Source: a virus | Virus record (IMG/VR): IMGVR_UViG_3300030419_007010 | Location: 97,728-161,727 of that record | DNA length: 64,000 bases | Direction: 5' to 3' (one strand) | Shown here: in pieces, positions 1 through 64,000 of the stretch | Layout of the letters: the number at the start of each line of letters is the position of its first letter | Numbering within the stretch: position 1 is the stretch's first letter | Position numbers and translations under genes: made by a program | The notes under the pieces: model-generated | What the model was told of the DNA's origin: nothing | What the model saw: only the letters and a program-made list of their open reading frames with translations | The model's database searches: none

Positions 1-437
1 ACCCTCTTTGTAGCTTCGGGATAACCTCCTAAAACTATTCTAGCTTGATTCATAAAATCAAACTTTGCAGTTCTTTCTGTTAAGAATTCCGGATTAAATA
101 CAATATTTAAATTAGGAAAATTATTTCTCATTTCCCTTGTTGTCCCGGGAATTACAGTTGACTTAAGCACGACGACTGTATCTTCTTTTGGCTTTAAGCT
201 TGATACTTCTTCTAGTACTGAATAGACTATGTTAAGATTAATCGAACCGTCCTTATTCATTGGTGTTGGTACAGAAACAAAAATAACATCTGATTCTTTT
301 ACTACCTCTTCCATAGAGTTCATAGACTTTAATGGGTCTTTGTCATGTACTAAAACCGGGACTACGGGACTTAGGCCAAACGATATGGACGAGCCAACAA
401 ATCCATGCCCAATCACGCCTACTTTTTCTACTTTCAT
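1..437 (-). CDS. UDP-glucose/GDP-mannose dehydrogenase family, N-terminal part (runs off window)
   Basis: Partial gene: 145 codons are visible and the 3' part lies beyond the left edge. Translation from the ATG at 437 starts MKVEKVGVIGHGFVGSS, a Rossmann GxGxxG nucleotide-binding loop, and continues with SVPTPMNKDGS, KSTVIPGTT and NPEFLTE, the signatures of NAD-dependent nucleotide-sugar 6-dehydrogenases. An AGGA SD lies about 8 nt upstream. The family oxidises NDP-hexoses to uronic acids for surface polysaccharides. It ends the glycan gene string, and a second shorter relative lies at 17623. The substrate cannot be told from this part. Confidence 0.85.
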   Translation of the reverse strand, partial: MKVEKVGVIGHGFVGSSISFGLSPVVPVLVHDKDPLKSMNSMEEVVKESDVIFVSVPTPMNKDGSINLNIVYSVLEEVSSLKPKEDTVVVLKSTVIPGTTREMRNNFPNLNIVFNPEFLTERTAKFDFMNQARIVLGGYPEATKR

Positions 438-450
438 TTATTATTTCCTT

Positions 451-2103
451 TTATTTTTTATAAACAAGAATATCATATTCAATAAAATACAGATAATCTA
501 TGTTCGTGTTAAGAAAACATTCTATTGCGTTTGTTGGGGTTTCTACAATAGGTTCTCTGTCATTAAAGCTAGTATTTAAAACTATTGGTACACCAGTTTT
601 CATATGAAACTTTTTAATCAAATCATAATACAGCTTATTTTGTTCGGCAGTTACTGTTTGAATTCTCGCTGTTTGATCTTTGTGTTCAACTGCGGGTGCC
701 TTACCTAACTTGTCCGACTTAAACTTAAATACAAAGCCCATATATGGAGACGGAAAATAGTTTTCGAACCACTCGTTTCCACACTCCTCAAGAACAGAAG
801 GGGCAAATGGACGATACCATTGTCTGTGTTTTACTTTTTCATTAATTAATGATTTCATCTGATGGCTAATAGGATTAGCTAAGATACTTCTGTTTCCTAG
901 CGCGCGTCGGCCAGATTCAGATCTGCCTTGAAAAACACTAATTATATTGTCCTCTATAAGTAACTCAACACATTCATCTAAAGAACACTTTCTTACAGCT
1001 AGCTTATCAATATTATTTTCGATTGATTTTTCAACATCTTCTCTGCTGTAGACTTCTCCAAGATATGGAGAAACAAAATCATCTAGGTTTCTTTCATTGT
1101 TTAAAACGGAAAACCAGTGATATTGACATGCACCAATAGATAATCCTCCGTCGTAAGGGACGGGAGGTACAAATACATTCTTTATTATTCCATCAAATTT
1201 ACTCTTAATTTTTCCAGTAAAAGAAGAATTTAAGCTAACGCCGCCGGCTAGGCAAAGATTATCAAATTCAATATTATTGTTTTTTGCTAACCCAACCATT
1301 TGATTAATAATATCAAAAAGTATATCTTCTGTCACTTTTTGAAGTGCAGCTGCAAGATTCATTTTTTCTTTTTCATCTTTCTCAGCTATCTTTCTAAATT
1401 TGTCTAAATATGGATGAACTACATCTTCTTCTGGAGGAACATACACACCACGTTTATATCCCGGAGGACAGAATTTTACATATGGAAAATCTTCAGTAGC
1501 CATCTTCATAAAATCTTTGTAATATTTTTGCGGATCTCCAAATGCGGCCATGGCCATAATTGAACCAGCCTGGTGACCTCTCGGATACCCTGATGATAGC
1601 TTAAATATGAACCTTGTGCATCTTCCCCATAAATTACCCAGGCTCATGATATCATTATTTATTTCGAAAAGATTTGTTATCTTATTACCTTTTCCATAAT
1701 ATCCAGAAGTAGATATTGAATTGCCTTCTTCGTTTATTCCAGCACTATCAATAGTTAATATTAAGCTATTTTCATAGGGAGAGGAATAAAAAGCATGTGC
1801 AGCATGACACAAATGATGTCCATAAAAATTAATTTTATCTTTTGATAATCTATCGTGAGTATTATATGTTTCGCCGCCGTTAGCTTCTAGGTTTGTATTT
1901 GGCAAAGGAGAGACCCAATGATCTATATCTTCCATATCCAAGTTATTTTTAGACAAATATTTTTCTTCTAAATATAGTAGAGAATCTCCACCAGATTCTT
2001 TTAAGCGAGTATATCTTTCTATTTCAATGTGCTCTACGACTTTTCCGTCATCTAAAACACAATAGCCGCCGTCGTGCCAATTATATAATCCAACAACTTT
2101 CAT
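451..2103 (-). CDS. carbamoyltransferase, NodU/CmcH family
   Basis: A 550-residue protein of the usual length for NodU/CmcH O-carbamoyltransferases, which move a carbamoyl group from carbamoyl phosphate via ATP to sugar or antibiotic hydroxyls. The N-terminal Kae1-like domain has HHLCHAAHA (96-104), the metal/ATP site, then LTIDSAG. The C-terminal half has SGRRALGNRSI, RPFAPSVL and LNTSFNDREP, all typical of the family. ATG with a GAGG SD. In this locus it probably carbamoylates a surface sugar. The acceptor is unknown. Confidence 0.92.
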   Translation of the reverse strand: MKVVGLYNWHDGGYCVLDDGKVVEHIEIERYTRLKESGGDSLLYLEEKYLSKNNLDMEDIDHWVSPLPNTNLEANGGETYNTHDRLSKDKINFYGHHLCHAAHAFYSSPYENSLILTIDSAGINEEGNSISTSGYYGKGNKITNLFEINNDIMSLGNLWGRCTRFIFKLSSGYPRGHQAGSIMAMAAFGDPQKYYKDFMKMATEDFPYVKFCPPGYKRGVYVPPEEDVVHPYLDKFRKIAEKDEKEKMNLAAALQKVTEDILFDIINQMVGLAKNNNIEFDNLCLAGGVSLNSSFTGKIKSKFDGIIKNVFVPPVPYDGGLSIGACQYHWFSVLNNERNLDDFVSPYLGEVYSREDVEKSIENNIDKLAVRKCSLDECVELLIEDNIISVFQGRSESGRRALGNRSILANPISHQMKSLINEKVKHRQWYRPFAPSVLEECGNEWFENYFPSPYMGFVFKFKSDKLGKAPAVEHKDQTARIQTVTAEQNKLYYDLIKKFHMKTGVPIVLNTSFNDREPIVETPTNAIECFLNTNIDYLYFIEYDILVYKK

Positions 2104-2106
2104 ATA

Positions 2107-2835
2107 TCATTCCTCAAATTCTTTTTTAATTAAAACTTGTCCATAATCAATTTCGTCATCTGGTACCCTTCTATCATCAAAAAAGATTCGCCTGTCCATA
2201 ATAATAAGCTCTTTTTCATGATCGTCAATCTCGTCAATAGCTTTTGCACACTCAATATTATCTACTTTTTTAGTAGGAAGATGATAATCATCAAAAAGAA
2301 GAAATTTTGTAAATTTATTTTTTGTTAAAATCCAATCAGATTTAGTAGCTTGGTATGTATGGTCTCCATCAATATAAACAAAATCAAATTCTTCATTTAA
2401 TGATAATAGAATATTTTGTGAAAAGCCTGGGATGAGTTGTATATTATTTTCAGTGAACCAGTGGTTCGGAAAAGTGTTTCTTAGCCTGTCTACATGATTT
2501 TTTGTTTCTTGATTATGGAAAAGTGGGTCTATAGAAACAATCTTGCCTCCGCCGTTTTCTGCTAGTGCTTTGGCTGCGCATATAGTTCCGTATCCTCTAC
2601 CAAAACCAATTTCTAGAAATGATTTAAGGTTGTACTTCTTGATTAGATGATATATTAAAATGCCTCTTTCATAATTTGGTCTAAAGAAACATCCTACTTT
2701 TTTATAGAGTTCGCTGTCAGGTGAACGCGTTTTCTTTGCGGTATGTTCTCCAATTTGATCAAAATCGCCTAGATTAATATCGTCTAGTGGATACCCAAGC
2801 TCTTCTAACTTTTCTATTATATGAATTTGTTCCAT
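2107..2835 (-). CDS. class I SAM-dependent methyltransferase (Methyltransf_24 type)
   Basis: 242 residues. The SAM-binding motif I is FLEIGFGRGYGT, followed by VSIDPLF, and the acidic metal/substrate region reads FDFVYIDGDHTYQATKSDW and LLFDDYH. This YIDGDH pattern is typical of the cephalosporin-hydroxylase-like or Methyltransf_24 families often found in glycan clusters. It lies 3 nt before the carbamoyltransferase and directly after a glycosyltransferase, so it probably O-methylates a sugar. The acceptor is not predictable. A similar but separate enzyme is at 8680. Confidence 0.8.
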   Translation of the reverse strand: MEQIHIIEKLEELGYPLDDINLGDFDQIGEHTAKKTRSPDSELYKKVGCFFRPNYERGILIYHLIKKYNLKSFLEIGFGRGYGTICAAKALAENGGGKIVSIDPLFHNQETKNHVDRLRNTFPNHWFTENNIQLIPGFSQNILLSLNEEFDFVYIDGDHTYQATKSDWILTKNKFTKFLLFDDYHLPTKKVDNIECAKAIDEIDDHEKELIIMDRRIFFDDRRVPDDEIDYGQVLIKKEFEE

Positions 2836-3456
2836 TTATATCTCCCAATCTTTGTATTCTGGTTCTTTAGTTTTATTGTTATTATGCATTCTGTAACGAT
2901 AAAATGGATATCTAAGATGATGAATCTTATAAAAATCACCTAATCTTTTTCGTAAGTTCTCTTCTTCTTTGTGTCGCATATTAGGATCATATGCACCCAT
3001 TTCAACAAGTAAATCTTTTCTGTACATTATACCACAAGAAATATTGTCTTTTTCAGCATATTTTCTCTCTAAAACATTTTCATAATTGTCTATCAAAATA
3101 TAGTCACAAGATACACAGAACGCGTCGTGATTTGCTTCTAAATATTCCTTCATAAAATAGCACATATCATCAGAAACATAATCGTCAGCATCAACACGAA
3201 TAACAAATTGCCCTTTAGCTGCTTTTATTCCTTTGTTGGCGGAAGCTGCAACTCCTAAATTCTTCTTGTTTTTTATTAATTTAATGTCATCCAAGAAGGG
3301 AACCATAACTTCCCAAGATTTATCTGTGCTCTTATCATCTACAACAATTACTTCAACATTAACATTCTTCTGATTTAAACAGCTTCTAATGCATCTAGCA
3401 ATATATCTTGAATAATTATAGTTAGTTATAATAATTGAAACATCAGGATTAGACAT
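2836..3456 (-). CDS. glycosyltransferase family 2
   Basis: About 206 residues from the ATG at 3456, which I prefer to the upstream ATG at 3468 because only it has a good SD (TGAGG, 6 nt). GT-A fold: VSIIITNYNYSRYIARC at the N-terminus, EVIVVDDKSTD, and the nucleotide-sugar/metal DxD site VRVDADDY. It overlaps the stop of the asparagine synthase gene by 8 nt, so the two are translationally coupled. It is short for GT2 (usually 230-330 residues) and ends soon after the catalytic core. The sugar is unknown. Confidence 0.85.
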   Translation of the reverse strand: MSNPDVSIIITNYNYSRYIARCIRSCLNQKNVNVEVIVVDDKSTDKSWEVMVPFLDDIKLIKNKKNLGVAASANKGIKAAKGQFVIRVDADDYVSDDMCYFMKEYLEANHDAFCVSCDYILIDNYENVLERKYAEKDNISCGIMYRKDLLVEMGAYDPNMRHKEEENLRKRLGDFYKIHHLRYPFYRYRMHNNNKTKEPEYKDWEI

Positions 3457-5083
3457 AATTTTCCTCATACCAGAGACACAAAATCAAAAATGCAAACTTC
3501 AAATATCCATTTTTAATGTCTTTGACGTTAAATCCTTCTTTAAAAATATTAGACTTTATAATCTCACAATTATTGATTACTTCATCAAACTTGTCATTCC
3601 ATCCATCAAAACCCAACATAAAGCCAATTTTGTTTCTATGCACAAACTCTTTATCGTAATATTGTTCTAAAAGTTTTTTGATTGGATACTTACGTATTTT
3701 ACCAAACATATTCTCATATGTTAAGCGATTTGAATATTCCACTACGCGGTGATCCAAAAAAGGAACTCTAACTTCTAAAGAGCTAGCCATGCTCATTCTA
3801 TCTACTTTCTGGAGTATGTCTCCTTCCAGAAAAAATCTAATATCCAGAAGTCTCATTATTTCATTTTTATCTTTTGTTTCATAAGGCAATTTAGTTAACA
3901 TATAATCATATGTGTCATTCTTATATTCATTCTGCAAAAAATCTAAATTTGTGTTGCGAAAAAACCTTTCTGATATTGGTATTTCCGTATTGTTGTACTT
4001 GTTGTAACCACAAAACACTTCATCAGAACCATCTCCGCCTAAAGCGACAGTAACATTGCTAGATATTTTATTGGATATCAGATAAGTTGGTATAATTGAA
4101 GAATCTGCGAAAGGCTGACCAAAGTGTCGAACCAGTTTTCTTAAAAAGTTGAGCTTAATTTCATCGTAATTTACAAAGATATCAGTGTGATTTGTCCGAC
4201 ATTTGTTTGCAACCAACAGAGCATACTCTTTTTCATTTAGTTCTTTATCGTTAATAACAGCGGTAAAGGTTTTGCAATCTTGTTCTATCGATGATAAATG
4301 CTGCACAACCAGCGAAGAGTCGACTCCTCCGGAAAGATACGCACCATAAGGTACATCACTTCGCGTTCGTAGGGAAACCGCGTCACGAAGAAGATTTTCG
4401 AGGTACCCTAAATCGCTTTCTTTTCTTTCTTGAGGAGTTAAAGACCAATATTTCTTAATTGAACTAGCTCTGGTTTTAACATCAAATTCTAAATAATGGC
4501 CCTGCTCTAAGCTTCTGATTTCATTCCATATAGTATTTGGAGAAGCAATATAATATGTGTTAAAAAACATAGATATAGCGACAGGATCTATTGATAAATT
4601 ATCTATTCCTACTAAATCTTTTACGGAGTTAATCTCTGAGCAGAACGTTAATCCATTTTGCAGTGAGTAGAACAACGGCTTAATGCCCATCCTATCTCTC
4701 ACCAAAAAAAGCTTTCCTCTTGTTTTGTCATAAAGAGAAAAAGCAAACATTCCATTTAATTCTTTTAATGTTTTTTCTAAACCAAACTTCTCGTAGTATT
4801 TTAATAACACTTCTGTGTCAGAAGAGGTAGAAAATTCGCAATCTAAATCTTCTTTTAATTCTCGATAGTTATAAATTTCTCCATTAAAAACAAGAACTTT
4901 TTGACCATCATCAGAGATCATTGGTTGTTGTCCAGAAGATAAATCAATTATAGAAAGTCTAGTATGACCTAAAGAAACGTCTTGATCACGATAGAGACCT
5001 CTAGAATCTGGTCCGCGGTGACCAATATTATTAAGGAATGTCCTGTCAATAGGATATTTTGTAGAACCAATTATTCCGCACAT
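3449..5083 (-). CDS. asnB: asparagine synthase (glutamine-hydrolysing)
   Basis: 544 residues. It begins MCGIIGS with the catalytic Cys2 of class II glutamine amidotransferases, followed by NFNGEIYNY-like residues (VFNGEIYNY) and the glutamine-binding region. The C-terminal synthetase domain carries the PP-loop SGGVDSSLV near residue 250 and GGDGSDEVFCGY. AsnB homologues in glycan clusters such as WbpS/WbmC amidate uronic acids, so with two UDP-sugar dehydrogenase relatives in this locus it may form uronamides rather than asparagine. This is inference. Full-length, coupled to genes on both sides. Confidence 0.9.
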   Translation of the reverse strand: MCGIIGSTKYPIDRTFLNNIGHRGPDSRGLYRDQDVSLGHTRLSIIDLSSGQQPMISDDGQKVLVFNGEIYNYRELKEDLDCEFSTSSDTEVLLKYYEKFGLEKTLKELNGMFAFSLYDKTRGKLFLVRDRMGIKPLFYSLQNGLTFCSEINSVKDLVGIDNLSIDPVAISMFFNTYYIASPNTIWNEIRSLEQGHYLEFDVKTRASSIKKYWSLTPQERKESDLGYLENLLRDAVSLRTRSDVPYGAYLSGGVDSSLVVQHLSSIEQDCKTFTAVINDKELNEKEYALLVANKCRTNHTDIFVNYDEIKLNFLRKLVRHFGQPFADSSIIPTYLISNKISSNVTVALGGDGSDEVFCGYNKYNNTEIPISERFFRNTNLDFLQNEYKNDTYDYMLTKLPYETKDKNEIMRLLDIRFFLEGDILQKVDRMSMASSLEVRVPFLDHRVVEYSNRLTYENMFGKIRKYPIKKLLEQYYDKEFVHRNKIGFMLGFDGWNDKFDEVINNCEIIKSNIFKEGFNVKDIKNGYLKFAFLILCLWYEENYV

Positions 5084-5916
5084 CTTATAATTTTATACTC
5101 AAACTCTGGATAATGGAAATCTCTCACAGTCGGCGTTCCAGATAAGCTAGCTTCTATCACTGGTTTGCGCGCTAGATTATAGTTTCTTCTCTCTTCAGAA
5201 TTAATACCGACATTGCTAGAGGCGGTTAAGGACTTGGAATGGAATCTTCTATTATATAAGACTTCCGGCATATTATAAATTCTATTCAATCCTAGGATTC
5301 TTATGAAAATATCTGTGTCTGCTGCAATCCTAGTCCGGCCGTCCCAGCCTCCTAGGGCTACTAAAATATCTCTTCTAAATAATACTGTACCGTTCATGCA
5401 AAACTTAAACTTAAGATATTCTTCGTAATTTCCGTCTGGCTCTAGAGAAGTTAAAAGATCATTTAAGGTAAAAGTTTCTATCACTTTTGGATATACATTT
5501 TTTCTGCTTCTGCTGCTGTTTTCATTCTCGGATATTGTATGTGGTTCATGATCTTCCCAAAACTCATTTACTGCTGTGCCTACACATGCAGCACTAGATA
5601 ATATCATAAAATTTAATTGTTTTTGTAGTCTTTCCGGCTCACTAAAATCATCCGAATCGTGAAGCCCAACATATTGTGAGTTGCAATAGTTTTTTAAGAC
5701 GAAGTTTTTGCCAGCATATGTACCAACATTCTTTTTCGAACAAATAATTGTTATTCTATCATCTTGAAAAGATTTGATTTTTTCTACTGTATCGTCGGTA
5801 CTACAATCATCAAAAATAAATAAATTAAAATTCCTGTACGTCTGATTAAGAATAGAATCTACACATTGTTCTATAGTATCAGAAGAGTTATAGGTACATA
5901 AAATAATATCAATCAC
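5071..5916 (-). CDS. glycosyltransferase family 2
   Basis: 281 residues. The N-terminal GT-A motif MIDIILCTYNSSDTIEQC is followed by FNLFIFDDCSTDDT and by GLHDSDDFS, the DxD region. A later RRDILVALGGWDGRT resembles the GT2 acceptor-side motif, and AADTDIFIRI supplies the ED-like catalytic acidic residues. It overlaps asnB by 13 nt and the formyltransferase by 8 nt. Probably adds one residue of the repeat unit; donor and linkage unknown. Confidence 0.88.
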   Translation of the reverse strand: MIDIILCTYNSSDTIEQCVDSILNQTYRNFNLFIFDDCSTDDTVEKIKSFQDDRITIICSKKNVGTYAGKNFVLKNYCNSQYVGLHDSDDFSEPERLQKQLNFMILSSAACVGTAVNEFWEDHEPHTISENENSSRSRKNVYPKVIETFTLNDLLTSLEPDGNYEEYLKFKFCMNGTVLFRRDILVALGGWDGRTRIAADTDIFIRILGLNRIYNMPEVLYNRRFHSKSLTASSNVGINSEERRNYNLARKPVIEASLSGTPTVRDFHYPEFEYKIIRCAE

Positions 5917-6604
5917 TCAAATACTCCTCGATTACTCTATCAATTTTACTAGCTACCTCTTGTTCTGCTTCTGGTGTTCTATCTTTAATTTGATAAAGCT
6001 TTCCTTTGTTCTTTAGTACAAAACTACTAACTGTTTGTTTTTTAATATCTGCTAGGCTATCTTTTAATACTTCGAATCCAGCAATACAAGATTTTAAAAA
6101 TAGATCTTCTATATCATCACCAGCGGCAATATCTGCTTTTTTTTGAGCGATTATTTCTCCTGCATCGATTGACTTATCAATATAGTGCAATGTTGCACCA
6201 ACACCATCTAGGTTTTCGTCATGGACTGCCCAAAAAGCGCTATCAACTCCTCGAAATAATTGAACAATTCCAGTATGTATATTTATACATCCATATTTTG
6301 GTATAGAAAATACTTCTTCTTTTAAAAGACTGCAGCCGAAAGTAAAGATAACTTCAGGATCGTGTTTCTTAATTAATTCAACAGTTTCTTTTGTGTTTAT
6401 TTGTTCCTTATCAAGAAAAGTATATGGACTTATAGGGGTCCAATCGACTTGCTCCTTAAATAATTCTTTCTCTTTTTCGTATAAAGAAGCAGAAGAAATA
6501 GGCTTATCTTCAAAAAAAATTCTGGATGCAAATGTTCTATTATATAACATTTCAGCAAAATATCTATGTCTAGGATGAGTTGAGGTTATAATTACAGTTC
6601 TCAA
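5909..6604 (-). CDS. sugar N-formyltransferase (methionyl-tRNA formyltransferase fold)
   Basis: 231 residues. The formyl-tetrahydrofolate-binding core reads CINIHTGIVQLFRGVDSAFW, with the catalytic His of the NxH motif, followed by GATLHYIDKSIDAGEII. The C-terminal tRNA-binding domain of Fmt is missing. Stand-alone enzymes of this type (WbtJ, VioF, FdtF) formylate amino sugars such as Qui4N or Qui3N. The dehydratase (12902) and aminotransferase (11817) in the same locus could supply such a substrate. Overlaps both neighbours. Confidence 0.87.
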   Translation of the reverse strand: MRTVIITSTHPRHRYFAEMLYNRTFASRIFFEDKPISSASLYEKEKELFKEQVDWTPISPYTFLDKEQINTKETVELIKKHDPEVIFTFGCSLLKEEVFSIPKYGCINIHTGIVQLFRGVDSAFWAVHDENLDGVGATLHYIDKSIDAGEIIAQKKADIAAGDDIEDLFLKSCIAGFEVLKDSLADIKKQTVSSFVLKNKGKLYQIKDRTPEAEQEVASKIDRVIEEYLSD

Positions 6605-7290
6605 AATACCTCCAAAGGAAAAACAGATATTCTCTTGAAGGCTTCGCCTCTAGATTTTCCTATTTCATATCCGCGAACTTTAGAGAGGCCATCTAGGTAA
6701 TCATTAATACCCGAAATAACTTGTTCTTGTGAGTCATAGAAACTCATAGCTTTCATTTTAACATCAAAACTTTCTGTAACATCGACTACAAAATCAACTT
6801 CTGGTAAAGGATCCGTTATCTCAAACGCCCATAAGTCTTTGACCTTATGTGTTTTGCCAAGCTCGGGCAATACTGCTTCTGATGCCTTCCAACACGCCTC
6901 TTTTATTATTAGAGATGTATTCCTATGGTCTCTGTGTTTATCGTTTTCCGAATGTGTGATAACTAAATCAGGCTTCTTTTCTCTTATCAGTTTAATAACT
7001 TTATGAAAAAACTCTCTTGAATATTCTACTTTTTGACATTCTACGTAAAGATTGTGTATATCTTTAACACCTAAAACCTGACCAGCTAGATGAGCTTCAT
7101 ATTGGCGAGTTGTGATGATATTATCACTAGTATATTTATTTCCATGATCAACGCCAGTAGCGCCGTCGGTTATAAACACTACCTCTACATTAGAGCCGGC
7201 ATCAGTCCATTTTCGTATAGAGGCTCCACAGCCAATTGTTTCATCATCTTGATGAGCGGCAAAGACTAATATATTCTTATGTTGAAACAT
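6601..7290 (-). CDS. PIG-L/LmbE family N-deacetylase
   Basis: 229 residues. The zinc motif is FAAHQDDETIGCGA (AHPDDE in most members), with the third ligand region TDGATGVDHG and HSENDKHRDHRNT later. The family removes N-acetyl groups from GlcNAc-type sugars in lipid- or nucleotide-linked intermediates. Next to an N-formyltransferase and a NeuB-like synthase, it may expose an amine for re-acylation. It overlaps its neighbours by 4 and 14 nt. The substrate is inferred only from context. Confidence 0.9.
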   Translation of the reverse strand: MFQHKNILVFAAHQDDETIGCGASIRKWTDAGSNVEVVFITDGATGVDHGNKYTSDNIITTRQYEAHLAGQVLGVKDIHNLYVECQKVEYSREFFHKVIKLIREKKPDLVITHSENDKHRDHRNTSLIIKEACWKASEAVLPELGKTHKVKDLWAFEITDPLPEVDFVVDVTESFDVKMKAMSFYDSQEQVISGINDYLDGLSKVRGYEIGKSRGEAFKRISVFPLEVF

Positions 7291-7984
7291 TTACACTGTC
7301 ACAAAAAGATCTTAAAAAGGCTAGCTGTCCAAAATTCATGGAGCAAACGTGAGCGCTTTCTGTTTTACATTGTAAATTATAATCTATTGTGAAATGTTTT
7401 TCAAGAACTTTCGCACCTCGGCGAACAGCTTCTTCACAAGCTTCATTGCCAACTGTGTGATCGCTATATCCGATCAAGCGATCGTCGAACTTCTCTGGCA
7501 TTACTTTCATAGCTTCTTCGAAAGTATGAGGGTATTTTGCTACGCAGTGGAAATATTTTACGTTTTCGTTTTCGAAAGGATATTCATCTTTATCCCATTT
7601 TCCAAGCGAACAATAAGTAAACATACCAGTATCTACCATATCTTTGCAAAAATCAAAATCCCATTCCAGCATAGAACTAGCAATTTTATTAATTTGTGCA
7701 TTAGACTCTTGAGTCCACTCGAACCTGTCTCTATGAAACGGAGATGCAAAAAAATCTATATTTAATCTCTCTGCATAATCTTTTAGTCTCAAATATTGTT
7801 CTTTTGTCATCGTAAGATATTCCCAAAGCTCCCGATTATCTCCTGGCATTCTATAGGTATCCCACAATTGGACCTTCACAGCGTCGGCTCCACCCATTTT
7901 ACATTGCAAAATCATCTGCTCTGCTCTTCTTACAGAGCCGCCCCATTGGCCGCATAACTCTGCTATAATATAAACATCACTCAT
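7277..7984 (-). CDS. NeuB-like sialic/nonulosonic acid synthase, no SAF domain
   Basis: 235 residues from the ATG at 7984, one base after the upstream stop; an 8-residue extension is possible. TIM-barrel motifs of PEP-dependent N-acylneuraminate synthases: YIIAELCGQWGG, GGADAVKVQLWDT, DFFASPFHRDR, and IGYSDHTVGNEACEEAVRRG followed by EKHFTID. The family condenses PEP with an amino sugar to give Neu-, Leg- or Pse-type nonulosonic acids. The C-terminal antifreeze-like SAF domain of standard NeuB (about 100 residues) is absent, as in a subset of barrel-only homologues. Confidence 0.87.
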   Translation of the reverse strand: MSDVYIIAELCGQWGGSVRRAEQMILQCKMGGADAVKVQLWDTYRMPGDNRELWEYLTMTKEQYLRLKDYAERLNIDFFASPFHRDRFEWTQESNAQINKIASSMLEWDFDFCKDMVDTGMFTYCSLGKWDKDEYPFENENVKYFHCVAKYPHTFEEAMKVMPEKFDDRLIGYSDHTVGNEACEEAVRRGAKVLEKHFTIDYNLQCKTESAHVCSMNFGQLAFLRSFCDSVNVST

Positions 7985-7985
7985 T

Positions 7986-8678
7986 CTAAAAATATCCCCA
8001 ATCAACATATTTTGTAACTGTTGATTTAAATTTATCTATTACTTCTTGATTAAAATCTTCGGGAGCTTTATACTTTGGTGTAAATTCCACAAGCCATTCA
8101 TCAATATACTCGTGAGCTTCCGTATTTAACAGGTGTTCAATGACTTTATACTCTGCGCCTTCAATATCAATTTTTAAAATATTGTGCTCGTCTTTACTTA
8201 AATTTTTAATAATCCAATCGGAAAGGTCAATACACTGTACAGGAAAACTTAAGCTAGGAATATTTAGAGCACAGTCGGTCTTCGCTCGATACCCATTTTT
8301 TTCTCCAGTAACAAAATGATTGTTATTAGAAAAATCTAGGCGGATTCCACGATAATACTCTGGGATATATTGGCCTGATTTAATAGCTTGCTCTTTACTT
8401 CTTAACAAAGAAGAACCGGTTCTTGTTCCCCAAGCTTGAATATAAAAGTTTTTTATTACATCTTCCACCCAGACGGCCTGAGTGTGTATTGTTATAGGTA
8501 CTGGATTATCTTCAACTTGCGCCAACGTCGCAAATTTCTCTAGCAGGGTTGTATAATTGAAGTACTCTGGTTCGAACGCGTCAATTTTAATTAAATTTTC
8601 TTTATACTTATTTTTGGCCCATGAGACTGCTTTACCGACGTTTGCGCCGCAGTCAATAAACCTAATTTTTTTAGACAT
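7986..8678 (-). CDS. FkbM family methyltransferase
   Basis: 230 residues. It begins KKIRFIDCGANVGKAVSWA, the FkbM motif I, then KIDAFEPEYFNYTTL and the diagnostic ILKIDIEGAEYKVIEHLL. FkbM enzymes O-methylate polyketides and sugars. It is coupled to the methyltransferase at 8680 (1 nt gap) and to the NeuB-like gene. Confidence in the family is high; the acceptor is unknown. Confidence 0.9.
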   Translation of the reverse strand: MSKKIRFIDCGANVGKAVSWAKNKYKENLIKIDAFEPEYFNYTTLLEKFATLAQVEDNPVPITIHTQAVWVEDVIKNFYIQAWGTRTGSSLLRSKEQAIKSGQYIPEYYRGIRLDFSNNNHFVTGEKNGYRAKTDCALNIPSLSFPVQCIDLSDWIIKNLSKDEHNILKIDIEGAEYKVIEHLLNTEAHEYIDEWLVEFTPKYKAPEDFNQEVIDKFKSTVTKYVDWGYF

Positions 8679-8679
8679 T

Positions 8680-9333
8680 CTACCTCCTTAAGTGTGCTAT
8701 ATAAAATCCGTTATGCCAATCTATATGCTTTTCTATAAAGAATTCTGTTACTTTTTTGAAATTGGATTTTTTAATTGCTTCTTCAGTTGCATTTTGAATA
8801 TTTTCACCTACATCTCCAGGACAGTAATAGTCGTCGACAATTAGTATTATTTCATCATCCAGTATGGAGTCATAGTGGGCTAATATTTTACTATGAGAAT
8901 CATATGAGTGATCACCATCATAAAAAAATATATTTATTTTATCTTCAAATTTTTTTAGATCTAATTCCCAACAATTCTCTACAAAAAAAACAAATTTTCT
9001 ATCAGAAGAAGAGTATTTCTCTATATTTTTATTAATATTTTCTTCATTATCTTCTTGAAAATATCGACTCCAATTATCAATTCCGTAAAAGACCCCAGCA
9101 TTATTATAAGCTGCAGCAAAATAGCTGGCACCTCTTAACACTCCTATTTCTAGATATTTAGTTTTCTTTTTATTAGGTAATTTACATATAAGATTTAAAA
9201 GAAACTGTGAGTCTCTAGTAGACATTGCATGAGGAACAGTTTGATGACTAAGCTTCATGATATCGCCATTCAATGTTTTTACATTTTTAGTTGCCTTATC
9301 AATGCAATCTCTAATATGTTCTGTAAAATTCAT
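8680..9333 (-). CDS. class I SAM-dependent methyltransferase
   Basis: 217 residues. Motif I is TKYLEIGVLRGASYF, then FYGIDNWSR, NIFFYDGDHSYDSHSKIL and IILIVDDYYCPGD. The YDGDHSY signature resembles that of the enzyme at 2107 (YIDGDHTY), but overall similarity is low. Probably modifies a sugar hydroxyl. It lies between NeuA-like and FkbM genes in the operon. Confidence 0.78.
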   Translation of the reverse strand: MNFTEHIRDCIDKATKNVKTLNGDIMKLSHQTVPHAMSTRDSQFLLNLICKLPNKKKTKYLEIGVLRGASYFAAAYNNAGVFYGIDNWSRYFQEDNEENINKNIEKYSSSDRKFVFFVENCWELDLKKFEDKINIFFYDGDHSYDSHSKILAHYDSILDDEIILIVDDYYCPGDVGENIQNATEEAIKKSNFKKVTEFFIEKHIDWHNGFYIAHLRR

Positions 9334-9337
9334 GAAT

Positions 9338-10030
9338 TTATTTTTTAATTTTTTCTAGTTTTGCATTTGGGTGTTTCTTTCTAAACTCTTCCTTAAGCTG
9401 TTCTATTTTATCGACAGGCTTCTCTAATAACCAAATGTCTTCTTCTGTATGTATATCATGTAATTCACAGACGACAACACCGCAGTTTGTACTTAAATCT
9501 TTTTGCATCACATAATCGGCCTTAAAAATACGAAAAGCTGCATTTTGCATTAGGTTAGAATCAACACTAAAAACTTCATCTCTCTCGTGTTTCTTAAAAA
9601 CCTCTATAGCATTATCCAAGTGTTCTGCTTTAATTTGCGGAGAATTTGCTTGCAGTGATATAAAAATCTCTGGTTTCTTTTGATTTTTGTTTATGTGCTT
9701 TGCTGCAGCACGAATAGCAACTTGTTTATAGACATGATCTTTTGCTAATCGTTTACTTCTCATGTGAACTTTGGCACCAAAACTTTTAGCAACTTCTGCT
9801 ATCTCTTTTGACTCTGTGCTCACCCAGGGCTCAATATCATGCTTTGATTCTTTACATGCCTTTATCGCCCAATAAAGCATCGGCTTGCCCCAAACTGGAT
9901 GTATATTTTTGTTTTTAAGCCGTTTGCTGCCGCCTCTAGCTGGTATTATAGCTACAATTTTCGGACCTTCTATCAGATTCTTCTCTCCTATGAAGTTGAG
10001 ATATTTTCCTATTAAAAAGCTTTCAGTCAT
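9338..10030 (-). CDS. acylneuraminate (nonulosonate) cytidylyltransferase
   Basis: 230 residues, full length for the NeuA/PseF/LegF family. After a 25-residue N-terminal extension comes VAIIPARGGSKRLKNKNI, the CTP-binding loop, followed by GKPMLYWAIKAC, STESKEIAEVA and SLQANSPQIKAEHLDNAI. It activates nonulosonic acids as CMP-sugars. With the NeuB-like gene at 7277 it forms the core of a nonulosonate pathway. A 2-epimerase/hydrolase (NeuC, PseG or LegG) is not evident, so which nonulosonate is made is open. Confidence 0.9.
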   Translation of the reverse strand: MTESFLIGKYLNFIGEKNLIEGPKIVAIIPARGGSKRLKNKNIHPVWGKPMLYWAIKACKESKHDIEPWVSTESKEIAEVAKSFGAKVHMRSKRLAKDHVYKQVAIRAAAKHINKNQKKPEIFISLQANSPQIKAEHLDNAIEVFKKHERDEVFSVDSNLMQNAAFRIFKADYVMQKDLSTNCGVVVCELHDIHTEEDIWLLEKPVDKIEQLKEEFRKKHPNAKLEKIKK

Positions 10031-11015
10031 TTTTTAACACATAATCCAGTATTCTTTGTGAAGAATTAAAATTAAACAAGTACTTTTCAATCGCTTCATC
10101 AAATTGAAAAGCCTCCACTTGTACTATATCATCTATATAATTGGCAATTTTATTATATTCTACTTCTCCCTTAATGTCAATACAATAATCTTCTTTATAA
10201 AGAAAATCTAATATTTGGTTAAAGGGTTTAATATTAAAATTAATAATTGGTGTCCTCATCATCACAGCTTCTTTTATACTAGTCGAATCGAAATTGACAA
10301 CGAAATCTGCTATATGCATCAGCTCCATCGAATCATGAGGGAACCATGAGAAATCTACAAAATGATAGTCCCCGCATATCTCTTTTTGTGAAAACGGATC
10401 CTTTCCGCGAGTTTTTGTTATGATATCGTAGCCAGATTCTCGTAAAGTGTCATACAATGCACCAAAATCTATTTTGCCTATATCGCGGGTTCTAGGTAAC
10501 ACAACAAAAGCTTTTTTACCAGAAGGATTAATATTATATTTTTTATATATTTCGTTACTATCATAAGCGATATCATATTTGGGCGATCCTAAATAGAGAT
10601 TTTTTTGTGATTTTTTATCATAATGGTCTGCTATAAATTTACTTGGAAAAATTACATAATCTACCGAGTCAATATATTTCTCGTAAATCCCAGCAACAGA
10701 AAAGTCAGTCATATAAGTTAAAGAAATTTTCTTATGATTATGATCAAGGAGTTCTATAAGATCTCCTTCAATTAGAAAAAATACACCAGGATATTTTTTG
10801 GCTTCATTAGCTTGAAAAATATCAAAATTATGTAGATTTGACAACTCTTGGAGATGTTTATAATTTTTTTCTATTAGTGGAGAATTATATTTACCGCTTG
10901 AAGAAACAAAATATCTAGATTTTATATTCCTTTTATTTGCTTCAATAGTTAATGGAATAAAATATCGCAAGGATGTCATTCCATTTGTAATAAAATTTAT
11001 AAATTTTTCAGCCAT
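10023..11015 (-). CDS. putative GT-B glycosyltransferase or glycerophosphotransferase-like protein
   Basis: 330 residues. No clean family signature, but the layout is GT-B-like: an N-terminal part with SVDYVIFPSKFIADHY and a C-terminal donor-binding part with KKAFVVLPRTRD, FPHDSMELMHIADFVVNFDSTSIKEAVMMRTPIINF. The last segment resembles the donor site of CDP-glycerol glycerophosphotransferases and polysialyltransferase-like proteins, where a D-S/T-S-x-xEA pattern is common. It follows the CMP-sugar synthetase (8-nt overlap), so transfer of the nonulosonate is a reasonable guess. Confidence 0.6.
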   Translation of the reverse strand: MAEKFINFITNGMTSLRYFIPLTIEANKRNIKSRYFVSSSGKYNSPLIEKNYKHLQELSNLHNFDIFQANEAKKYPGVFFLIEGDLIELLDHNHKKISLTYMTDFSVAGIYEKYIDSVDYVIFPSKFIADHYDKKSQKNLYLGSPKYDIAYDSNEIYKKYNINPSGKKAFVVLPRTRDIGKIDFGALYDTLRESGYDIITKTRGKDPFSQKEICGDYHFVDFSWFPHDSMELMHIADFVVNFDSTSIKEAVMMRTPIINFNIKPFNQILDFLYKEDYCIDIKGEVEYNKIANYIDDIVQVEAFQFDEAIEKYLFNFNSSQRILDYVLKND

Positions 11016-11803
11016 TCATTAACTCGCTTCTTCCACAAGATAGTTTCAGGATTTGATGTAAAATCTCTAAGAAGCCCTCTTCCTAAATGAGAGAAGACTG
11101 GTACGCCGTCGAGATGATGTTCTTCTCCTCTCATATCTTCAGTCATAAACTTAATCTTTGATTTATCTATTCTGGGACTTATCAATGGTAGGCCAATCCC
11201 AGAATATTCAGACTCATGTAAGCTAGTTGGTATTTTACAAGAGGTATCTAAAAATATCTCGTCCCCAGGGGATCGGCCATAAATCTTACAATTATCTTCT
11301 GTAATTGAGATATGACAGTTTTCTGGTTTCCAACACAGTCCTGTTTCCTTAAGCTTGTCCACTAGAAAAAGGGCCATAATACAGTTTGGATTATTCATAA
11401 ATTTATTTTGATCCACACCATACTCAGTGCCAACTATTATTGTCTTCTCATCTAACAAAGATATTAATTTTTCATCCCACCCTTTACACAAAAACGCAGT
11501 GTCACAATCTAACATCATGCCGTATTTTGAATTCATTTCATCAAATATAGAATTTAAACATGTACCATGGCCAGTTCCAGTTCCTGCGCCAAATGTTAAA
11601 TTATCAAGAATAACAAACTTTTTTTTATGCTTCGTATCGATATTATCCAAAAAAGTAATATCTACTCCGGCTTGATTTATCCCAAAAATAAATTCAATAT
11701 CATAATTTCCACTAGCCGTTCTCTCTATAGAAGAAATTAAAAACTCAACAAATAACTCTGAGTTTCGGCCACACGGGATCCCAATTTGTAAAAGTTCTTT
11801 CAT
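10997..11803 (-). CDS. putative GT-A fold glycosyltransferase
   Basis: 268 residues, weakly recognisable. It begins LLQIGIPCGRNSELFVEFLISSIERT, like a GT2 start, and has a probable metal/donor site KYGMMLDCDTAFLCKGWDEKL (DxD with a following GWD). A GTGTGHGTCLN stretch precedes it. It overlaps the next gene by 19 nt. The match to GT2 is by pattern only, and the region with four Gly-Thr repeats is unusual. Confidence 0.55.
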   Translation of the reverse strand: MKELLQIGIPCGRNSELFVEFLISSIERTASGNYDIEFIFGINQAGVDITFLDNIDTKHKKKFVILDNLTFGAGTGTGHGTCLNSIFDEMNSKYGMMLDCDTAFLCKGWDEKLISLLDEKTIIVGTEYGVDQNKFMNNPNCIMALFLVDKLKETGLCWKPENCHISITEDNCKIYGRSPGDEIFLDTSCKIPTSLHESEYSGIGLPLISPRIDKSKIKFMTEDMRGEEHHLDGVPVFSHLGRGLLRDFTSNPETILWKKRVNEWLKNL

Positions 11804-11816
11804 TAATTTTCCTCAA

Positions 11817-12905
11817 TTAATATGCATTAACCACATTAACAATCTTTTCTCTATCCTCGCTAGAAAGCCACCATCCAACAGGTATATTCATAAGCTTACT
11901 TTCAAATTCTTCAAGTCCTTTTAAGCTGTTATCTTTATACTTTTTGAAAACGCTATAGAAATCATTTCTCTTGTGGACAACATCCGTTGCAATACCATTA
12001 TCAAACATATATTTTTTAAATCTTTCGCGATCTTCTACAAGAACAGAATATATCCAGTACGAACTCTCGCTTTTAGATGATTGAGTAAGCTTTTTAACTT
12101 TCTTATTTGAAATATTTTGGTCAAAGAATTTACCATTAGAAATATGGCTATTGATAATAAAATCTACATATTTTAATTGTTCCAAACCTATTACTGCATT
12201 AATATTATTCATGTGCATTTTATATCCACATTCTGTAATATCTTGTTCCCATCTAGATCCGCCGGTAAACTTTCTATCTAGCCCAAACCATCTCAACTTC
12301 CTAACTCTTTCGTTGTCCGATTCTTTTAAACACGCAATTGCGCCGCCGTCGACGGTTGTCATATGTTTGATGGCTTGAAAAGAAAAGCAGACAAAATCAC
12401 TATGTGAACCTATTTTTTTATTATTATAGCTAGCACCTAAAGCATGCGCTGCGTCTTCAACTACTTTTATATTATTTTCTTTGGCTATAGAAGATATAGA
12501 ATCTATATCAAACGGTTGGCCGGCCCAGTGGACACCAACTATTAATTTTGTTTTTGAAGTAATTTTCTTTTTAACGCTTTCCGGATCTATATTTCCGGTA
12601 GCAGGGTCTATATCCGCAAAAACTAATTTAGCACCAGTTTGAAACAGAGGCTCGTTTGTAGCCATACAAGTCATAGCTGTTGTAATCACTTCATCTTCAG
12701 GTTTTAGATCGCAGGTATGATATGCCAAAGTTAAAGCAGAAGTACAGCTATTAACTAGAGATGTATTATTATTCTCAATATAAGAAGAAAACTCTGTTTC
12801 GAACTTATCAGAATATTCTCCCTCGGTTATAAATCCTGTTTTAAAAACCTCTTCTATTTTATACCCTATGTTGTCTGGGCAATGAACTTTAAAAAGTGGT
12901 ATCAT
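11817..12905 (-). CDS. DegT/DnrJ/EryC1 sugar aminotransferase
   Basis: 362 residues from the ATG at 12905, which forms an ATGA overlap with the upstream stop and follows an AGAGGA SD. A 12-residue longer start exists but would cover the upstream gene. Fold-type I PLP enzyme: SLVNSCTSALTLAY, VIGVHWAGQPFD-like VGVHWAGQP, VVEDAAHALGASY and the Schiff-base lysine in CFSFQAIKHMTTVDGG (about residue 180). The family transaminates 3- or 4-keto sugars. Its partner is the adjacent RmlB-like dehydratase; product formylation by the enzyme at 5909 would fit a Qui4NFo- or Qui3NFo-type sugar. Confidence 0.92.
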   Translation of the reverse strand: MIPLFKVHCPDNIGYKIEEVFKTGFITEGEYSDKFETEFSSYIENNNTSLVNSCTSALTLAYHTCDLKPEDEVITTAMTCMATNEPLFQTGAKLVFADIDPATGNIDPESVKKKITSKTKLIVGVHWAGQPFDIDSISSIAKENNIKVVEDAAHALGASYNNKKIGSHSDFVCFSFQAIKHMTTVDGGAIACLKESDNERVRKLRWFGLDRKFTGGSRWEQDITECGYKMHMNNINAVIGLEQLKYVDFIINSHISNGKFFDQNISNKKVKKLTQSSKSESSYWIYSVLVEDRERFKKYMFDNGIATDVVHKRNDFYSVFKKYKDNSLKGLEEFESKLMNIPVGWWLSSEDREKIVNVVNAY

Positions 12906-13915
12906 TCTTCCTCTAACCATTCTGGATTTTGGACAGTCCACTCAACCGTGGTTTTCAACGAGTCTTCAAAATTAATAGGTAATTCCCAGCCTAACGAACT
13001 CATCTTTTCCCCGCATAAAGAATATCTAAGATCGTGCCCAGGCCGGGAACTATGAAAATCTACCATTTCATAGTTTAAAGGTTTGCCTATTACATCTGCA
13101 ATATAGCTAGCTAATTGTAGATTATCTACTTCTTTTTCTCCAACAATATTGTATTTCTCTCCAATTTCTCCCTTCTCTAGAAGAAAAAGAATAGCTGCAG
13201 CTATATTTCTAGCATGAATATAAAATCTACTTCCAGCTCGTTTCTTGTCCGGATAGGAATGAATATAAACTTTATTGCCATTCAATACATTTTTAATTGT
13301 TTTAGGAATAAATTTTTCTACATGTTGCCTTCCACCAAAAGCATTCATTACATTTATACTCATTAGTGGTATCTTATACGTGTTTTCATAAGCAATACAA
13401 ATATTTTCAGCGGCCGATTTACTAGCTGAATACGGATTAGTTGGCTTATGTCTATCCCATTCTTTATAAGCAAGATTATCCGGAGCGGAGCCGTAAACTT
13501 CGTCAGTACTAAAATAAAAGAACATTTCCAAATCTTTTAGTTCTCTAGCATATTCTAGCATCTCAACGGTACCGTCAATGTTGTTATGAAAGAACTTACG
13601 AGGTTCTGAAATACTATTGTCCACATGAGATTCTGCAGCCATATGAATAATAAGATTAACATCCTCTCCGATTTCTTTTTTGAGGCCTACAGTAATTGGT
13701 AAGGTAATATCAACAGGAAATACCTTCACTCGTGGATGAGGATAAGACCCGTTAGACTTTAGTCTCTCTAAACCGTAGCTCGCATAGCTAAGTTTATCTA
13801 AAATAATAATATCCCAGTTGGTTTTTCGCAAGAAATGTTCTACAACATGATGTCCTATAAATCCTGCACCGCCGGTAATTACTACTTTTTTCTTATCATA
13901 ATTATATGTTTTCAT
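12902..13915 (-). CDS. dTDP-glucose 4,6-dehydratase-like (RmlB family)
   Basis: 337 residues, extended SDR fold. The NAD loop is VVITGGAGFIGHHVVEHFL, followed by IILDKLSYAS, MAAESHVDNSI, FFYFSTDEVYGSAP with the TDE catalytic triad of RmlB, and NPYSASKSAAEN with the YxxxK pair. It converts an NDP-hexose to the 4-keto-6-deoxy sugar. The thymidylyltransferase RmlA is not in the window, so the NDP-sugar presumably comes from the host or from genes outside. Translationally coupled to the aminotransferase. Confidence 0.9.
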   Translation of the reverse strand: MKTYNYDKKKVVITGGAGFIGHHVVEHFLRKTNWDIIILDKLSYASYGLERLKSNGSYPHPRVKVFPVDITLPITVGLKKEIGEDVNLIIHMAAESHVDNSISEPRKFFHNNIDGTVEMLEYARELKDLEMFFYFSTDEVYGSAPDNLAYKEWDRHKPTNPYSASKSAAENICIAYENTYKIPLMSINVMNAFGGRQHVEKFIPKTIKNVLNGNKVYIHSYPDKKRAGSRFYIHARNIAAAILFLLEKGEIGEKYNIVGEKEVDNLQLASYIADVIGKPLNYEMVDFHSSRPGHDLRYSLCGEKMSSLGWELPINFEDSLKTTVEWTVQNPEWLEEE

Positions 13916-14520
13916 TCTTTCCTCTTTTTAGCCACAATCAAAATGTACAATTGCGGTAAGTCTTCCCATAAGGTTCTTATACTATAAAGTATATCAAAGT
14001 TTTTGTTAATTGATTTTAGTTCCAATACGTTAGGAACTTCCTGCATAATAGCTTTGTATACGTCGTGGTAGCCAAACTTTTTTACTCTATCACAAAAGAT
14101 CTTGTATTGTTCGTTTTCTAGGAAAGAATCATCCCAAACAGCTGACCAGAGAAAATTATCGTCTTTATACGCGTATTCTTGCTCTCCGTCTTTAACCCAG
14201 CCTATCTTATAGTTTTTAAATCTCCAGTGATCGCCGAGTCCCCAATCAGCATATAATATTCCATCATCATTTAAATGCTCATGACATTTTCTTATAAACT
14301 GTTCAGGATCTCTAGCAAAATAAGGGCACCTCAAAGATATGATTGTGTCATAAGTACCGTCTAAAGACCAATCATCATTTATATCCCAATTGCCGATTTG
14401 TAAATCGTACAAATCTCCTGGAAAAACATTATTGTTTTGGAACCCTAATAGAGCTACTCTTCCCTTTGGCACAATCGTTTGTCTGTACCAAGGATTTAAT
14501 ATCCCGTCTGATTTACCCAT
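13912..14520 (-). CDS. methyltransferase-like protein
   Basis: 202 residues. Weak Rossmann methyltransferase pattern: RVALLGFQNNNVFPGDLYDLQ in place of motif I, GTYDTIISLRCPYFARDPEQFIRKCHEHLNDDGILYADWG as the motif III/post-III region typical of class I enzymes. The glycine-rich motif I is degenerate, so activity is uncertain. Overlaps the dehydratase gene by 4 nt and starts the downstream sub-string after a 45-nt gap. Confidence 0.55.
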   Translation of the reverse strand: MGKSDGILNPWYRQTIVPKGRVALLGFQNNNVFPGDLYDLQIGNWDINDDWSLDGTYDTIISLRCPYFARDPEQFIRKCHEHLNDDGILYADWGLGDHWRFKNYKIGWVKDGEQEYAYKDDNFLWSAVWDDSFLENEQYKIFCDRVKKFGYHDVYKAIMQEVPNVLELKSINKNFDILYSIRTLWEDLPQLYILIVAKKRKE

Positions 14521-14565
14521 TACCTCTTCTCAAACTCAACTATTAAATGCAATTGCTTAATTATA

Positions 14566-15054
14566 TTATTCTTTTTTCATTTTAATAGAAAACACTTTTT
14601 TGCCATTTCTTTCTATCATATTTTTTTCAATTTCATAAAAACCTAGGTTTTTGTAGAGGTTTATTGCCCGGTGATTAAATTCTAAAACTTCCAAAAGAAT
14701 ATTTTCATAATTTAGTTTTTCTAATTCTTTTAAAACACTCTTGTAAGCTTTCATCGCGTAACCCTTACCTCTGTAATTTTTGTTAATGTCGGCGCCGATG
14801 TAAAGTGAGTCTTTAGTTACGTTGCTAAATCTAAAATACCCGATTTTTTCTTTATTTTTTTCAATTATAAAATGAAAAGTAGATTGATTTAAATCAAACC
14901 ATCTTCTACACTCTTCAATTGTATGTGTAGATATATCGTGTAACCATTTAGAAACTTCATTTCTTGTTTTATTAAAAAAATCCAGGTCTTCGTATTTCAT
15001 TTTGTAAAAATTAAAATCTTTGCATTTAAAGTCTTTTAGTCTTATCTCGTTCAT
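14566..15054 (-). CDS. GNAT acetyltransferase (RimJ/RimL or PseH type)
   Basis: 162 residues. The acetyl-CoA pyrophosphate loop reads NYRGKGYAMKAYKSV and is followed by LEVLEFNHRAINLYKNLGFYEI, the typical GNAT C-terminal motif. In nonulosonate clusters such an enzyme (PseH, WecD) N-acetylates an amino sugar, and the aminotransferase at 11817 could supply the substrate. Short gaps on both sides (45 and 31 nt) suggest a separately translated gene in the same transcript. Confidence 0.87.
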   Translation of the reverse strand: MNEIRLKDFKCKDFNFYKMKYEDLDFFNKTRNEVSKWLHDISTHTIEECRRWFDLNQSTFHFIIEKNKEKIGYFRFSNVTKDSLYIGADINKNYRGKGYAMKAYKSVLKELEKLNYENILLEVLEFNHRAINLYKNLGFYEIEKNMIERNGKKVFSIKMKKE

Positions 15055-15085
15055 ATATTATATACATAGAATCCGGAATCGCCCA

Positions 15086-15784
15086 TTAGATTAAATCCTC
15101 CATAAAACAGAATTCTATGTTATCAATATTATCCTCTAAGAAAGATTCAAGCTTTTCTTTGTGTTTAATATTCAAATAATTACGATCCCACTCGCATGCG
15201 TGATAAACAATTTCTGTTTTTTCAAATAAATTTAATGGTTTGAGAGGAGGATTAACATTATAATAAACTACGTTATCAATCTGCTTATCATATCCCTGAT
15301 ATATATCATCTTCAGTTAGGGCTAACACCTCTATTCCAGAAGCTTTTGCAGCGCGCAAAGCATCCGGAGACATCTTCCAGGCAGGAGGTCTAAACACGGG
15401 CTTAAATAGCTCTGAGAGGTTAGCAGCGTCAGCAACTTTATACATCTCTTCAAATAGTTTCATTGCCTGTTCATAATTTAAATTCTTGAATTCATCATTA
15501 TTTGAGACACCTGGAATTCCATGAAGATACCCGTGATATCCAATTTCAAAATTTTCCTTCGGAAGTGCTTTTAAGAGTTCGCAAAATTCAGGAAAAATAT
15601 CCAACCTTAATGGACCCTTTGTTGATGTTGGTCCCACTGTCCTCCAATAAGAAATAGGAACAAATAACGTGAACTTTATATCTGGAAAAATAATCATTAA
15701 TTCAAAACATCTTTCCAAAACATTTGCTGATGAATGGGGATGTGGTGAAACGTCGTCGATGCTTATATTTACTTTATATTGCAT
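15086..15784 (-). CDS. polysaccharide deacetylase-like protein (NodB fold)
   Basis: 232 residues. Metal-binding pattern of the NodB/DUF2334 group: NISIDDVSPH at the N-terminus (Asp-Asp), EIGYHGYLHG (HxxxH) and FRPPAWKMSPDALRAAKASGI, the conserved RxPxW block. These enzymes N- or O-deacetylate polysaccharides and related substrates. It overlaps the downstream glycosyltransferase by 16 nt. Function within the glycan pathway is inferred. Confidence 0.8.
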   Translation of the reverse strand: MQYKVNISIDDVSPHPHSSANVLERCFELMIIFPDIKFTLFVPISYWRTVGPTSTKGPLRLDIFPEFCELLKALPKENFEIGYHGYLHGIPGVSNNDEFKNLNYEQAMKLFEEMYKVADAANLSELFKPVFRPPAWKMSPDALRAAKASGIEVLALTEDDIYQGYDKQIDNVVYYNVNPPLKPLNLFEKTEIVYHACEWDRNYLNIKHKEKLESFLEDNIDNIEFCFMEDLI

Positions 15785-16680
15785 ATTATCTCTACGTATT
15801 TATCAACAACTTTGTCGATAGCATCATCATATTGTAAAGCTTTGTTTTTATAAAAATCATAATTTTCACACACGGCTTCGATAGAAGCTATCATATCAGC
15901 TGGATTGTCAAAACTTAAACCATACTTATTACAATAATTGTCAACGCTTCCGCCGTTTTTATGATATACAACGGGTAATCCAGCAGCCAGCCCCTCTAAC
16001 ACATGATTAGCTCCAGCTTCCTCCTCTGAAGCTGTAAAATATACACTATTTTCTGATAATATTTTTGCTATTTTGTCGTTATCGCCAGTTGCTTCAATAT
16101 ACCTAGTATTAGTAAAGCCTATGTTATTTGGTAATCTTCCAATATATGTAAATGAGTACTTATTGTTTGCGCCAACATACTGATCTAAAAGCTTATAAAA
16201 ATGAAATCCTTTTTTAGGATTTGTAGACCAATGATGTGTAATAATATTATAAGATTGACTATCGTTGTTTCTATATTTATAGAATTCTTTTAAAGGAGCA
16301 TTGTGAATGATCTCACAGTTATCCTTAGAAAATTCTATTTTTTGTTTTGACCACTCACTAGGAAATATTAAAAAATCAGATATATTACTAGTTTTCTTTA
16401 CTAAATCAAATAACTCTGGTTTTCCATGTGTGCCAACATCTCCAATTCTTTGAATAATTTTAGACTTAAACAAGATTCTATGATTTAAAAAATGTTGATA
16501 CCATTCGCCATGTTGGTTGGGTCGCGGGTCCTGACAATATATTACATCAATATCTTCGTCAAATAACCTATAAACAACCTCATGCCCTAAATCTTTTAAT
16601 CTATCGGACAAGTTACAAATTATCTTATTACCACCGCCCCACGGACCAGTAACCGGCTCTCTATTAATATAGATTTTCAT
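15769..16680 (-). CDS. glycosyltransferase family 4 (GT-B)
   Basis: 303 residues. It begins INREPVTGPWGGGNKIICNL, resembling the N-terminal acceptor domain of GT4. The donor domain has HHWSTNPKKGFHFYKLL, YIGRLPNN, and the ExxxxxxxE region FTASEEEAGANHVLEGLAAGLPVVY. Coupled to both neighbours by 16- and 17-nt overlaps. Donor unknown. Confidence 0.85.
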   Translation of the reverse strand: MKIYINREPVTGPWGGGNKIICNLSDRLKDLGHEVVYRLFDEDIDVIYCQDPRPNQHGEWYQHFLNHRILFKSKIIQRIGDVGTHGKPELFDLVKKTSNISDFLIFPSEWSKQKIEFSKDNCEIIHNAPLKEFYKYRNNDSQSYNIITHHWSTNPKKGFHFYKLLDQYVGANNKYSFTYIGRLPNNIGFTNTRYIEATGDNDKIAKILSENSVYFTASEEEAGANHVLEGLAAGLPVVYHKNGGSVDNYCNKYGLSFDNPADMIASIEAVCENYDFYKNKALQYDDAIDKVVDKYVEIICNIK

Positions 16681-17623
16681 CTTTGTACCATTTTATACAT
16701 TTTAGTATTCCATCAGATAACGATACATATTTGTGTTCTGGTATGTATGTCTTCAGCAAAGATAAATCTGGCTGTCGTCTTAGTGTGTCAAAATCACGAG
16801 AAGGAAGGTGAACTGGCGTAAACTCTTTTTCTTGGTTACTCAAATCGTGTATAGTTTTTGCTAAATCAATCATACTAATGAGGTTGTCATTACCTAGATT
16901 TACCACCTCGTTGGTGGCTAGATCTGCCAGCTTAACCGTTAAATCAACATGATCATCTATATAACAGAAACACCGAGTTTGTAAGCCATCTCCTATTATA
17001 GTAAAGTCTTCAGAATTATTAACTTTTCTTATAAATTCAGGTATTACTTGACCATACTCGGTATTATCCATCCTAGTACCGTAAGTATTAAAAATTCTTA
17101 ATATTAAGAAATCTAGATTATTCTGCTTCGCGAACATCTTAACATAAAAATCTCCAATTACTTTAGAAGACGAATAGCTGTCTCGATCTGTAAAGATATT
17201 TAATAGTATATGTTCTCTTTCTGAAGTAGGTAAAGGAGGGTTATTACCATAAGCTTCTGAAGTCGACGCATAAACAATTTTCTTAATACTTGAGCCTTTT
17301 ATGGCCTGCAGCATATTTTGTGTTATTAAGATGTTGTTGTTAAAAACATCGTGCGGGATATCATAAAAATACTTCGTGCCATTAATAGCCGCATAATGAT
17401 ACAGGATATCCGGATTATGTCGAGCAACTATTTGTTTTATCTGCTCGACATTCTCTGTTAAGTCTAATTCATAAAAAGAAAAATTATCATGATTTGGTAA
17501 ATTCTCTTTCTTTCCGCGAAAAAAGTTATCAATTCCAATAACTTTATAGCCAATAGATAACAACTTATCAGTTAAGTGGCTTCCTATAAAACCAGCAGCA
17601 CCTGTTACTAAAGCAGTTTTCAT
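16664..17623 (-). CDS. NAD-dependent nucleotide-sugar epimerase/dehydratase
   Basis: 319 residues, extended SDR. ALVTGAAGFIGSHLTDKLL is the NAD loop, followed by YHYAAINGTKYF, IVYASTSEAYGNNP, DSYSSSKVIGDFYVKMF (YxxxK) and LRIFNTYGTRMD. This resembles UDP-glucuronate decarboxylases and UDP-glucose 4-epimerases. Together with the neighbouring dehydrogenase relative, a UDP-xylose or uronic-acid route is possible. It overlaps the dehydrogenase gene by one base (TAATG). Confidence 0.88.
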   Translation of the reverse strand: MKTALVTGAAGFIGSHLTDKLLSIGYKVIGIDNFFRGKKENLPNHDNFSFYELDLTENVEQIKQIVARHNPDILYHYAAINGTKYFYDIPHDVFNNNILITQNMLQAIKGSSIKKIVYASTSEAYGNNPPLPTSEREHILLNIFTDRDSYSSSKVIGDFYVKMFAKQNNLDFLILRIFNTYGTRMDNTEYGQVIPEFIRKVNNSEDFTIIGDGLQTRCFCYIDDHVDLTVKLADLATNEVVNLGNDNLISMIDLAKTIHDLSNQEKEFTPVHLPSRDFDTLRRQPDLSLLKTYIPEHKYVSLSDGILKCIKWYKDENLY

Positions 17624-18414
17624 TATTCATCTCTCATACCATCAAAAACAGTAATCTTATATTTTGAATTTTCTTTTAATAAACAATCAAAAAACTCAAC
17701 GTTAGTATTCTTTGCTAAAAATGCCATGGCTCTAGTATCTTTAGGAAGACACATACCACCGAAACCACGTAGATCAGAATTACAATCTAAATATTTTCCG
17801 TTTATTTGATTTCTAAGAGTCATAGTATTTTTAATTTTTGTATAATCAGCGTCTTGTTTTTCACACAACTCATAGAAACTATTAGCAAAAGTAACCAAAG
17901 TTGCGTTATAAACATTATTATAATATTTACAAAATTCTGCTTCTGTTACCGAAAGCTTTACAAAATTTTCAGGCAAAGAACCGTGAGCTTTTTTAATCAA
18001 TTCATAATTTGAATCTGTATTTGCTCCTATTACACAAAGATCATGGTTATTAACAAAATCCTCATACGCACATCGTTCTCTTAAAAATTCTGGAACAAAA
18101 CAAATATTCTTATTTTTAAATCTTTCTTGGAGCTTTTTAGTAGTTCCAGGAGCTACTGTAGACTTAATACAAATTAAACCTGAGTAGTTAAGCTCTAGTA
18201 GATGAGAAATTACCTCTTCTACAATGCTAGTGTCGCACTCTCCTGTCTCTTTTGACGGTGTAGGTACACATAAAAAACATATTTCAGTATGTAATACATC
18301 CTCGATCTTTGTGTCCATCCTAATATCATGTGCTATTACTTCATGTTTCAGATCTAACAAGCCCTTATATACAGCTTCACCTACTACTCCTACTCCGATG
18401 ACTCCTATCTTCAT
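17623..18414 (-). CDS. short UDP-glucose/GDP-mannose dehydrogenase family protein
   Basis: 263 residues against about 390-440 for the family. It has the NAD loop KIGVIGVGVVGEAVYKGLL, FLCVPTPSKETGECD, IKSTVAPGTT, FVPEFLRERCA and the catalytic cysteine in GFGGMCLPKDTRAMAF, which then lies close to the C-terminus. The C-terminal UDP-binding domain is missing, so it may act as a subunit, bind another substrate or be inactive. The window-edge gene at 1-437 is a second family member. Confidence 0.8.
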   Translation of the reverse strand: MKIGVIGVGVVGEAVYKGLLDLKHEVIAHDIRMDTKIEDVLHTEICFLCVPTPSKETGECDTSIVEEVISHLLELNYSGLICIKSTVAPGTTKKLQERFKNKNICFVPEFLRERCAYEDFVNNHDLCVIGANTDSNYELIKKAHGSLPENFVKLSVTEAEFCKYYNNVYNATLVTFANSFYELCEKQDADYTKIKNTMTLRNQINGKYLDCNSDLRGFGGMCLPKDTRAMAFLAKNTNVEFFDCLLKENSKYKITVFDGMRDE

Positions 18415-19316
18415 TATAACCTCTTAAAAAAATCTAAATATTTTTCAATATGTGTATCTAATTTAAACTGTTGGATATTATTAAAATTCTCTTCAACGTC
18501 TTCTTCAGTGGGAAAATAAATTTCTTTTTCTACATCAATAATACAATTGTCATTTAACGTTTGGCTAGCCATCCCCATATCAGTTGAAATAATTGGAACC
18601 TTCATTGCTGGCGCTTCTAGAAGAGATTGTGGGCCGCCTTCGTAACGAGAAGAAACCAAATATAAATCGCACGCTGCGTACATCTTTTGTACATCTTCCA
18701 GAGGAACCATTTCTTTATATGTATATTTTATTCCAGCTTGTTCTAACCGAGATATAACGTATTGTCTGCGCCAGCCGCCTAATAAAATATGCAAATTATC
18801 TTTTTCTAATTTCTCTACATAATCACAAAATAAATCAGGCCCCTTTTCAAGTTTAGGTGTCTTAAGATCAAAACCCTCTGTATCTCTCTGGAAAGAGCCG
18901 ATTATATAATCGTCTTTCGGCAAGCCAAGATATTGACGACAGCCTTGTTTATTAAGCTCATACCAGCATTTTTCATTATACCAATATCCTATTACTGTAA
19001 TAGGTTTATTAGTGTGTTCCTTAATGAAATTTTTTGTTTGTTCACAGGGAACATGATAATGATCAACAAACTGATCTCTTATTAAAAAATCTTGTTTGTT
19101 AAATTTATTTGGAGTAACATGATGAACAGTAAGAACTACTTTTTTTGACATTAGTAAATTAGTATTAATCTTTTGCCACGAATATCCATCTATTAACCAT
19201 ATAATATCGCTTTCTAATATATTAGTTGTAGAATATTCTTGTTTTTTAAGATACCATTCCTGTGATATTCTATCTAAAATCCAGTTTTCTCCTGGGGCTG
19301 TTGCAAATACTTTCAT
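18414..19316 (-). CDS. glycosyltransferase family 4 (GT-B)
   Basis: 300 residues. The N-terminal domain begins MKVFATAPGENWILDRISQEW. The donor domain has IGSFQRDTEGFDLKTPKLEKGPDLF, ILLGGWRRQY, and the GT4 catalytic block YLVSSRYEGGPQSLLEAPAMKVPIIST with its E-x7-E pair. Overlaps the next gene by 4 nt. Donor and acceptor unknown. Confidence 0.85.
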   Translation of the reverse strand: MKVFATAPGENWILDRISQEWYLKKQEYSTTNILESDIIWLIDGYSWQKINTNLLMSKKVVLTVHHVTPNKFNKQDFLIRDQFVDHYHVPCEQTKNFIKEHTNKPITVIGYWYNEKCWYELNKQGCRQYLGLPKDDYIIGSFQRDTEGFDLKTPKLEKGPDLFCDYVEKLEKDNLHILLGGWRRQYVISRLEQAGIKYTYKEMVPLEDVQKMYAACDLYLVSSRYEGGPQSLLEAPAMKVPIISTDMGMASQTLNDNCIIDVEKEIYFPTEEDVEENFNNIQQFKLDTHIEKYLDFFKRL

Positions 19317-20269
19317 ATAATTTCTTCTACAATCCTCACAAAATCATCAGCATATCTTTCTTGTGTGTAATATTGAGCATATTGTAAGCCTTTTTCTACT
19401 AGCTTAAGTCTCTCTTCTTCATTATCAATATAAAATGATAACTTTGAAATTATTTCATCGTCAGACATATCCATATTAATATCAATAACAAAATCTTTAA
19501 ACAATAGCTGCTCTTCTCCAGGAATATCTGCTGCTATAGCGCTAGCACACATAGGTATCTCAATATATTTACCAAATCGAGATTTTGGTTGCCCACTACA
19601 TGTAACACATATTTTGGCAGAATTTAATGTTTGGGCATATTCAAAACTATTTCTATCTGACGCTGCGTCATGTAAAAGGCCACCAGGGTGTTGTAAAATC
19701 CCGCACCTATACTTTTGTGACATCTTGGGCAAAATGCTAGTCGCCAATCTTATTCTCAACGGATAATGGTCACCTAAAATCGATTTAGTGTGGACGGCTC
19801 CGGCTAATAAGATATCATATTTCTTTGGAAGCTGGTAATCTTTATAAATCATCTTTTCTGCACAATGTGGAATATTGACAAATTTTATATCTGTACCTTT
19901 ATATAATTCTTCATACTGTTCCATATCATTAAGATGATGACAAATAACTAATTGTGCGCCGGACTCATCAATTTCTTTTTTTGTCCACGGTACATCAAAC
20001 ATCTCGTTATAGCGAACACATTTAAGCGGCTTTGCTTTCGAAAACTCTTTTAATTCTAAAGGCTTAAAAGCTACAACTATATCCGGTTGTTCATCACCAT
20101 ATATATTATCTATATTCTCCTGCACAGTCTTCGAATCATCATAGTTGGACCAACCCAGGCCGGACCAAGTTAGTTCTGCCAGTTTACCAATTGCTCGCAT
20201 ACCATGAAATCTAACACGAGACATCTTTGTGTCGTGAGATTTTTTATTACAAAGATAAAGAACTTTCAC
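19313..20269 (-). CDS. GT-B glycosyltransferase-like protein (Glyco_trans_1_2 type)
   Basis: 318 residues. The C-terminal half has YDILLAGAVHTKSILGDHYPLRIRL, FEYAQTLNSAKICVTCSG, and FGKYIEIPMCASAIAADIPGEEQLLF, followed by LKLVEKGLQYAQYYTQERYADDF. This order matches the spore-maturation CgeB-like glycosyltransferases (Glyco_trans_1_2), which use a KYxE-type donor site. It is part of a run of five coupled glycosyltransferase genes from 18414 to 24337. Confidence 0.72.
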   Translation of the reverse strand: MKVLYLCNKKSHDTKMSRVRFHGMRAIGKLAELTWSGLGWSNYDDSKTVQENIDNIYGDEQPDIVVAFKPLELKEFSKAKPLKCVRYNEMFDVPWTKKEIDESGAQLVICHHLNDMEQYEELYKGTDIKFVNIPHCAEKMIYKDYQLPKKYDILLAGAVHTKSILGDHYPLRIRLATSILPKMSQKYRCGILQHPGGLLHDAASDRNSFEYAQTLNSAKICVTCSGQPKSRFGKYIEIPMCASAIAADIPGEEQLLFKDFVIDINMDMSDDEIISKLSFYIDNEEERLKLVEKGLQYAQYYTQERYADDFVRIVEEII

Positions 20270-20988
20270 AGAAACTTTCTCTTAAGCTGCTCATATAAAC
20301 ATTCTGGATCATATGAAGCATTCTTATCTTGTTCTGCTCGTCTCCACATCTCGTTCCAAAGATGAATACCATATACCCCATCGTCAAAATTAAAATTGAC
20401 TTCAGGATTTAAAAAGATATTCCATAGCGCGCCAGGAATTGGACAAAAAGCAGTGAAGTGTTTTACGAAAGGTTGTAGCTGGAACGTCTCAACAGATGAT
20501 TTTACAAGCCTAGGCCCAATCTCTCCCCATACTAGCTTTTCTTTTTCTTTCGACATACAAATATCAAAAGCTCTTTTTGTTACTGGATTTCCTTTAGGTG
20601 CTTTTATAACGCCGGCGTTAATATGCTGGTTCTCTTCTCCAAATGGCATAACTTCTTCAGAGGAAAAAACATACGCATCCGGAAAATCAAAGTGCTTCAA
20701 ACACACCTGATCTGTATCAACCCAATAACCACCCTTCTCATAAAGAAGCTTATATCTAAAATAGTTAGAAAATCCAGAATAGCTTTTGTGCTCGCGATAA
20801 ACAAATATCATATCTCTAGAAAGGATGTCATTACCATCTTTTACTTGTACGCCTTGTGGAACGTTTTTCACATCTCCATAAGTATACAAGTGAACTTCGT
20901 GCCCGTTCTTCACAAAAGAAGACAAACACAGTTGTTCCATTACAGATAGCTCTTTGCCTATCCAAAGAGATTGTATAATATTTGACAT
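20266..20988 (-). CDS. glycosyltransferase family 32 (OCH1/capsular type)
   Basis: 240 residues. It starts with IIQSLWIGKELSVMEQLCL, and has the GT32 signature FSNYFRYKLLYEKGGYWVDTD, the DxD donor/metal site, then NAGVIKAPKGNP and GIHLWNEMW, the H-x-W-x-x-x-W end typical of the family. GT32 proteins are mannosyl- or galactosyl-type transferases of LPS and capsules. Confident family call, unknown donor. Confidence 0.88.
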   Translation of the reverse strand: MSNIIQSLWIGKELSVMEQLCLSSFVKNGHEVHLYTYGDVKNVPQGVQVKDGNDILSRDMIFVYREHKSYSGFSNYFRYKLLYEKGGYWVDTDQVCLKHFDFPDAYVFSSEEVMPFGEENQHINAGVIKAPKGNPVTKRAFDICMSKEKEKLVWGEIGPRLVKSSVETFQLQPFVKHFTAFCPIPGALWNIFLNPEVNFNFDDGVYGIHLWNEMWRRAEQDKNASYDPECLYEQLKRKFL

Positions 20989-23078
20989 TACCTTACTACT
21001 TCACTCCAGAAGCGAGCTGGTACTGCTTTAAGATATTCCTCTGTTACAGACAAATCATCGGTAGCAAACCACTCTTCATCTTTGTGCTGCACATTATCAT
21101 TTAAATGAAGCTCACAACCCAGCAGTTTTGCCTCTATAACCATCCTAGGGCAAGTATCTGCTCCAGGGGGCAGAGAACATAAGCCCTTGGCTCCTGCTAG
21201 CATTTGAAGGGTCTCTGCGGGGTTTTTACCATGAATTTTAGTATAATCTAGATTGTTTTCCTTACACCACTCTTCGGCTTCTGGTGCTCCTTTCACCCAG
21301 TTTGGCGATCCGGGAATTAACCAAATATCGTTTTTCTTATCCTTATACTGTTCTCGAAGTTGTTTAATGAAAATGAAAAACTCTGGTTCGAAAATAGAAG
21401 TCAATCTAATGCAATTATCTTTATTCAAATCTGACATGTTTTCTAGTGTAATTTCCATTTGCTTATCAGACATGAAGAAAACCTTATTAGCGTTCTTTAA
21501 GAACGTATTTACAGATTTACCATGTTCGGAATCTTTACAATCGCAAGGTGTTCCCTCTAGAGTTTCGTGCAATTCCATATTTCTGTATTTACAAAACTTA
21601 TAATCAAACTCTACTACAAAGTAGTTAATATTTTGCTTTTCAAAAACACTTACTAGCTCTGGATTCATTTGGGTATTATTACCAAAAATCCAAGTCGCGT
21701 CTTTATGGGCTGTTACTAAAGACTCATTTAAATCTTTGCAATTTATCCCGGTATTTAATGCTGGGCATCCTCTCATTAAAGATCCCAAACTCAATTCTGC
21801 TCCTCCCAAAACTTGATTATGGAAGAAGTCGCTAGCAAATATATATTCTAGTTTCTCTGTTACATCTCCTCCGTAAATTGAGGAGGCCATTTTCTCGTAT
21901 TGGTTCTCTTCACTAAATGTTTCCAAAATCCAATTTTGCAGCTTCTTTGCCTGTTTTTTAAATCTTCCATGATCCTTAAAAACGTCGCGCATCGCAGCTT
22001 TACAAGATTTTTCGTCAGGGTAACACCACATAGAGTCTGCTTGAATTACTCCTTCCCAGACAGCTTGCTTTTGCACCGGCTGTAGTGTGTAATTTATTTT
22101 AGAAAAAAGTGGTTTAATTTTTTCTTTTCCTTTTTTACCTTTTACAGGTGCAAACAAGAAATCGCATTGACCGCTCCACTCCGGAGCAATAACCGGCATA
22201 CCACTATAAGCTGCTTCAAAAAGAGGAAGACCATAGCCTTCTCCATGGCTAGTAGAAACTATAGCTTTAAGTTTCGGATTCTTATATAAAGCATGCATTT
22301 CTTCGTCAGTCATATTTCCATGAAGAAGATATACCTTACACTTTCTATCAGGATAACTGCTTAAAATATTTTCTAATTCTTGTTTGCAACTATATCTATC
22401 CATTATGTTATTTTTAGATTTATTTGCTTTTATAACAAGACCTACTTCCTCGTCTTTAAATTCTTCAACAAACCACTTAATGGTACTATTAAGATTTTTA
22501 CGTGGGCCCCATTGAGCTACTGTAAGAAAATTAAACTTATAATCTAGTTTTATATCTAATTTTGGCTTTTTCTCATAAGTTTTAACAGGATACCCAACTG
22601 CTTCAATCGGTACGGTACATCTAAAGTCTTTTACTTCTTCTCCTGTTTCATTATTTTTTGCATGATAGCTAGTCTTTTCAAATACATCTTTTGAGTGGTT
22701 AGAAGTAATAACAATTCTATCCATCAGCATGGACTTCTCAACCCATTGTGGAGATATTTTTGTAGTTTCAATACCAGCGGTCACACCAACGTTAACGGGA
22801 GCTAATTTTTCCCATTCATTTGGTATCGTCACTTGAACGGACATATCATATTGGCCGCCCTGTTGTTGGTGGATAATTGTCTTTTTAAGAATTTGATCCA
22901 TCCAGTCTCTTTCTTCATCTGCTTCGGGAAGCCACCCTGTGTGGCCCCAATTAACAGCAATCAGATAAATATCAAACTTATCTTCATAAGCTCGGAGGGA
23001 GCGCAAAACAAATCTTGTGTGTTCGCCGTAGCCGCTTCTAGTTAGTGCGGGCCCGCGGACTAATACCTTTTTCCTCAT
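20988..23078 (-). CDS. large two-domain glycosyltransferase (GT4-like, fused)
   Basis: 696 residues, about twice a normal GT-B enzyme. Residues 1-400 form a GT4-like unit: GPALTRSGYGEHTRFVLRSL, LTVAQWGPRKNLN, VYLLHGNMTDEEMHALYKNPK and STSHGEGYGLPLFEAAYSGMPVIAP with the catalytic E-x7-E. Residues 410-690 look like a second GT-B-type unit ending LPPGADTCPRMVIEAKLLGCELHL. A two-step polymerising or bifunctional transferase is likely. Coupled to genes on both sides. Confidence 0.8.
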   Translation of the reverse strand: MRKKVLVRGPALTRSGYGEHTRFVLRSLRAYEDKFDIYLIAVNWGHTGWLPEADEERDWMDQILKKTIIHQQQGGQYDMSVQVTIPNEWEKLAPVNVGVTAGIETTKISPQWVEKSMLMDRIVITSNHSKDVFEKTSYHAKNNETGEEVKDFRCTVPIEAVGYPVKTYEKKPKLDIKLDYKFNFLTVAQWGPRKNLNSTIKWFVEEFKDEEVGLVIKANKSKNNIMDRYSCKQELENILSSYPDRKCKVYLLHGNMTDEEMHALYKNPKLKAIVSTSHGEGYGLPLFEAAYSGMPVIAPEWSGQCDFLFAPVKGKKGKEKIKPLFSKINYTLQPVQKQAVWEGVIQADSMWCYPDEKSCKAAMRDVFKDHGRFKKQAKKLQNWILETFSEENQYEKMASSIYGGDVTEKLEYIFASDFFHNQVLGGAELSLGSLMRGCPALNTGINCKDLNESLVTAHKDATWIFGNNTQMNPELVSVFEKQNINYFVVEFDYKFCKYRNMELHETLEGTPCDCKDSEHGKSVNTFLKNANKVFFMSDKQMEITLENMSDLNKDNCIRLTSIFEPEFFIFIKQLREQYKDKKNDIWLIPGSPNWVKGAPEAEEWCKENNLDYTKIHGKNPAETLQMLAGAKGLCSLPPGADTCPRMVIEAKLLGCELHLNDNVQHKDEEWFATDDLSVTEEYLKAVPARFWSEVVR

Positions 23079-24337
23079 GATACCTCTATAAGTTCGTATT
23101 TTTTATAACCTTTTCTATTTTCCCATGAACCGTACTCTTCATGAATACGGAGCATTAAAGATTCCCAGTTATTTTTATAATTTTCAAAATTGTAATTGTT
23201 TACAACATGTTGTCTGCCAGCAGCGCCAGTTTCTGCGCGCTCTTCAGGAGTCATATTATAAATCTTAAGCATGGCATCAACTAAATCTTTTCCACTAATT
23301 CTATCTTCATAAATCCATGGAATAGGCTGTGAGCCGATAATAGCTTTTGAAGACGGCTCAATCCCAACACCAAACCAATTCTCTCCGTCAGTTACCTGCT
23401 CTTGCAACCCACCGGTCATATTAACAATAATAGGAGTTTCAGTCGACAAAGCTTCCAAAGTAGCAAGACCAAAACCTTCTGCATCAGAAATATTTATAAC
23501 ACAATCGGACGAGTTATAGATAAGAGAAAGAACTTCAGGAGGAACTTTATTCTGCGAGAACATAACTTCTCCATTTGTTAAGCCTAGATGTTCAATAATT
23601 GCTTGAAGGTCTTGACCGTGCTCATCTTTAACATCTGTATGCATAACAAGACACGCTTTATCATGACCAACTTCATCCAGGAAGTCTTTAAACCAGAATA
23701 TTAAACTTCCAGACTGCTTTCTTCGTGCATTTCTATTGTTCCAAAAAAATACGAATCTGTCATCATTAATTTCAGGCATATTCTCATTCTTAAATTTTTC
23801 AATTTCCTCTTCGGATTTCTTTGAAAAAACATCAGTATCTACTGAATGAGGAAGATATAAAGAATCAACGTCCGGGGCCACGTTCTTTACAATGTCTGCT
23901 GTAACTTTTGATATCGCCGCGATTACGTCTGTAGACTCATAGAATGGTCTGTTAAATGTAGGATATGGTTTGTTATCCCAAACATGATAATAAACCATGG
24001 GCATATGGGGTCGAATCTCATCTTCTATATCCCATAACCATCCATAAAATCTAGGATCTGTCATAAACCACAAAATATCTGGCTTTTCATTACGCATAAT
24101 GGAGCGGATCATATCTTGTGTTCCATATCCATCAACTGGATAAATAATCCAATCATCCCCCCACTCTTCGGTTTTTGTTGGGTTATAGTCGTGGTGTTTA
24201 ACAGCACCGCCGAGACAAGTAAACTTAAACTTGCCTGTCGGTAACAGTGATTCAATCATATATTTTGTTTGTGTTCCAACACCTGATGGTGATAGAGGGT
24301 GGTCACTTAAGACAAGAACCTTGATTTTTTTATCCAT
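23075..24337 (-). CDS. glycosyltransferase family 4 (GT-B)
   Basis: 420 residues from the ATG at 24337, which has the SD GAGG 5 nt upstream; longer frames would overlap the preceding gene and lack an SD. It starts DKKIKVLVLSDHPLSPSGVGTQTKYMIE, the N-terminal GT4 loop, and continues with LYLPHSVDTDVFSKKS, FFWNNRNARRKQSGSLI and NISDAEGFGLATLEALSTETPIIVNMTGG, the donor site. First gene of the glycosyltransferase run in transcription order. Confidence 0.88.
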   Translation of the reverse strand: MDKKIKVLVLSDHPLSPSGVGTQTKYMIESLLPTGKFKFTCLGGAVKHHDYNPTKTEEWGDDWIIYPVDGYGTQDMIRSIMRNEKPDILWFMTDPRFYGWLWDIEDEIRPHMPMVYYHVWDNKPYPTFNRPFYESTDVIAAISKVTADIVKNVAPDVDSLYLPHSVDTDVFSKKSEEEIEKFKNENMPEINDDRFVFFWNNRNARRKQSGSLIFWFKDFLDEVGHDKACLVMHTDVKDEHGQDLQAIIEHLGLTNGEVMFSQNKVPPEVLSLIYNSSDCVINISDAEGFGLATLEALSTETPIIVNMTGGLQEQVTDGENWFGVGIEPSSKAIIGSQPIPWIYEDRISGKDLVDAMLKIYNMTPEERAETGAAGRQHVVNNYNFENYKNNWESLMLRIHEEYGSWENRKGYKKYELIEVS

Positions 24338-24348
24338 TTTTTCCTCAT

Positions 24349-25125
24349 TCATGCGCAATGTTCCGTATTATAGAACTCGCACATGCCAAATGGAGTTTGG
24401 CATGCACTTCGATTCTTAGGGTGAAAATCCTTTTTTATATTATGAAGTGCTTTGTTCAATAAGTTAAGAGCATTTTTGGTTTTTTTTGGACCACTGGTCA
24501 CTCTAAAAATTTCAACATTATCTTTTTTAGCTGTTCTTTTCAACAAAGCAAAATAGGTTTCAATATTTTTTGGATCAATATTATGCTTTTGCGCAAAGTA
24601 GTTCTTATAGAAAGTTAACTGATACGTTGTCATGGCATCTGACTTTCGTTTTGGTTTCCAACCCCAACTACAAGTCTTCCAATCTAATATATGGTATTTG
24701 CCGTCAGGAGTTTTTACAACTAAATCAATAAATCCTTTAAAATCAAAGTCATTATCAATAGTTTCAAAAAGTTGCTCTTCTACTGAAACTACTTCGAAAT
24801 CTCCAAAGAACTCCTTAAGAAACGGGATCGCTAGCGGAGCAAGAATATCTCCTTGTGTTCTCATATCGTTTACTAAAGATTTGTTTAGATTCGCGCGAAC
24901 TTCTTCAGGTAGAGATTTTAGCTCTTCAAGAAATTGTTCTTGAAAATGAGCTTTCTCATCTAGATTTTCGTTAATAAGTGCGTTTTCGCACACAGAGTGG
25001 ATAGCACTTCCGAAAGCAGTATACTCGTTACCTTCGAAGCCTTTGATGCGATCAATATATGATAGTTTATGTTTGTGGGGGCATTCGTTCCAAATTTTGA
25101 ATGCAGAATAGGATATGTGAGACAA
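24349..25125 (-). CDS. PD-(D/E)XK nuclease, Cas4/RecB-like, with possible Fe-S cysteines
   Basis: 258 residues. It starts at TTG (25125), preceded by the SD AGAGGG at 5 nt. Motifs of the PDDEXK_1 fold: SYSAFKIWNECPHKHKLSYI, FGSAIHSV (motif I His), DFKGFIDLVVKTPDG and YHILDWKTCS with the D-x-K pair, then TTYQLTFYKNYF (QxxxY). One N-terminal Cys and three C-terminal Cys (CQTPFGMCEFYNTEHC) match the one-plus-three pattern that binds a 4Fe-4S cluster in Cas4 and AddB. Probably processes DNA ends in replication or recombination. Confidence 0.85.
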   Translation of the reverse strand: MSHISYSAFKIWNECPHKHKLSYIDRIKGFEGNEYTAFGSAIHSVCENALINENLDEKAHFQEQFLEELKSLPEEVRANLNKSLVNDMRTQGDILAPLAIPFLKEFFGDFEVVSVEEQLFETIDNDFDFKGFIDLVVKTPDGKYHILDWKTCSWGWKPKRKSDAMTTYQLTFYKNYFAQKHNIDPKNIETYFALLKRTAKKDNVEIFRVTSGPKKTKNALNLLNKALHNIKKDFHPKNRSACQTPFGMCEFYNTEHCA

Positions 25126-25419
25126 TTAGCCCTCTTGTTTTTTTGCTGTTTTTGTTTTTCGAGGCTTTTTAGTAATTTTACTAACCGGTTTTGATTGTTT
25201 TACTAATTCAAAAGCCCATGTTCCTATTCTAGCATGATCGGAACCATTATGCAAGACAATTTCTTTAATACATTTTCCAAATTTCACACCCTTGTTTTTA
25301 AGATATTCTTCAACATGTGTGGTGTGGACTCTCAATTTCCCAGCAGATCCTAATGATTCTATTTTCACATCAACTTCTAGTTGATTATTTTTTTCTTTTA
25401 TATTTACTTTCTCAAACAT
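25126..25419 (-). CDS. small protein with Lys-rich tail, unknown
   Basis: 97 residues, not recognised. The body has strand-like stretches (LEVDVKIESLGSAGKLRVHT), and GKCIKEIVLHNGSDHARIGTWAFELV, followed by a strongly basic C-terminal tail of about 25 residues rich in Lys, Thr and Pro, which suggests nucleic-acid binding. The gene ends just before the TTG start of the Cas4-like nuclease, so the two are probably co-translated. Confidence 0.7.
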   Translation of the reverse strand: MFEKVNIKEKNNQLEVDVKIESLGSAGKLRVHTTHVEEYLKNKGVKFGKCIKEIVLHNGSDHARIGTWAFELVKQSKPVSKITKKPRKTKTAKKQEG

Positions 25420-26086
25420 ATTGTTCTCCTAGAGCATTTAACTCATTAATTTTATTATATAATTTAGGACAAGTTTTGGATAAATACCTTCTGTCACCTA
25501 AATAGAACTCTTCAAAACCATTAGCAAAATATTCACGCAAGGAAGTTACTCCATAAGCAGATGAGAATATGCCTTGTGAAAGAGTATTTAGTTTGGGGTA
25601 ACCTACATCTTGATACAAATAATTGTCAAATTCTATTGAATAGTCTGTTTCTAAAAAATTATAACCAGAAGTATCGATACCATGATTTCTTAAAATTGAT
25701 TCTAGCTTCTTTCTTTTCATTAAGAACTCTGATTCGACACTATTATCAGCATATATTTCAGCGCCATGTATTTCTTCTAAAGAATGAGAAATCTCATGAA
25801 CAATATCATCTATCATATCTGAATTGTCACTTTGTTCATTTGTGAGATACAGAGCGCCATCTTTATACATTGCATTTACAGATCTTGCTTGCATTTCTTC
25901 AAAATATCCAATATACATTACGTCAATTGCATGGAACATATACCTGGGTAAAAGACTCTCTATTTTTTGAATTACCTGTGTCAAATCAACATTTTCAGGC
26001 AGAGGATCTTTCTCTACAATATCAACAGAATTGAAAATACTATATTGCTTTGTTGGACTAATGAATTTTGAAATTTTATTCGTCAT
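25412..26086 (-). CDS. putative HExxH zinc metallopeptidase
   Basis: 224 residues. DIVHEISHSLEEIHG (about residues 93-108) contains the zincin HExxH motif, and downstream SLREYFANGFEEFYLG offers the usual third-ligand Glu and resembles the C-terminal block of small phage and ATLF-like metallopeptidases. No signal peptide. The substrate is unknown. It overlaps the 25126 gene by 8 nt and the 26076 gene by 11 nt. One of four HExxH proteins in the window. Confidence 0.72.
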   Translation of the reverse strand: MTNKISKFISPTKQYSIFNSVDIVEKDPLPENVDLTQVIQKIESLLPRYMFHAIDVMYIGYFEEMQARSVNAMYKDGALYLTNEQSDNSDMIDDIVHEISHSLEEIHGAEIYADNSVESEFLMKRKKLESILRNHGIDTSGYNFLETDYSIEFDNYLYQDVGYPKLNTLSQGIFSSAYGVTSLREYFANGFEEFYLGDRRYLSKTCPKLYNKINELNALGEQYV

Positions 26087-26333
26087 CTTGTTGATTAGCA
26101 GTATTTAAGTGTGTCTGATCACTCAAACCTTGCTCATATCCTCTTACCCAATTCTCTTCCGCAACTGCGATCAAAAATTCAGGAAATTCGTGAGCCATTA
26201 CGCTAACAACATTTTCAACAGTAATTTCTCCATTCTCCGGGTCTAGTTTATTACCAATATAATCAACAATTACTTCCTTAAGAGAAGTGTCTGTCTCTAT
26301 TGTTTTATTTAATTCTTCGTTGTGAATATCCAC
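26076..26333 (-). CDS. small acidic protein, unknown
   Basis: 85 residues from a GTG start with a strong SD (GGAGG, 6 nt). The sequence is acidic and helical, with VENVVSVMAHEFPEFLIAVAEENWVRGYEQGLSDQ. The end pattern EENWVRGYEQGL resembles short conserved proteins that I associate with T4-like marine phages. No catalytic motif is visible. It is the first gene after the 54-nt gap behind phoH. Confidence 0.65.
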   Translation of the reverse strand: MDIHNEELNKTIETDTSLKEVIVDYIGNKLDPENGEITVENVVSVMAHEFPEFLIAVAEENWVRGYEQGLSDQTHLNTANQQDDE

Positions 26334-26387
26334 TTTAAACCTCCATATATAGTGTACACAAAAATGCCAATAATTTTAATTTAATTA

Positions 26388-27701
26388 TTATAATATTTTA
26401 GCTGCCAGAGTAGCAACTTTTGAGCGCTCGCCTTTTTTCAAAGATACGTGTCCAGCGATCTCATGTTCTTTAAACTTTTCTATTGCATAAGATAAGCCAT
26501 TTGATATCGAATCTAAATATACGTTGTCTATCTGCTCAATATCTCCTGTTAAGATAATCTTTGTACCCTCACCTACTCTAGTAATAATAGTCTTTAACTC
26601 GTGTACAGAGAGATTTTGAGCTTCGTCAATGATAATAAACGCATTAGAAATAGAGCGGCCTCTGATATATGTAAGTGCTTCTACTTCAATAGTCCCGTTT
26701 TCATATAACAGTTCGATTGTTTCCTTGTTATCTCCTAGAAGAAACTCCAGATTATCCTGAATCGGCATAAGCCAAGGGCTCATCTTCTCTTCTAAAGTTC
26801 CTGGCAGGAAGCCAATATCCTTTCCTACAGGCTGAACTGGTCTGGAAACTACAAGTTTTTTATACCGCTTGTTTTTATCTTCCATAATTTGTTCTAGACC
26901 TGCTGCAATTGCTAACAAAGTCTTACCACAGCCGGCCTTGCCGGTCATGGTAACAATTGGTATATCTGGATTCATAAGAAGATTTAATCCGAACAGCTGC
27001 TCTTTGTTACGAGCTTTGAGTCCCCAAATAGGATTTTTATATTCTACTATTGGTTTTAATGGTAAATTGTAATTTACAAATTTTGATAATGCTGTTTTCT
27101 TTTCATTTTGATTCGACACCAACATAACAAATTGATGAGGATTTATTTTAATGTCCTCTTCAAACAAATATATTTCTTCGTCAGAATAGAATCTATCAAT
27201 TAGTTGGTCATCTACTAAATGTTGTACAAATCCAGTATATAACTCGTCAGTATTACTAACAACTTGTTCAGTAATAAAATCTTCTGTTGGTATTTGAAGA
27301 GCATCACACTTTACACGCATGTTAATATCACGCGTAACAACAGTCAGCTTCTTCTTTTGAAGACGCTTCTTTTCTGTCATCGCAGTGCCAATAATTTGGT
27401 TATCTGCGTTAGACAAATCAAAGTCATCTGGTAAATCAAATACGTCGTATCCTCGTATCGAAAGGATACCTTTTCCACTACCTAATTTTACTCCTTCATA
27501 CAGATTTCCATTCTCGCGGAGATCATCTAGAATACGTATGGTTATTCGAGCGTTTGCTCCAACTCCATCTTGTCTTTTTTTGTGCTTATCTATTTCTTCG
27601 ATGACTTTTAGTGGAATTATTATGTCATTATTTTTATACGAAAAAATGGAATCTGCGCTTGTGAGGAGCACATTGGTATCAAGCAGATAAGTTTTTTTCA
27701 T
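26388..27701 (-). CDS. phoH: PhoH-like ATPase with N-terminal PIN domain
   Basis: 437 residues. Residues 1-150 form a PIN RNase domain (KKTYLLDTNVLLTS, ADNQIIGTAM and VVTRDINMRVK with its conserved Asp residues). Residues 215-437 form the PhoH P-loop ATPase: NPDIPIVTMTGKAGCGKTLL, SRPVQPVGKDIGFLPGT, FIIIDEAQNLSVHELKTIITRVG, ILTGDIEQID. This PIN-PhoH architecture couples an RNA helicase-like ATPase to an endoribonuclease (as in mycobacterial PhoH2). PhoH genes are common in marine phages. It ends in AT-rich sequence without a GC terminator. Confidence 0.93.
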   Translation of the reverse strand: MKKTYLLDTNVLLTSADSIFSYKNNDIIIPLKVIEEIDKHKKRQDGVGANARITIRILDDLRENGNLYEGVKLGSGKGILSIRGYDVFDLPDDFDLSNADNQIIGTAMTEKKRLQKKKLTVVTRDINMRVKCDALQIPTEDFITEQVVSNTDELYTGFVQHLVDDQLIDRFYSDEEIYLFEEDIKINPHQFVMLVSNQNEKKTALSKFVNYNLPLKPIVEYKNPIWGLKARNKEQLFGLNLLMNPDIPIVTMTGKAGCGKTLLAIAAGLEQIMEDKNKRYKKLVVSRPVQPVGKDIGFLPGTLEEKMSPWLMPIQDNLEFLLGDNKETIELLYENGTIEVEALTYIRGRSISNAFIIIDEAQNLSVHELKTIITRVGEGTKIILTGDIEQIDNVYLDSISNGLSYAIEKFKEHEIAGHVSLKKGERSKVATLAAKIL

Positions 27702-27755
27702 CTATCATCCTTGTATTAGTAATTAGCTTTCTAGTTATTTTTAGAGGTATTTTAT

Positions 27756-28595
27756 ATGAGAAGTTATTTTAAAGCTATTTTACTTACATTATCTTTATTA
27801 CTTTTATCATCATGTTCCTCTACTATACAACAAACAAAACAAAATTTTAAATGGCCTCGTGACAGTTTTGTAAAATATGAGACATATGTCTATCGCCAGA
27901 CCTGTGTGCCGGTAGATCCAGACAACATGAAATCAAAGTGTTATGAGAGGCAACAAGGGTATACAGGCTCCGGAGCTATCATCGCAAACGGCTTTGATGG
28001 TTCTTATGTTTTAACTGCTGCTCATATGTGTAATCGTCAAGCAGATCTAGATATGTTACAATCTTTAGAGCCAAAAGATTCAGAAGAATCAGAAAATGTC
28101 AGCTTCTTTGCAAAACATTATGTTAGAGATTTAGATGATTTTACATATAATGCAGAAATTGTTTCTTATAACTCAAATTTAGATGCATGCGTTGTGTTTG
28201 TTTGGGGGCTTTTTAAGGATCCTCTAAAAATTGCAAAAAAGAGGCCAAAAATTGGTTCTAGAACATATAACATTGCCGCGCCTGCAGGCTTCTTTAAGAA
28301 AAACTTAATCCCTTTATTTGAAGGGTTTTATATTGGCAAATGGGATAAATACTCATCCGTATACACGATACCTGCAATTGGAGGCAGTTCCGGCTCTCCC
28401 ATCCTAAACAAGAAAGGCGAGTTAATTGGCTTAATATACGCAAGACATAATAGATTCCATCATATAACCCTTTCTCCAGAGTTTAAAAAACTAAAGAAGT
28501 TTATATTCGATTCTATTAATAGTCATTCGAAAGAAAGAGCTAGAAGCCAAGAATTAGATTTGCGACGCTCAATTATTATTAAGTTCAATAAGTAA
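27756..28595 (+). CDS. trypsin-like serine protease lipoprotein
   Basis: 279 residues and one of only two plus-strand genes. The N-terminus is a lipoprotein signal (FKAILLTLSLLLLSSCSS, lipidated Cys near 20). The chymotrypsin-fold triad is visible: His in YVLTAAHMCN (about 89), Asp in NSNLDACVVFV (about 143) and Ser in AIGGSSGSPIL (about 214). SD AGAGG at 8 nt. It runs divergently from phoH and ends directly against the stop of the 28596 gene. Probably acts in the periplasm or outer membrane of the infected cell. Exported proteases are unusual for a phage. Confidence 0.88.
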   Translation: MRSYFKAILLTLSLLLLSSCSSTIQQTKQNFKWPRDSFVKYETYVYRQTCVPVDPDNMKSKCYERQQGYTGSGAIIANGFDGSYVLTAAHMCNRQADLDMLQSLEPKDSEESENVSFFAKHYVRDLDDFTYNAEIVSYNSNLDACVVFVWGLFKDPLKIAKKRPKIGSRTYNIAAPAGFFKKNLIPLFEGFYIGKWDKYSSVYTIPAIGGSSGSPILNKKGELIGLIYARHNRFHHITLSPEFKKLKKFIFDSINSHSKERARSQELDLRRSIIIKFNK

Positions 28596-29066
28596 TTATT
28601 TTGAGTGTTTGTCAGCTACACTACTGGCTGCATATGCATTGGGCTTTATCTTACAGTCGAATCCTGCACCTCTAGCATATCCAGTTAGCATTTCTGTAAA
28701 CTTGCTCGTTCCGTTATTTTTGTCGGCGCCGCTAACATCTAAATGAATTTCAATATCTAATACGGGAATAAGTTCCAAAAGCTTAAGCCCTAATTCAACT
28801 GATTTTTGAACTTCTGCCAAAATTCTCTGTAAAAGATTCGGGTATTTTCTCTTATTGATAATTGTTCTCTTAATAAAATAACGTCCACCGTTCTGGCTAT
28901 CTCCGTCATAAAGACATATAGCTAAAGAGAATATACAATCTTGTTTTTTAACATGACTATCAGTTCCTACCGAAATCTTACCGTTGTCTTCTTTGTGCTC
29001 CAAAATAATATCAACAATTTCTTCGAATGATATTTTATCTCCAGAACCAGTAAACCAATCAGCCAT
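28596..29066 (-). CDS. YkuK-like protein (DUF458, RNase H fold)
   Basis: 156 residues. GKISVGTDSHVKKQDCIFSLAICLY is the first strand-turn-strand with an RNase H-type Asp, and EIHLDVSGADKNNGTSKFTEMLTGYARGAGFDCKIKPNAYAASSVADKHSK matches the DUF458/YkuK family, including the final ADxH motif. The family is thought to be RNase H-like but its substrate is not known. It overlaps the Smr gene by 8 nt, in a run with a SpoU methyltransferase. Confidence 0.8.
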   Translation of the reverse strand: MADWFTGSGDKISFEEIVDIILEHKEDNGKISVGTDSHVKKQDCIFSLAICLYDGDSQNGGRYFIKRTIINKRKYPNLLQRILAEVQKSVELGLKLLELIPVLDIEIHLDVSGADKNNGTSKFTEMLTGYARGAGFDCKIKPNAYAASSVADKHSK

Positions 29067-29292
29067 AATTGTTCTCCATAATAACTAGGCAACCATAGTT
29101 GTCAAAGTATTGATCATGATAAGTCCAACCATAATCTTCAATAATTTTAATAACTATGCTTCTCATTTTTTCAGATTTTCCAGTAATAATTTGAAAAGGA
29201 GGATCTAAAAAATTAATATATTCTATTACTACATCAATTACTTCTTGATGAGGCAAATGATGCAAGTCTAAAGTTGGGAGGTTATCACGCAT
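29059..29292 (-). CDS. stand-alone Smr domain protein
   Basis: 77 residues, essentially one Smr domain: LDLHHLPHQEVIDVVIEYIN, the LDLHG-like motif, then FQIITGKSEKMRSIVIKIIEDY in place of the usual TGxG, and a C-terminal strand YDNYGCLVIMEN-like segment. Smr domains are endonucleases; bacterial SmrB cuts mRNA at collided ribosomes. The TGRG motif is altered to TGKS, so activity needs checking. Coupled to both neighbours. Confidence 0.75.
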   Translation of the reverse strand: MRDNLPTLDLHHLPHQEVIDVVIEYINFLDPPFQIITGKSEKMRSIVIKIIEDYGWTYHDQYFDNYGCLVIMENNYG

Positions 29293-29824
29293 TTAGTTTT
29301 TTAGTATAATCATACATCGCAATTCCCGAAGTTGTACCAACGTTCATACTGCGAACTGAACCGTATTGTGTAATTGAGACCACATGATCAGCTAAATCTA
29401 ACATTTCTTTCGAGAGGCCGACTCCCTCTTCTCCAAAAATCATAAGAGAGTTTTCTGGCCAGTCGAAGTTTTCCATCGATACGGCGCCCTCTACATTATC
29501 CAGACATACGAACTTGTATTTAGACTTAAGAGATACAAGTACATCATAATTATCAATGTAGTTAAGGTCGACGTAATGATGAGTGCCAACAGCGCCCCGC
29601 CTGTCATACTTTCTTTTACCGTAGTAAAATACTTTTTCAGCGTTAAAAGCATTTGCATTCCTTATCATCGTTCCAATATTAAAATCACCATTCCAATGTT
29701 CCATCATAACAGCAAAATCATGAGATGTTGATCTTAAAGTATATATTATTTCTTCTTTTGTTTTGCCTTTGAAACGATCTTCAACATTGTAAGTCCAGGA
29801 ATTCCATCTATTTGCTACTGTCAT
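29285..29824 (-). CDS. SpoU/TrmH family RNA 2'-O-methyltransferase
   Basis: 179 residues from the ATG at 29824 (SD GGGA); the longer frame would overlap the upstream gene by 95 nt. SPOUT motifs: HWNGDFNIGTMIRNANAFNAEKVFYYG (motif 1, N-x-G-x-x-x-R), SLMIFGEEGVGLSKEMLDLADHVVSI (motif 2) and QYGSVRSMNVGTTSGIAMYDY (motif 3). Enzymes of this family methylate ribose in tRNA or rRNA. The RNA target is unknown. Neighbours are RNA-related (Smr, YkuK). Confidence 0.88.
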   Translation of the reverse strand: MTVANRWNSWTYNVEDRFKGKTKEEIIYTLRSTSHDFAVMMEHWNGDFNIGTMIRNANAFNAEKVFYYGKRKYDRRGAVGTHHYVDLNYIDNYDVLVSLKSKYKFVCLDNVEGAVSMENFDWPENSLMIFGEEGVGLSKEMLDLADHVVSITQYGSVRSMNVGTTSGIAMYDYTKKLNA

Positions 29825-30074
29825 TTTTTTCCCAATTCCAAAATTGTTCTTCCGAGTCCCACTCAAAAGTACCGTTCTCTGAAAACCATCTATTAACTCC
29901 ATCAGTTAAAACATCTAAATAAGCAGCTTCTAATTCTTTAAACGATTTTATTCGAGCCTTTGAGAAAGATGTATAATTTCCATCATTATCCTTATAAAGT
30001 TCAACTAGTTCACAGTATTCTTCTGTTTCCCAGAGATCCGGATAATTAATTTTAATTAATCCATACTTCCACAT
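29808..30074 (-). CDS. small acidic protein, unknown
   Basis: 88 residues, Trp- and Glu-rich: WKYGLIKINYPDLWETEEYCELVELY, FKELEAAYLDVLTDGVNRWF and FEWDSEEQFWNWEK. No family recognised; no signal peptide or membrane segment. Overlaps the SpoU gene by 17 nt and lies 1 nt after the Dam gene. Typical of short phage accessory proteins. Confidence 0.65.
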   Translation of the reverse strand: MWKYGLIKINYPDLWETEEYCELVELYKDNDGNYTSFSKARIKSFKELEAAYLDVLTDGVNRWFSENGTFEWDSEEQFWNWEKNDSSK

Positions 30075-30075
30075 C

Positions 30076-30546
30076 TTACATGCTGCTGATTGTTGGAGTT
30101 GTTTGTGACTTGAATACAGCCACTACCGAAGGGAATGGAGCAGAATTCTTTTCTTTACTCTCACTCTCGAACTTAAGTCGGCCTTTAATAAAATGTAGCT
30201 CCGAAGCCTTCATCATATAATTATGAAAATACTGTGTGTCTGTCCTTGCTGGACAAAGTAGTACTACTGTTGTATTCGGGTTTCTAGATTCTTCATAAGC
30301 TTTCTTAACCCAATGCTTTAGTTCCTTGCCATATGGAGGATTAACAAACACCGTTTCCCCTTCCCAGCTTTTTGATAATCCATCATCTTTTGCTGTATAA
30401 TATTTCTTACACTTTGCGGTCTTTGTTGTCGCGCATGGATCTAAAGTAAAATTGAATTTTTCGTCTAGCTTATCAAAAAACGGTTGTGGTGTTGCCCACT
30501 CATTGCTCTTTGAGCTAAACATTAGTTGTGTTGTAGAATTATTCAT
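30076..30546 (-). CDS. phage-type DNA N6-adenine methyltransferase (Dam family)
   Basis: 156 residues from the ATG at 30546, chosen for its SD GGAGG 5 nt upstream; it overlaps the previous stop by 8 nt. SNEWATPQPFFDKLDEKFNFTLDPCATTKTAKC and the catalytic VFVNPPYGKELKHWV (NPPY) are the hallmarks of the phage_Dam family. It methylates adenine, either to protect phage DNA from host restriction or to mark it. One of the clearest phage markers in the window. Confidence 0.92.
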   Translation of the reverse strand: MNNSTTQLMFSSKSNEWATPQPFFDKLDEKFNFTLDPCATTKTAKCKKYYTAKDDGLSKSWEGETVFVNPPYGKELKHWVKKAYEESRNPNTTVVLLCPARTDTQYFHNYMMKASELHFIKGRLKFESESKEKNSAPFPSVVAVFKSQTTPTISSM

Positions 30547-30793
30547 TTGTGCCTCCACTTACTAATTCTAAATAATGTTCCGGAAAAACGTGTATTCTAT
30601 TCGTTTTTGGAAAAATGACTTTTATGAGGTTTGCCTTTGGTAGAGGAGATCCATCATCATCAGTGAAGCGCTGTTCTAATTCTTTTACTTCTAGAATAAT
30701 CGCGATTTCTTCATATGATATTGTGGGAGTTGCCATTTTGTCTATAACGGAATAAATTTTTCTTCTTTTGACTAAATCGCCAATTTTCATCAA
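30539..30793 (-). CDS. small KOW/SH3-like protein
   Basis: 84 residues. It starts MMKIGDLVKRR, then has IAIILEVKE, and ends KVIFPKTNRIHVFPEHYLELVS. The order K-x-GDLV, a G/I-IILEV strand and a final EHYLEL matches a small beta-barrel family common in marine phages. Relatives in this window are at 58229, 58514 and perhaps 61975. No function is known to me. Overlaps the next gene by 4 nt. Confidence 0.65.
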   Translation of the reverse strand: MMKIGDLVKRRKIYSVIDKMATPTISYEEIAIILEVKELEQRFTDDDGSPLPKANLIKVIFPKTNRIHVFPEHYLELVSGGTNE

Positions 30794-31098
30794 TCTTCTA
30801 TATCTCTACGAAATTTAGACCGGTGTGCTTCCAATATAGCACTGGCTGCAGCCTCTTTGTTTTCAAAAGAGCCTATAGTGGTCATATTCGACGCTGTGTG
30901 CGCTTTCCATGTATATAACCACCTCACCTTCGGATCAAGCTTCAAAGTCTTGTCTGCGCGGTATTTCGGCCAGTCTATGTTGGGATTCTCTTGAATCTTT
31001 AAAGATAACTCGCCTATCAAAATACCGTCATACCAAACGTTGGTATTTGAAGTGTATTTTTGTTTGGTAAAGGAAAACTTACCAATATCCTCTTTCAT
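30790..31098 (-). CDS. small protein, unknown
   Basis: 102 residues from the ATG at 31098 (SD GAGG). The longer frame from 31134 is less likely because a good sigma-70 promoter (31123-31151) overlaps that ATG. The sequence includes TSNTNVWYDGILIGELSLKIQ and a C-terminal FENKEAAASAILEAHRSKFRR; a similar helix (FRNKKAAKNFILEHKK) ends the small protein at 31963. No function recognised. Confidence 0.65.
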   Translation of the reverse strand: MKEDIGKFSFTKQKYTSNTNVWYDGILIGELSLKIQENPNIDWPKYRADKTLKLDPKVRWLYTWKAHTASNMTTIGSFENKEAAASAILEAHRSKFRRDIED

Positions 31099-31122
31099 GA
31101 CGCCTCGTATTCTTTGAATACT

Positions 31123-31151
31123 ATTGTAGCTCATGCAACTTAAAAAGTCAA
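31123..31151 (-). promoter_or_regulatory. sigma-70 type promoter
   Basis: On the minus strand, TTGACT (31151-31146), a 17-bp spacer and TACAAT (31128-31123), each one mismatch from consensus. It would start RNA near 31116, about 20 nt before the ATG at 31098, and would make the gene at 30790 the head of a transcript reading through Dam to the genes below. Confidence 0.65.
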
Positions 31152-31156
31152 GAGTT

Positions 31157-31702
31157 TTACCAATAATAGACTAAAGAACTATTTGGTACCGGATAAAGTC
31201 CATAGAATTCACCATCTGCAAACATAACTGCTAGCGGTATTTCTACTGACCATGCTACATTATCTAACATTCTTAATTCGAATCCAATTCCCGGTCCTAC
31301 ACCAACACCCCAATGTGATTCATCTTCACAAAAGATATCATCGTCGTCGCTACAGTTGTCCCACATAGCTAGTCCACCAACTCCCAAGCTAGCATATGCC
31401 ATAGCTTCTTTGCCTTGGTGTAAACGATAGAGAATACCCCCGCCAAGTGAAACGGTGCCATCTTCTGGAGTAATAAAGGGCAGGCCTGTAACTTGCCAGC
31501 CCCAGGGTGATGGGTCTCCCGGGTCTGGTAGATATCGATATGTCGCACCTAGGCCTCGTGTAGAACCGGCTGCGAAACCAACAGAATGTTCTGCCTTTGC
31601 TCTGCTGCTAAAAAGGCCTATAAGCGTTGCGATAAATATTCCAGTTACTAAAGCGATAATAGCACCTGTTAAAATATTGTTTAAAATCTTTACATTTTTC
31701 AT
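31157..31702 (-). CDS. outer-membrane beta-barrel-like protein
   Basis: 181 residues. The N-terminus has a hydrophobic segment and an Ala-x-Ala-type cleavage site (IIALVTGIFIATLIGLFSSRAKA). The mature part alternates hydrophobic and polar residues with many Gly and Tyr (LGATYRYLPD, LGGGILYRLH, GVGVGPGIGFELR) and ends in aromatic VYYW, the C-terminal aromatic signature of barrels inserted by BamA. Probably alters the outer membrane of a Gram-negative host. No closer family recognised. Confidence 0.7.
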   Translation of the reverse strand: MKNVKILNNILTGAIIALVTGIFIATLIGLFSSRAKAEHSVGFAAGSTRGLGATYRYLPDPGDPSPWGWQVTGLPFITPEDGTVSLGGGILYRLHQGKEAMAYASLGVGGLAMWDNCSDDDDIFCEDESHWGVGVGPGIGFELRMLDNVAWSVEIPLAVMFADGEFYGLYPVPNSSLVYYW

Positions 31703-31956
31703 TCTTCTTCTCCTTGTTGGCTAGCTAACTGATTCAAGAAATCTTCGGTCGGCTCTGTAAATTTTACCATTTCTTCTAAAGTCTTAATATTTTCTCTCGC
31801 GTTTGTAAGCTTTTCTGTCCAAGTCTCTAATTCGCCCAGGACGTTTGAGTGATCGGGCACGCCGACAACGTTATTAAAATACATATCCAAAACAGCTAGC
31901 GCTTCAGATTCTTTAGATTTATAATGTGATAATATTGCATTGTATAGATTATTCAT
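31699..31956 (-). CDS. small helical protein, unknown
   Basis: 85 residues, mainly helical (SHYKSKESEALAVLDMYFNNVVG, LGELETWTEKLTNARENIKTLEEMV). It is likely to form a helix-turn-helix hairpin or short coiled coil. No family recognised. It overlaps the outer-membrane gene by 4 nt. Confidence 0.65.
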   Translation of the reverse strand: MNNLYNAILSHYKSKESEALAVLDMYFNNVVGVPDHSNVLGELETWTEKLTNARENIKTLEEMVKFTEPTEDFLNQLASQQGEEE

Positions 31957-31962
31957 TTTTCC

Positions 31963-32193
31963 CTACTTAAAGTCTGGTGTTGGAATGCTAGTCTCTGGAT
32001 CGATTGTCACATTACCTTTTTTATGTTCTAGTATAAAGTTTTTTGCTGCTTTCTTATTGCGAAAATTTGTTAGATACTTATATCTTCCAATTTCTTTAGA
32101 TTCGTCAACTATTCTTACTTCATAACATCCATGGCGAACGTGATCAATTTGGTAATAGCTGTGTTTATTTATTTTTAAGTCAGATGATTTCAT
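31963..32193 (-). CDS. small protein, unknown
   Basis: 76 residues. It includes YYQIDHVRHGCYEVRIVDESKEIGRYKYLTNF, two or three strands, then FRNKKAAKNFILEHKK, a helix also seen at the end of the 30790 protein. The two may be distant paralogues. Overlaps the ClpP gene by 14 nt. Confidence 0.6.
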   Translation of the reverse strand: MKSSDLKINKHSYYQIDHVRHGCYEVRIVDESKEIGRYKYLTNFRNKKAAKNFILEHKKGNVTIDPETSIPTPDFK

Positions 32194-32809
32194 CGATAAG
32201 TCCGTAGTCTAGGCATGTTTTAGCATCCCACCAAAGGTCATGCTTTAAAATTTCAGCCAGTTGTTTTCTTGGAATTTTGGTATATTGTTCATAAATTCCT
32301 TTGATCTTTTTCATAATCAACTCATTATTCTGCATATCATCCTTGAGTTCTTCAAACTTTCCCCAAGAGCCGGCGGAAATCTGATGAATTAACATGAAAG
32401 CATGTTTGTGCATTAGTCGGTGATCCGCTACAACACTCATAATAGTGGCAGCAGAGGCAGCACAGCCATCTACAATAGAGTGAACTGGTACCTTACAGTT
32501 CAAGATGTGATCTACACTAGAGAACCCGGCGAAGACACTCCCACCATAAGAGTTAATATGCAAATTAAGAGGTGCGACCACTTCCATACCTAACGAGTTA
32601 GAATAATTAAAGTATTTCATTCCAAGAGAATCTAATTTTTTATTCAAAGTTAGGTTATTTGTTCTTGTTACTTCTGCATAAAAGTATATGTCATTGTTCA
32701 TTGATTCAATTCTATGTTTTGAGTCACTGTGGTTTGCACCATCGGAGCCTGCTGCCGAATCTACAATTTTTTCTTTCTTTTTTGCTGCTAGCCAATAATC
32801 TTCATTCAT
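32180..32809 (-). CDS. ClpP-like serine protease
   Basis: 209 residues. The ClpP/crotonase fold is shown by PLNLHINSYGGSVFAGFSSVDHI, the nucleophile Ser in VDGCAASAATIMSVVA (about 117), the catalytic His in HAFMLIHQISAG (about 142), and DLWWDAKTCLDYGLIDEI at the end. ClpP-like proteins in phages serve as prohead proteases or regulate host proteins. Since this window has many capsid-targeting-like peptides, a maturation role is worth considering, although T4-type processing uses an unrelated protease (gp21). Confidence 0.9.
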   Translation of the reverse strand: MNEDYWLAAKKKEKIVDSAAGSDGANHSDSKHRIESMNNDIYFYAEVTRTNNLTLNKKLDSLGMKYFNYSNSLGMEVVAPLNLHINSYGGSVFAGFSSVDHILNCKVPVHSIVDGCAASAATIMSVVADHRLMHKHAFMLIHQISAGSWGKFEELKDDMQNNELIMKKIKGIYEQYTKIPRKQLAEILKHDLWWDAKTCLDYGLIDEII

Positions 32810-32813
32810 AATA

Positions 32814-33479
32814 TTACTTCCAAAAATCGTGTTCCATTTCTTTCTCTAGAGTTCTTTTATTATATTCGTTATATAATTGTTTCCACTTTTCATCATTATT
32901 TTGTGCATTGTCGCCAATTTCCCAAAGCATTTGAATATCCAATCTCTTGCACAATTCTGTTTCAGGAGTATTTTCTTTTGTCCTGCTTCCGCCGTTTCCA
33001 AAAATATCAGGTGTTAAATATTTTAATGTTTCACAGACTGTATCATCGTCGTCATATGCTGGTATTATTTTATCTACTTCCGGAATTCCTTGCAGAAACG
33101 TCTTTCTCGTTTCGTATGCCATAATTCCTGCTTCAGGCCTGTTTCTCTCTAACCATCTATCGCTATTTAGTATAATAACAACTTTGCCGTATTTAGAAGC
33201 CTCTTGAATCATATTTAAGTGACCCAAACTAAAAGGATGAAAGGCTCCGCTCAATGCAACAACACGAGTATGTCGACCTTTTTTCTTTTTCTGTGAAGTT
33301 CCTATACTAACAGTATCAACTCTTTCATAGGTTTCAACTTGAATTTCATCGTCTCTTATCTTTATTCTAACAACTTCACAGTCGTTATTATCAACAATAA
33401 TAACTTCATCGCCATGGCGAGCTTGATCTGCATCAGTGACAATTAATTTAGAATCACTTTTTCGTATTATAGATTTCAT
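32814..33479 (-). CDS. cytidylyltransferase-like nucleotidylyltransferase
   Basis: 221 residues. The first 70 residues are of unknown function. Then VVALSGAFHPFSLGHLNMIQEAS carries the HxGH motif, followed by VVIILNSDRWLERNRP, METR-like YETRKTFLQGIPEVDKIIPAYDDDDTV and an ISSTK-like region. This resembles HldE C-terminal, TagD and related NDP-forming enzymes. It could make an activated sugar or alcohol. It lies 3 nt from the ClpP and TlpA genes, not in the glycan locus. Confidence 0.82.
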   Translation of the reverse strand: MKSIIRKSDSKLIVTDADQARHGDEVIIVDNNDCEVVRIKIRDDEIQVETYERVDTVSIGTSQKKKKGRHTRVVALSGAFHPFSLGHLNMIQEASKYGKVVIILNSDRWLERNRPEAGIMAYETRKTFLQGIPEVDKIIPAYDDDDTVCETLKYLTPDIFGNGGSRTKENTPETELCKRLDIQMLWEIGDNAQNNDEKWKQLYNEYNKRTLEKEMEHDFWK

Positions 33480-33481
33480 AC

Positions 33482-34276
33482 TTAATCAAAAGGAATTGTT
33501 GGTACCTCATTAAACAGAACCAAATTAATCTTGTTTTCCATCAGAGCGTTCCAATAACCCTCTTCAACCAATCTTATACCCATATCTTTTGTTGTTACCA
33601 ATACGGATAATGGCCACGCATGTTGTGGCAGATATTTGGCGATTTCTCTATTCGGATCTGCATACATCTTATAATTCAATTTTTTATTAGCGAGATCTTG
33701 AGTCATAAGTTGCCAATTTTCCATAAATTTCAAATCTGCGTGAAAGTCACCGCTATTTGACTTATCGCGACTATCATCAAAAGGAACTTCTCCGGGAATA
33801 TTAGTATTTCCAAGCGTGTATATAATCTCCAAACCATCAACATTATATTTTTCATATATGTTTATTAAAGCAGCGGCTTCAGATAAGCAAGGACCGCACC
33901 ACCCAGCAGAGCTAACCAAAATAAATGCTTTATGTTTATCATGATTATACATATCAGACAAGCTTATCCACTGCTGATCCCATGGATTATAAAAAGTCAT
34001 ATTCGGAAGAACTTTAAATTTTTCAATCGAATAAGGTCCGGGAGGATAATCCAAGGGAGCAGCAGAAGTTTCAGGATCAGTCTCAATAATATCTGTTATC
34101 TCAACTTCTTCTTTGACTATTCTGTCTGCGGTTTTTTCAATATCAAATGACATAGAAAACGCATCGCCAACAGCAAATGATACTGAATCTGTTTCTTCAA
34201 CCTCCTGATCAGCTAAAGTTACGTTCTCTTGGCATGCTACCAAAAACATTGCTGTAATAAAGATAGTGTATTTCAA
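33482..34276 (-). CDS. TlpA-like thioredoxin-fold lipoprotein
   Basis: 264 residues. A lipoprotein signal (KYTIFITAMFLVACQE, Cys15) precedes an acidic linker of about 80 residues. The thioredoxin domain has FILVSSAGWCGPCLSEAAALINIYEKY with the CGPC redox motif (about 126-129), GLEIIYTLGNTN, and AWPLSVLVTTKDM in place of the cis-Pro loop. Probably a periplasmic disulphide reductase or oxidase tethered to a membrane. Rare in phages. Confidence 0.85.
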   Translation of the reverse strand: MKYTIFITAMFLVACQENVTLADQEVEETDSVSFAVGDAFSMSFDIEKTADRIVKEEVEITDIIETDPETSAAPLDYPPGPYSIEKFKVLPNMTFYNPWDQQWISLSDMYNHDKHKAFILVSSAGWCGPCLSEAAALINIYEKYNVDGLEIIYTLGNTNIPGEVPFDDSRDKSNSGDFHADLKFMENWQLMTQDLANKKLNYKMYADPNREIAKYLPQHAWPLSVLVTTKDMGIRLVEEGYWNALMENKINLVLFNEVPTIPFD

Positions 34277-34277
34277 T

Positions 34278-34598
34278 TTAATATTCCTTGTACGGCTGTA
34301 CTGGTTCTAGTGTTTCTTTTATCACAGAATATATTTTAGTTTTAGACCTTATACAATGCAATAATATGTAATGTTCGCTTCTTCCAGGTGAGGGTGCGTA
34401 AAATTTTCCTAGTGTTATTCTAATGTTTTTACAGCTGCAAGACATAGCAGAGTTCTTTGTATCTATGTCCTTGGTATAAAAAATGTCCCCACAATCTGCA
34501 CATTCAATCGCTCCGGTTGTTTTAGATTTTTTGTCTTTTGCCTCTTCTACATCAACTATTGTAGAATTAAAGCCAAAGCCTTTGCGAACTTTTTTCAT
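34278..34598 (-). CDS. small zinc-ribbon-like protein
   Basis: 106 residues. IECADCGDIFYTKDIDTKNSAMSCSCKNIRI has two Cys pairs (CxxC and CxC) likely to bind zinc, followed by a strand-rich C-terminal part (HYILLHCIRSKTKIYSVI). Not assigned to a family. It lies 1 nt after the TlpA gene start region and 3 nt from the next small gene. Confidence 0.62.
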   Translation of the reverse strand: MKKVRKGFGFNSTIVDVEEAKDKKSKTTGAIECADCGDIFYTKDIDTKNSAMSCSCKNIRITLGKFYAPSPGRSEHYILLHCIRSKTKIYSVIKETLEPVQPYKEY

Positions 34599-34601
34599 AT
34601 T

Positions 34602-34784
34602 TTAATCTAATAAGAGCTTCTTTTCTTCTTTTAAACCTGTTTCTTTTTCTTCCAGAAGTTCTTCTAATTGAAGTTTAGCTAAATGAGGGTACTTATCAAA
34701 TAGTTCCGGAAGAGTTAATTTTTCTTCAATTTGAATTCTTTTTATTTCTTGAGCGACTTTTCCGAGTTTTCTTTTTCCGTTCAT
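34602..34784 (-). CDS. small charged helical protein, unknown
   Basis: 60 residues, highly charged: RKLGKVAQEIKRIQIEEKLTLPELFDKYP, LAKLQLEELLEEKETGLKEEKKLLLD. The first half could be a small helix-turn-helix-like fold and the second a coiled coil. It overlaps the secreted protein gene at 34726 by 59 nt, a large overlap, so one of the two starts may be wrong. Confidence 0.5.
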   Translation of the reverse strand: MNGKRKLGKVAQEIKRIQIEEKLTLPELFDKYPHLAKLQLEELLEEKETGLKEEKKLLLD

Positions 34785-35052
34785 TGGACTTTTCTAGCTC
34801 CTTTTTGATTTTTTCGTATTTTAATGCTCTTAACTGATAGTTTTCGAAAAACTTATAGCATTCTGGGCCCGGTTTCTGGGCACCCATACTCTTATAGTGT
34901 TTTGCGCACATCTCTGCATTAATAGCGTTTGTAATTGCTTCTGAACCATCATCAAAGCCCATTATATATGCTTGTTCAGGGCTAGTATTAGATGGTATAG
35001 CCGTAGAAGTTAGCAAAACTGTCAAGGCTGCCACGAATTTATTAGTTATCAT
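34726..35052 (-). CDS. small secreted protein with basic tail, unknown
   Basis: 108 residues. It has a probable signal peptide (MITNKFVAALTVLLTSTAIPSNTS), a body with two Cys (NAEMCAKHYKSM, PGPECYKFFENY) and a tail of about 25 Lys/Arg-rich residues. The basic tail gives strong overlap with the next gene's frame. No family recognised. Export plus a cationic tail suggests envelope or peptidoglycan contact. Confidence 0.6.
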   Translation of the reverse strand: MITNKFVAALTVLLTSTAIPSNTSPEQAYIMGFDDGSEAITNAINAEMCAKHYKSMGAQKPGPECYKFFENYQLRALKYEKIKKELEKSNERKKKTRKSRSRNKKNSN

Positions 35053-35318
35053 TTCTTCTCTGCCTTCTTCTTGCTTTTTCGCTTTGTCTTAGTTTTCTTT
35101 TTTGCTTTCTTTGGTTCAAAATCAGGGTGGAGACGAGTCTTGACTACAAATTTGCCGGTGGAACTTCTTCTCTTAATTTTAACCTGCATGCCTTCAATTT
35201 TATTTTCGGACCATTTAGTGGTTAGTTCTCCTTGACGAACAACAGCTTCAGTAAATGTTTCATGAGAACTGTCTGTATCCCAAGGCTTTCCTTGTTGGAT
35301 TACTTTTTTTTCTTCCAT
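35049..35318 (-). CDS. small basic protein, unknown
   Basis: 89 residues from the ATG at 35318, which has the SD GGAGG at 6 nt; a TTG four codons upstream is less likely. It has a middle KVQVKIKRRS-like strand region (GMQVKIKRRSSTGKFVVKTRL) and a tail of about 20 mostly Lys residues. Probably binds nucleic acid. The tail resembles those of the proteins at 25126 and 34726. Confidence 0.62.
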   Translation of the reverse strand: MEEKKVIQQGKPWDTDSSHETFTEAVVRQGELTTKWSENKIEGMQVKIKRRSSTGKFVVKTRLHPDFEPKKAKKKTKTKRKSKKKAEKK

Positions 35319-35342
35319 TATTTCCTCCAATAAGGCCAGAGT

Positions 35343-35534
35343 TTAAAGCTTGTCGACTATTTTTCTCATATCTTCCGTAACCATACGACGAAAATTATTT
35401 ACTTCTTTTTTCAAAGTAACAACCTCATCCTTAAGATTACTTAAGCTCGTGCTTAATTGGTTATTTTGTTTTCTCAATGTTTCAACTTCGCTTTGAAGTG
35501 CTTTATTCGTTACTGATGACGTCTTCGGGGCCAT
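35343..35534 (-). CDS. small coiled-coil protein, unknown
   Basis: 63 residues. After APKTSSVTNKALQ, the rest is a heptad-patterned helix (VETLRKQNNQLSTSLSNLKDEVVTLKKEVNNFRRMV). SD AGGAG before the ATG. It probably forms a dimer or trimer. Function unknown. Confidence 0.65.
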   Translation of the reverse strand: MAPKTSSVTNKALQSEVETLRKQNNQLSTSLSNLKDEVVTLKKEVNNFRRMVTEDMRKIVDKL

Positions 35535-35546
35535 TATTTTCTCCTG

Positions 35547-35648
35547 TTAAAAACCATCGCAGTTCGTAAACGTATAACTAACTACGACTACATAGCTTAT
35601 TATTATACCAAACATTAAATATTTGTAAAGCTTTTCTTTAAAGTCCAC
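35547..35648 (-). CDS. 33-residue membrane protein
   Basis: A GTG start at 35648 has the SD GAGG 7 nt upstream and opens a 33-codon frame starting VDFKEKLYKYLMFGI. It contains one membrane segment (MFGIIISYVVVVSYTF) and ends NCDGF. Small single-span proteins like this are common in phage genomes. Function unknown. It lies just downstream of the tRNA in the direction of transcription. Confidence 0.5.
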   Translation of the reverse strand: MDFKEKLYKYLMFGIIISYVVVVSYTFTNCDGF

Positions 35649-35670
35649 AATTAATCCTCAATTTTTACAA

Positions 35671-35742
35671 GCCTCCGGACAGATTCGAACTGACGACCTG
35701 CTGATTACAAATCAGCTGCTCTACCAACTGAGCTACAGAGGC
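35671..35742 (-). tRNA. tRNA-Thr (anticodon UGU)
   Basis: 72 nt reading on the minus strand GCCTCTGTAGCTCAG..., with a complete cloverleaf: acceptor GCCTCTG/CGGAGGC (one G-U pair), D-arm GCTCAGTTGGTAGAGC, anticodon stem GCTGA/TCAGC around the loop TTTGTAA (anticodon TGT, decodes ACA), and T-arm with GTTCGAATC. The 3' CCA is not encoded. In an AT-rich phage, a tRNA for ACA codons fits compensation for codon usage. No integrase gene is next to it. Confidence 0.95.
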
Positions 35743-35743
35743 A

Positions 35744-35896
35744 CTATTTTTTTAAAAATTTCAATAGCTTCTTACAAAGAGCAACTATTATTTTATTCCT
35801 ATCATAGAATATATTCAATTGGTCTAACCCAGCCAAAGATTTAATCTTTTTAATTTCCTCTTCATCTAGATTTTCTAAATCGAGTTTTTCTTTCAT
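35744..35896 (-). CDS. 50-residue charged protein
   Basis: ATG at 35896, in an ATGA overlap with the stop of the upstream small gene. It reads KEKLDLENLDEEEIKKIKSL and later LCKKLLKFLKK at the end: an acidic helix followed by a basic helix. The SD is weak (GGAA), so it probably relies on translational coupling. It ends 1 nt before the tRNA. Function unknown. Confidence 0.55.
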   Translation of the reverse strand: MKEKLDLENLDEEEIKKIKSLAGLDQLNIFYDRNKIIVALCKKLLKFLKK

Positions 35897-36060
35897 TTCC
35901 ACAGCCAGAACCATCTGCCACGGTATGTTTGGTGAGGGCCAAGGTGTGTTTCATTTTTAACACAAAAAAAAGTAGAATCTCCTAATACTATTTTTGCTTG
36001 GCATTGTTGTTTTTCTAATTCAGGGACGCCGCCGAGGAATCTTTTAAACCACTGTAACAC
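35893..36060 (-). CDS. 55-residue protein, unknown
   Basis: GTG start at 36060 with a very good SD (AGGAGG, 8 nt). The protein starts VLQWFKRFLGGVPELEKQQC and ends TYRGRWFWLWK, with two Cys and a Trp-rich basic C-terminus that might touch membranes or nucleic acid. It sits between the large gene at 36083 and the small gene at 35744 with which it overlaps. Confidence 0.6.
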   Translation of the reverse strand: MLQWFKRFLGGVPELEKQQCQAKIVLGDSTFFCVKNETHLGPHQTYRGRWFWLWK

Positions 36061-36082
36061 ATTTTGTCCCTCCTGTTAGTAA

Positions 36083-38038
36083 CTATAAGCTTTTGAAAGG
36101 AAATTCTACTTTTGCTACTTTTCCTAATGTTTTGTTCCAATTCTCTTTTGAATCTATTAGCCATTGTTTAAGAGCATCTAAGCTGCGTGCTGAAGCTTCT
36201 TGACCAGTTCTTAATCCTTCATTTCGAAGTTCAAAATCTAATTTGTTCTGTGCGGGCGTCCAAAGATTTTTTGCATTTTGTATGGGCTGGTAACCGAGTC
36301 TGTCTCGTGGCGCGTCTTTTTCATCTTCTATAAATTGCATAATATACCATAATTTTCGTTGCTTATATTCATATATTGCCATGGCGAACATTCGCTTGGT
36401 ACTGTACCCTCCAAGAGTTCCTGCCTCATATTGACTTCGAAGATATTGGTCGACATTTGCAAACTCTTGACCTCTCATATGAATCGATATAGCATTAGCT
36501 ATATATTCTAATTCTTTTTTATTTGGATTTCTTCCAATTAATTCATTAAAGGCTTTTTTGATATAAGGTACAGCTTGTCTAGTGTATTTATGCATTTCTC
36601 TTCGCTTAACATGAACAAAGGACATCTTATTGTCAAAAGTTTTAATATGATCTACTGCGGTTGCACTAAAGAACACTGCCTGCATAGGTTCTGCATGGTG
36701 AATCATACCTTTACCTGTATAATCCGATACCCCATCGACGCCGATTGCTCGGAGAGTCTTTGCCCAAGCTTTCATATCATTAGTTTTTTGTTTGGTGTAA
36801 CTTCTTGTAATATTCCATAATATTCCCAAAGGAGTCTTAAAACTGGAGGCTTCGGTAGCTAGCTGTACAGCGGGGCTCATTTTAATTGTTTGTATAGTTC
36901 CGGATTTATTATCTTTAATGCCTAGATGTTTTTTCCATTGTTCTGCAGTAAAATATCCCCATCTATTCCCAGTACCTATTGCATTACTAATACCCAAAGA
37001 CGGATAATCCGGATTCTTTTTTAATGCTTCTTGTGATTTTTGTTTTAGAAAATCCCACGCGTACATTACTGCTTTTGCATGATTTAAATTAAATCCTGGC
37101 TCCTTTATTACGCCTTCTGGATATTTTTCACTAGCTCTCTGTAAAGTTCGTACTGAATCGATTTCAGGATCATAACCTACTTTTTTATGTACTGCATCAA
37201 CGTGCTGTTGAGTAGCATCAAATTGACCTTTGACGGCGTAGCTAGCTACCCATCTTATCATATTACTAAAATAATCTAGACGCGTATAGTGGCTAGCGGC
37301 ATACTTAAAATATTTTTTTATCTCTTCAAATGCATCTTTTAAATTAGGATCTGATACTTGGCTTTCTAAAAAATACTCATCATCTTTTTTACTCAAAAGT
37401 CGTCTTAAATCATCAATAGCATCAAGTTCCTGTTCGACGTGCCCTTTTTGTACTTGTTTTTTAAATTTTCCAAATTCTTCGTACATGTAGGGCGCTTGTT
37501 CAAGATAACTGTCTATCTCTCCGTCCGGAGTTCTCCTAGCCATTCTTTTTGTAAGTTTTTTACCTACAGGTTCAGAAAATAACTTTATTAATTTTTCGTT
37601 TAAGTCTTGCTCTGTGAACTGATCATTATATAAAATTTCTGCTTCTTTTTTTGGCTTTACTATATGAAGAAATTTTCTTTCAGAAGCAAAAGGTATTTTT
37701 CCCTTTTCAAGCTGGGTGAGGATTTCTTCATTAACAGGATAAAAGTAGATTCCCATTGGAGTCTCCCAAGGAGATTTTGGATTGATGCCGACAATATTAA
37801 TATCAGCAAAGTGCATATAATGGGTTGGCTTTTGACCTGACGGAACAGAATACTTTTTAAGATTATCCAACATAGTCGGAAGCTGGATTCCACGTTTTTT
37901 AGCAGCAGTAGCTTCTTCAATATCAGATTCTAATTCTTTTAAGATATTAGAAACACTAGTATTTTTGCTCTCAACAATATTTTCTTTTTCATTGCGAGCG
38001 GATCCAAGAAAATTACGCCATTTATCTTCTAATTTCAT
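36083..38038 (-). CDS. large protein with capsid-targeting-like N-terminus, unknown body
   Basis: 651 residues. It begins MKLEDKWRNFLGSARNE, a variant of the shared N-terminal peptide (aromatic, x-x, aromatic, Leu). The body has a motif THYMHFADINIVGINPKSPW followed by TPMGIYFYPV, which I recall only from uncharacterised marine phage proteins. A central part has many Tyr and Lys residues, and the end reads VEFPFKSL. No enzyme motif was identified. Probably a structural or packaged internal protein, by analogy with its neighbours. Confidence 0.65.
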   Translation of the reverse strand: MKLEDKWRNFLGSARNEKENIVESKNTSVSNILKELESDIEEATAAKKRGIQLPTMLDNLKKYSVPSGQKPTHYMHFADINIVGINPKSPWETPMGIYFYPVNEEILTQLEKGKIPFASERKFLHIVKPKKEAEILYNDQFTEQDLNEKLIKLFSEPVGKKLTKRMARRTPDGEIDSYLEQAPYMYEEFGKFKKQVQKGHVEQELDAIDDLRRLLSKKDDEYFLESQVSDPNLKDAFEEIKKYFKYAASHYTRLDYFSNMIRWVASYAVKGQFDATQQHVDAVHKKVGYDPEIDSVRTLQRASEKYPEGVIKEPGFNLNHAKAVMYAWDFLKQKSQEALKKNPDYPSLGISNAIGTGNRWGYFTAEQWKKHLGIKDNKSGTIQTIKMSPAVQLATEASSFKTPLGILWNITRSYTKQKTNDMKAWAKTLRAIGVDGVSDYTGKGMIHHAEPMQAVFFSATAVDHIKTFDNKMSFVHVKRREMHKYTRQAVPYIKKAFNELIGRNPNKKELEYIANAISIHMRGQEFANVDQYLRSQYEAGTLGGYSTKRMFAMAIYEYKQRKLWYIMQFIEDEKDAPRDRLGYQPIQNAKNLWTPAQNKLDFELRNEGLRTGQEASARSLDALKQWLIDSKENWNKTLGKVAKVEFPFKSL

Positions 38039-38053
38039 GTTATTAAATAGTAA

Positions 38054-38587
38054 TTAAATATCTATATCAGCCAGTATTCGATTAATTTCTTTAATCATTT
38101 TAGTATGTTTAAAAGTCCAACCTTCATATAAGGCACCTTCATGGTCTGGATCTCCTAAAATATTCCCGCTATTCCATAAAGCAACATGAACTAACTCGTG
38201 AATTAAAGAAGTAGAAGCTATTCTTTCATATCTCGTTTTATGAATTTTTATATAAGTTGGGGATAAGGCCAAGCCTTTTGCTTTTCCTCTTTTAATTTTG
38301 CCATCCATAGAATAACCTAACATGCTTTTTTGTTTGTCAGATACCCATTCTATCATTAATTTGTTTAAGGCTTTATGTACTTTTTTGTTTCTGTCTCCAA
38401 ACTCTTCACACCATTTCTTATAAAATAGTTTTATAGCAATAGAGACGTTTTTTGGATGAGGCCATGTATTTTTTTCTTGAATCTGCCATGCACTTTCATA
38501 GTCTGGTATCTTGCTCATCTGGGTTGCTGTGGGAATTCCTGCGCAGCCCGTTATAAAGAAAGACAACAGTAGTACTACTAATCTCAC
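38054..38587 (-). CDS. lipoprotein with HExxH zinc motif
   Basis: 177 residues. Lipoprotein signal RLVVLLLSFFITGCAG (Cys15). STSLIHELVHVALWNSG (about 127-140) is a zincin-type HExxH motif, placed after a KIHKTRYERI helix, as in SprT-like or WSS1-like peptidases. Likely anchored to the inner face of the outer membrane, where it might cleave envelope proteins. Four nt overlap with the 38584 gene. Confidence 0.72.
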   Translation of the reverse strand: MRLVVLLLSFFITGCAGIPTATQMSKIPDYESAWQIQEKNTWPHPKNVSIAIKLFYKKWCEEFGDRNKKVHKALNKLMIEWVSDKQKSMLGYSMDGKIKRGKAKGLALSPTYIKIHKTRYERIASTSLIHELVHVALWNSGNILGDPDHEGALYEGWTFKHTKMIKEINRILADIDI

Positions 38588-39477
38588 GACATAGGTCGCC
38601 TCATTTGCATGTCTTGCTTTTGAATTTGCAGATATACCTTCTTTCTAAACTTGTTTAATTCTTCTTGATTATTTTTTAGTACGTCTGCATAATCCCTTAC
38701 AACACCTGATATCTCTGGATATCTTTCTAAATCAACAGGATTCATCTTTCTAATCACCTGGAGCGCTTTTCTAGCTGAATACTTATCTAGGAGTTGTTCT
38801 GCTGCTTCGTGGGCATACGCGTCGATTTCTCCGTGTCTGGTAAGATATAGTTCTCTTTCGTCAGGTGTATCTTCTTCTGGAGGGTCTTCTCCACATATTT
38901 CACGATATCTATCAGGATCTCCTGCTGGAACTTGTTTTGTATCACATACCATTTCTCGATATGCTTCATAATCAGAAAGGCCTTTTGAACTCGCTTGTTT
39001 TTTTAATTGATAATAGTGGATTAATTCATGATTTAAAGTTGTGGATATTTCCTTTGATAATTCGCGAGGATTCAAATCATCAAAATTAAAATCTTCAGAA
39101 ATAGAACGCAGTTCCAACCATATAACATGTTGTCCGTCTAATTCTTGATAAGGTCCTCTATATTGTCCTCGTAAAATCCAATTATTTGGATATGAACCAA
39201 ATTCATCCGATGGGCTTAAGGCATATACTTCATCACCAGCAGAAACGTTAAAATATATATTTGATACTTTATTAAGTGAATTTTGAAGTGTTTCAGTGGC
39301 AGGAGTTCCCATCATATTATCTAAACCGTCTTCTTTCAAGTCGATATCTTCGGGATTATTTGATTGAGTCCAAAAAGTAGAATCAACAATTGCTTGAAAA
39401 ATAGCGTCTTTTAATTCTGTTTCTAAAGATGTAACTTCATTTACGTACTTCCGCCAGTTTTCAAGTAGGAGTTTCAT
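38584..39477 (-). CDS. capsid-targeting-like peptide plus HExxH metallopeptidase
   Basis: 297 residues. The first 14 residues, MKLLLENWRKYVNE, are a clear member of the shared N-terminal peptide. The body has STTLNHELIHYYQLKKQAS (HExxH near residue 150) and, about 65 residues later, RHGEIDAYAHEAAEQLL, with an acidic residue suited as third zinc ligand. If the tag works like in T4, this protease is packed into the head and injected. Translationally linked to the next gene by a one-base overlap. Confidence 0.78.
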   Translation of the reverse strand: MKLLLENWRKYVNEVTSLETELKDAIFQAIVDSTFWTQSNNPEDIDLKEDGLDNMMGTPATETLQNSLNKVSNIYFNVSAGDEVYALSPSDEFGSYPNNWILRGQYRGPYQELDGQHVIWLELRSISEDFNFDDLNPRELSKEISTTLNHELIHYYQLKKQASSKGLSDYEAYREMVCDTKQVPAGDPDRYREICGEDPPEEDTPDERELYLTRHGEIDAYAHEAAEQLLDKYSARKALQVIRKMNPVDLERYPEISGVVRDYADVLKNNQEELNKFRKKVYLQIQKQDMQMRRPMS

Positions 39478-39941
39478 TAAAATTGCTTCCCTACTACTAA
39501 ATATTCATCACCCTTAAGAAACGAAGGGTCTATACCGGCATTAGTAAGAACATTAAAAACAAAACTACCACAATTCTCAGATCTTTTTTCAGGATGGTCC
39601 ATTCTACAAATAATTCCATCGGGAACATCAACTGTTTGTGACAATTTCATAGTTTTATAAATACCCATTTTAGCAGCTTCTTCTGGAGAGTTTGGAACTG
39701 ACTTTACATTTTGCCAGAACTTCTCGTCTTTCATAATGTCTTTCCAAGTACTTATAACTGGTTCTACAAGCTCGCCGCGGTGGCCCGACATATCTTTCAT
39801 ACTACCATTTGGTAAAACGAAGCCTACGTGGTCCCATTTATTATTCTTAATACCCCAGGCAGACTTCATAAAAAATAATGTATTAGAAACATCTTTATTT
39901 TCATTTAAATACTTTCGCCAGTTTTCAAATAGTATTTTCAT
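39477..39941 (-). CDS. capsid-targeting-like peptide plus permuted papain-like (LRAT/NlpC) domain
   Basis: 154 residues. N-terminus MKILFENWRKYLNE. The body has NKWDHVGFVLPNGSMKDMSGHRG (His near 38) and, about 85 residues later, RSENCGSFVFNVLTNAG (Cys near 122). A His before an Asn-Cys pair is the order of circularly permuted NlpC/P60 enzymes (LRAT, YiiX, YaeF), which act as acyltransferases, amidases or peptidases. The assignment is by motif order only. A candidate injected hydrolase. Confidence 0.65.
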   Translation of the reverse strand: MKILFENWRKYLNENKDVSNTLFFMKSAWGIKNNKWDHVGFVLPNGSMKDMSGHRGELVEPVISTWKDIMKDEKFWQNVKSVPNSPEEAAKMGIYKTMKLSQTVDVPDGIICRMDHPEKRSENCGSFVFNVLTNAGIDPSFLKGDEYLVVGKQF

Positions 39942-40477
39942 GTTGTGCTTCTGTATACTTGTTTAAAAAGTTGTTGTACAGCAGGGTCACCTTTGTAGTG
40001 TAGATCTAAAGCAACTTTTAGCTGATCCAGATCTTTAAGTTTTTCGTCTCTTGGTAAACTTTCGTAAGGCTTAAACAACGCTGGGTTGTCTTTTTTTTGC
40101 CACGAGTTATGCTTCATCCAAACTTCATGGAATTTAGAAGCTAAACTGTTAATATCTTCAGCTGATTTAATTGGCATGCTCTCAACAACTTTTGCATAAT
40201 CAACAGCAGGGCCGCCATTTAATAATTGATTAAGAGATGGCACAATTTTATCTGCAGTCTGATTAATATTCTGATAGGCAACACCATCCTCTATTTTTAT
40301 TCCCTCATAGCCTTTGAGTTGTTCTGCAGTTGGCTTGCCAGGAATTTGTTTAAATTTAGGATCATTTCCTTTTTTTCTTCTATGGTCTTTCAGCCATTGG
40401 GTATGCATTTTATCTGTCATTTGTTTAGCTAATGACTCATTTAGATATTGGCGCCAATTTTCAAATAAGTTTTTCAT
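39938..40477 (-). CDS. capsid-targeting-like peptide plus RyR-like domain
   Basis: 179 residues. N-terminus MKNLFENWRQYLNE. The region ASKFHEVWMKHNSW, then KKDNPALFKPYESLPRDEKLKDLDQ resembles the RyR repeat found in many phage and bacterial proteins (His-x-x-Trp, then L-x-P-Y-x-x-L-x-x-x-E-K). RyR domains are thought to bind ligands or ADP-ribose-like groups, but this is not settled. The fold assignment is from pattern memory and moderate. Confidence 0.6.
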   Translation of the reverse strand: MKNLFENWRQYLNESLAKQMTDKMHTQWLKDHRRKKGNDPKFKQIPGKPTAEQLKGYEGIKIEDGVAYQNINQTADKIVPSLNQLLNGGPAVDYAKVVESMPIKSAEDINSLASKFHEVWMKHNSWQKKDNPALFKPYESLPRDEKLKDLDQLKVALDLHYKGDPAVQQLFKQVYRSTT

Positions 40478-40481
40478 TTAT

Positions 40482-41279
40482 CTATTTTCCTGTTACAAAA
40501 TAATATCCAGCCGCGGCTAATTTATTTCGGTCTGTGATAGGCTTATTATTTGCATCTGTTAAATCTCCTCCTGGAAATGCTGTAATTGGAGATATTAATA
40601 ATTTTCCATCAGATACTTTTCCTATAATCCCAGCAATAAAACTCATATTTTGAGTATCTTTACCTTCACCAGATGTTATAGCTACCCTCTCAATTTGATA
40701 AGCTTTTGAATTAGATTCTGGAGTCCAAATAGGAATTTTCAACAAGTCTTCTCCTTGTTGAGCCAATTTAGCACCTTCTTCAGTTGTAACAATTGCTCCT
40801 TTTTTTTGTTCTCCGGGGATATATTGTTGATTTCGAAATTCTGTTACAGAAGTGTGTTTTTTCATTTTAGCTACTTCTTCGGGAGAAGCTTTTTTTACAT
40901 TTGCAGTACCAACTGGTATTCCGGCCGGCAAATCTAACCATTTAATTCTTGTAGGGTCACTCGTATCATTAGGATTATTTTTAGATACCAATGATATAAT
41001 CGCCTTTTGAAAATCTACGTTCGGTGAAAATTTGGATCCTGGTTGGGAATTTGGACCCTTAACATGTCTTGATTTAATGTGATCAAAATTATCCCTAGTA
41101 CCGATTATATAATAATTTCCAGCAGGAGATATAGTATTTTTATCTGCTTTGACTTTTCCTCTTATATATTTATTTAATTCATTATCTGGATTATCAATAA
41201 TTTGTTGAATTTCTTCAAAAGGAACTTGTCCAACCTCTTCATTTACATATTGGCGCCAGGATTCAAATAAGTTTTTCAT
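40482..41279 (-). CDS. capsid-targeting-like peptide plus possible HIxxRH toxin-like domain
   Basis: 265 residues. N-terminus MKNLFESWRQYVNE. The body has YYIIGTRDNFDHIKSRHVKGP, where HIxxRH after a hydrophobic strand resembles the catalytic His of colicin-E5/barnase-like RNases in polymorphic toxins and MuF effectors. A second half includes KLLISPITAFPGGDL and ends AAGYYFVTGK. Nuclease activity is speculative. Coupled by ATGA overlap to the membrane protein at 41276. Confidence 0.6.
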   Translation of the reverse strand: MKNLFESWRQYVNEEVGQVPFEEIQQIIDNPDNELNKYIRGKVKADKNTISPAGNYYIIGTRDNFDHIKSRHVKGPNSQPGSKFSPNVDFQKAIISLVSKNNPNDTSDPTRIKWLDLPAGIPVGTANVKKASPEEVAKMKKHTSVTEFRNQQYIPGEQKKGAIVTTEEGAKLAQQGEDLLKIPIWTPESNSKAYQIERVAITSGEGKDTQNMSFIAGIIGKVSDGKLLISPITAFPGGDLTDANNKPITDRNKLAAAGYYFVTGK

Positions 41280-41443
41280 TTCTTGTTTTGCCTCGCTATT
41301 TTTTTAACTTGCTTTTGTAGTTTTGTTACTTCAGTTTCTAGACTATCTAATCTACTTTGTGTTGTATAATAAAATCCACCTAAAGTGGCAGCAATCGTTA
41401 AAAGGGTAATAAGGGTCTTAATATCTATATTTTCTAACTTCAT
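41276..41443 (-). CDS. 55-residue single-span membrane protein with coiled coil
   Basis: ATG at 41443 with SD GAGG, stop overlapping the next start (ATGA). It reads KLENIDIKTLITLLTIAAT into a membrane segment (TLITLLTIAATLGGFYYTT), followed by a basic coiled coil (LDSLETEVTKLQKQVKKIA). The layout is like haemolysin XhlA-type or spanin-like phage proteins, but no family is certain. Confidence 0.6.
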   Translation of the reverse strand: MKLENIDIKTLITLLTIAATLGGFYYTTQSRLDSLETEVTKLQKQVKKIARQNKK

Positions 41444-41445
41444 GT

Positions 41446-41874
41446 TTAATCCTCGTTAGTAAATATTTCACTACCCTTGAAGTTTTCTGCTTTTTCTTCT
41501 CTCGAAAAAGTTCTAATAACGCCGGCCTTCTTTTCTAAAATATAAATTATTTCTAGAGGTTGGAATCCAACAATTATTTTTCCTTTGACAATGAAAAGGG
41601 GAACTGCGCTAAGACGGCCTTTATAGCCTATCGATTTAGCATACTTTACTAACTGTTCGTAATCATTATCGTTTTCAAAGTCTTTTTCAATATAATGAAT
41701 TTCATTGTCTTTAAGAAACTCTTTAGCTTTGTCGCACCACGAACACCATGAAGTCGAATATAAAACTACAACATCATCATTTAATGAAACAGTTTCTTTT
41801 TTAATTTCAGTGGTTGCACAAGACATACAAGATAGTAAGAAGACACAAGATAATAATATTAATAGATATTTCAT
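41446..41874 (-). CDS. glutaredoxin/thioredoxin-fold lipoprotein
   Basis: 142 residues. A lipoprotein signal peptide (KYLLILLSCVFLLSCMSC) has two possible lipobox Cys. The redox motif is VVLYSTSWCSWCDKAKEFL (CxxC near residues 45-48), followed by YIEKDFEND, LSAVPLFIVKGK (cis-Pro) and GFQPLEIIYIL, as in glutaredoxins. Probably acts on periplasmic thiols. A second exported thioredoxin-fold protein is at 33482. Confidence 0.82.
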   Translation of the reverse strand: MKYLLILLSCVFLLSCMSCATTEIKKETVSLNDDVVVLYSTSWCSWCDKAKEFLKDNEIHYIEKDFENDNDYEQLVKYAKSIGYKGRLSAVPLFIVKGKIIVGFQPLEIIYILEKKAGVIRTFSREEKAENFKGSEIFTNED

Positions 41875-41949
41875 TTATTTTTCCCTATTTTCTACTTCAT
41901 AAATTATGCTAATAATAATACATGCGATGATTATTAACTTAATCTCCAC
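41875..41949 (-). CDS. 24-residue membrane peptide
   Basis: A GTG at 41949 overlaps the previous stop and opens a 24-codon frame with a single hydrophobic segment (IKLIIIACIIISIIYE) that stops directly before the next ATG. The SD is weak (GGAAAA). It fills the gap precisely, but could be chance. Confidence 0.3.
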   Translation of the reverse strand: MEIKLIIIACIIISIIYEVENREK

Positions 41950-42187
41950 CGTAGGTTTTCCAAAGCTCTACTATCTCTTCATATTGCTTTCTAGCGTCGT
42001 AATCTACTTTACTTAAGGATTTATCTAGATGTAAAGGTTGTTTTTCTTCATCTTCTTTTTTCCAAATAAGTCTTAAAACTTCTAGAATATGTTCTTTGTC
42101 TAGTTCGTCATGGGTCTCGTTAAGATTTCTTCTTGCTTCTTTCCAAGTTAACTTATCTTTTTGTAAATCTACGCATATTAGACACAT
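41939..42187 (-). CDS. small CxxC protein, unknown
   Basis: 82 residues. It starts MCLICVDLQKDKLTWKEARRNLNE, with a CxxC at residues 2-5, followed by charged helices (DKEHILEVLRLIWKKEDEE, ARKQYEEIVELWKTY). I recall very similar small proteins from T4-like marine phages, but no function. Stop overlaps the peptide gene at 41875. Confidence 0.65.
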   Translation of the reverse strand: MCLICVDLQKDKLTWKEARRNLNETHDELDKEHILEVLRLIWKKEDEEKQPLHLDKSLSKVDYDARKQYEEIVELWKTYGGD

Positions 42188-42205
42188 TCACTTATTTCTC
42201 CTATT

Positions 42206-43111
42206 CTATCGGCCAGACTCGGACAGAGCGTCGTTCCAGAGTCGATAATGTGTATCCCAGGTTGATACCACCTCGCCGCGTACATTTTGAATTTCCACAG
42301 GACCATATTGTTGTATATATCCTTGAGCGAGTGCGTGGTCTTTTGCATCATCTATGTTAGCAAATGGTTCAGAGTATAATTTTGTGGCTCTGTATCTTCC
42401 GTCTGGCGGAGCCCACAAAGTAAATTCACCCATCGTTGGTCGCACATGATAATTTGGCATTTCCTTTAGCGTATTTTGCAGTTCTTCTTGAACAATTTGT
42501 TTTAGCTTTGATTCATCCAATGATCGTACCCAATCGAGCCCGCTACCGGGTTTGATGGCGTCTATATCCGAGCGTCTTTTTTGCCAATTATCTATCCTCG
42601 ATTGATCCCAGTTGCGGGGTTCCCAGGCATAACGGAGGCGGTGGGCCCTTGGTGGGTGTTCTGGGTGGGTACGACCTTCAGGATTTTTTTCATCCTTTTT
42701 TGTTCCTACTTGTCTTAAAAACCTCGCAAGATCGGGGTGCTCGCTCCGGACCTTTTTGAGTATTCTTGTCATTTCATCACTTACAGTGTTAAATTTTCTA
42801 GCTGTGGCGCCCAACTTTTCTTTTCCAAAATTTCTTTTATCTGGTCCTTCTGGCATAGCTGCATGTTCTTTTTCCAGTTCTTTTAACTCTAATGAAAGTT
42901 TTTGAAATTCTTTTATTCTTTCTATTAATCCTGGTTCATTTTCCAAAATATTGTTATACCTTTCTAACTCTTGGCTCTGCTTTTTTAACTTTCGGCCCTG
43001 ACGCCATTTATTAAATTTGTTTTTTATAGTTTCTTCTTTTAACACGCTTTGTAGTTCTTCTTCAATAATTTGTTTTAGTTTTGATTGGGTTAGTTTCATG
43101 TTATTCTTCAT
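42206..43111 (-). CDS. protein with two capsid-targeting-like segments
   Basis: 301 residues. The N-terminal MKLTQSKLKQIIEEELQSVL (after a five-residue start; the first ATG has the SD GGAG) and an internal LDESKLKQIVQEELQNTLKE near residues 205-224 are two copies of the same peptide. Between them is a charged, Arg/Pro-rich helical part; after the second copy is a compact 80-residue part (FTLWAPPDGRYRATKLYSEP). It reads like a fusion of two tagged proteins or a precursor cut in the middle. Confidence 0.7.
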   Translation of the reverse strand: MKNNMKLTQSKLKQIIEEELQSVLKEETIKNKFNKWRQGRKLKKQSQELERYNNILENEPGLIERIKEFQKLSLELKELEKEHAAMPEGPDKRNFGKEKLGATARKFNTVSDEMTRILKKVRSEHPDLARFLRQVGTKKDEKNPEGRTHPEHPPRAHRLRYAWEPRNWDQSRIDNWQKRRSDIDAIKPGSGLDWVRSLDESKLKQIVQEELQNTLKEMPNYHVRPTMGEFTLWAPPDGRYRATKLYSEPFANIDDAKDHALAQGYIQQYGPVEIQNVRGEVVSTWDTHYRLWNDALSESGR

Positions 43112-43448
43112 ATTTTACTCCTCCGGGAAGTGTTTTTGGTAGAGGTCGACCTAGAGTAGATAATATTTCATCTGCAGCTTTCTGATCTGCAGCATCCAAA
43201 ATTTCTTTTAACATCCTAACGGCCTCTTCTAGACCATCGTGAAGGATTTGTTCAGCTAGATCTTCTGCGCCTCGTTCGTAATCTGTAAGAGATCTAGATG
43301 TGCCAAGGTTCTGGACACTCATATTAGTACTCTCCAAAACACTTTCTAGAATATCAAATATTTTTTTAAGAGGATCAGAAGACTCATGTTCTAATACACT
43401 CATTTCTTCTTTTATAATCTGCTTTAGTTGTGATTTAGTTAGTTTCAC
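43101..43448 (-). CDS. small capsid-targeting-like protein
   Basis: 115 residues. It starts MKLTKSQLKQIIKEEMSVLE, nearly identical to the start of the 43445 gene. The rest is acidic and helical (LKKIFDILESVLESTNMSV, GAEDLAEQILHDGLEEAVRMLKEIL, DEILSTLGRPLPK) without an enzyme motif. Overlaps the genes on both sides by 4-11 nt. Confidence 0.7.
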   Translation of the reverse strand: MKLTKSQLKQIIKEEMSVLEHESSDPLKKIFDILESVLESTNMSVQNLGTSRSLTDYERGAEDLAEQILHDGLEEAVRMLKEILDAADQKAADEILSTLGRPLPKTLPGGVKYEE

Positions 43449-43804
43449 GTAAATGCTCCTACGTTTTGTGCCTGATAACCTTTCTTCAGCGCCCAGGCCT
43501 CAACGAAATAATGCGCGATGCCGTTGCGGATCATCGCCTTGGCTGCGTCGGCGGCATCTACTGCGCCGGCGTGATCTGAAAAATTAAATTGCTCAACGTC
43601 ACCATCTGCGAACGTAATCGTTTGACCATTCATCTGTTCAAGCATTTCTTCAAATGTGGTTGTTATCCCACCGATTTTTACAAATGGCCCACCATCGTCT
43701 TCATCATCAATAACGTTATATGTAAAGGTGCCGGCCTGCTCATTCAATACTTTCGCGAGTTCTTCTTTTATAATCTGTTTCAGTTGTGATTTGGTTAGTT
43801 TCAT
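43445..43804 (-). CDS. small capsid-targeting-like protein
   Basis: 119 residues. It starts MKLTKSQLKQIIKEELAKVL. The body is mixed alpha/beta (FTYNVIDDEDDGGPFVKIGG, ITFADGDVEQFNFSDHAGAVDAADAAKAMIRNG, HYFVEAWALKKGYQ). Its second half is notably GC-richer than the first. No family recognised. Overlaps both neighbours by 4 nt. Confidence 0.7.
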   Translation of the reverse strand: MKLTKSQLKQIIKEELAKVLNEQAGTFTYNVIDDEDDGGPFVKIGGITTTFEEMLEQMNGQTITFADGDVEQFNFSDHAGAVDAADAAKAMIRNGIAHYFVEAWALKKGYQAQNVGAFT

Positions 43805-44058
43805 AGTTCAACGTCCTCGATGTCTAATTCTCTCATACTAGATAATACTCTTTGTACCACATCAGTAAGTCTTTCATATTTAGGATCAAAAGCATTGTGG
43901 ATAGATTCATGTTCTTCGTCTGTTAAAGCGGTTGGATGCCAATCTCCATTATACCAAATCATGATTTCTGCTTCGGGATCAAGAGTTTGAGCAGATAAAG
44001 CATGCTCATTTAAAAAATATCTTGGGTCAATACGTTTTTTATTTTTTTTTGATATCAT
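43801..44058 (-). CDS. small protein, unknown
   Basis: 85 residues. It starts MISKKNKKRIDPRYFLNEHA and includes IMIWYNGDWHPTALTDEEHESI and a C-terminal acidic helix. The start KKRIDPRYFLNE resembles processed starts of other phage head-associated small proteins. No enzyme motif. Overlaps the large gene at 44055 by 4 nt. Confidence 0.6.
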   Translation of the reverse strand: MISKKNKKRIDPRYFLNEHALSAQTLDPEAEIMIWYNGDWHPTALTDEEHESIHNAFDPKYERLTDVVQRVLSSMRELDIEDVEL

Positions 44059-46487
44059 TTTAAATATTTTCTCCAGGAATCAAATAAAATCTTATCTGTA
44101 ACTAGTTTATTTTGTTGGTTTTCTTCCATAACACTATCTATCACTCCCATTGTTTCTTCGGGAGTTGGCATGCCGGGTCTCCAACCACTAGGATCTTCTT
44201 GAGCGCCAGAAGCCGGCTTAAATAGTTGTGGCTCTTCTTCCATTGCCAGCTTGCCAAATTTTGCTGCAGCGTCTAGAGTTTGGTCTATAAGTATTTTATA
44301 AACTTCGTTTAAATACCTGTCTAAATACTTTGCAAACTGAATTGTGTCTTTAATTTGATCCAAATCGTCTGTCATTTTTATTTTCATATGGATGGTAGCC
44401 TTTAGGGCGGGACTCGGAGACACTTGAATATCAGGAGATAAAATCTCAACCTCAATATTTTTATATGGTATTGTATCCCAAGCTCTATCTTCTAAAAGCT
44501 TCATTTGTCGATCTTTTTGTTGATCTAGTTGTACGAATAGATCAATTGTTTTACGTAGCCAATCTTTTAAGAAGTCTGTATAGGGGCTACGAATATTCTG
44601 TTCAATTCTCTTTGTATATCTGGAGAGAAATGTTTTTTGTACTATTGACACTGCGCCCTGCTCACGTTGGTGTTGCTCACGAGTATCTTCTAACTTATCG
44701 TAATTTAAAGCTTTTAATAAGCCAGTGAGTGGTAAATCAAATTTAGGAGTGAAAAGATGGATGATACCTTTTTCAAATTTTGTATTTAGATTCTTAAATT
44801 GTTCTAGCTCGTCAAACATTTGCTTTCTAGCGTCATATTTTTCAGATTTTATGTAGCCCATATTTCCTAATTCTTCAATTGCTTTTTCTAAAATCTGAGG
44901 ATGTTTTTTATCGTATTCAGCTATTCTATTAAGAAATACTTTAAATTGGGTTACACCTTCGTGCTCATCGTGGTCTGGTTCAAATCTAACTCTAATAGTT
45001 TCTTCATAATCATTAATTTCTACTTCAACTTCATCAGGATATATACCTAGGTCATCCATCGCATCTTTGAATATATCAGTTAGTTGATCTTCATAATCAG
45101 ATGCCATTGGATTTCCATCGCCTGTATCAATCCATGGAAGGTCTTCCGGAAGATCGATTGATGTATAGGCATTCCAAATCCAGCGATGTCCACCCCAATC
45201 CCGAGGATCTTGAACATCTACATCAATATATTCAAAAGAGTGCTCGTGATCTCTTAGCGCAACTTCGAAATCTTCTGAGTCCGGACCGGCTGGATTTTCA
45301 CCTTCGTGCTCGCGAGCTACATACAAACAATCATGGGCGGCGGATTCGAATATTCTCTGTAGTACCTCTAATACTTCTTCAACATCATTAGGATCTTCTA
45401 TAGTTTCGTCATATTCTTCACCAAAATCTCTCACTAGTGTTTTGACAAGAGTCTGAACGTCTTCTGGTACGTCATCGCCCATTTCCAGATCCCTATTGAG
45501 TGTACTAAGTGTTTTTTCTGGGTTAGATACAGCACCTCCTGCTAACACATACTCCATATTTCTATAAAAATCAGAATGGTCAATATCTTTATTGTCTCTA
45601 TTATTAATATTAATAACGTCTTGATCTAAAACTGTTAGCGCTTGTAAGGAAGCATCATCACTCTTAGGTAAAAATTTACTAATAACATAATAAAAGGATT
45701 TACCTTCGTCTGTATATTTTGTATACCATTCTTCATGACCATCATAGCCCTCTACATTACAATTTCCTCTTGCAATACACCAACTTGTGGCTCCTCGTGC
45801 TCCACCTAGATGGGCTGCAGCCTCAACAGAATATGGACGAGCTAATACAAAATAATCATTTTCAATAAGAACTTCAACATCTTCAAGAGCTTTCATTTTT
45901 TCGCCTCTCTTCTTTTGGCGCTTTGAAAACCCTAGTTCTTTAGTTACAGATATAAGATCATCTAAACTTTTGTAGGAATTGATGTCTTTGTTTTTAATTC
46001 TTTGAATGTTTTTGTGGAACTCTGCAATTTCATCGCCAATTTTTATAGCGTGATTAAAAAGCTCAACAAAGAATTCATCTTGGGGATTAGGCTCGTCTTT
46101 GGCCGGCCACGCGATGTTGACGCCTAGTGGCCCCTTTAACTGCTTATCTAGTTCTGCAGCTAGCTGTTTAGTCATCCACATAAGATACTTATTGTTTTTA
46201 GAGGGATCTAAATTAGCTAGACGGTCTACAAATCGATTAACTTGAGGATATTTTTTCTCTGCGTCCTCTTTACGACCTTCCGCAATAAGGGCTATTTCTT
46301 CTTCAGTTAAAGTATCTTCTTCAGCTAAGAATCCGCCTCGTCGACCAGTTGCTGAATCTGTAGAACTAGCATAACCATCAAATCCAATAGTTTCTCTTTT
46401 GGATTCATATCTAGAACTTTGATGACCAGGGCCCGGGCGTTGATTCTCAGTAAGAAAACTTCTCCATTTATTAACAAAGTCACTCAT
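44055..46487 (-). CDS. large tagged protein with TSWC motif, unknown
   Basis: 810 residues, the longest gene in the window. It begins MSDFVNKWRSFLTENQRPG, the shared peptide, and ends DSWRKYLK, almost the same motif at the C-terminus. The stretch AAHLGGARGATSWCIARGN followed by WYTKYTDEGKSFYYVIS resembles a (S/K)WC(I/T) motif found in phage and bacterial proteins of unknown function. The middle is acidic with a strand-rich DYEETIRVRFEPDHDEHEG region. Probably a packaged internal protein. Confidence 0.65.
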   Translation of the reverse strand: MSDFVNKWRSFLTENQRPGPGHQSSRYESKRETIGFDGYASSTDSATGRRGGFLAEEDTLTEEEIALIAEGRKEDAEKKYPQVNRFVDRLANLDPSKNNKYLMWMTKQLAAELDKQLKGPLGVNIAWPAKDEPNPQDEFFVELFNHAIKIGDEIAEFHKNIQRIKNKDINSYKSLDDLISVTKELGFSKRQKKRGEKMKALEDVEVLIENDYFVLARPYSVEAAAHLGGARGATSWCIARGNCNVEGYDGHEEWYTKYTDEGKSFYYVISKFLPKSDDASLQALTVLDQDVININNRDNKDIDHSDFYRNMEYVLAGGAVSNPEKTLSTLNRDLEMGDDVPEDVQTLVKTLVRDFGEEYDETIEDPNDVEEVLEVLQRIFESAAHDCLYVAREHEGENPAGPDSEDFEVALRDHEHSFEYIDVDVQDPRDWGGHRWIWNAYTSIDLPEDLPWIDTGDGNPMASDYEDQLTDIFKDAMDDLGIYPDEVEVEINDYEETIRVRFEPDHDEHEGVTQFKVFLNRIAEYDKKHPQILEKAIEELGNMGYIKSEKYDARKQMFDELEQFKNLNTKFEKGIIHLFTPKFDLPLTGLLKALNYDKLEDTREQHQREQGAVSIVQKTFLSRYTKRIEQNIRSPYTDFLKDWLRKTIDLFVQLDQQKDRQMKLLEDRAWDTIPYKNIEVEILSPDIQVSPSPALKATIHMKIKMTDDLDQIKDTIQFAKYLDRYLNEVYKILIDQTLDAAAKFGKLAMEEEPQLFKPASGAQEDPSGWRPGMPTPEETMGVIDSVMEENQQNKLVTDKILFDSWRKYLK

Positions 46488-46502
46488 ATCACTATAAGTA
46501 GT

Positions 46503-46907
46503 TTATTTTTCTGTGTTTTTCTGCTCTTTTAGCTTATTTTTAACATTCTCGTTAATAGGGACTGGTTCTCCGTCGCCATCTACACGGACAAATGTCATGT
46601 CAGTTGTGCATGCAACCTTCTGTGAACCATTATATGGGCTATGTCTTCTCGCCTCTAAAGTTATAGTAATAGAGGTCGAACCAATGTCTTTTATCTTGCC
46701 ATAAATTTTAATAATTTGACCAGGACGAATTGGTTTTCGAAATATAACTTCTGAAATTTTTACAGTGACCATTCTTGGCGATTCTGCTAGTTCTGCGGCT
46801 AACGCCGCTCCGGATTCATCTAGCCAAGCTAGTAGTAATCCTCCGAAAAGATTACCGTGGAAACCAACATCTTTTGTCATACAGACATGAGTTGAAAGAA
46901 GGCGCAT
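46503..46907 (-). CDS. acyl-CoA thioesterase, hotdog fold (YciA/BACH type)
   Basis: 134 residues. MRLLSTHVCMTKDVGFHGNLFGGLLLAWLDESGA contains the FGGxLLxWLDE motif of type II acyl-CoA hydrolases, with the catalytic Asp, followed by VTVKISEVIFRKPIRPGQIIKIYGK and ITITLEARRH. Such enzymes hydrolyse short to long acyl-CoAs. It sits between the large tagged protein and the tmRNA and has no obvious partner here. A fatty-acid enzyme is unusual in a phage. Confidence 0.9.
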   Translation of the reverse strand: MRLLSTHVCMTKDVGFHGNLFGGLLLAWLDESGAALAAELAESPRMVTVKISEVIFRKPIRPGQIIKIYGKIKDIGSTSITITLEARRHSPYNGSQKVACTTDMTFVRVDGDGEPVPINENVKNKLKEQKNTEK

Positions 46908-46937
46908 AATATAATAATTCCTTTATGTTATAAAAAG

Positions 46938-47289
46938 TGGTGGAGGTGCCGGGAGTCGAACCCGGGTCCAGAATACATCAAATAGTTTGTCATTCACAAG
47001 GTTAGTTCATTTTATATTTTTTTTAAAGGTCTTCTTCAAAAACAAACAAAATAATTTGACCAATGAAGTATACCGCTAAGTATACAATGCTAAAAATATT
47101 TAAAGAGGCGCTAGCAATCCTCTGTCGCTACTTTGGTTAAGAAGGTAGTTAGCGAACCCCCTTATGCTGCGAGAGCATAATTTGCAACATTATCGTTGGC
47201 AATTATAGTTTCAGCGTTTTAACAGAGCCACGCTGCCCTCTGCCTTGCACAAAATATTATACTTACCCTGTCGATACCAGTTCACCCCC
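46938..47289 (-). ncRNA. ssrA: tmRNA (ssrA)
   Basis: On the minus strand the 5' end GGGGGTGAACTGGTATCGAC pairs with the 3' end CACCTCC-A-CCA to form a 7-bp acceptor stem (one G-U), and the T-arm CCGGGTTCGACTCCCGG precedes it; CCA is encoded. The resume region (47200-47162) codes for ANDNVANYALAA followed by TAA, a normal proteolysis tag ending ALAA; with the tRNA-borne Ala it is AANDNVANYALAA. Length is 352 nt, in the usual range. tmRNA rescues stalled ribosomes and tags the products for ClpXP. Confidence 0.95.
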
Positions 47290-47304
47290 GTATATTATTT
47301 TTCA

Positions 47305-47406
47305 TTAGCACTTTCCAGCGCAGTCTACACAAGAGCAGCATCCACAGCAACAGCAGCAATGGTTGTTATTGAATAAGTTTGCTAATTTATGAAGTAAATT
47401 TTTCAT
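47305..47406 (-). CDS. tiny cysteine-rich protein 1
   Basis: ATG at 47406 with SD AGGAG 8 nt upstream. 33 residues: a short basic/hydrophobic N-terminus (KNLLHKLANLFNNN) followed by HCCCCCGCCSCVDCAGKC, ten Cys in 17 residues. Cys content and clustering suggest metal binding (Cu, Zn or Fe-S) or a disulphide knot. The paralogue at 47433 shares HCCCCCGCC. Located directly upstream of the tmRNA 5' end. Function unknown. Confidence 0.68.
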   Translation of the reverse strand: MKNLLHKLANLFNNNHCCCCCGCCSCVDCAGKC

Positions 47407-47432
47407 TAGTTTGTCTCCTAGCTTTTAAAATT

Positions 47433-47525
47433 TTATAACAAATGAGCGAAATATCTGAGGGGTATAGGCCACTTGCAACACCCACAACAGCAGCAACAAT
47501 GTTTTTTATTAAGTATCTTTTTCAT
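47433..47525 (-). CDS. tiny cysteine-rich protein 2
   Basis: ATG at 47525 with SD AGGA about 10 nt upstream. 30 residues: KKILNKKHCCCCCGCCKWPI and then a hydrophobic tail (PLRYFAHLL). Seven Cys. It shares the start MK..L..., the motif HCCCCCGCC and its codons with the downstream gene, so the two arose by duplication. The tails differ: acidic/Cys in copy 1, aromatic in copy 2. Confidence 0.68.
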   Translation of the reverse strand: MKKILNKKHCCCCCGCCKWPIPLRYFAHLL

Positions 47526-47609
47526 TAGTCTAGATTCCTAATCAAAAGGAACAATATAAATAGTTTTTATAAATTAATATTACAACATAGCATATGCCAA
47601 AATCGAATA

Positions 47610-47969
47610 TCATTGTTCTTTTTTTTCAAAAAAGCTTTTAATATCAAATTCTTTTAAGAGTTTTCGAAGTTGGGTTTTTCTAAGACCCAAAAAGCTAGCA
47701 GCCTCACCTTTTGTTCTCGCTGCTGAATAAGTATACATTAATACTGCTTCTCTCGCAATATTTGGAATTGATTGCCAAAGCTTAAAACCATATAATTTGC
47801 TGTCGACCACTCTAGCGGCACACTCTAATCTGAGAGCTATCATCTCTTCGAGAGTTAAGTTAGAAAGCATTATTTCAAATTCTTCGTTCGACTTTTTTTC
47901 TGAACGTAACTTATTGGAAATGCTATAATATTCATTATCTCCGTAGAGTTTCTTCTTTCTTTCCCACAT
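47610..47969 (-). CDS. Fis-type helix-turn-helix regulator
   Basis: 119 residues. The C-terminal half reads YTYSAARTKGEAASFLGLRKTQLRKLLKEFDI, the Fis/NtrC-type helix-turn-helix (AAxxLGxxxxxLRKKLKE). The N-terminal part is helical and has TLEEMIALRLECAARVVDS. No sensor or AAA+ domain. It could act as a nucleoid-like or transcription factor for the flanking genes. No clear SD, so the start is unsure. Confidence 0.72.
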   Translation of the reverse strand: MWERKKKLYGDNEYYSISNKLRSEKKSNEEFEIMLSNLTLEEMIALRLECAARVVDSKLYGFKLWQSIPNIAREAVLMYTYSAARTKGEAASFLGLRKTQLRKLLKEFDIKSFFEKKEQ

Positions 47970-48034
47970 ATGATCTTAACAAATTCGAATATTCATGCTA
48001 CAATCTAAACACTAGCTTAACTAGCAATTAGTTG

Positions 48035-48820
48035 TTAAACAACACCTTCTAACTCTTCAGGAGCCGGCTGGTCTACAGGCTCCTCGGTACCGACACCCTG
48101 CTCGTATTCTGGTGTCGTAGGTTCTTCAACTTCTGGTGACAAGTCAGTTTCAAATTTATCAAAGTATAATTTTAAGTTAGTAATTAAGTAATCATAAAAT
48201 AATTCTTTATCTTCAGTAGATCCCAGCACGTCATATGAATCAACTATATTACTACTAATTTTCTTAAATGAAGTAAAGGCCATATTTCTACCTGTTTCTT
48301 CCTGACCAGGGATCCCAAACTCTTCCCTTTCATCAGGTGGCTCTTCTACAGCAGCTTTGTCATCGATATCGATAAAAGCATCATCAGGAGGACTAGCTCC
48401 CTCTCCTCCAATATCAACTTCTACTTCTTTTACTGATACTAGCTTACTTTCTTCTCCAGCTTTTGATGTGACTCTTGGTGGAGCTAGCGTATCTTCTACC
48501 GCCTTAATAACATGAGACCTAAAAGATTGGCGCTGCTCAACACTTGAAGTAAGTTTCTTAAAATCGTCTTCTAGAACTGGGATGATTTTCTTAAGTAAGT
48601 CTTCTAATACATTAATACCAGTAGATCTATGAGGGGCGGGATCATTATCATCTACACTAGTTTCTTTTAGAAGATCTTTAATAATACTACGAAGTTTTTG
48701 TTCTTCAAGTAAAGCCTGTTGCTTTTCTGTTTCTTTCTTTTCTAAAACTATAGAAATACCTTTTCGTATTATCTTGCGAAGTTTTAGTTCTTGTAAAAAT
48801 TGTTCTCTATTTGTTTGCAT
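48035..48820 (-). CDS. capsid-targeting-like acidic protein, scaffold-like
   Basis: 261 residues from the ATG at 48820 (SD GGAG, 8 nt). The start QTNREQFLQELKLRKIIRKG and a second EEQKLRSIIKDLLKETS 30 residues later resemble the KLKQII-type peptide. The rest is acidic and low in aromatic residues, with Pro/Glu-rich linkers (VEEPTTPEYEQGVGTEEPV) like phage scaffold or internal proteins. Overlaps the ligase-like gene by 14 nt. Confidence 0.6.
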   Translation of the reverse strand: MQTNREQFLQELKLRKIIRKGISIVLEKKETEKQQALLEEQKLRSIIKDLLKETSVDDNDPAPHRSTGINVLEDLLKKIIPVLEDDFKKLTSSVEQRQSFRSHVIKAVEDTLAPPRVTSKAGEESKLVSVKEVEVDIGGEGASPPDDAFIDIDDKAAVEEPPDEREEFGIPGQEETGRNMAFTSFKKISSNIVDSYDVLGSTEDKELFYDYLITNLKLYFDKFETDLSPEVEEPTTPEYEQGVGTEEPVDQPAPEELEGVV

Positions 48821-50777
48821 GGTTCCCGCTCCCAATATCCATTATAACATTAATTATTTGTTCAATTAAGTCATCTTCTTCTCTAATTAGTGTTTCTTCA
48901 TCTCTTTTACCAGGATGGCCCATATGTCCAGCAACAGATCCGCCGGCACATGATGAAACTTCTTCGAGTTCCTCTTCTTCCTCTTCTTTTTTAGTTTTTG
49001 GTTTTTTACGCTCTTTTTTTTCTGTTATAACTTCCTCAACCAAAGAAAATAGGGACTCCATGGTCAGTGTTTTTTTTTCTATTTTTTGACCAATAACCGC
49101 CAATATTTCATCTGCTGAATTAATTGACTCTTCCGGGAGCCATGGGAGAATATCTTCATTTGTAGCAATTGCATTTCTAAAATCAGTTGCATTCAACTCG
49201 GGAGGATTGGGTTCAAAAGCGAATCTTGCTGGATCTAATACTTCTACACCCTCGGATGCATATTGTTGAACATCGCCAGCAAAACGTGACTGATCACCTC
49301 CTTTAGTGCTCGAACCCAATATAATTTTATCTCCAGGTTGTGCGTAATCTTCTTTGTTATGTTCATTTGCAACAAAATCAAAGGTCGCTCCAACAGGAGA
49401 ATTCTTCGGAGATCTTAAAACTTCTACATTACTAAGACCAGCATTTCTTAAATATATATTCCAGATATCAATAGCATCTTCAGCAGTAATTTCAAGACCA
49501 CCCGGTAGATTTTTAGATATTGGTGAAACTAAAACAACTACTTTACCATTGTTTCCAACAACACTAGAATAATGTTTTACCATATCTAAATGCCCGCGAT
49601 GGGGAGGTTTAAATTTTCCAGGAATTAACGCAACAGCATTTGCATTTGTAATATCATCTTCTTTCGCGCTAACTGCAGCTTTTGGATCTTCCTTTTGTCT
49701 AAATGAAGAGTCCATCCCAGATAAAATAAATTTACCTGTAATTTTAACAGGTTTGGGGCCAAATTGGTCATCTCGCAAAACCACCCCTTCATGATTCATT
49801 AAACTTCCCATATCACTGGTTAAAGTTTTTAAGATATCATCTCCTAAAATTAGTGTAGCATGATAAAAAACAGCACCGTATATTGCAGGCTTTACATCGC
49901 TAGAATCTGCGATAAAAGAAGTAATTGGTGTGCCGTTTAATATTTCTGTATATACTAATTTACTTAAAGCTTTAATTTTTTTACCATTTGTAAGTTTAAC
50001 AAAATGATATCGAGGATTGTCAGCTTCCGCTAGCCATTCTTCCATAGATTTAGTAACGACTTCATCTTCAGGAGAAAAGTTTACTCGGAATTGCTGTGCT
50101 AAACTACTTGAAAAATCTATTTTTTCGCCAGGATTTGTTCTTGTTGGTATTGAACCATATACTTTAAAATTGTATTCTTTGGCGAAAGGAGAAACTTTTT
50201 TAATTAGTCTTTTTAAAACAGAAGGATTATATTCTAGTTCTGTGCTTGGTGCTTCCTCATCTTCAGGACGTGGCGCACCCGGGCGTGTAACACCGGTTCT
50301 AAAGTGTGTTTTTTCATAAAACTGATTTACACCATGAATAGCAAGAAAGTTATGATCATATTCAGTAACGTTAGTTTTTCTTAAAACATACTCTGTATTT
50401 AAAAAGACCGTAGGATTATCCCACATATCTAACTCTTCTAATTCCTCTTGAATACTTGGAAGAGCTTCATTAAAAATACCAAGTAATACACTGATGGCTT
50501 CCCGCATGCCATGGCCTTCGGGAAATCTTTCACCAATACGATTAAAAGTAATACCTTCAATATCAATTGGTTTTAGACTTCCACGATCAACCGCAAACTC
50601 TTTGCCATTGCGACCTTCGACTAGCTTAAAACTTACATTAACACCATCAATTTTTACAGCACCAGAATTATTAGCTAAATATTCTGCTGCATTTTCAAAA
50701 AATTCAAAAAGATCGGCCCCGTTTTTTACACGAGGTAAATCAAATGGATGCGCCATATGTCCTGCTGCACCGCCCAT
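48807..50777 (-). CDS. fused RNA-ligase-like / nucleotidylyltransferase protein with GHMxHP ends
   Basis: 656 residues. It starts MGGAAGHMAHPFD. Residues 35-360 look like a covalent nucleotidyltransferase: VKIDGVNVSFKLV (K42, KxDG motif I), HEGVVLRDD (motif IV) and VKITGKF (motif V). Residues 385-560 are a cytidylyltransferase-like domain: VALIPGKFKPPHRGHLDMVK with HxGH, ILGSSTKGGDQSRFAG. The end has SSCAGGSVAGHMGHPGK, a near copy of the N-terminus, and acidic helices. Possibly repairs or modifies RNA or NAD; the activity is inferred from motifs. Confidence 0.72.
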   Translation of the reverse strand: MGGAAGHMAHPFDLPRVKNGADLFEFFENAAEYLANNSGAVKIDGVNVSFKLVEGRNGKEFAVDRGSLKPIDIEGITFNRIGERFPEGHGMREAISVLLGIFNEALPSIQEELEELDMWDNPTVFLNTEYVLRKTNVTEYDHNFLAIHGVNQFYEKTHFRTGVTRPGAPRPEDEEAPSTELEYNPSVLKRLIKKVSPFAKEYNFKVYGSIPTRTNPGEKIDFSSSLAQQFRVNFSPEDEVVTKSMEEWLAEADNPRYHFVKLTNGKKIKALSKLVYTEILNGTPITSFIADSSDVKPAIYGAVFYHATLILGDDILKTLTSDMGSLMNHEGVVLRDDQFGPKPVKITGKFILSGMDSSFRQKEDPKAAVSAKEDDITNANAVALIPGKFKPPHRGHLDMVKHYSSVVGNNGKVVVLVSPISKNLPGGLEITAEDAIDIWNIYLRNAGLSNVEVLRSPKNSPVGATFDFVANEHNKEDYAQPGDKIILGSSTKGGDQSRFAGDVQQYASEGVEVLDPARFAFEPNPPELNATDFRNAIATNEDILPWLPEESINSADEILAVIGQKIEKKTLTMESLFSLVEEVITEKKERKKPKTKKEEEEEELEEVSSCAGGSVAGHMGHPGKRDEETLIREEDDLIEQIINVIMDIGSGNHANK

Positions 50778-50788
50778 TTAATTTCTCC

Positions 50789-51001
50789 TTAAGAATCAGA
50801 TTTTGTTGATAATTTAGACTTTAGCTTTTTAGCTTTCGAAACAACAGTTTGTTTTACAGAAGTTTTTTCTACTTTTGGAGCAGGAGCAGGCTTCTCACTT
50901 GCTACTTCTTTAACAACTACTGGTTTAGCAGCTGCTGCAGCTTCTGCTGCCTTTGCCTTTCCTCTTGCTCTTCTTCTACGTCTACCTTTTGGGCTAGCCA
51001 T
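50789..51001 (-). CDS. small Lys/Arg/Ala-rich DNA-binding-like protein
   Basis: 70 residues: ASPKGRRRRRARGKAKAAEA followed by Ala/Lys/Pro-rich repeats and KLKSKLSTKSDS. It resembles histone H1-like tails. It is likely to bind DNA or RNA, perhaps inside the head. SD GGAG before the ATG. Confidence 0.7.
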   Translation of the reverse strand: MASPKGRRRRRARGKAKAAEAAAAAKPVVVKEVASEKPAPAPKVEKTSVKQTVVSKAKKLKSKLSTKSDS

Positions 51002-51019
51002 AATAAATCTCCTTTTGAT

Positions 51020-51244
51020 TTAACCTTTTGTAACTTTATAAGGCTCTTGTTTGCCTCTTAAAGATAATGGGCCTTTGATATTTAGAATAACGGGAACTTG
51101 GATCCCGGGTTTAACGGTATCACCAGTAATATCTGATAGGGCTGACTCATCTGCACGATCATATTGTTGAGAAAGATTATCTAATGTTTTGATAATATAA
51201 TCAGAACTTATTGAAGGCGTCGTCGGTGATGTTTGTGTCGCCAT
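51020..51244 (-). CDS. small protein, unknown
   Basis: 74 residues: a Thr/Ser-rich start (ATQTSPTTPSISSDY), a helix (IIKTLDNLSQQYDRADESALS) and a strand region (IQVPVILNIKGPLSLRGKQE). No family recognised. It ends 18 nt before the basic protein and starts directly after the stop of the metallopeptidase. Confidence 0.6.
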   Translation of the reverse strand: MATQTSPTTPSISSDYIIKTLDNLSQQYDRADESALSDITGDTVKPGIQVPVILNIKGPLSLRGKQEPYKVTKG

Positions 51245-52357
51245 TTACTTAATCCACTTTTTCATAAGAGCATCATAAAGTCGCTCTTCTTTAAGTTGTT
51301 CGAAGGTTTTTTTCTCGCCTCTCGCATGCCCGGATCCAGGATATGTCTCTCCGGGAAATTTCCCGCCGACGTCACGTACCGGCGCGGGTTCCTTTCTCCG
51401 CCCACCATGTTTCCTCATGCAGTCTTCGTGCGCTCCGAGCAACATGCCGGTGCTTATTTGCTCATGATTCGGGTCGTCTTTAACGGCCTGCTGCAGCTGG
51501 TTCCATGTGTCCGCACATGGATCCGAATCTTCTTCCAATTCTTCGGCCTCTTCCAAGGGCTTTTGACGATCGGCCGGCTTATCCTTGCCTCTACGATCCT
51601 CTGAATTGCCTCTACGGCGCTCCTCAAGGCTTTCCTCTTCCTCGACGACCTCTTCCCCTTCGGAGACGTCTTCCTCTTCTTCTAGCGGCTGTACACGGTC
51701 TGGCTCTTTCTCCTCCGCGCGCCGGCCGGGTCGCCTACGTCGTTCTTCAAGCTCTTCGCTTTCAGCTAGCCGTGTTTCTTGAGCCCATTCTTCGTGTGAT
51801 TGTCCGGAATGGACTTCATCACATTGTGTTGGCTCGTGTGTATGCACGGTTAAACCAGAAGCAGAGCCTTCCATTAATTTTGCTTTCAAAGCTTCTCTGA
51901 TTGCTTTTCTTAATGTTTGTTCATTCATTGTTTTTTTCCTTGATTTGGATTTGATTCCATCTTCCCAATCTCTTATAAGTAGATTTCCTTCTAAATAAGC
52001 TTCTTTCTCCATCATTCTTAAATGTTCGTCTTTTTGTGCGTAACCTTCTTCTGTTACATGATCTCCTTCAAATTCACCTCTACAATTCTGATTATGATGA
52101 ACTAATTCGTGAGAAAAAGATCTTAATATGTCCTTTGGATGTCTCTTATCAATATAAATAGATATCTCATTTGCATTTGGATCATAATAAGCTGTTTTTC
52201 CTAAAGGATTCGAAGCATTATGAGGATCTGAAACAAAAGAAAGCGCCACTGGCCTGTTAAAACCAAGGCGCTTTTGTGCATAGGGAAAAAATTTATTTAC
52301 TAACTCATGTACTTCTTGCAAACTCTCATTTGTCTTATTTGTTATTTTTAAGCTCAT
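51245..52357 (-). CDS. HExxH metallopeptidase fused to charged, tag-like C-terminal part
   Basis: 370 residues. Residues 1-142 are a zincin: ILRSFSHELVHHNQNCRGEF (near residue 85) and HLRMMEKEAYLEGNLLI as likely third-ligand helix. At residue 144 a second Met opens MNEQTLRKAIREALKAKLME, like the shared KLKQII peptide, with its own SD (AAGGA at 8 nt; ATG at 51928), so a second product of 226 residues may be made. The rest is extremely charged (Glu/Arg repeats) and encoded by GC-rich sequence, ending YDALMKKWIK. Confidence 0.72.
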   Translation of the reverse strand: MSLKITNKTNESLQEVHELVNKFFPYAQKRLGFNRPVALSFVSDPHNASNPLGKTAYYDPNANEISIYIDKRHPKDILRSFSHELVHHNQNCRGEFEGDHVTEEGYAQKDEHLRMMEKEAYLEGNLLIRDWEDGIKSKSRKKTMNEQTLRKAIREALKAKLMEGSASGLTVHTHEPTQCDEVHSGQSHEEWAQETRLAESEELEERRRRPGRRAEEKEPDRVQPLEEEEDVSEGEEVVEEEESLEERRRGNSEDRRGKDKPADRQKPLEEAEELEEDSDPCADTWNQLQQAVKDDPNHEQISTGMLLGAHEDCMRKHGGRRKEPAPVRDVGGKFPGETYPGSGHARGEKKTFEQLKEERLYDALMKKWIK

Positions 52358-53300
52358 TTTTAATAAGTCTTTTTAACTTTTCCTCTGATAGAGTAATTGT
52401 TTCTTCTAGTTGGCCGGCCACCGTGGACTTTGTACCAATAGTTCCCTTTTTATATCCCCCTAAACCACCGGTCGGGGCTTTTGTAGCACGAGCTTTCTCA
52501 ACACCGCCTCTAGGTTTACGATCTTTAGCTAAACCAACAGGTGTTTCTGGATCGGTTGCTGACATTGCAACATCACCGATTTCACCAGCTTCTGGAGCAG
52601 CAGAAGGATCAATTGCTACAGACAACTCCTTTAGTTTGCCTCCAGTGCCACCAACACCAGCTAATTCGGATAATTTATCCATATAACCGTTATGTATACT
52701 AATCCAATTAACTAATTCTGCAGCTGCTCTATACACAGCATCTGCCGTTTCACCTGTAGCTACAGCTTCTGTTACGGGTTTTCCTTCTGCGTCTTCCATA
52801 CCTTCAGGAGGCCCGGTGACGACATCATCTTCGTTATCAGGTTGTAGGCCCTGGGCTCTTAATTCGGGCTCATCTTCTACAGATAACATATCTGCCAAAC
52901 GATTAAGAGAAGTGGGATCAATAGCTACCGCTTTAAGCTTAGTTTGTAATTTATCATTTGCCTGTCTAACTTTAATTTCATATTCAGCAAAAACATCTGC
53001 TAACTGAGCCATGGTAGGGGCAACCCTTTTTAAAGCTTTTTGTCCCGCAACTTCTTTTTGTTCCGGCGATGCTTCTTCTGCAGTATCAAGCGCGGCATCA
53101 AGCATTCGATTAGCCTTCGAAGCTTTTGCGAGAGTGATCCATTTTCTTAGTCCTGTTTTTGCACCAAGCTTAATTGATTGGAACACATCAGCAATATCTT
53201 CTTCAAGCATTCTTATGTGTTCTTCAGAGAGAACTTCTTTGCTTTCTTCTAATATAACTTCTTCTACAAGCTTTTTTAGCTGCGCTTTAGTTAGTTTCAT
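52335..53300 (-). CDS. capsid-targeting-like protein, scaffold-like, tag at both ends
   Basis: 321 residues. It begins MKLTKAQLKKLVEEVILEES and ends ITLSEEKLKRLIKNELKNNK, two versions of the shared peptide. The interior is helical and Ala-rich (ASKANRMLDAALDTAEEASP, VRQANDKLQTKLKAVA), with a Gly/Thr-rich linker near the end. This layout fits an internal core or scaffold protein. Overlaps the metallopeptidase gene by 23 nt. Confidence 0.65.
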   Translation of the reverse strand: MKLTKAQLKKLVEEVILEESKEVLSEEHIRMLEEDIADVFQSIKLGAKTGLRKWITLAKASKANRMLDAALDTAEEASPEQKEVAGQKALKRVAPTMAQLADVFAEYEIKVRQANDKLQTKLKAVAIDPTSLNRLADMLSVEDEPELRAQGLQPDNEDDVVTGPPEGMEDAEGKPVTEAVATGETADAVYRAAAELVNWISIHNGYMDKLSELAGVGGTGGKLKELSVAIDPSAAPEAGEIGDVAMSATDPETPVGLAKDRKPRGGVEKARATKAPTGGLGGYKKGTIGTKSTVAGQLEETITLSEEKLKRLIKNELKNNK

Positions 53301-53494
53301 CGTTTTTTCCTCTTATTAGATGGGTTATCATAGATAAACACCAATGATTTTCAATATATAATTATCTTCATATATGCTTAATAGCCGTTTTTTAATGCTA
53401 TAAAGTGACTTATTTTTTACCAAAAAAAGCCAAAAAATGCTGTTTTTTCTCTAAAAATCCTTGAAAATAGGCTATTTTTAGCCATATTTTGGGT
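53301..53494. other. non-coding AT-rich gap
   Basis: 194 bp between the NTase stop and the start of the 52335 gene. It is rich in A and T runs and has one clear inverted repeat (53470-53483). No start codon with an SD and no RNA gene is visible. Confidence 0.6.
53463..53483 (-). terminator. candidate hairpin terminator after NTase gene
   Basis: On the minus strand, GGCTA-AAAA-TAGCC is followed by TATTTTC, starting 11 nt after the NTase stop codon. The stem is only 5 bp, so it may be a weak terminator or a processing site. Confidence 0.35.
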
Positions 53495-54484
53495 TTATTC
53501 GGCTGGTGGAGCCGATTTTGAACGCTTAAAAGGCGGTTTTTTGCTAAAAGGTGCCTTATTTCCTTGCTTTCCGAGTGAAATTGTCTGTTTTTTAGCTTCT
53601 TCGTGGTCTTTTTTGACCAATTCTTGGTATTTTCCCGCTTCTTCAAGCGAAAAATCGGCTTTTTCTTGCGTTTTTTTGTTATTTTCAACGAATTTACGCC
53701 AATTTTTGCTAAATTCTTCCTTTAAAGACATCATTGCGTCATAAGAATCGGTAAAAAGGTCAGATAATCGCTGCAAATAGCCATTTCGACGCAAAACTTT
53801 GAATGCTAGGTTCTCTTCAGAGAAGATTCCACCCTTTTGAAGCCCACATCTTCTGAATTTTCTTATCTTTTCCTTGATTTTCTTCGAGAAATCATGAGAA
53901 TCATCGTATTTTTGGTGATTAAACAGCTTTTCGACCCCATCAATGAGGCTCATGAGCTTCGAAGCCTTCTTTTTAACGTCCATATAGTTAATTTCAGGCT
54001 CATTGTGAAGCGGTTCTGCTACCCATTGGTTATTTAACACCGAATAAACACCCATAGATATATGAGGTTCTTTAGAATCCTGTATATATATCTCCACTTC
54101 ATACCCGTGAATTAGGATATTGTGTTTCTTATTCCAATTTATAATCTTTTCTTTGAATAAATCTTGCAATAATTCGGTATTTTCATGAATTTTTTCGAAA
54201 TCAAGCAAGATATGAAGGTCAACATCCGAAAAACTAGACCAATTATAGCTTGCAAGCGAACCAGTAAGCAAAATATCGTCCAAAATTACTTCTTTATTGA
54301 ATAAATCAGATAAACCTAGGTCATCAAAGAACTTATTTGATATTTCTAACAGCTTTTCGCGGACTTCAGGGTCCATTAACTTGTTTTGCCATATTTCAGG
54401 CGCTAGATCATCCTGCATTTCGAGATTTGTTACGTCAATCTCTCTATGATCATCTAAAAATTCTTGCCAAAGTTGCAAATTCAT
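53495..54484 (-). CDS. Pol-beta-like nucleotidyltransferase with tag-like segments
   Basis: 329 residues. The Pol-beta-superfamily site is DDILLTGSLASYNWSSFSDVDLHILL (GS...SDxD) near residues 66-91. Such minimal nucleotidyltransferases add NMPs to proteins, nucleic acids or small molecules. The N-terminus MNLQLWQEFLDDHRE resembles the shared peptide, and an internal EEFSKNWRKFVENNKK near residue 260 is a close copy of the W-R type, followed by a basic Lys/Ser-rich tail. Target unknown. Confidence 0.75.
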   Translation of the reverse strand: MNLQLWQEFLDDHREIDVTNLEMQDDLAPEIWQNKLMDPEVREKLLEISNKFFDDLGLSDLFNKEVILDDILLTGSLASYNWSSFSDVDLHILLDFEKIHENTELLQDLFKEKIINWNKKHNILIHGYEVEIYIQDSKEPHISMGVYSVLNNQWVAEPLHNEPEINYMDVKKKASKLMSLIDGVEKLFNHQKYDDSHDFSKKIKEKIRKFRRCGLQKGGIFSEENLAFKVLRRNGYLQRLSDLFTDSYDAMMSLKEEFSKNWRKFVENNKKTQEKADFSLEEAGKYQELVKKDHEEAKKQTISLGKQGNKAPFSKKPPFKRSKSAPPAE

Positions 54485-54495
54485 ACAATAATTAC

Positions 54496-56421
54496 TTACT
54501 TACAAGCGTTTTCGTCAATAATTTCCATTAAACTATTATAAACAGTTAACATATCGTCTGTTAATTCATACCACTTGCCTGAAGAAGCGGTACATAGAGG
54601 TTCCCATCCTGAATGATAGTTACCATTTTCCTTATGCCAATCTTTTGAGAACACATATATCTTTGTATTAACAGTGTTTGATATCAATTGTAACAAATGA
54701 TCTTGTTCAATTTTAGGATCTAGGTAAGATTGAGGGACTTCATCTGAAAATAATATAATAACTCTCTCTACACTTGAGTCAGTACGCCAATTAACTTTGA
54801 AATTTAATAATTCTGGGTTAGATTGACCAACGCCTTTCATTGTATTCCAAGCTAAGTCCGCTAATTTGATTGGTAAGACAGCAGAGGAGACCAAATTATG
54901 CATCGCGAGATATAACGCATCATGAAGCATCTCCCGCGCGCCTGACATAGAGTATGAGTTGATGTTTAATTGAGCCATACCGGCCAAGAAATCGGTGAAT
55001 CCTGACAAGTTATGATGCAATTTAAGGTATTCTGCGTATGGACCACTAAAACCCTCTAGAGGGCCCAAAATAATGCCCCATTGAAGTACTTCTTCATCAC
55101 TATACTGGCCGGCAAATTTGTTGAGAGCAGTCATAACAGCAATAATCTCTGTATCCATAGAACCAGACCAGTCAACAATGAATAGAATATCAACTGGTTG
55201 CATTTCTTCACCAGAATCAGTTATACCATCACAATCATCATCAACGCCATTGCAGACTTCTTCTTGAGGGGTTATCTCATCTTTACAGAACCCTGGAGTG
55301 AAATACTGCGGTTCTTCTGGCATATCAACCCAATAGTTCCCCCAAACACCTTCTAAACAAGTTAACATGCCCGGTTCGCATATACCTACATATAAAGTGG
55401 CCGGATCTGCGGAATAACATTGCGCATATAGGTCTTCATCGATCAATTGATTGCAATTATCATCGAAATTGTTGCATTCTTCCGCTTCCAAAGGCATGCC
55501 CACCGTCGGATCGCATATTTCGTCTGGATCTGGGAAATAAACGCACGGTGCAACACAATCTGTCGTATAAATCTCCGTACAATTAGGATCTGCGCACTCA
55601 CACGTCTTATATCCTTGGCCACAAAGCAATGGCGACTCATTACACGGGAATAATGCCCCAACGTGGTCTATAGTACACTCACATTTAAGCTCTTCGTCGA
55701 TTTGACCGTCACAATCGTTATCAAAACCATCACAGATTTCAATTTGGACCGGAGGAGCGTTACAAGAGACCCAATTACCTGCAATACAGTATTCTATACC
55801 GACTCCGCATGCTGTTGAACACTCTTGAATGAGATCTTCATCAATATCACCGTCACAATCATTGTCAAAGCCATCGCAGACGTCTTCTGGTACAAAACCA
55901 CACTCCCCACATGCGTTTAATTGGCCTTCGTCGATAAATCCATCACAATCATTGTCCTCATAGTCGCATATTTCTTCGGAACAGATCGTTTCACAGTCTG
56001 TAAACTTAATTTTGCCTTTATCGCATACTTGGTCTTGCGTTCCTGGAAATCCATCGATTGTTATGCACTCAATTGTTCCCATATTATAGTTTGTTGGATC
56101 ACATTCCAAAAATTCTTCACATTCTCCGACTTCCAAAACCTTCGGAGGGTCAAGACATATATCTTTTACAATCTTCATACGCCAATTGGCATTTAGATCA
56201 CAAAAATACCACTCTTCACGAATACATTTCTTCCGATACTCTTCAGGAGTCATCAACTCCATAATAAGAGGGTTTGGAATTGATATCGGATATAAACTTA
56301 TAGGAGGGGCTTCATCTGGAGTATCATTACAAGAAACTACTGTCGAGAGCACCAATAATAAAACGGCGCCGTATACCAACGACATTTTTAAAATATTATA
56401 TAATTTCTTGAGTATTTTCAT
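54496..56421 (-). CDS. MopE-repeat and VWA-domain lipoprotein
   Basis: 641 residues from the ATG at 56421, one base after the upstream stop. Lipoprotein signal VLLLVLSTVVSCNDTPDEAP. Five MopE-type metal-binding repeats follow (CDYEDNDCDGFIDEG, CDGFDNDCDGDIDED, CDGFDNDCDGQIDEE, CNNFDDNCNQLIDED, CNGVDDDCDGITDSG), then a VWA domain with the MIDAS motif VDILFIVDWSGSMDTE near residue 412. Such proteins are common on the surface of myxobacteria and relatives, not in phages. Probably exported to the outer membrane, calcium-dependent adhesion. Possible host-derived gene. Confidence 0.88.
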   Translation of the reverse strand: MKILKKLYNILKMSLVYGAVLLLVLSTVVSCNDTPDEAPPISLYPISIPNPLIMELMTPEEYRKKCIREEWYFCDLNANWRMKIVKDICLDPPKVLEVGECEEFLECDPTNYNMGTIECITIDGFPGTQDQVCDKGKIKFTDCETICSEEICDYEDNDCDGFIDEGQLNACGECGFVPEDVCDGFDNDCDGDIDEDLIQECSTACGVGIEYCIAGNWVSCNAPPVQIEICDGFDNDCDGQIDEELKCECTIDHVGALFPCNESPLLCGQGYKTCECADPNCTEIYTTDCVAPCVYFPDPDEICDPTVGMPLEAEECNNFDDNCNQLIDEDLYAQCYSADPATLYVGICEPGMLTCLEGVWGNYWVDMPEEPQYFTPGFCKDEITPQEEVCNGVDDDCDGITDSGEEMQPVDILFIVDWSGSMDTEIIAVMTALNKFAGQYSDEEVLQWGIILGPLEGFSGPYAEYLKLHHNLSGFTDFLAGMAQLNINSYSMSGAREMLHDALYLAMHNLVSSAVLPIKLADLAWNTMKGVGQSNPELLNFKVNWRTDSSVERVIILFSDEVPQSYLDPKIEQDHLLQLISNTVNTKIYVFSKDWHKENGNYHSGWEPLCTASSGKWYELTDDMLTVYNSLMEIIDENACK

Positions 56422-56422
56422 A

Positions 56423-56716
56423 TTAATCGATTGGACCAAAAAGATCATCGAAGTTAAAGAAAAATTTATCAGTATCTCTTATATTAACTTCTTCCATTGT
56501 ATTCCAAAGTTTAGCCAACGTCCTTCCAGCTTCTATATCTGTATCAAAGTGTTTTTTTAAAAAATGTTTATCTTCTACCAAAACTGCAAAATATGCACGA
56601 ATCTTCCATTTGAATTTATTTGTTAATTCAACACATCCAACTGGATCATCATTATTCTTTCCAACAATCCGAACTTCCGTGGTTGTATGAGAAAGCTTCT
56701 TCCAACTTATTTTCAT
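56423..56716 (-). CDS. small protein, unknown
   Basis: 97 residues: KISWKKLSHTTTEVRIVGKN, VGCVELTNKFKWKIRAYFAVLV, then FDTDIEAGRTLAKLWNTMEEV. A strand-rich first half and helical second half. No family known. Similar short proteins occur in marine phage genomes as I recall them. Confidence 0.6.
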   Translation of the reverse strand: MKISWKKLSHTTTEVRIVGKNNDDPVGCVELTNKFKWKIRAYFAVLVEDKHFLKKHFDTDIEAGRTLAKLWNTMEEVNIRDTDKFFFNFDDLFGPID

Positions 56717-56919
56717 TCAAGGAAACTCTCGTTTATATGATTACATTCGCTACATTTAAATAACTGTATTGGTGCCATTATTTCTTCTCCTGTCGGAGAA
56801 ATTACTGGGGATATTCTTTTTATTCTATAAATTTGTACAAAATACTTGCTTTTGCACTCATCGCATTCAACATCGCCGGCATCGCGCAAGTTGAAGCTAA
56901 CATTACCTTGTTGTTGCAT
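56713..56919 (-). CDS. small zinc-ribbon protein
   Basis: 68 residues with two Cys pairs: VECDECKSKYFVQIYRIKRI and LFKCSECNHINESFLE (CxxC...CxxC), a likely zinc ribbon. Between them are strands (ISPVISPTGEEIMAPI). Probably binds nucleic acid or protein. Overlaps the next gene by 4 nt. Confidence 0.7.
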   Translation of the reverse strand: MQQQGNVSFNLRDAGDVECDECKSKYFVQIYRIKRISPVISPTGEEIMAPIQLFKCSECNHINESFLE

Positions 56920-56998
56920 CTTAACCTCTATTAGTAATTAATCATCAAAAATTTAAATTCTTGAATAATTTTATTTTATCACACTTTAAGCGCGAGGT

Positions 56999-57460
56999 TC
57001 AGAACCACACGACAGTTTTGAATTGAATTAACTTTCCGAAAAAATTTTCTATTATTTTTTTATCATTTTCTTTGCAAACACCGTCAGCGCCGAGGATAAT
57101 TTTTGTATTTTGGCCAATATTCTTCGGTTTGGCCTTACCGACGTTTTCCCATGTCTCGTCATCGTCTTTATACTTAATATAACCAACCGGCAGCAAATTT
57201 TTCTGTTTTCCGGACGATGAAGGCACGATAATCAGGTCCCAGCCCATGTCATCAGCAGGATTAATGAGTTTTGGCCACTCTCCATAATCAAACTCAAGTT
57301 TGACCTTTTTCAAACCGCCGAATTTTTTCGTTTTTCCTTTTGGAGTGTCGATATTGATTTCTTGATTCGGATTTGCGCGAATAATATCAATTAGTTCTTT
57401 TTGTGTTGGAATTACCTGTTCGATCAAAAATTTTTCCCAACTTTCCAATATTTTTTTCAT
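56999..57460 (-). CDS. capsid-targeting-like protein, unknown body
   Basis: 153 residues. It starts MKKILESWEKFLIEQ, the shared peptide. The body is alpha/beta with GYIKYKDDDETWENVGKAK and KIILGADGVCKENDKKIIENFFG; no catalytic motif is certain. It overlaps the membrane protein at 57457 by 4 nt. It is the last tagged gene on this side. Confidence 0.6.
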   Translation of the reverse strand: MKKILESWEKFLIEQVIPTQKELIDIIRANPNQEINIDTPKGKTKKFGGLKKVKLEFDYGEWPKLINPADDMGWDLIIVPSSSGKQKNLLPVGYIKYKDDDETWENVGKAKPKNIGQNTKIILGADGVCKENDKKIIENFFGKLIQFKTVVWF

Positions 57461-57741
57461 TTAAACACTTTTTCTTTCGACGTATCAAAAAGTTTGTCCA
57501 TAAAACTCTTTTTAAGACGCAAAAGTCGTTCAAATTTGACTTTATCGCGAGCATCAGTATAAAGAGTTGTTGGTTTTTTCACTTCCCCGTCAATTAATTG
57601 CTCATTAAAATCGTAAAATTTAGCTTTTGGGCTTTTAGCATTGGATGTCGATGACAACCATATAATTAAAGATAATACCACTATAATACCAACAATTAAA
57701 ACCATTGTATCAATCAATATATTTTTAATTTTCTCAACCAT
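57457..57741 (-). CDS. small membrane protein
   Basis: 94 residues with one membrane segment near the N-terminus (LIDTMVLIVGIIVVLSLIIWLSS), followed by a soluble basic part (FERLLRLKKSFMDKLFDTSK). Could be a holin-like or anchor protein, but a single span and no dual-start motif are seen. Unassigned. Confidence 0.65.
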   Translation of the reverse strand: MVEKIKNILIDTMVLIVGIIVVLSLIIWLSSTSNAKSPKAKFYDFNEQLIDGEVKKPTTLYTDARDKVKFERLLRLKKSFMDKLFDTSKEKVFK

Positions 57742-57785
57742 ACCCGTAAATAGTTTTAAAAGGTATCTTAAAGCTTAAAGTCACT

Positions 57786-57813
57786 TTAAAAATATGAAAA
57801 CTTGCGTTTTCAT
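57786..57813 (-). terminator. candidate hairpin terminator
   Basis: ATGAAAAC-TTGC-GTTTTCAT (57794-57813) is a perfect 8-bp inverted repeat followed on the minus strand by ATTTTT and on the plus strand by TCTTTTT, so it could act in both directions. It lies in the 108-bp gap downstream of the 57850 gene. Confidence 0.5.
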
Positions 57814-57849
57814 TCTTTTTAAACCGAGTGCGAGTTAAAGTTGATAAAG

Positions 57850-58182
57850 TTACTCACCATTAATGAAACTATCGATTATTTCGCTTGTTGCTTCTAGAGT
57901 TTTTTGCAAGATCTGCAAAGCAATAACCATTTTCATCATATCCATAATGTCTTTTGGCTCGTTTGCGCTCTTTCCTACTTGTTCAGTAAGTGAAACAAAA
58001 TCGCTAGTGCTCATGTTTTGATTTGGATCGCAAAGATTGGGCGAACCAGCAGCTTGTTGGCTATTGGGTAAGCTAGCACCAGCAGAACTCCCCGCAGCAG
58101 CCGGTTTTTGCGCGGTTGCGGAACTTTGTGCGGGGCTAGCGGGGGAAGCAGCGCCTACAGCGCCAACCGCTCCTACACTCAT
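57850..58182 (-). CDS. Ala/Ser/Gly-rich protein, unknown
   Basis: 110 residues. The first 50 residues are low-complexity (VGAVGAVGAASPASPAQSSA and similar). The rest is helical: MSTSDFVSLTEQVGKSANEP, DIMDMMKMVIALQILQKTLEATSEIIDSFI. The layout is like small secreted or translocated needle-type subunits, but this is only a resemblance. SD GGAGG before the ATG. Confidence 0.55.
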   Translation of the reverse strand: MSVGAVGAVGAASPASPAQSSATAQKPAAAGSSAGASLPNSQQAAGSPNLCDPNQNMSTSDFVSLTEQVGKSANEPKDIMDMMKMVIALQILQKTLEATSEIIDSFINGE

Positions 58183-58228
58183 GATAAACCTCCATGTTTA
58201 TATAAATAACTAGTCGTTATTGGAAATA

Positions 58229-58456
58229 TTAAATGCTTCCGCTGATTGGGCGGGAGATTAAACGAATACCAGAGGTTGGAAAATAGAGTATATTATTATA
58301 TGGCCACCAGTAGATCTCAAACATTAAACCATCTCTAGTTTTGTAATAAGACAATACCATTCCGTATCTACACTGCTCGCGTGTATATACGCGTGATCTT
58401 AAATAATCAGAGTTTGGTTCAACTAAATCACCTACTTTAAAGAACTGTCTTACCAT
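58229..58456 (-). CDS. small KOW/SH3-like protein
   Basis: 75 residues: FFKVGDLVEPNSDYLR, YGMVLSYYKTRDGLMFEIYWWP, YFPTSGIRLIS. Same order of motifs as the proteins at 30539 and 58514 (GDLV, G-x-V-L, W/F-P). It is divergent from the plus-strand gene at 58514, which encodes a paralogue. Confidence 0.62.
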   Translation of the reverse strand: MVRQFFKVGDLVEPNSDYLRSRVYTREQCRYGMVLSYYKTRDGLMFEIYWWPYNNILYFPTSGIRLISRPISGSI

Positions 58457-58479
58457 AGTGAAATAAGTAGCAAAACAAC

Positions 58480-58508
58480 TTGACGTAAAGAAGAAATAAT
58501 GTGATAAT
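58480..58508 (+). promoter_or_regulatory. sigma-70 type promoter, plus strand
   Basis: TTGACG (58480-58485), 17-bp spacer, GATAAT (58503-58508) preceded by TGT, so an extended -10. Both boxes have one mismatch. It faces the plus-strand gene at 58514; the RNA would start near 58515. Confidence 0.6.
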
Positions 58509-58513
58509 AAGGA

Positions 58514-58723
58514 GTGTTCAGTAAAAAAATATTACCAGGAGATCTGGTAACATATAAATATCATCCGGAAAGAAAGGAAGATATAGGTTTGGTATTACAA
58601 ATAGTAGAAGGCGACCAATCCCCTTTAACATCCGGGGGAAAAGCCGCCTATATTCTATGGCCTAACCATTTCAAACAATATTGCGCGATGCATTTGATTG
58701 AATTATTTAGATCTGCGCGCTAG
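58514..58723 (+). CDS. small KOW/SH3-like protein, plus strand
   Basis: 69 residues; the only plus-strand gene besides the serine protease. It reads KKILPGDLVTYKYHPERKED, IGLVLQIVEGDQ, AAYILWPNHFKQYCAMHLIEL, related to the proteins at 58229 and 30539. No ATG exists near the start; GTG at 58514 sits on the AGGAG sequence and on the predicted RNA start, so translation may begin at a later non-ATG codon or be leaderless. Its end overlaps the histone-like gene by 4 nt on the opposite strand. Confidence 0.6.
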   Translation: MFSKKILPGDLVTYKYHPERKEDIGLVLQIVEGDQSPLTSGGKAAYILWPNHFKQYCAMHLIELFRSAR

Positions 58724-58902
58724 CGAGTATTGCGCTCTTCTTGTACTTGCTTTCTAAGGGTCTTGCAAGTATTAACTACCTCTTGAAGTTGCTTTCGAAG
58801 TCTAGTACCGGCGGCATTATTTCCGCTCTCATGCTTTTCTGCATCTGTTAACGCTGTAGTTAAAGTCTCAATTAAATCATTTACACTCGTAGTAACGCTC
58901 AT
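58720..58902 (-). CDS. histone H1-like (Hc1-type) small protein
   Basis: 60 residues: VNDLIETLTTALTDAEKHES, then GNNAAGTRLRKQLQEVVNTCKTLRKQVQEERN. The G-N-x-A-A-G-T-R-x-R-K-x-L/M-Q-E pattern is the hallmark of bacterial Hc1-like proteins, which in Bacteroidota and Chlamydiae bind DNA. Only the folded N-terminal segment is present, without the long Lys-rich tail. Could compact phage or host DNA. Confidence 0.75.
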   Translation of the reverse strand: MSVTTSVNDLIETLTTALTDAEKHESGNNAAGTRLRKQLQEVVNTCKTLRKQVQEERNTR

Positions 58903-58932
58903 TATCTTTCTCCTTTACATTAATAAGCTAAA

Positions 58933-59145
58933 TTAGCAATCAGCCTTCTTTTTAGACACCATCAACGCGCGCGATGCGACGTCCAACTGAAGTTCTTCCA
59001 ATATACTCGACCAATTTTCTATATCGGTCTTAGTCATCTCGTCCATCATCATCCAAAGCGAATCAACTTCGTCTTTTAGTTGCTGATTTTCTTCCTCCAA
59101 CTCTTTTATAAGTTGATCTTTTGTTTTTTCGTCTTTCTTTGACAT
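58933..59145 (-). CDS. small coiled-coil protein, unknown
   Basis: 70 residues, Lys/Glu-rich: KDEKTKDQLIKELEEENQQL into a coiled coil, then MMMDEMTKTDIENWSSILEE. No family recognised. Located between the histone-like gene and a 79-bp gap. Confidence 0.62.
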   Translation of the reverse strand: MSKKDEKTKDQLIKELEEENQQLKDEVDSLWMMMDEMTKTDIENWSSILEELQLDVASRALMVSKKKADC

Positions 59146-59224
59146 GTTATTACAATAATAAGGGAATATTGGCCCGTTTGTTAAGCCGCTAATGTTTTAA
59201 TTAGTGATTTAATTGCCATTTTTT

Positions 59225-59518
59225 CTAATTTTTATATTTTTTGGCTCGATTAATCGGCTCTCCTTCCACTATCCAATGGAAATGACCGAACGGTTCTTGC
59301 TGGTGTCTCTCAACTTTCGCATTTTTTGGGAAAATTTTTTTTACGGCATGTTTTATACACTTAATTTCGCCTTTTAGTGGCAATGAAGTGTGCCTTCGAA
59401 GCGCTACTATCCAATGATCTTCCTTTGGTAGCTTAATTACTCTCACTACTGGTGTCTCATATATGCATAATACCTTTCTTGTCTCGCATATTGTACACTT
59501 TTTCTCCTCATACTTCAT
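59225..59518 (-). CDS. HIT-like or zinc-ribbon small protein
   Basis: 97 residues. KKCTICETRKVLCIYETPVVRVIKLPKEDHWIVALRRHTS and RHQQEPFGHFHWIVEGEP. The C-x2-C near the N-terminus and the C-terminal G-H-F-H-W-I-V resemble the layout of HIT-superfamily proteins (N-terminal zinc site, HxHxH-like end), but the third His is replaced, so hydrolase activity is doubtful. Confidence 0.55.
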   Translation of the reverse strand: MKYEEKKCTICETRKVLCIYETPVVRVIKLPKEDHWIVALRRHTSLPLKGEIKCIKHAVKKIFPKNAKVERHQQEPFGHFHWIVEGEPINRAKKYKN

Positions 59519-59747
59519 TTTTGCTTTTTTTATTTTCCGGCAATTTTAGCGCACGGTCTTTTTCGCGTATCGATTTAAGCGCGCCGTGTGCCAAAGCCTG
59601 AATTACCCCCAATTCTGCCGTTGTCTGCTGAAGAAGCTGCTTGTACTGCTGCATAATAGCGTTAAGCTCGCCTATCTCAATAAGGAGCTGTTCTATTACC
59701 TGTCGCTTATTCCCACAAGCTTCACATTTTTGCTTTTTCCCGAACAT
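59508..59747 (-). CDS. small CxxC coiled-coil protein
   Basis: 79 residues from the ATG at 59747 (a TTG ten codons upstream also fits the frame; neither has a strong SD). FGKKQKCEACGNKRQVIEQLL has a CxxC, followed by a long coiled coil (AIMQQYKQLLQQTTAELGVI) and a basic tail. No family recognised. Overlaps the 59225 gene by 11 nt. Confidence 0.58.
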   Translation of the reverse strand: MFGKKQKCEACGNKRQVIEQLLIEIGELNAIMQQYKQLLQQTTAELGVIQALAHGALKSIREKDRALKLPENKKSKNEV

Positions 59748-59862
59748 ACTATAATTAGCTGCTCGCGGAAGATGCAACTGAAATTTGGGAAAATTTCCGG
59801 GCGATCGATCACGCGCGTATTTAGCTTGCTATCTCTTTCCCCCTTTCTGGTACATAGGTTCC

Positions 59863-59888
59863 GGGGGGTAGGGGGGAGGGGGACCCCC
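59863..59888. repeat. G-rich element with CCCCC partner
   Basis: On the plus strand G6-TA-G6-A-G5-A-C5. It is the most extreme base run in the window and lies 4 nt after the stop of the 59893 gene, at the border between AT-rich and GC-rich sequence. It may form a G-quadruplex or a short hairpin; a role as boundary or pause site is only a guess. Confidence 0.5.
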
Positions 59889-59892
59889 TTAA

Positions 59893-60150
59893 CTACTCGT
59901 TTTCGCTAGGCTTTTTTGGTGTTCCATCTTTGGATAATATAATAAATGGCATGCCTTTTTGCCATTTGATTGTAACTTTACCGTTTTTGTAAAGACTTAT
60001 AGCACCATACACCTCGTCGGCTTGCGTATACATGCCAAGACTTTCATATTCGTCAGCCATTTGTTCTAATTTGCTGAGAGTGAAGTCTATTACCTCGCAA
60101 GTGTCGCTTGCTTTGTCACTTTCCCCTTTATTTTTATCATCCTCGGACAT
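59893..60150 (-). CDS. small acidic protein, unknown
   Basis: 85 residues. It starts SEDDKNKGESDKASDTCEVI and goes on to DFTLSKLEQMADEYESLGMYTQADEVYGAISLYKNGKV, a helical pair resembling a TPR-like hairpin, then KWQKGMPFIILSKD. First gene downstream of the sigma factor; 8-nt gap. Confidence 0.62.
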   Translation of the reverse strand: MSEDDKNKGESDKASDTCEVIDFTLSKLEQMADEYESLGMYTQADEVYGAISLYKNGKVTIKWQKGMPFIILSKDGTPKKPSENE

Positions 60151-60158
60151 ATTGGTAA

Positions 60159-61022
60159 TTAGGCGGTGAGACCGTTATTCGTGAAGAATTCCGCACACTT
60201 ACGGTCAAGGGCCTTGGAAATCTGGCAGACGCGCGGCTTGGAAATGCCGTTGATCTCCGCAAGTGTCGCTTGCGAAAGGGGCTCATTTCCCAAGTATTCC
60301 GCGAGGTTACGGGACTCGAAGATGTGACGGTCCCGCAAGGAAAGAGTGGAAATAAAAGAGGAAAGAACGCGCGCAATTCGCTCACTCTTGCGGACACGAT
60401 CCAGCTTCTCGTCTTGCCGAATCTCGCGAGTAGAAAGCAAGTCACCGAAAGTAGAACCGTCAGAATCGCCAACGGGAGTTGACATAGAAGTAGCAGATCC
60501 GAACACAACAGCCCAAGCGTCTGCGATCTTGTCGGCGTCCAGCTTCAAGTGATCCGCGATGGTTTCCGGTGTAATATCAACACCTTGGGCGGTAAGCACG
60601 CGGCGCGCGCGGTGAATCTTGCGGTAAAGCTCGCGAGTTGTGCGATCATCGCCGGAGACGACGCCGCGCGACTTTACAACTTCTTGACAACGCGCAACCA
60701 TCCACTGGCGCGCAACGGTTGGAAAGTTTGCACCAGAGGACCGGTCAAACACGCGGATCGCGTCAAGCGTAGCACCGGCAGCGGTGGCGATCAGATCTTC
60801 AAGCTCGATCCCGTTACGCTTGTGATTGTTGGCGACGTTGATCGCCAGTCGGATGTTAGAGAGCACCAGAGCCTTGCGAGCGTCAGCATCACCAGCCTGC
60901 GCCTGGATAGCTAGCTCGGTCTGAGCCTTGCGGGGAAGTGGAGCGTTGTCTTTTGCGATCTTGAAGAAGTCCAATGTCTGATCCTTTGTTGGGGTTGCTT
61001 TCCTCGACTGCTTATAGATCAT
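60159..61022 (-). CDS. sigma-70 family RNA polymerase sigma factor
   Basis: 287 residues from the ATG at 61022 (a GTG at 61058 would add 12; a -10-like TATGAT overlaps this ATG, so the true start may even be later). Region 2: ALVLSNIRLAINVANNHKRNGIELEDLIATAAGATLDAIRVFDRSSGANFPTVARQWM is split here as ARKALVLSNIRLAINVAN and GIELEDLIATAAGA. Region 3: ELYRKIHRARRVLTAQG. Region 4: LSLRDRHIFESRNL and ATLAEINGISKPRVCQISKA, the -35-binding helix-turn-helix. GC-rich codons, unlike the rest of the window. Likely redirects RNA polymerase to phage genes or is itself a host-type factor. Confidence 0.9.
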   Translation of the reverse strand: MIYKQSRKATPTKDQTLDFFKIAKDNAPLPRKAQTELAIQAQAGDADARKALVLSNIRLAINVANNHKRNGIELEDLIATAAGATLDAIRVFDRSSGANFPTVARQWMVARCQEVVKSRGVVSGDDRTTRELYRKIHRARRVLTAQGVDITPETIADHLKLDADKIADAWAVVFGSATSMSTPVGDSDGSTFGDLLSTREIRQDEKLDRVRKSERIARVLSSFISTLSLRDRHIFESRNLAEYLGNEPLSQATLAEINGISKPRVCQISKALDRKCAEFFTNNGLTA

Positions 61023-61059
61023 AGCACAGTCTGAACCCAATAGGGAAAAAAACGACACT

Positions 61060-61080
61060 CGTAAGTCTTTGATATCATTA
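61060..61080. repeat. TAAGT-TGATATCA repeat copy 1
   Basis: CGTAAGTCTTTGATATCATTA, directly upstream of the sigma gene. Shares the pattern GTAAGT, 2-4 nt, TGAWATCA with copies at 61142, 61207 and 61332; the core is palindromic. Could be an operator or alternative-sigma promoter element. Confidence 0.55.
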
Positions 61081-61141
61081 ATGAAGTGAAAATAGATTTA
61101 ACTAATTTCTCTTTGATTATCGCGGACTTACGGGCCTCCTT

Positions 61142-61162
61142 TGTAAGTTATTGAAATCATTA
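61142..61162. repeat. TAAGT-TGAAATCA repeat copy 2
   Basis: TGTAAGTTATTGAAATCATTA. With the inverted ACTTAC at 61126-61131 it also forms a short dyad (ACTTAC/GTAAGT). Confidence 0.5.
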
Positions 61163-61206
61163 GACCCCAAATCACCCCGATCCAGCCTGTTTTGAGAGGC
61201 TGTGAT

Positions 61207-61221
61207 CGTAAGTGATATCAA
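61207..61221. repeat. TAAGT-GATATCA repeat copy 3 (shorter)
   Basis: CGTAAGTGATATCAA; the middle 3-4 nt are missing compared with the other copies. Lies 18 nt from the end of the small gene at 61226. Confidence 0.4.
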
Positions 61222-61225
61222 GGGG

Positions 61226-61306
61226 TTAGCGGAGTCGGTTGGTGGGGCCGATGAGGAAGGATTGAGCGCAGAGCGCGGCGAGTGCGGCATAACCGAACAG
61301 AATCAT
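61226..61306 (-). CDS. 26-residue membrane peptide
   Basis: ATG at 61306 with a very good SD (AGGAG, 8 nt). It reads ILFGYAALAALCAQSFLIGP and ends TNRLR: one hydrophobic helix with a basic C-terminus. A longer frame through here (to 61573) is only a shadow of the next gene. Repeat copy 4 lies 26 nt upstream, a plausible regulatory site. Confidence 0.55.
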   Translation of the reverse strand: MILFGYAALAALCAQSFLIGPTNRLR

Positions 61307-61331
61307 TGAACTTTCTCCTAGAGCAAAGTTA

Positions 61332-61352
61332 ATTAAGTGATTGAAATCATTG
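61332..61352. repeat. TAAGT-TGAAATCA repeat copy 4
   Basis: ATTAAGTGATTGAAATCATTG, upstream of the 26-residue peptide gene and 24 nt after the stop of the 61377 gene. Confidence 0.5.
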
Positions 61353-61376
61353 AGGATTTCAAAAGTGGGTTTTTGG

Positions 61377-61676
61377 CTAGCGCCAGCGGTTGGGGGACAC
61401 CTTGCGACCAGCGAAGGCTGACACGGTGTCATACACGCGGCGCTGACCGTCGGATCCGCCGTAGACGTCCGGGCTGGACTGTAGCGGGCTCTCGTTCTTG
61501 TCGAACCGAGCGAGCAGATACACGCCATTGACGTGCGCGATGGCCAACGTCTCACCGTTGGGCAGGTGGACACGGCGCTCGATGGTAACGGGCTCCGGAG
61601 CCTTGTTGAGTTTCTGGGTGAATCGCTCGCGAGTGTGCTGCGTGCGGCGCTTGTTGGTCTTGCACTTGGCTGCCAT
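61377..61676 (-). CDS. small basic protein, early-type gene
   Basis: 99 residues: an N-terminal Lys/Arg-rich part (AAKCKTNKRRTQHTRERFTQ), then strands (ERRVHLPNGETLAIAHVNGV, YLLARFDKNES) and a basic end. SD GGAG. It lies 45 nt behind promoter P1. No family recognised; the base composition fits nucleic-acid or host-factor binding. Confidence 0.68.
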   Translation of the reverse strand: MAAKCKTNKRRTQHTRERFTQKLNKAPEPVTIERRVHLPNGETLAIAHVNGVYLLARFDKNESPLQSSPDVYGGSDGQRRVYDTVSAFAGRKVSPNRWR

Positions 61677-61720
61677 CGGGCTAGCTCCTTCGTGTGTCTG
61701 GGTTGCGTGGCTACAAGGTA

Positions 61721-61748
61721 ACTATAAGCACGCGGGTGAATGGATTAA
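61721..61748 (-). promoter_or_regulatory. early-type promoter P1
   Basis: Minus strand: TTAATC (61748-61743), 16 bp ending CGTGCT, then TATAGT (61726-61721). Drives the gene at 61377. Confidence 0.7.
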
Positions 61749-61760
61749 GGGTTGACAGTG

Positions 61761-61974
61761 AGAAAAAGAGGGGGTTTGATCCGTAGCCAGTTCAGCACCG
61801 GCAAAATCGCATGTGTTCATTGTACCCTGCTAGTACCGTAATTTATTTACGCTTTTACTAGCTTCCCCTATCCCACAGAAAAAAATACTCTCAGTTATAC
61901 GTAAAAAAAACTGAAGATATATCTTTTTCCCTTCAATGTCTTTGTTCTTCTCTAAAACTTTTTCATGACATTCC
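61761..61974. other. non-coding gap
   Basis: 214 bp between P1 and the 61975 gene. AT-rich in its lower part, with TTTACG-x-TTTTACT and runs of A. No start codon with an SD and no RNA gene was found. It may hold a terminator for the 61975 gene, but no clear hairpin is seen. Confidence 0.5.
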
Positions 61975-62250
61975 TTACTTTTGGCTCACAATTTTCACGC
62001 CTCGCACACCGCTGGATCCTTCCTTACCATCGGGATAAGTGAACCTCACATCGGGCGGGTTGACGTAAGTAACCAGCGCTGGCTTGCCTGGGTGATATCC
62101 ATAATTAATCACCACAAGATCGCCAACCTTGGGCATGGTAATATCTGCATAAGCCCTGGCGTCTCGTGCTCTCTTGACTTGCGCCCTCATGTGAAGAGGC
62201 ACGTCGCTTAAGTCATCCCAAGGCGCGGCTATTTCAAAGATATTGCTCAT
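61975..62250 (-). CDS. small protein with KOW/SH3-like part, early-type gene
   Basis: 91 residues: a helical start (SNIFEIAAPWDDLSDVPLHM), then ITMPKVGDLVVINYGYHPGK, PALVTYVNPPDVRFTYPDGKEGSSGVRGV. KVGDLV and the following strands resemble the small beta-barrel proteins at 30539, 58229 and 58514, although similarity is low. SD AGAGG. Behind promoter P2. Confidence 0.65.
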   Translation of the reverse strand: MSNIFEIAAPWDDLSDVPLHMRAQVKRARDARAYADITMPKVGDLVVINYGYHPGKPALVTYVNPPDVRFTYPDGKEGSSGVRGVKIVSQK

Positions 62251-62279
62251 GTGTTCCTCTTTTACCCTCCGACACCTAA

Positions 62280-62307
62280 AGTATAAGCACCGGAGGGCGT
62301 GAGTTAA
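62280..62307 (-). promoter_or_regulatory. early-type promoter P2
   Basis: TTAACT (62307-62302), 16 bp ending CCGGTGCT, TATACT (62285-62280). Precedes the 61975 gene by 30 nt. Confidence 0.72.
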
Positions 62308-62310
62308 GGG

Positions 62311-62559
62311 TTAGGACTGCTTTCCGTCAACGATGTTCGCCACGGAAACGAACAGAGCAGCGAAGTCCTTCACCTGATCCTTGTCCAGAACCAGCGAAAC
62401 CCCACGCTTGCGACCGGGGACGTTCATGGTCAGCGAGACAAGCGGAATCTCGTCATTGACCTCGCGAACGAGCACAGAGGCAAGCGCGGCCTCATTGGCT
62501 CCGGTAACGGTAAAAGTGTTCTCGACGACGACGGTTTGAGTGGTGCTCTTGTTCAGCAT
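62311..62559 (-). CDS. small protein, early-type gene
   Basis: 82 residues: LNKSTTQTVVVENTFTVTGA, then EAALASVLVREVNDEIPLVSLTMNVPGRKRGVSLVLDKDQVKDFAA and LFVSVANIVDGKQS. Strand-helix alternation without known motif. SD GGAGG 8 nt from the ATG. Behind promoter P3. Confidence 0.66.
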   Translation of the reverse strand: MLNKSTTQTVVVENTFTVTGANEAALASVLVREVNDEIPLVSLTMNVPGRKRGVSLVLDKDQVKDFAALFVSVANIVDGKQS

Positions 62560-62603
62560 TTTGTGCGTCCTCCATGGATGCGGTGTGTTTGTCTTACGTG
62601 TAA

Positions 62604-62631
62604 ACTATAAGCACGGATCGTGCCTAGTTAA
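62604..62631 (-). promoter_or_regulatory. early-type promoter P3
   Basis: TTAACT (62631-62626), 16 bp ending CCGTGCT, TATAGT (62609-62604). Best match to the shared consensus. Confidence 0.72.
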
Positions 62632-62803
62632 CCCCTTGACGATCTTTTTTTGGAATAATCAAGACAATTGATCCCTCTGTGGATCCATATGCCTCGCGTG
62701 TCTGGTTACTGGCGAGCAGATCGGCAACGTCTTGAAGTGATAGCCGACCGATCCGGGCCTGGAATCGCTCGAATTCGGTGGGGATGTGATAAGTGATAAT
62801 CAC
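62624..62803 (-). CDS. small protein, early-type gene (GTG start)
   Basis: 59 residues from the GTG at 62803, one base after the upstream stop with SD GAGG 7 nt away; a longer frame (to 63001) is a shadow of the neighbouring gene. IITYHIPTEFERFQARIGRL, LQDVADLLASNQTREAYGST and IVLIIPKKDRQ. The 3' end overlaps the -35 box of promoter P3. No family recognised. Confidence 0.6.
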   Translation of the reverse strand: MIITYHIPTEFERFQARIGRLSLQDVADLLASNQTREAYGSTEGSIVLIIPKKDRQGVN

Positions 62804-62804
62804 T

Positions 62805-63044
62805 CTAACCCTCGCAGCAATCGGGGTGTGTCCAGTTCTCATACTGCCAATCGGAGATCTCGCGATTCTTACACAGAGAATCAGTCCAATTGTTCCAAGT
62901 CTCGGAACGATGGACCTCATCGACCCACTTCCATTTTCCACCCTGCGACTCGGTTTCCTGGGCGATGATAGCGGGAAGGATATCGCGCTCGAACTCTTCA
63001 ATCGCTTCGTCGCGGGTCTTGACTGTGTACAGGTCTCTGGCCAT
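62805..63044 (-). CDS. small protein, early-type gene
   Basis: 79 residues. RDLYTVKTRDEAIEEFERDI, LPAIIAQETESQGGKWKWVD, then a Trp-rich end (HRSETWNNWTDSLCKNREISDWQYENW). SD GGAG. Two promoters (P4, P5) lie upstream. Function unknown; Trp/Glu-rich small proteins of this kind are typical takeover candidates. Confidence 0.66.
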   Translation of the reverse strand: MARDLYTVKTRDEAIEEFERDILPAIIAQETESQGGKWKWVDEVHRSETWNNWTDSLCKNREISDWQYENWTHPDCCEG

Positions 63045-63076
63045 TTTGGAATCTCCTCTGTCCCTCTGACACTTAT

Positions 63077-63104
63077 ATAGTAAGCACCGGAGGGACAGAA
63101 TTAA
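63077..63104 (-). promoter_or_regulatory. early-type promoter P4
   Basis: TTAATT (63104-63099), 16 bp ending CCGGTGCT, TACTAT (63082-63077), 33 nt before the 62805 gene. A second -10-like TATATAAG overlaps. Confidence 0.6.
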
Positions 63105-63202
63105 GTACGTGAAGGGAATAGTTAGCGGGTTTCTTGTGCGGCGTATCCCACGAGCCGCTAGCGCAAACGCATTAAATAACCTCTTTGTGTGTCTACGTGT
63201 TA
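63105..63202 (-). other. short leader between promoters P4 and P5
   Basis: 98 bp transcribed from P5 without a normal gene. It contains only a 4-codon frame (ATG CGT TTG CGC TAG, 63172-63158) behind a good SD (AGAGG), and a frame with no start codon that stays open until TATATAA. Could be a small RNA, a minigene, or a gene remnant. Confidence 0.35.
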
Positions 63203-63230
63203 ACTGTAAGCACGGAAGGCTGAGAGTTAA
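63203..63230 (-). promoter_or_regulatory. early-type promoter P5
   Basis: TTAACT (63230-63225), 16 bp ending CCGTGCT, TACAGT (63208-63203). Confidence 0.68.
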
Positions 63231-63232
63231 GG

Positions 63233-63421
63233 CTAGAAAGGAATATAATCCTCAAAGGGTACTCTTTTCTCTCTTATTCTCGCGATCTCTCCATCACCCA
63301 GAAGACGGTTTCTCTTTTCGCGCGCCTGATTGATTTCAAAAAACTCGATTTCTTTAATCATTTCGCACGCTTGCGAAAAGACTTGAACCATGTAAATTGT
63401 GATCATCTCGCGCTCGTTCAT
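63233..63421 (-). CDS. small charged protein, early-type gene
   Basis: 62 residues: NEREMITIYMVQVFSQACEM, IKEIEFFEINQAREKRNRLL, then IARIREKRVPFEDYI. A helical, strongly charged protein, SD AGAGGG 6 nt. It starts 2 nt after the stop of the 63424 gene. Function unknown. Confidence 0.64.
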   Translation of the reverse strand: MNEREMITIYMVQVFSQACEMIKEIEFFEINQAREKRNRLLGDGEIARIREKRVPFEDYIPF

Positions 63422-63423
63422 CG

Positions 63424-63591
63424 CTAACCCTCTGATATTTCAAGGCTTTTCAGATGATCTTCCAGCGCTTCCCAATTCGGTTGAACCTTGCCAGAAACCT
63501 CCGACCACGCGACACGAACAACGCGCAACGCAGAATCACCAAAAAGATAACCAGCGGCGAAGATCGCGACGATTGTGATTAGCTTTCTCAC
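63424..63591 (-). CDS. 55-residue membrane or exported protein
   Basis: GTG start at 63591 in a GTGA overlap with the preceding gene. RKLITIVAIFAAGYLFGDS is a single hydrophobic helix or signal peptide, followed by ALRVVRVAWSEVSGKVQPNW and an acidic tail. Translationally coupled to its upstream gene. No family recognised. Confidence 0.62.
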   Translation of the reverse strand: MRKLITIVAIFAAGYLFGDSALRVVRVAWSEVSGKVQPNWEALEDHLKSLEISEG

Positions 63592-63773
63592 GTTGCGGGC
63601 TCCCGGTTGAAACCGATCGGTGCTTTCTCTGGCGTCTTCATCATGTCGCGGATCTGACTGTCGGTCATTTTTGCCAACGCCAGTTGATCAGCGCGAACTT
63701 GAGCGAACGTAACAAGAGCCTGCGAAAGTGCAACGCTAGCCGCGTAAGTTACTGATAGAACCTTGTCAATCAT
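63588..63773 (-). CDS. small helical protein, early-type gene
   Basis: 61 residues from the ATG at 63773, preferred over a TTG five codons upstream because of the SD GGAG 8 nt away. IDKVLSVTYAASVALSQALV, then TFAQVRADQLALAKMTDSQI, mainly one or two helices. Overlaps both neighbours (4 and 8 nt). Confidence 0.62.
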   Translation of the reverse strand: MIDKVLSVTYAASVALSQALVTFAQVRADQLALAKMTDSQIRDMMKTPEKAPIGFNREPAT

Positions 63774-63864
63774 CTTCTGATTCTCCAAAAATATTGATCA
63801 CGGAACCGATGCACAATCCGATACCCAGGCCAAGAAAAGCACAACCAATCAAATAAACAGACAT
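63766..63864 (-). CDS. 32-residue membrane peptide
   Basis: ATG at 63864 with SD GGAGG 8 nt upstream. SVYLIGCAFLGLGIGLCIGS is a glycine-rich hydrophobic helix, followed by an acidic tail (VINIFGESEDD). Its start overlaps the stop of the upstream gene (TAATG). Confidence 0.6.
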   Translation of the reverse strand: MSVYLIGCAFLGLGIGLCIGSVINIFGESEDD

Positions 63865-64000
63865 TACTGATCCCTCCAGCGGTTTGCCTTCGAGCATTGG
63901 CGTCGAGGCTTGCGACATCGACCCTTGCAAACATTCAAGGTTCGCGCTTTGTGCGCGCCTGCCTTGCCAGCGTGCATCACACGCCGGTCAATCGTCTCTC
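63864..64000 (-). CDS. small basic Cys-rich protein, partial at window edge
   Basis: The open frame runs in from the right edge and ends at 63864: ...ETIDRRVMHAGKAGAHKART, then LNVCKGRCRKPRRQCSKANR. Very basic, three closely spaced Cys (C-x3-C-x6-C), which may bind zinc with another residue outside the window. The start is not visible. Overlaps the next gene by one base step (TAATG). Confidence 0.5.
   Translation of the reverse strand, partial: ETIDRRVMHAGKAGAHKARTLNVCKGRCRKPRRQCSKANRWRDQ

What the first reader, a model, noticed from the sequence alone, without database searches (positions are those of the whole stretch)
36083..57460. A dozen or more unrelated proteins share a T4-like capsid-targeting peptide: a possible injected effector set
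Seen directly: seven genes start with a W-R type peptide ending in Glu or similar (MKLLLENWRKYVNE, MKILFENWRKYLNE, MKNLFENWRQYLNE, MKNLFESWRQYVNE, MSDFVNKWRSFLTE, MKKILESWEKFLIE, MKLEDKWRNFLG). Four start with or contain a K-L-K-Q-I-I type (MKLTKSQLKQIIKEE and variants), and further copies sit inside or at the end of proteins. Bodies differ: metallopeptidases, an LRAT/NlpC-like fold, RyR-like, HIxxRH and unknown folds. Known: in phage T4, internal proteins have a 10-residue N-terminal capsid-targeting sequence (MKTYQEFIAE) removed by the gp21 protease after [LI]-x-E; the match aromatic-x-x-[FY]-[LIV]-x-E is striking. Inference: the block encodes cargo packed in the head and injected on infection.
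Basis: partly seen in the sequence, partly recalled or inferred. Interest (0 to 1): 0.9.

Follow-up and report, generated by a model that had tools for sequence, protein, structure and literature searches.

The report
Shared packaging tags on phage cargo
A T4-like phage and many of its uncultured relatives put one of two short start-peptides on dozens of otherwise unrelated proteins, most likely as a removable address label that loads them into the virus head for delivery into the next bacterium, so this phage's hidden injected proteins can now be listed from sequence alone.

Summary
Six proteins in the block start with aromatic-x-x-[FY]-[LIV]-x-E (seven genome-wide; shuffles give 0.27, maximum 3 in 5000); two more are degenerate. 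A second KLKQIIKEE-type leader starts four proteins here and at least five elsewhere in the record. Bodies are unrelated. The 161.7-kb record has a T4-type head: gp21-family protease, gp23-like capsid protein whose propeptide ends LLKE|A, portal, scaffold. In public viral contigs MKLLLENWRKYLNE-type leaders head at least 91 unrelated body clusters (109 of 125 pattern hits N-terminal); in 257 Gb of cellular genomes the same pattern gives 33 hits, none a leader. One kinase family occurs with the W-R leader, with the KLKQII leader, or with neither; gp21 is found only on leader-bearing contigs (10/14 versus 0/13). Residues that matter in T4's capsid-targeting sequence (Y4, F7 targeting; I8, E10 cleavage) map onto W8, Y11, L12, E14. 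A homologue of the 810-aa protein is annotated as an MS-detected structural protein in cultured phage PA5oct. Best reading: prohead-core targeting leaders cleaved by gp21, on a large interchangeable cargo set; a new variant of the T4 internal-protein system. No virion data exist for this phage.

The parts
39436..39477 (-). W-R leader MKLLLENWRKYVNE of protein 38584-39477 (297 aa; weak metallopeptidase hint)
   Evidence: orthologue with same leader in L090
39900..39941 (-). W-R leader MKILFENWRKYLNE of protein 39477-39941 (154 aa)
   Evidence: orthologues with leader in L042, L109; model: residues 1-14 low confidence, body folds from residue 17
40436..40477 (-). W-R leader MKNLFENWRQYLNE of protein 39938-40477 (179 aa)
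   Evidence: orthologue in L107 starts MKLLFENWRQYIDE
41238..41279 (-). W-R leader MKNLFESWRQYVNE of protein 40482-41279 (265 aa)
   Evidence: no body relative found
46446..46487 (-). W-R leader MSDFVNKWRSFLTE of protein 44055-46487 (810 aa)
   Evidence: body homologous to L009 family (W-R leader) and to PA5oct EST35_0205, annotated structural, ESI-MS/MS
44058..44093 (-). C-terminal copy KILFDSWRKYLK of the leader at the end of the 810-aa protein
   Evidence: (11-aa match to the L009 leader)
57419..57460 (-). W-R leader MKKILESWEKFLIE of protein 56999-57460 (153 aa)
38003..38038 (-). degenerate W-R leader MKLEDKWRNFLG of protein 36083-38038 (651 aa); no Glu
   Evidence: orthologue L090 has NNWQKFLQE
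54449..54484 (-). degenerate W-R leader MNLQLWQEFLDD of protein 53495-54484 (329 aa, nucleotidyltransferase-like, Pfam E 0.003); Asp in place of Glu
   Evidence: homologue in L115 with MKLLLENWREYLDE
43034..43099 (-). KLKQII leader MKLTQSKLKQIIEEELQSVLKE of protein 42206-43099
42455..42508 (-). internal KLKQIV copy in the same protein
   Evidence: position 202 of 301 aa
43383..43448 (-). KLKQII leader MKLTKSQLKQIIKEEMSVLEHE of protein 43101-43448
43739..43804 (-). KLKQII leader MKLTKSQLKQIIKEELAKVLNE of protein 43445-43804
53238..53300 (-). KLKQII-like leader MKLTKAQLKKLVEEVILEE of protein 52335-53300, which also ends in a second copy (KLKRLIKNELKNNK)
36083..57460 (-). block with 12 leader-bearing genes among 27 predicted genes; genes without a leader (lipoprotein-like, glutaredoxin, thioesterase-like, tmRNA) are interspersed

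Best explanation
The two short N-terminal peptides are prohead-core targeting leaders working like the capsid-targeting sequence of T4 internal proteins. The leader's hydrophobic/aromatic face (W8, Y11 in the W-R type; the amphipathic L-K-x-I-I helix in the other type) binds the assembling scaffold core, carrying the attached protein inside the prohead (inferred). The phage's gp21-family protease then cuts after [LIV]-x-E at the leader's end, as it should cut the gp23-like propeptide (LLKE|A), freeing the body (inferred; sites and protease shown). [quoted passage not shown] The leader is an exchangeable module: the same body occurs with one leader, with the other, or with neither on contigs where no gp21 was found.
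For: Enrichment. Protease in the same genome, E 9e-33; gp23-like propeptides in relatives end [LIV]-x-E|[AS]. At least 91 body clusters share only MKLLxENWRxYLNE. Conservation falls to background right after Glu; in a search fixing only W..[FY], aliphatic at W+4 in 148/170 and Glu at W+6 in 138/170, with 15 of the rest an unrelated family, and one-residue insertions keep [LI]-x-E. KLKQII leaders have a second block ending V-L-x-E (59/150 at one offset, 19 or fewer elsewhere downstream) and then background. Protein-level conservation: synonymous codons vary. Specificity: 33 hits and no leader in 257 Gb of cellular genomes; start pattern in 14/14 T4-type records, 0/9 controls. Of 22 contigs of 90 kb or more, 16 have gp21 (13/13 at 130 kb or more), none an HK97-type protease. 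Leader swap: kinase body 64% identical over 211 aa under either leader; gp21 on 10/14 leader contigs, 0/13 others, p=1.5e-4; leader-kinase 95-502 bp from gp21 in 8/10. T4 CTS mutational data map to W8/Y11/L12/E14 (PMC9026906). Homologue annotated MS-detected in PA5oct.
Against: No virion proteomics for this phage or any record with an exact W-R leader. Two of eight W-R leaders in the window lack Glu. No T4-type late promoter near the genes. Some KLKQII genes lack an [LIV]-x-E at the second block. Many bodies are acidic, unlike the basic T4 IPs. Random-contig control for gp21 is weak: 4 of 50, mostly short contigs. Kinase contigs are partly near-duplicates (collapsed p=0.004).
Confidence: 0.82

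Rival explanations
1. The leaders are prohead-core binding peptides, but the proteins are assembly factors or scaffold parts that act in and are mostly cleared from the head, not injected effectors.
For: KLKQII-type proteins are often about 110 aa, acidic and repeat the motif; they sit beside gp21 and the scaffold; T4 gp67/gp68/gp22 core proteins are cut up and cleared (PMC9026906).
Against: W-R bodies include kinase, NUDIX, GNAT, SET, HNH, exonuclease-type and protein-kinase domains with no plausible scaffold role, and vary from phage to phage.
Confidence: 0.2
2. The leader is an N-terminal localisation or interaction tag inside the infected cell (for example to the membrane, host RNA polymerase or a phage replication compartment), unrelated to packaging.
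For: A short amphipathic N-terminal peptide shared by unrelated proteins is also what such a tag looks like (inference).
Against: Ends in the gp21 motif with conservation stopping at Glu; co-occurs with T4-type heads; leader genes inside the head cluster next to gp21; match to mapped CTS residues.
Confidence: 0.08
3. The shared 5' ends are a DNA-level feature: a recombination or translation-enhancer sequence that spreads with cassettes, without function in the protein.
For: ATGAAACTCCTACTTGAAAATTGG recurs identically in several genes, so recombination between leaders probably does happen.
Against: Synonymous positions vary while residues are kept: six codons for Arg9, and many for L3 and L12; orthologues keep the peptide with diverged DNA.
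Confidence: 0.04
4. Chance or biased reading of common N-terminal sequence.
For: Short motifs can arise by chance; one of seven strict hits in this genome (record 107065-107757) looks like it.
Against: Shuffles 0 of 5000; 109 of 125 viral hits N-terminal against none in cellular genomes.
Confidence: 0.005

Closest known systems
T4 internal proteins IPI, IPII, IPIII with the 10-residue capsid-targeting sequence (MKTYQEFIAE)
   Same: Unrelated small proteins sharing only an N-terminal leader that ends [LI]-x-E before a gp21 cut; aromatic-x-x-aromatic-aliphatic-x-E core; phage with S77 protease and gp23-type capsid
   Different: Leader is 14 residues with an extra M-K-Phi-Phi-Phi-E-x part and W-R in place of Y-Q; a second, unrelated leader type coexists; bodies are often larger and enzyme-like; homology of bodies to IPs was not seen in Pfam/PHROGs but not directly tested
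T4 Alt ADP-ribosyltransferase
   Same: Enzyme packaged in the head, injected, cut by gp21 at N and C termini (PMC9026906)
   Different: No sequence relation shown; only the arrangement (large protein with leader-like peptides at both ends, 44055-46487) is parallel
Ejection proteins of phiKZ/SPN3US giant phages, processed by gp21-like proteases
   Same: Large head cargo processed after x-x-E by a gp21 relative (PMC5694885, PMC9026906)
   Different: Propeptides there are mostly long (about 80-130 residues) and the cargo includes RNA polymerase
Flavobacterium phage vB_FspM_immuto (MW353175)
   Same: Closest annotated cultured head type (gp21 47% over 89%, gp23 47%); has MKKSQLRQIIKEAL-, MADNFNLRSFLTE- and MKKVMGNLADLLLE-type starts, the last before the same nucleotidase body seen under the W-R leader
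   Different: Lacks the exact W-R leader; no virion peptide data found here
Pseudomonas phage PA5oct EST35_0205
   Same: Homologue of the 810-aa protein (27% over 230 aa, E 1e-11), annotated structural by ESI-MS/MS, starts MKLFEVFTLYE|DKA with F4, F7 and L-x-E
   Different: Jumbo phage; leader only T4-like, not W-R
Polyvalent proteins of phages and conjugative elements (PMC5512222)
   Same: Diverse effector-like domains proposed for phage-host conflict
   Different: There domains are fused in one long chain; here mostly one body per gene with a shared tag

Membership tests
T4-type capsid-targeted internal proteins | Same short N-terminal leader on otherwise unrelated proteins | tested here: met
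T4-type capsid-targeted internal proteins | Leader ends in a gp21 site [LI]-x-E | tested here: met
   6 of 8 W-R leaders in the window (two with V at P3); 138/170 relaxed hits have the Glu; KLKQII type 59/150 at one offset
T4-type capsid-targeted internal proteins | Targeting residues (aromatic at CTS 4 and 7) and processing residues (8 and 10) present in register | tested here: met
   W8, Y11, L12, E14 of the W-R leader align with Y4, F7, I8, E10; not met by the KLKQII type, which is a different peptide
T4-type capsid-targeted internal proteins | gp21-family (Peptidase S77) protease in the genome | tested here: met
   record 38917-39549, E 9e-33
T4-type capsid-targeted internal proteins | gp23-type capsid protein with a propeptide ending in the same kind of site | tested here: met
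   own gp23-like protein ...QLLKE|AS, conserved in relatives; the cut itself is predicted, not observed
T4-type capsid-targeted internal proteins | Basic mature protein (trait of T4 IPs) | tested here: not met
   mixed: body pI from 4.2 to 9.3; not needed for targeting, since CTS fusions package foreign proteins (PMC9026906)
T4-type capsid-targeted internal proteins | T4-type late promoter (TATAAATA) upstream | tested here: not met
   no excess on either strand and none upstream of these genes; promoter type of this phage unknown
T4-type capsid-targeted internal proteins | Homology of the body to IPI, IPII or IPIII | not tested
   T4 IPs differ among themselves; no direct comparison was run
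T4-type capsid-targeted internal proteins | Present in the virion, N-terminus cut after Glu | not testable with these tools
   only indirect: homologue annotated MS-detected in PA5oct
T4-type capsid-targeted internal proteins | Injected into the host | not testable with these tools
   needs experiment

The most novel reading that the evidence does not exclude
A divergent, widespread T4-like lineage runs a general tag system: at least two (probably three or more) unrelated, interchangeable leaders load any of a hundred or more different proteins, many of them enzymes, into the head, so that gaining a leader turns a free domain into an injected effector.
Probability: 0.55. Interest if true: 0.87.

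Novelty: new variant of a known kind. Interest (0 to 1): 0.74.

Why it matters
Injected proteins act before any phage gene is expressed and are the hardest phage proteins to find. Only a handful are known by function (T4 IPI-III against GmrSD, Alt). A recognisable leader turns a large set of 'hypothetical' genes into a testable list of first-strike proteins, gives a natural-experiment body (the kinase family) for testing how a free enzyme becomes cargo, and offers new capsid-loading tags beside the one T4 tag used in delivery work.

Tried and rejected
T4 late promoter TATAAATA: 8 hits in the window against 9.3 expected and none upstream of the leader genes. Search of cultured phages with the bare leaders by tblastn: too short, no hits. 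Fold of 40482-41279 from a single sequence: pLDDT 31, unusable, so the HIxxRH nuclease idea is untested. Fold of 39477-39941: pLDDT 69, no PDB match; one BFVD match inside a 1028-aa phage protein, so LRAT/NlpC is not supported. Body relatives of 40482-41279 in viral contigs: none. Random-contig control for gp21: too short to be decisive, replaced by the kinase-family comparison. My first count there (10/12 against 0/15) was wrong because two leader-bearing contigs (L390, L391) had been missed; corrected. Papers naming these peptides: none in the held library. DNA-level explanation rejected by synonymous variation.
Full report
WHAT IS THERE. The window is bases 97728-161727 of a 161,727-base virus record. 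Nearly all genes are on the minus strand. Six fit aromatic-x-x-[FY]-[LIV]-x-E. Over 155 predicted proteins of the record the strict motif occurs 7 times in the first 22 residues; shuffles of the same N-termini give a mean of 0.27 and never more than 3 in 5000. The second peptide, M-K-[IL]-T-K-x-x-L-K-Q-I-I-K-E-E, starts nine proteins of the record against 0.19 expected; four are in the block, four are consecutive genes at record 54023-55397, one is beside the scaffold gene, and another gene directly next to the protease also begins this way if its longer start is taken. So the set is larger than the block. The bodies do not match one another.

HEAD TYPE. The record has a gp21-family protease (Peptidase S77, E 9e-33) and gp17-, gp20-, gp22- and gp23-like genes around it (gp23 and gp21 confirmed by similarity to annotated phages). 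Across the own protein and relatives the gp23-like propeptide ends in a conserved [LIV]-x-E|[AS] (own LLKE|AS). In T4 that junction reads FGSFLTE|A and the IPII/IPIII leader reads MKTYQEFIAE|A. The review PMC9026906 reports gp21 specificity L/I-x-E, that only the first ten residues of IPIII are needed, that residues 4 and 7 matter for targeting and 8 and 10 for cleavage, and that Asp at 10 blocks cleavage but not targeting. Aligned on the Glu, W8, Y11, L12 and E14 of the W-R leader fall on those four positions.

RELATIVES. The same pattern in 257 Gb of bacterial and archaeal genomes has 33 matches, mostly deep in proteins; three are near a possible start codon and none reads M-K-L-L. Including relaxed matches, 170 distinct W-R genes fall into 91 body clusters by single linkage; an alignment of one protein per cluster shares only MKLLxENWRxYLNE, then nothing. 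Pfam finds AAA_33/zeta-toxin-like kinases, GNAT, NUDIX, SET, HNH, RNase_T-type exonuclease, protein kinase and 2H-phosphodiesterase-like domains, each in one or two members. When only W..[FY] near a start is asked for, position W+4 is aliphatic in 148 of 170 and W+6 is Glu in 138 of 170; 15 of the exceptions are one unrelated family (WETYSKLVLQQLE), and several others carry one inserted residue and still read [LI]-x-E (WRRYLLTE, WRGYILKE). Conservation stops at the Glu.

THE SECOND LEADER. 145 of 159 matches to L-[KR]-Q-I-I-K-E-E are N-terminal. After the invariant block comes a weaker one, V-L-x-E, with [LIVM]-x-E at one offset in 59 of 150 against 19 or fewer at any other downstream offset; beyond it conservation is at background. 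So both leaders end in the same kind of site. The alternative site I-K-E|E inside the first block cannot be excluded.

LEADER SWAP. A P-loop kinase body is 64% identical over 211 aa between a protein with the KLKQII leader (L223) and one with the W-R leader (L061), and the alignment begins where the leaders end. A scan with this body gave 27 contigs: W-R leaders, KLKQII leaders, other N-termini, and bare starts such as MKKIF or MKRKML directly before the P-loop. The S77 protease is on 10 of 14 leader-bearing contigs and 0 of 13 others (one truncated), Fisher p 1.5e-4; after collapsing near-identical contigs 8 of 11 against 0 of 7, p 0.004. In 8 of the 10 the leader-kinase gene lies 95-502 bases from the protease gene. 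A nucleotidase body behaves the same way: W-R leader ...YLTE|SEEEIYPFQIYCDLDG in L068...DLLLE|ESDFMPKYQIYCDMDG in Flavobacterium phage immuto...HLVQE|QDSLPTIYCDMDG in HTVC008M, MKSIVEVTSINE|EELPELYCDMD in Melnitz: different leaders, each with [LIV]-x-E just before the body.

CO-OCCURRENCE. Of 22 contigs of 90 kb or more with an N-terminal W-R peptide, 16 have the S77 protease, 14 a gp23-type capsid protein and none an HK97-type protease; all 13 contigs of 130 kb or more have the S77 protease. A start pattern M-K-x-Phi-Phi-E-x-W occurs 1 to 11 times in each of 14 T4-type records and in none of 9 control records; the reversed pattern never occurs. The 13 relatives were chosen because they carry the leader, so the informative parts are the multiplicity and the empty controls. 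Random contigs had the protease in 4 of 50, too short a sample to be a strong control.

LINK TO A REAL VIRION. The 810-aa protein 44055-46487 is homologous (27% over 230 aa, E 1e-11) to EST35_0205 of Pseudomonas phage PA5oct, whose record says 'structural protein, ESI-MS/MS'; it lies between a terminase-like gene and another MS-detected protein and starts MKLFEVFTLYE|DKA. This is the only experimental sign of virion location, from a distant phage and from an annotation, not a paper I could read. The window protein also ends in a leader copy, KILFDSWRKYLK; T4 Alt is cut at both ends.

MECHANISM. Shown: shared leaders, unrelated bodies, protease and capsid context, sites, specificity, interchangeability. 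Inferred: binding to the scaffold core, cutting after Glu, release around the DNA, injection, and effector roles. T4 Ip1-3 each block a different GmrSD enzyme and share nothing but the leader (PMC12373910), the natural model for what the small bodies do. Proteins with D or G at the cut position (53495-54484, 36083-38038) should be packaged uncut or cut elsewhere.

LIMITS. Predicted structures did not identify bodies. The fold names in the finding should not be carried forward.

Noticed in passing
window 60150-64000: G+C jumps from about 0.36 to 0.51 with no GC skew; encodes a sigma-70-like factor (60159-61058, minus) and short ORFs; no match in phage records. Possible chimeric contig end or segment of other origin.
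   Followed up: partly
window 46938-47289 and 35670-35742, minus: A phage-encoded tmRNA (tag ANDNVANYALAA) sits inside the leader-gene block, and a tRNA-Thr at its edge.
   Followed up: no
window 451-25200: About 25 genes of sugar-nucleotide, aminotransferase, epimerase and glycosyltransferase type by inspection, a large phage-borne glycan cluster; immuto has a similar one.
   Followed up: no
window 54496-56448, minus: 650-aa lipoprotein-like protein with repeated CDGxDNDCDG (MopE-like) motifs and a vWA-like region; conserved in several relatives. May hint at the host group.
   Followed up: no
L383; Flavobacterium phage immuto 111675-112139; L376-L379: A possible third leader type, FRRMQKLAGIITE (and RMKELAGL), before various bodies, again ending [IL]-x-E in some.
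   Followed up: no
record behind L292 (G066, 360 kb), 150695: A random control record with an S77 protease has a KLKQII-type start 111 bases after that protease gene: the second leader may reach jumbo phages.
   Followed up: no
records behind L375, L380, L384: gp23-type matches broken into frames of about 110 aa; stop-codon reassignment or decay.
   Followed up: no
record 37396-38914 (outside the window): Two genes between the protease and the capsid genes: one starts MGITREQLEQIIREE and has a second copy MNITKEELARIIKEE inside, the other starts MKKNELKQVLKPLIKECIKE and is found in 22 fetched loci; candidate core proteins that the leaders might mimic or bind.
   Followed up: partly

Follow-up and report, generated by a model that had tools for sequence, protein, structure and literature searches.

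What does a phage protein do that joins an RNA-ligase-like half to an HxGH adenylyltransferase half in a single chain? The question is raised by one gene in the window (the whole 64,000-nucleotide stretch of DNA that was analyzed), which is part of a phage record of 161,727 bases. The reading that we favor, at somewhat better than even confidence, is that the protein is a head-packaged, ejected bifunctional nucleotidyl-transfer enzyme of a T4-type phage. Genes for a prohead protease of the Peptidase_S77 family (E 9e-33) and for a major capsid protein of the T4 Gp23 type (E 1e-60) stand in the same genome and together indicate a T4-type head. The ATG of the gene is preceded directly by an in-frame TAA, and an AAGGAG ribosome-binding site lies upstream; the start of the ORF is therefore firm, and an N-terminal leader is impossible.

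48807..50777, including the stop codon, minus strand: whole ORF of 656 amino acids, with a ligase-like domain, an adenylyltransferase domain, and a C-terminal tail

The N-terminal half carries the motif series of covalent nucleotidyltransferases, arranged as follows.

49704..50777, minus strand: covalent-nucleotidyltransferase (RNA/DNA ligase superfamily) domain, residues 1-358, predicted by AlphaFold2 and structural alignment
50739..50774, minus strand: family signature GGxxGHMxHPFD, residues 2-13, directly after the initiator Met in this protein
50643..50654, minus strand: motif I, K42-I-D-G45, predicted nucleotidyl-lysine (92/92 homologues)
50391..50399, minus strand: motif III, N127-T-E129 (92/92)
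50334..50360, minus strand: motif IIIa region, Y140-D ... I-H148 (Y140 92/92, H148 91/92)
49779..49790, minus strand: motif IV, E330-G-V-V333, within E330-G-V-V-L-R335 (91/92)
49734..49745, minus strand: motif V, K345-I-T-G348, within K345-I-T-G-K-F350 (91/92)

Two scans of IMG/VR with alignments gave at least 458 and at least 510 confirmed stretches, and loci taken from these scans, made non-redundant at 90%, form the set of 92 homologues. Residues K42, D44, G45, N127, E129, N136, and Y140 are invariant throughout this set; all of these except N136 are known to lie outside both the search pattern and the extraction regex, and so were not preselected. E330, G331, V333, K345, T347, G348, and H148 are kept in 91 of the 92, a count to be read with the fact that GHxxH was in the search pattern and EGxV/KxTG in the extraction regex, so that those positions were partly selected. 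Motif V of ligases is usually KxK; in this family, its second Lys is replaced by an invariant Thr (Thr347).

A model of the ligase-like domain was computed with AlphaFold2 from 91 sequences (pLDDT 93.6, pTM 0.89). Structural alignment of this model with VIA-align yielded RNA or DNA ligases for all 50 of the matches listed, of which T4 Rnl1 (2c5u) is the best (Z 8.5, rmsd 4.0, 176 residues), followed by Naegleria and archaeal RNA ligases, Rnl2, a fungal tRNA ligase, and DNA ligases. The scores are moderate overall (Z 5.5-7.4 for the ligases after Rnl1), and plain Foldseek of the domain against the PDB gave no match below E 1e-3 (best E 0.018). The family has no significant match to a Pfam or PHROG model; the RNA_ligase model PF09414 returned nothing for this protein and one of 93 members at E 0.0044, and sequence searches of the PDB with either the protein or the ligase profile as query gave no match. 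Membership of the modeled domain is well supported at the level of the polynucleotide-ligase superfamily rather than of any one ligase family. The protein shares with T4 Rnl1 and the RNA ligase superfamily the predicted nucleotidyltransferase fold and motifs I (KxDG), III, IIIa, IV (EGxV), and, in part, V; it differs from T4 Rnl1 in its sequence (15% identity, and no RNA_ligase Pfam match), its single-Lys motif V, its fused adenylyltransferase, and its predicted capsid-processing sites. The place of Rnl1 at the top of the listed matches is what would be expected of a virion-delivered enzyme that repairs RNA or tRNA in the manner of T4 Pnkp/Rnl1, countering host anticodon nucleases or RNases. 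We regard such a role as unlikely, because it leaves the adenylyltransferase half unexplained and because an end-healing kinase or phosphatase domain was not identified in the protein.

The second half of the protein is joined to the first by a short linker.

49644..49703, minus strand: low-confidence linker between the domains, residues 359-378 (low pLDDT)
49077..49643, minus strand: predicted HxGH adenylyltransferase domain (PPAT/NMNAT superfamily), residues 379-567
49590..49601, minus strand: H393-R-G-H396, in GKFKPPHRGH (invariant, 19/19)
49176..49190, minus strand: A530-T-D-F-R534, at the position of the superfamily's ISxTxIR (A and R invariant)

In the full-length model (overall pLDDT 86.3, with low confidence in the linker at residues 361-374), this half (residues 379-566 of the model) is confidently predicted to adopt a PPAT/NMNAT-superfamily fold with HxGH and ISxTxxR-type motifs. 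Both HxGH histidines, as well as the A and R of ATDFR, are invariant in the 19 relatives compared. VIA-align superposes the entire domain on PPAT (Z 15.6) and on NadM (Z 14.6); the best Foldseek E is 7.5e-6, and a profile search of the PDB places the archaeal protein MJ0541 on top (E 9e-6). Scans of the protein with Pfam, PHROG, and NCBIfam gave nothing beyond subthreshold cytidylyltransferase matches: TIGR00125 (E 5e-6) falls slightly short of its cut-off, and every NCBIfam NMNAT and PPAT model is below cut-off. A PADLOC scan gave no match. The domain thus resembles PPAT (CoaD) and NMNAT (NadM, NadR) in its fold and HxGH site throughout its length, and departs from them in falling short of the substrate-specific family cut-offs and in its fusion to a ligase-like domain. 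PPAT and NMNAT tie as structural relatives.

On both halves, the preliminary description of the gene has held. It had read KxDG (K42), EGVVxR, KxxGKF-type, and HxGH motifs from the letters, and all are present where it placed them; the ligase-like fold that it proposed for the N-terminal half matches polynucleotide ligases in 50 of the 50 matches listed. The comparison that it suggested, with T4 Rnl1 for one half and NadM for the other, gave Z scores of 8.5 and 14.6, and the conservation that it asked about is complete (K42 in 92/92, the HxGH histidines in 19/19).

The pairing of a ligase with an NMNAT-like domain would also suit NAD recycling, in which an NAD-dependent ligase half releases NMN and an NMNAT half remakes NAD, or in which a packaged NMNAT raises host NAD early. 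NMN release is known for NAD-dependent ligases (PMC8131947), NMNATs are among the nearest solved relatives of the adenylyltransferase half, and for the NMNAT-like proteins of cyanophage virions an effect on host NAD has been suggested (PMC9602691, PMC10665884). PPATs match as well as NMNATs, however, so that NMN is one candidate substrate among others; moreover, ATP-dependent RNA ligases come first in the fold search, and an NMN-binding Ia domain was not identified in the protein. We consider NAD recycling a tentative alternative, possible but on balance improbable.

The two domains are coupled well beyond this phage, in dozens of other large phages. In 76 of the 92 non-redundant loci, an adenylyltransferase either shares a chain with the ligase-like domain or is encoded no more than 4 kb away: 24 are ligase-first fusions, 29 are adenylyltransferase-first fusions, and in 23 a separate gene downstream, at most 4 kb distant, supplies the partner. 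Of the 16 loci that have none, at least nine are interrupted by a contig end, and no adenylyltransferase motif was found further out in 251 kb of flanking DNA. When the ligase domain alone served as query, the partner was present at 27 of 30 untruncated loci (80% non-redundant). A tree of 67 sequences requires no fewer than 12 changes of architecture, which indicates that the coupling outlasts rearrangement. Many adenylyltransferase-first fusions carry GxHH in place of HxGH, and in these, to judge from the motif, the activity of that half may be lost or changed.

The family is a large one among phages. It is outside the Pfam and PHROG models used here, tied to an adenylyltransferase, and apparently head-borne. 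A tblastn search of phage records with the protein as query found nothing at E<=1e-5; Microcystis phage Mel-JY01 was reached by a weak trail at E<=10. A bacterial source was considered and rejected: 84,980 genomes gave just four matches, three of them short or weak. We found no paper on an RNA ligase-cytidylyltransferase fusion in phages.

NMNATs and RNA ligases have both been proposed as candidate noncanonical capping enzymes, and as of 2021 no post-transcriptional NAD-capping enzyme was known (PMC8131947). A protein that joins the two classes, as in this family, is for that reason a natural capping candidate. The adenylyltransferase half might join NMN or another nucleotide to a 5'-triphosphate, or to RNA adenylylated by the ligase half, with NAD-RNA or A-pp-RNA as the product; it might also run the reverse reaction. 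E. coli NadD and NadR, however, did not cap RNA in vitro (PMC8131947), and we hold post-transcriptional capping or decapping to be quite improbable. Its more specific form, a virion-delivered RNA 5'-end modifier in which the ligase-like and NMNAT-like domains, working in series as soon as infection begins, add or remove NAD or a related nucleotide post-transcriptionally, is likewise a long shot. The family supplies a testable candidate for a packaged RNA-end/NAD enzyme, as well as for the post-transcriptional NAD-capping activity that has long been sought.

The case for packaging comes from sites of the prohead-protease type. The prohead protease of T4 cuts behind the motif L/I-x-E, and the ten N-terminal residues of IPIII are enough for targeting to the capsid (PMC9026906). 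Of the 92 homologues, 77 have [LIVMF]xE immediately ahead of the GG signature, 14 have the initiator Met there, and one has another sequence. [LIVMF]xE therefore directly precedes the signature in 77 of the 78 that do not start M-GG, against a background frequency of 2.1% in these proteins. Leaders such as MITFKQFLLE↓GG, MKTFKQYYNTILNE↓GG, and MKSFKQFIINE↓GG (the arrow follows the Glu) resemble capsid-targeting sequences. Similar leaders stand on the separate adenylyltransferase genes of phages in which the two domains are split (MITFKKFFLKE↓N, MKTFKQFFLGE↓Q, MTFKRFLAE↓Q) and also on unrelated neighbor genes. The protein studied here, with its M-GG start and a stop codon ahead, is devoid of an N-terminal capsid-targeting leader, which is present in relatives only, and hence it was not filed as a capsid-targeting-sequence protein. 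Candidate signals lie instead near its C terminus.

48939..48968, minus strand: LEE606↓VSSCAGG, residues 604-613, predicted prohead-protease site by the L/I-x-E rule
48810..48959, minus strand: C-terminal tail, residues 607-656, which would be cleaved off in the head
49008..49061, minus strand: helix MESLFSLVEEVITEKK, residues 573-590, resembling the KLTKxQLKxIIKEE tags of this genome

A C-terminal site of the form [LIVM]xE↓x(S/T)S-x-AGG occurs in this protein and in 12 of the 14 M-GG members, versus three of the 78 others (Fisher p 2e-11, with this protein counted). Like the other sequence statistics given here, this one ignores phylogeny. The motif recurs in the predicted cleavage site LLKE↓ASTMAGG of the capsid protein. 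The major capsid protein of this genome has LLKE↓ASTMAGGDVEGF at the expected propeptide junction, with the E at residue 59, and that of a relative has LLRE↓NSTMSGGDVEGF at the same junction. L/I-x-E is a weak motif by itself, found 12 times in this protein, so that the case for a protease site rests on its conserved place. The M-GG members show the predicted site moved from the N to the C terminus, and residues 607-656 could be a C-terminal capsid-targeting tail. A relocation of this kind can be used to spot other head-packaged cargo in metagenomic phages.

The preliminary description had also pointed to a GGxxAGHMxHP-like motif at both ends of the protein. Both copies are present (GGAAGHMAHP at residues 2-11 and GGSVAGHMGHP near residues 613-622), and the duplication that they seemed to form is rejected. 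The N-terminal copy is the family signature; the C-terminal copy is a Gly-rich stretch past the probable cleavage site, which aligns with SSMAGGSVAGYSLPL and SSMGGGAVQGA in relatives and contains GHM in this phage only. The packaging that had been proposed from gene position alone gains support from the predicted protease sites, from the leaders, and from virion proteomics of related adenylyltransferases (PMC9602691, PMC10665884).

In those studies, NMNAT-like proteins were detected by mass spectrometry in virions of the cyanophages S-SCSM1 and S-CREM2, with carry-over in the preparation conceded as possible (PMC9602691, PMC10665884). The two NMNAT/cytidylyltransferase proteins (QFG06348.1 of S-SCSM1 and gp154 of S-CREM2) begin MKSFLQFLKE↓A and MKNFSSFLTE↓A. 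They share with the present family an HxGH-type nucleotidylyltransferase and, with the relatives of our protein, a leader like a capsid-targeting sequence; unlike our protein, they have no ligase-like domain that could be seen in the same polypeptide. The family offers a testable candidate explanation for their presence in virions.

A packaged protein could be a structural component of the head that reuses two enzyme folds without catalysis. The packaged-protein signature and the degenerate GxHH motif of one subgroup fit this idea, which is nevertheless very unlikely given that the ligase active-site residues are invariant across rows down to ~20% identity and that HxGH is invariant within the protein's own group. 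The head proteins of T4 suggest another role. T4 Alt is a head-packaged, host-modifying enzyme processed at both ends (PMC9026906). The present family resembles Alt and IPI-IPIII in its L/I-x-E sites, predicted here, and in the capsid-targeting-like leader of its relatives, and the predicted C-terminal processing of our protein recalls that of Alt (PMC9026906); it differs from them in being another kind of enzyme, and in our protein the C-terminal site alone remains. Nucleotidylylation of a host protein after ejection, by analogy with ADP-ribosylation by Alt, is a slight possibility, as the fold gives no pointer to a protein substrate.

From the two computed folds, the invariant catalytic residues, the domain coupling, the protease-type sites, and the protease and Gp23 genes, we infer the following course for a packaged bifunctional enzyme. 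The protein would be packed into the prohead as an internal head protein, trimmed by the S77 prohead protease of the phage, and ejected together with the DNA, to act before phage gene expression. Its N-terminal half would form a Lys42-AMP intermediate in the fashion of RNA ligases and then act on a 5'-phosphate end, most likely that of an RNA, by adenylylating or sealing it. The HxGH half would make or break a pyrophosphate-linked adenylate (NAD-like or dephospho-CoA-like), and could in this way feed or finish the reaction of the ligase half. RNA ligases head the structural list, which puts adenylylation or sealing of RNA ends first among the reactions considered. Early in infection, RNA ends or NAD are the probable targets of the protein.

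A second phage family appears to follow the same plan. The cyanophage protein S-PM2d138 joins DUF6267 (PF19782, E 1.6e-111) and a CTP_transf_like domain in one chain, and in P-HM1 and S-H9-1 a DUF6267 gene is followed by a cytidyltransferase gene. DUF6267 resembles the present family in being tied to a nucleotidylyltransferase, either fused or encoded next to it, and in its motif order (HLEHxED, KxDG, QGD, H, EGxV, KxV), and differs in having no GGxxGHMxHP. Profile-profile comparison of the two families (hhalign) was not significant (probability 1.5-2.8%), although H-x-x-H and KxDG fall in the same register in both, and the DUF6267 profile gave no match to our protein at E<=1. We found no paper on DUF6267. 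To judge by motif order and coupling, the two families are likely sisters of common origin, which suggests that DUF6267, found in 471 phage records by tblastn, is ligase-like too. The S-PM2 protein A0A0M6VVW4 gives a weak structural match (BFVD E 1e-3), and one DUF6267 member, that of Melnitz-1, carries a leader like a capsid-targeting sequence.

Among relatives of the fusion protein (window 48807-50777, minus strand), many in which the adenylyltransferase domain precedes the ligase-like domain carry GxHH in place of HxGH (PGRFQPFGKHH; phage loci L030, L043, L063, L067, L069, L084 and L122). Because of this replacement, their sequences suggest that the adenylyltransferase active site has been altered or lost. 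Relatives at loci L003 and L001 carry a further C-terminal site-like motif within the last 120 residues (LQE/ISTSSGG and IEE/ISTMSG; slash, predicted prohead-protease cut).

An ordered series of KxDG, EGxV and KxV motifs occurs in cyanophage DUF6267 (PF19782; locus L187, 986-2761), a family of unknown function. Judged by these motifs, DUF6267, found in 471 phage records, is probably ligase-like as well; in cyanophages, it is accompanied by a cytidyltransferase.

A leader of one of two types, MKxLFENWRxYLNE or MKLTKSQLKQIIKEEL, is present on at least 12 genes, including:

Window 38584-41303, leader-bearing gene(s)
Window 42209-43807, leader-bearing gene
Window 44055-46487, leader-bearing gene (810 aa; tag-like stretch at both N- and C-terminal ends)
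Window 52335-53300, leader-bearing gene
Window 56999-57460, leader-bearing gene
G000 54026-55409, leader-bearing gene(s)

The products look like further head-packaged cargo. A Pfam scan of 10 proteins from this block returned no match in any.

The gene at 53495-54484 adjoins the tagged block; in Pfam and PHROG scans, its product matched phrog_36119, a family of unknown function, strongly (E 5.5e-43) and Pol-beta nucleotidyltransferases weakly. The 650-aa protein at 54496-56448 contains five MopE-type metal-binding repeats (PF11617, E 4e-15). In the protein at 51245-52357, a zinc-protease-like HELVHH motif precedes a helical tag and, mid-protein, KLME/GSASG.

Across 59500-64000, G+C climbs from ~0.35 to ~0.50 and the phage-like gene pattern ends; this region is possibly a chimeric or host-derived contig end. 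Two RNA genes are encoded by the phage:

Window 35670-35742, tRNA-Thr
Window 46938-47289, tmRNA (tag peptide ANDNVANYALAA)

Follow-up and report, generated by a model that had tools for sequence, protein, structure and literature searches.

A large promoter array in the takeover-type region of marine T4-like phages, probably read by the phages' own sigma factor

At one end of a large viral contig, five copies of one promoter-like motif stand in front of very small genes, and the locus raises the question of which sigma factor reads them. The window analyzed (the whole stretch of 64,000 nucleotides) is the final 64 kb of a 161,727-bp IMG/VR virus record. The contig stops at the right edge of the window, which therefore takes in the edge of the array and no more. 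Judged by gene content (a gp23-type head protein, tail sheath, terminase, UvsX, a DnaB-type helicase, PhoH and tmRNA in the record), this marine virus is a large T4-like myovirus, and nearly all of its genes are on the minus strand. Other features of the window include a phage-genome tmRNA gene (46938-47289, tag ANDNVANYALAA), a tRNA-Thr (35670-35742) and a 650-aa protein (54496-56448) in which the motif DxDNDCDGxxDE recurs and one part is VWA-like; it has no PHROG match and is kept in relatives. A related contig, G001 (IMGVR_UViG_3300007511_000044), is collinear with 55-64 kb of the window at 68-88% nucleotide identity and extends beyond the window end. A chimeric contig or mis-assembly at the GC jump, about 60 kb, was rejected because G001 is collinear across the jump. 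BLAST of the array region against GenBank phages gave no match, and an Rfam scan gave no relevant family.

A preliminary description of the window reported five minus-strand copies of TTAAYT, 16 bp and TAYAGT or TATACT, with GTGCT directly before the -10. All five are present where it placed them (Table 1), and the full pattern with up to two mismatches has exactly five matches in the 64 kb. Shuffled sequence gave 0.92 ± 0.95 matches, and no shuffle reached five. The general form of the boxes holds, but the -35 at 61748 is TTAATC and the -10 at 63077 is TACTAT. A tighter pattern, TTAA-N13-GTGCTTAYNNT, matches exactly at all five sites and at no other place in the 161,727-bp record; with up to two mismatches the whole record has 20 matches versus 19 in a reversed control, and in the other 157 kb the motif is at background level. 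The sites also precede small genes or leaders, as had been claimed: four are 23-38 nt (from +1 to ATG) before an ORF of 79-99 codons with a Shine-Dalgarno sequence, and the fifth (63203) precedes a leader-like four-codon ORF. This short ORF (63158-63172, minus strand; ATG CGT TTG CGC TAG) is a possible leader peptide, and its G001 copy differs by one amino acid. Two of the sites are associated with inverted repeats. The -10 of P4 is centered in a 19-nt inverted repeat (63057-63099) that is also kept in G001, and a shorter one, CCCTCCG/CGGAGGG, surrounds P2 (about 62265-62297).

Table 1. Predicted features at the array end of the window (positions are those of the window).
Feature	Position	Strand	Remarks
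Sigma70-family factor	60159..60974	-	271 aa from TTG; ORF could begin at 61058; regions 2, 3 and 4
Degenerate sigma54-like -24/-12 element	61023..61038	-	GG-N10-GC upstream of the sigma gene; same bases form an extended -10, TGTGCTATGAT
Three repeats, TGATWTCAAWNACTTA	61062-61079, 61144-61161, 61334-61351	-	Candidate upstream activator sites
P1, predicted array promoter	61721..61748	-	TTAATC-16-TATAGT with GTGCT; predicted +1 61714; upstream of ORF 61377-61676
P2, predicted array promoter	62280..62307	-	TTAACT-16-TATACT; predicted +1 62273; upstream of ORF 61975-62250
P3, predicted array promoter	62604..62631	-	TTAACT-16-TATAGT; predicted +1 62597; upstream of ORF 62311-62559
P4, predicted array promoter	63077..63104	-	TTAATT-16-TACTAT; predicted +1 63070; upstream of ORF 62805-63044
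P5, predicted array promoter	63203..63230	-	TTAACT-16-TACAGT; predicted +1 63196; then four-codon ORF with Shine-Dalgarno
ORF behind P1, 99 aa	61377..61676	-	91% identical in G001; no function assigned
ORF behind P2, 91 aa	61975..62250	-	KVGDLV-type small protein
ORF behind P3, 82 aa	62311..62559	-	79% identical in G001; no confident family match
ORF behind P4, 79 aa	62805..63044	-	phrog_336-like, function not known; homologues in sigma-less relatives

The array continues in relatives. In G001, 25 motif sites (21 exact and four with one mismatch to TTAA-N13-GTGCTTAYNNT) share a strand along about 17 kb, with none antisense, and three further phages carry 12 (L128), 11 (L077) and four (L029) copies. 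The possibility that the genome holds no further sites can be set aside, many more being present in this continuation, and P1 to P5 are by this comparison the edge of an array of 25 or more dedicated, predicted promoters. In the G001 array (L011, L012) many genes code for KVGDLV-type proteins of only about 50-90 aa, several of them predicted to be leaderless; the array also includes a MoxR/DUF2201 pair and tRNA genes.

The common form of the motif is cTTAAY-N12-GTGCTTAYNNT-N6-(+1)RT. In five phages, TTAA is found exactly 13 nt upstream of GTGCTTAY in 48 of 58 sense copies, and there is one antisense copy in 52 kb. The gap is rigid (13 nt at 48 sites, 12 at one and 14 at one). Columns outside the selection pattern are also conserved over 54 distinct sites in these five phages: C before TTAA (38/54), Y at -1 (49/54) and, at the inferred start, R at +1 (53/54) and T at +2 (40/54). 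The ATG is exactly at +1 at 12 sites, which would give leaderless mRNAs, at -6 at two, and at +13 or beyond at all others. Some sites directly precede tRNA genes. Because of the purine at +1 and the 12 ATGs placed exactly there, the array sites are very probably promoters. The fixed architecture, the purine 7 nt after the -10, the leaderless ATGs and the tRNA genes behind some sites agree with the earlier view of a promoter array in a takeover-type region. Recent copying, which had been offered to explain the similarity, is not borne out: from one site to the next, spacer and flanking sequence show no relation, and the recognition columns alone are in common.

A gene for a sigma70-family factor lies just downstream of the array. 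Its protein matches phrog_351 (1.6e-32), Pfam sigma region 3 above the cut-off with regions 2 and 4 just below, and SigA/RpoD/RpoS/RpoH in the PDB. When it is aligned to housekeeping sigmas, FSTYATWWIRQAITRA is replaced by FPTVARQWMVARCQEV and TRERIRQI by SKPRVCQI, at positions that we take to be those reading TATAAT and TTGACA in housekeeping sigmas. An AlphaFold model from two sequences (pLDDT 56) was too poor for use. A small protein of G001 (L013:246-482; G001 40246-40482), with homologues in most relatives, matches only the sigma-family end (region 4-like) and is a candidate sigma-region-4-only or gp33-like factor.

The occurrence of sigma gene and array together was scored across related phages. 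A first test, made with TerL/MCP relatives, showed neither of them in 18 contigs, many of which may not cover the region. For this reason early regions were instead gathered through the array's MoxR-type ATPase gene, which gave 67 loci, 64 of them scored. A sigma-less locus was counted as informative if it included 9 kb or more on the downstream side of MoxR, and an array was called canonical at four or more sigma70 sites. In addition to the window and G001, eight relatives carry a homologue of the sigma factor, at 34-41% identity (34-39% for relatives in alignment A2). A general pattern for all sigma lineages, TTD-N14-GTNCYTAY-N2-T, has 10-20 sense matches in each of the nine sigma-bearing loci (G001 and the eight relatives). 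It has 9-14 in L459, L465 and L473, whose contigs stop 2.5-3.4 kb past MoxR, before the sigma position, and 0-1 in the other 52 of the 64; overall there are 168 sense versus 6 antisense matches. A GTNCYTAY-type array with the same spacing is thus present in 9/9 sigma-bearing and 0/29 informative sigma-less loci (p = 6e-9, uncorrected for descent).

Sigma-less loci usually carry something else in this region. At least four canonical TTGACA-17-TATAAT sites are found in 20 of the 29 informative loci, and in the other nine neither array type is clear by the cut-off used. The canonical form CTTGACA-N14-TGNTATAAT reaches 22 copies per locus in loci without sigma (347 sense versus 27 antisense in total). 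For example, the sister phages G015 and G016 have a canonical sigma70 array in the same region, with homologous genes and the same one-way layout. The sigma gene was not found on G015, where its position is covered, or on G016, where the contig breaks there and the negative is a weak one. Since sigma-less sisters keep canonical sigma70 arrays and sigma-bearing ones do not, the specificity is probably not that of host sigma70.

The motif also varies by lineage: CTTAAY..GTGCTTAY in the window and G001, CTTTACT..GTTCTTAT in L458, L460 and L459, TTTACTC..GTNCCTATGTT in L462, L465, L466, L467 and L473, and CTTGAC/CTTGTC..GTTCCTAT or GTGCTTAT in L461, L463 and L464. In all variants the +1 purine is at the same distance (33/33, 57/58 and 32/34). 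With four sigma lineages and four motif variants, sigma-promoter specificity becomes readable from sequence. On a MoxR tree, the sigma and array traits each need three changes. These fall at shared positions, and two are on branches with good support. So few changes (two to three) mean few independent events and thin replication of the association, and since sigma and array are neighbors they could be co-inherited without a functional link. Other motifs are seen as well. The sigma-less L489 and L493 have a repeated non-canonical one, CTTGCG/CTTGACG with GGTTAAG, as a further promoter-like class, and no phage sigma detected, so that an unusual array need not imply a phage sigma; the sigma-less relatives L474 and L503 likewise have other repeated promoter-like motifs.

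Several other readers of the array can be considered. Host sigma70 itself might read it, with the motif a host-preferred extended -10 form and the phage sigma serving other genes. Early phage promoters are classically of the sigma70 type, TTAACT-16-TATAGT is near the sigma70 consensus, and two of the five sites pass a plain sigma70 scan at 9/12. This reading is nevertheless unlikely, given an invariant GTGCTTA, TTAAY as the -35, a TG one base upstream of the TGn position of extended -10 promoters, no TTGACA in 54 sites and rigid spacing. Moreover, canonical sigma70 promoters exist elsewhere in the same genomes, in 5 of 39 windows outside the array of G000 (0.2 in shuffles; two on the antisense strand) and 3 of 14 in G001; examples stand in front of the G000 gp47-like gene (CTTGACT-N14-TGCTAGAAT) and of GroEL in G001. 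In relatives that lack the sigma, this region has canonical arrays. Group 3 sigma factors recognize short bipartite promoters with a strong extended -10, a form that the array motif resembles. Reading by a host alternative sigma (stress or developmental) is still very improbable, because a search of 84,980 species genomes with a strict form of the motif found 104 matches, of which the 80 listed are single and scattered with no regulon (the host may be absent from the collection), and because array type tracks the presence of the phage sigma. It is just as improbable that GTGCT lies outside sigma recognition and is an operator, bound by a regulator, that overlaps otherwise ordinary promoters. 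Dyads do surround some sites, including the repeat at P4, but a dyad beyond shuffles is found at only 4/54, which speaks against a dyad operator at every site; GTGCT keeps its position to the base with respect to the -10, and in the -35, too, the sites deviate from TTGACA.

The phage sigma might, in an SPO1-like arrangement with host-read early genes, serve late genes and be tied to the array by position alone. Many phage sigmas do serve middle or late genes, phiEco32 gp36 and phage 7-11 gp47 among them (PMC8948821). We consider this quite unlikely here: sigma-less relatives persist with the same structural genes but different early arrays, a de novo motif search of 39 G000 intergenic gaps outside the array gave nothing strong and no second shared motif, and an array-type promoter directly precedes the sigma gene in three relatives. 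Two phage promoter classes were also rejected. T4 late promoters have TATAAATA at -10 and no -35; the array motif differs, and TATAAATA occurs 8 times sense and 8 times antisense in G000. MotA-type middle promoters are excluded on geometry, as GTGCTTA overlaps the -10; a search for MotA domains gave no match anywhere, controls included, and is hence uninformative by itself. The phages compared here do have a sigma70-family gene, a recurrent motif distinct from that of host sigma70, and co-occurrence of the two across phages, the marks of promoters read by a phage sigma. The shared regulator suggested in the preliminary description is supported, with the phage's own sigma factor as best candidate. 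The host polymerase that it proposed as reader is probably right for the core enzyme but probably not for host sigma70, since canonical arrays are carried by sister phages without the sigma and not by those with it.

Control of the sigma gene itself appears to involve sigma54 in relatives. Seven of them have, before the sigma gene, a strict match to the sigma54 promoter (TTGGCAC-N5-YTGCA, then ATATATATAGG or a similar sequence), and an eighth (L461) has a near-match. In 1.06 Mb of MoxR loci the strict pattern has eight sense matches, six of which are at sigma genes; the sigma gene of L466 lies on another part of its contig. An array-type promoter directly before the sigma start in L460, L463 and L464 suggests positive feedback, and the L461 contig has one within 1 kb upstream of sigma on the same strand. 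With both promoter types placed there, the sigma gene of relatives is probably sigma54-triggered and then self-reinforcing. No gene for an enhancer-binding protein (PF00158) was detected in the seven phage records searched, with 14/14 controls detected, so the activator would have to be a host protein. In the window and G001 the element keeps GG-N10-GC but scores 8/13 and 9/13, respectively, against TGGCAC-N5-TTGCA, and it overlaps a good extended -10; it could be a sigma70 site instead. The three repeats TGATWTCAAWNACTTA lie upstream of it, in a stretch of which the window and G001 share about 130 nt without a difference, compared with about 80-90% identity in the flanking genes. At 61030-61210 (minus strand) the predicted RNA fold is stronger than in shuffles (z -3.0). 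Upstream of sigma, ACTTAC-AAAGGAGGCCC-GTAAGT is a possible hairpin with a perfect Shine-Dalgarno sequence in the loop and no Rfam match; the 23-nt core of this region is found in IMG/VR only in G001 and its duplicate contig.

From the array, its architecture and predicted start positions, the sigma gene and their association, all read from sequence, we infer sigma binding, timing and sigma54 control. The scheme that we regard as likely is that the phage sigma reads the array, that sigma and array replaced a canonical host-sigma70 array, and that in relatives the system is sigma54-gated and self-reinforcing. One promoter class would serve about 17-19 kb of small-gene region, all pointing one way. 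Host core RNA polymerase with the phage sigma would recognize cTTAAY at -35 and, at rigid spacing, GTGCTTAYNNT at the -10 and immediately before it. Transcription would start 7 nt downstream of the -10, at RT, and many mRNAs would have a very short leader or none. Sigma gene and array would together have displaced the array that relatives keep. In relatives, sigma would be switched on via host sigma54 and then, in three of them, reinforce itself through its array-type promoter; in the window only the degenerate sigma54-like site would remain. If the phage sigma is needed, the array promoters would be delayed-early or middle. More tentatively, a clade of abundant marine T4-like phages may have moved its whole takeover region from host sigma70 to a phage sigma. 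The gene for this sigma would depend on host sigma54 together with an enhancer-binding protein of the host and would then be amplified by its own promoter class, and the takeover genes would come on as a self-reinforcing switch linked to the physiological state of the host.

These loci are a natural experiment in promoter-sigma co-evolution, with 5-22 near-consensus host promoters or 9-25 diverged ones according to sigma presence, and how a phage replaces the promoters of a whole regulon becomes testable. Sigma54-type promoters in that position, upstream of the phage sigma, would link takeover by the phage to one of the host's regulatory systems. A limited search of the open-access full-text literature found no report of sigma54-type promoters tying a phage sigma or takeover to the host.

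Phage sigmas with private promoters are already known. For example, gp28 of SPO1 redirects host core polymerase to middle promoters, with early genes read by host sigmaA. The system proposed here would likewise create a new promoter class via a phage sigma, but its target would be the early-type array itself, and the motif differs. Phage 7-11 gp47 and phiEco32 gp36 are phage sigmas with their own promoters, the 7-11 motif being bipartite, GTAAtg-16-aCTA (PMC8948821, PMC4331800). As proposed for the array, they combine a phage sigma70-family factor, its own motif and host core polymerase. Their motifs occur in about 6-8 copies at middle and late genes, in contrast to 25 or more before small early-type genes here; sequence and phage group also differ, and here there is a sigma-less sister set with canonical promoters. 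The novel points are how large the array is, that it stands in the takeover region, that it takes the place of the canonical host-type array of sister phages, and that each lineage has its own motif variant, together with a probable sigma54 trigger with feedback in relatives. T4 middle promoters (MotA/AsiA) have a MotA box 12 ± 1 bp upstream of a sigma70 -10 (PMC2988021). The phage is T4-like and the word TGCTTA is in both motifs, but here GTGCTTA overlaps the -10. The sister phages G015 and G016, finally, differ from the window in the motif itself, theirs being CTTGACA-N14-TGNTATAAT with a spacer of 17.
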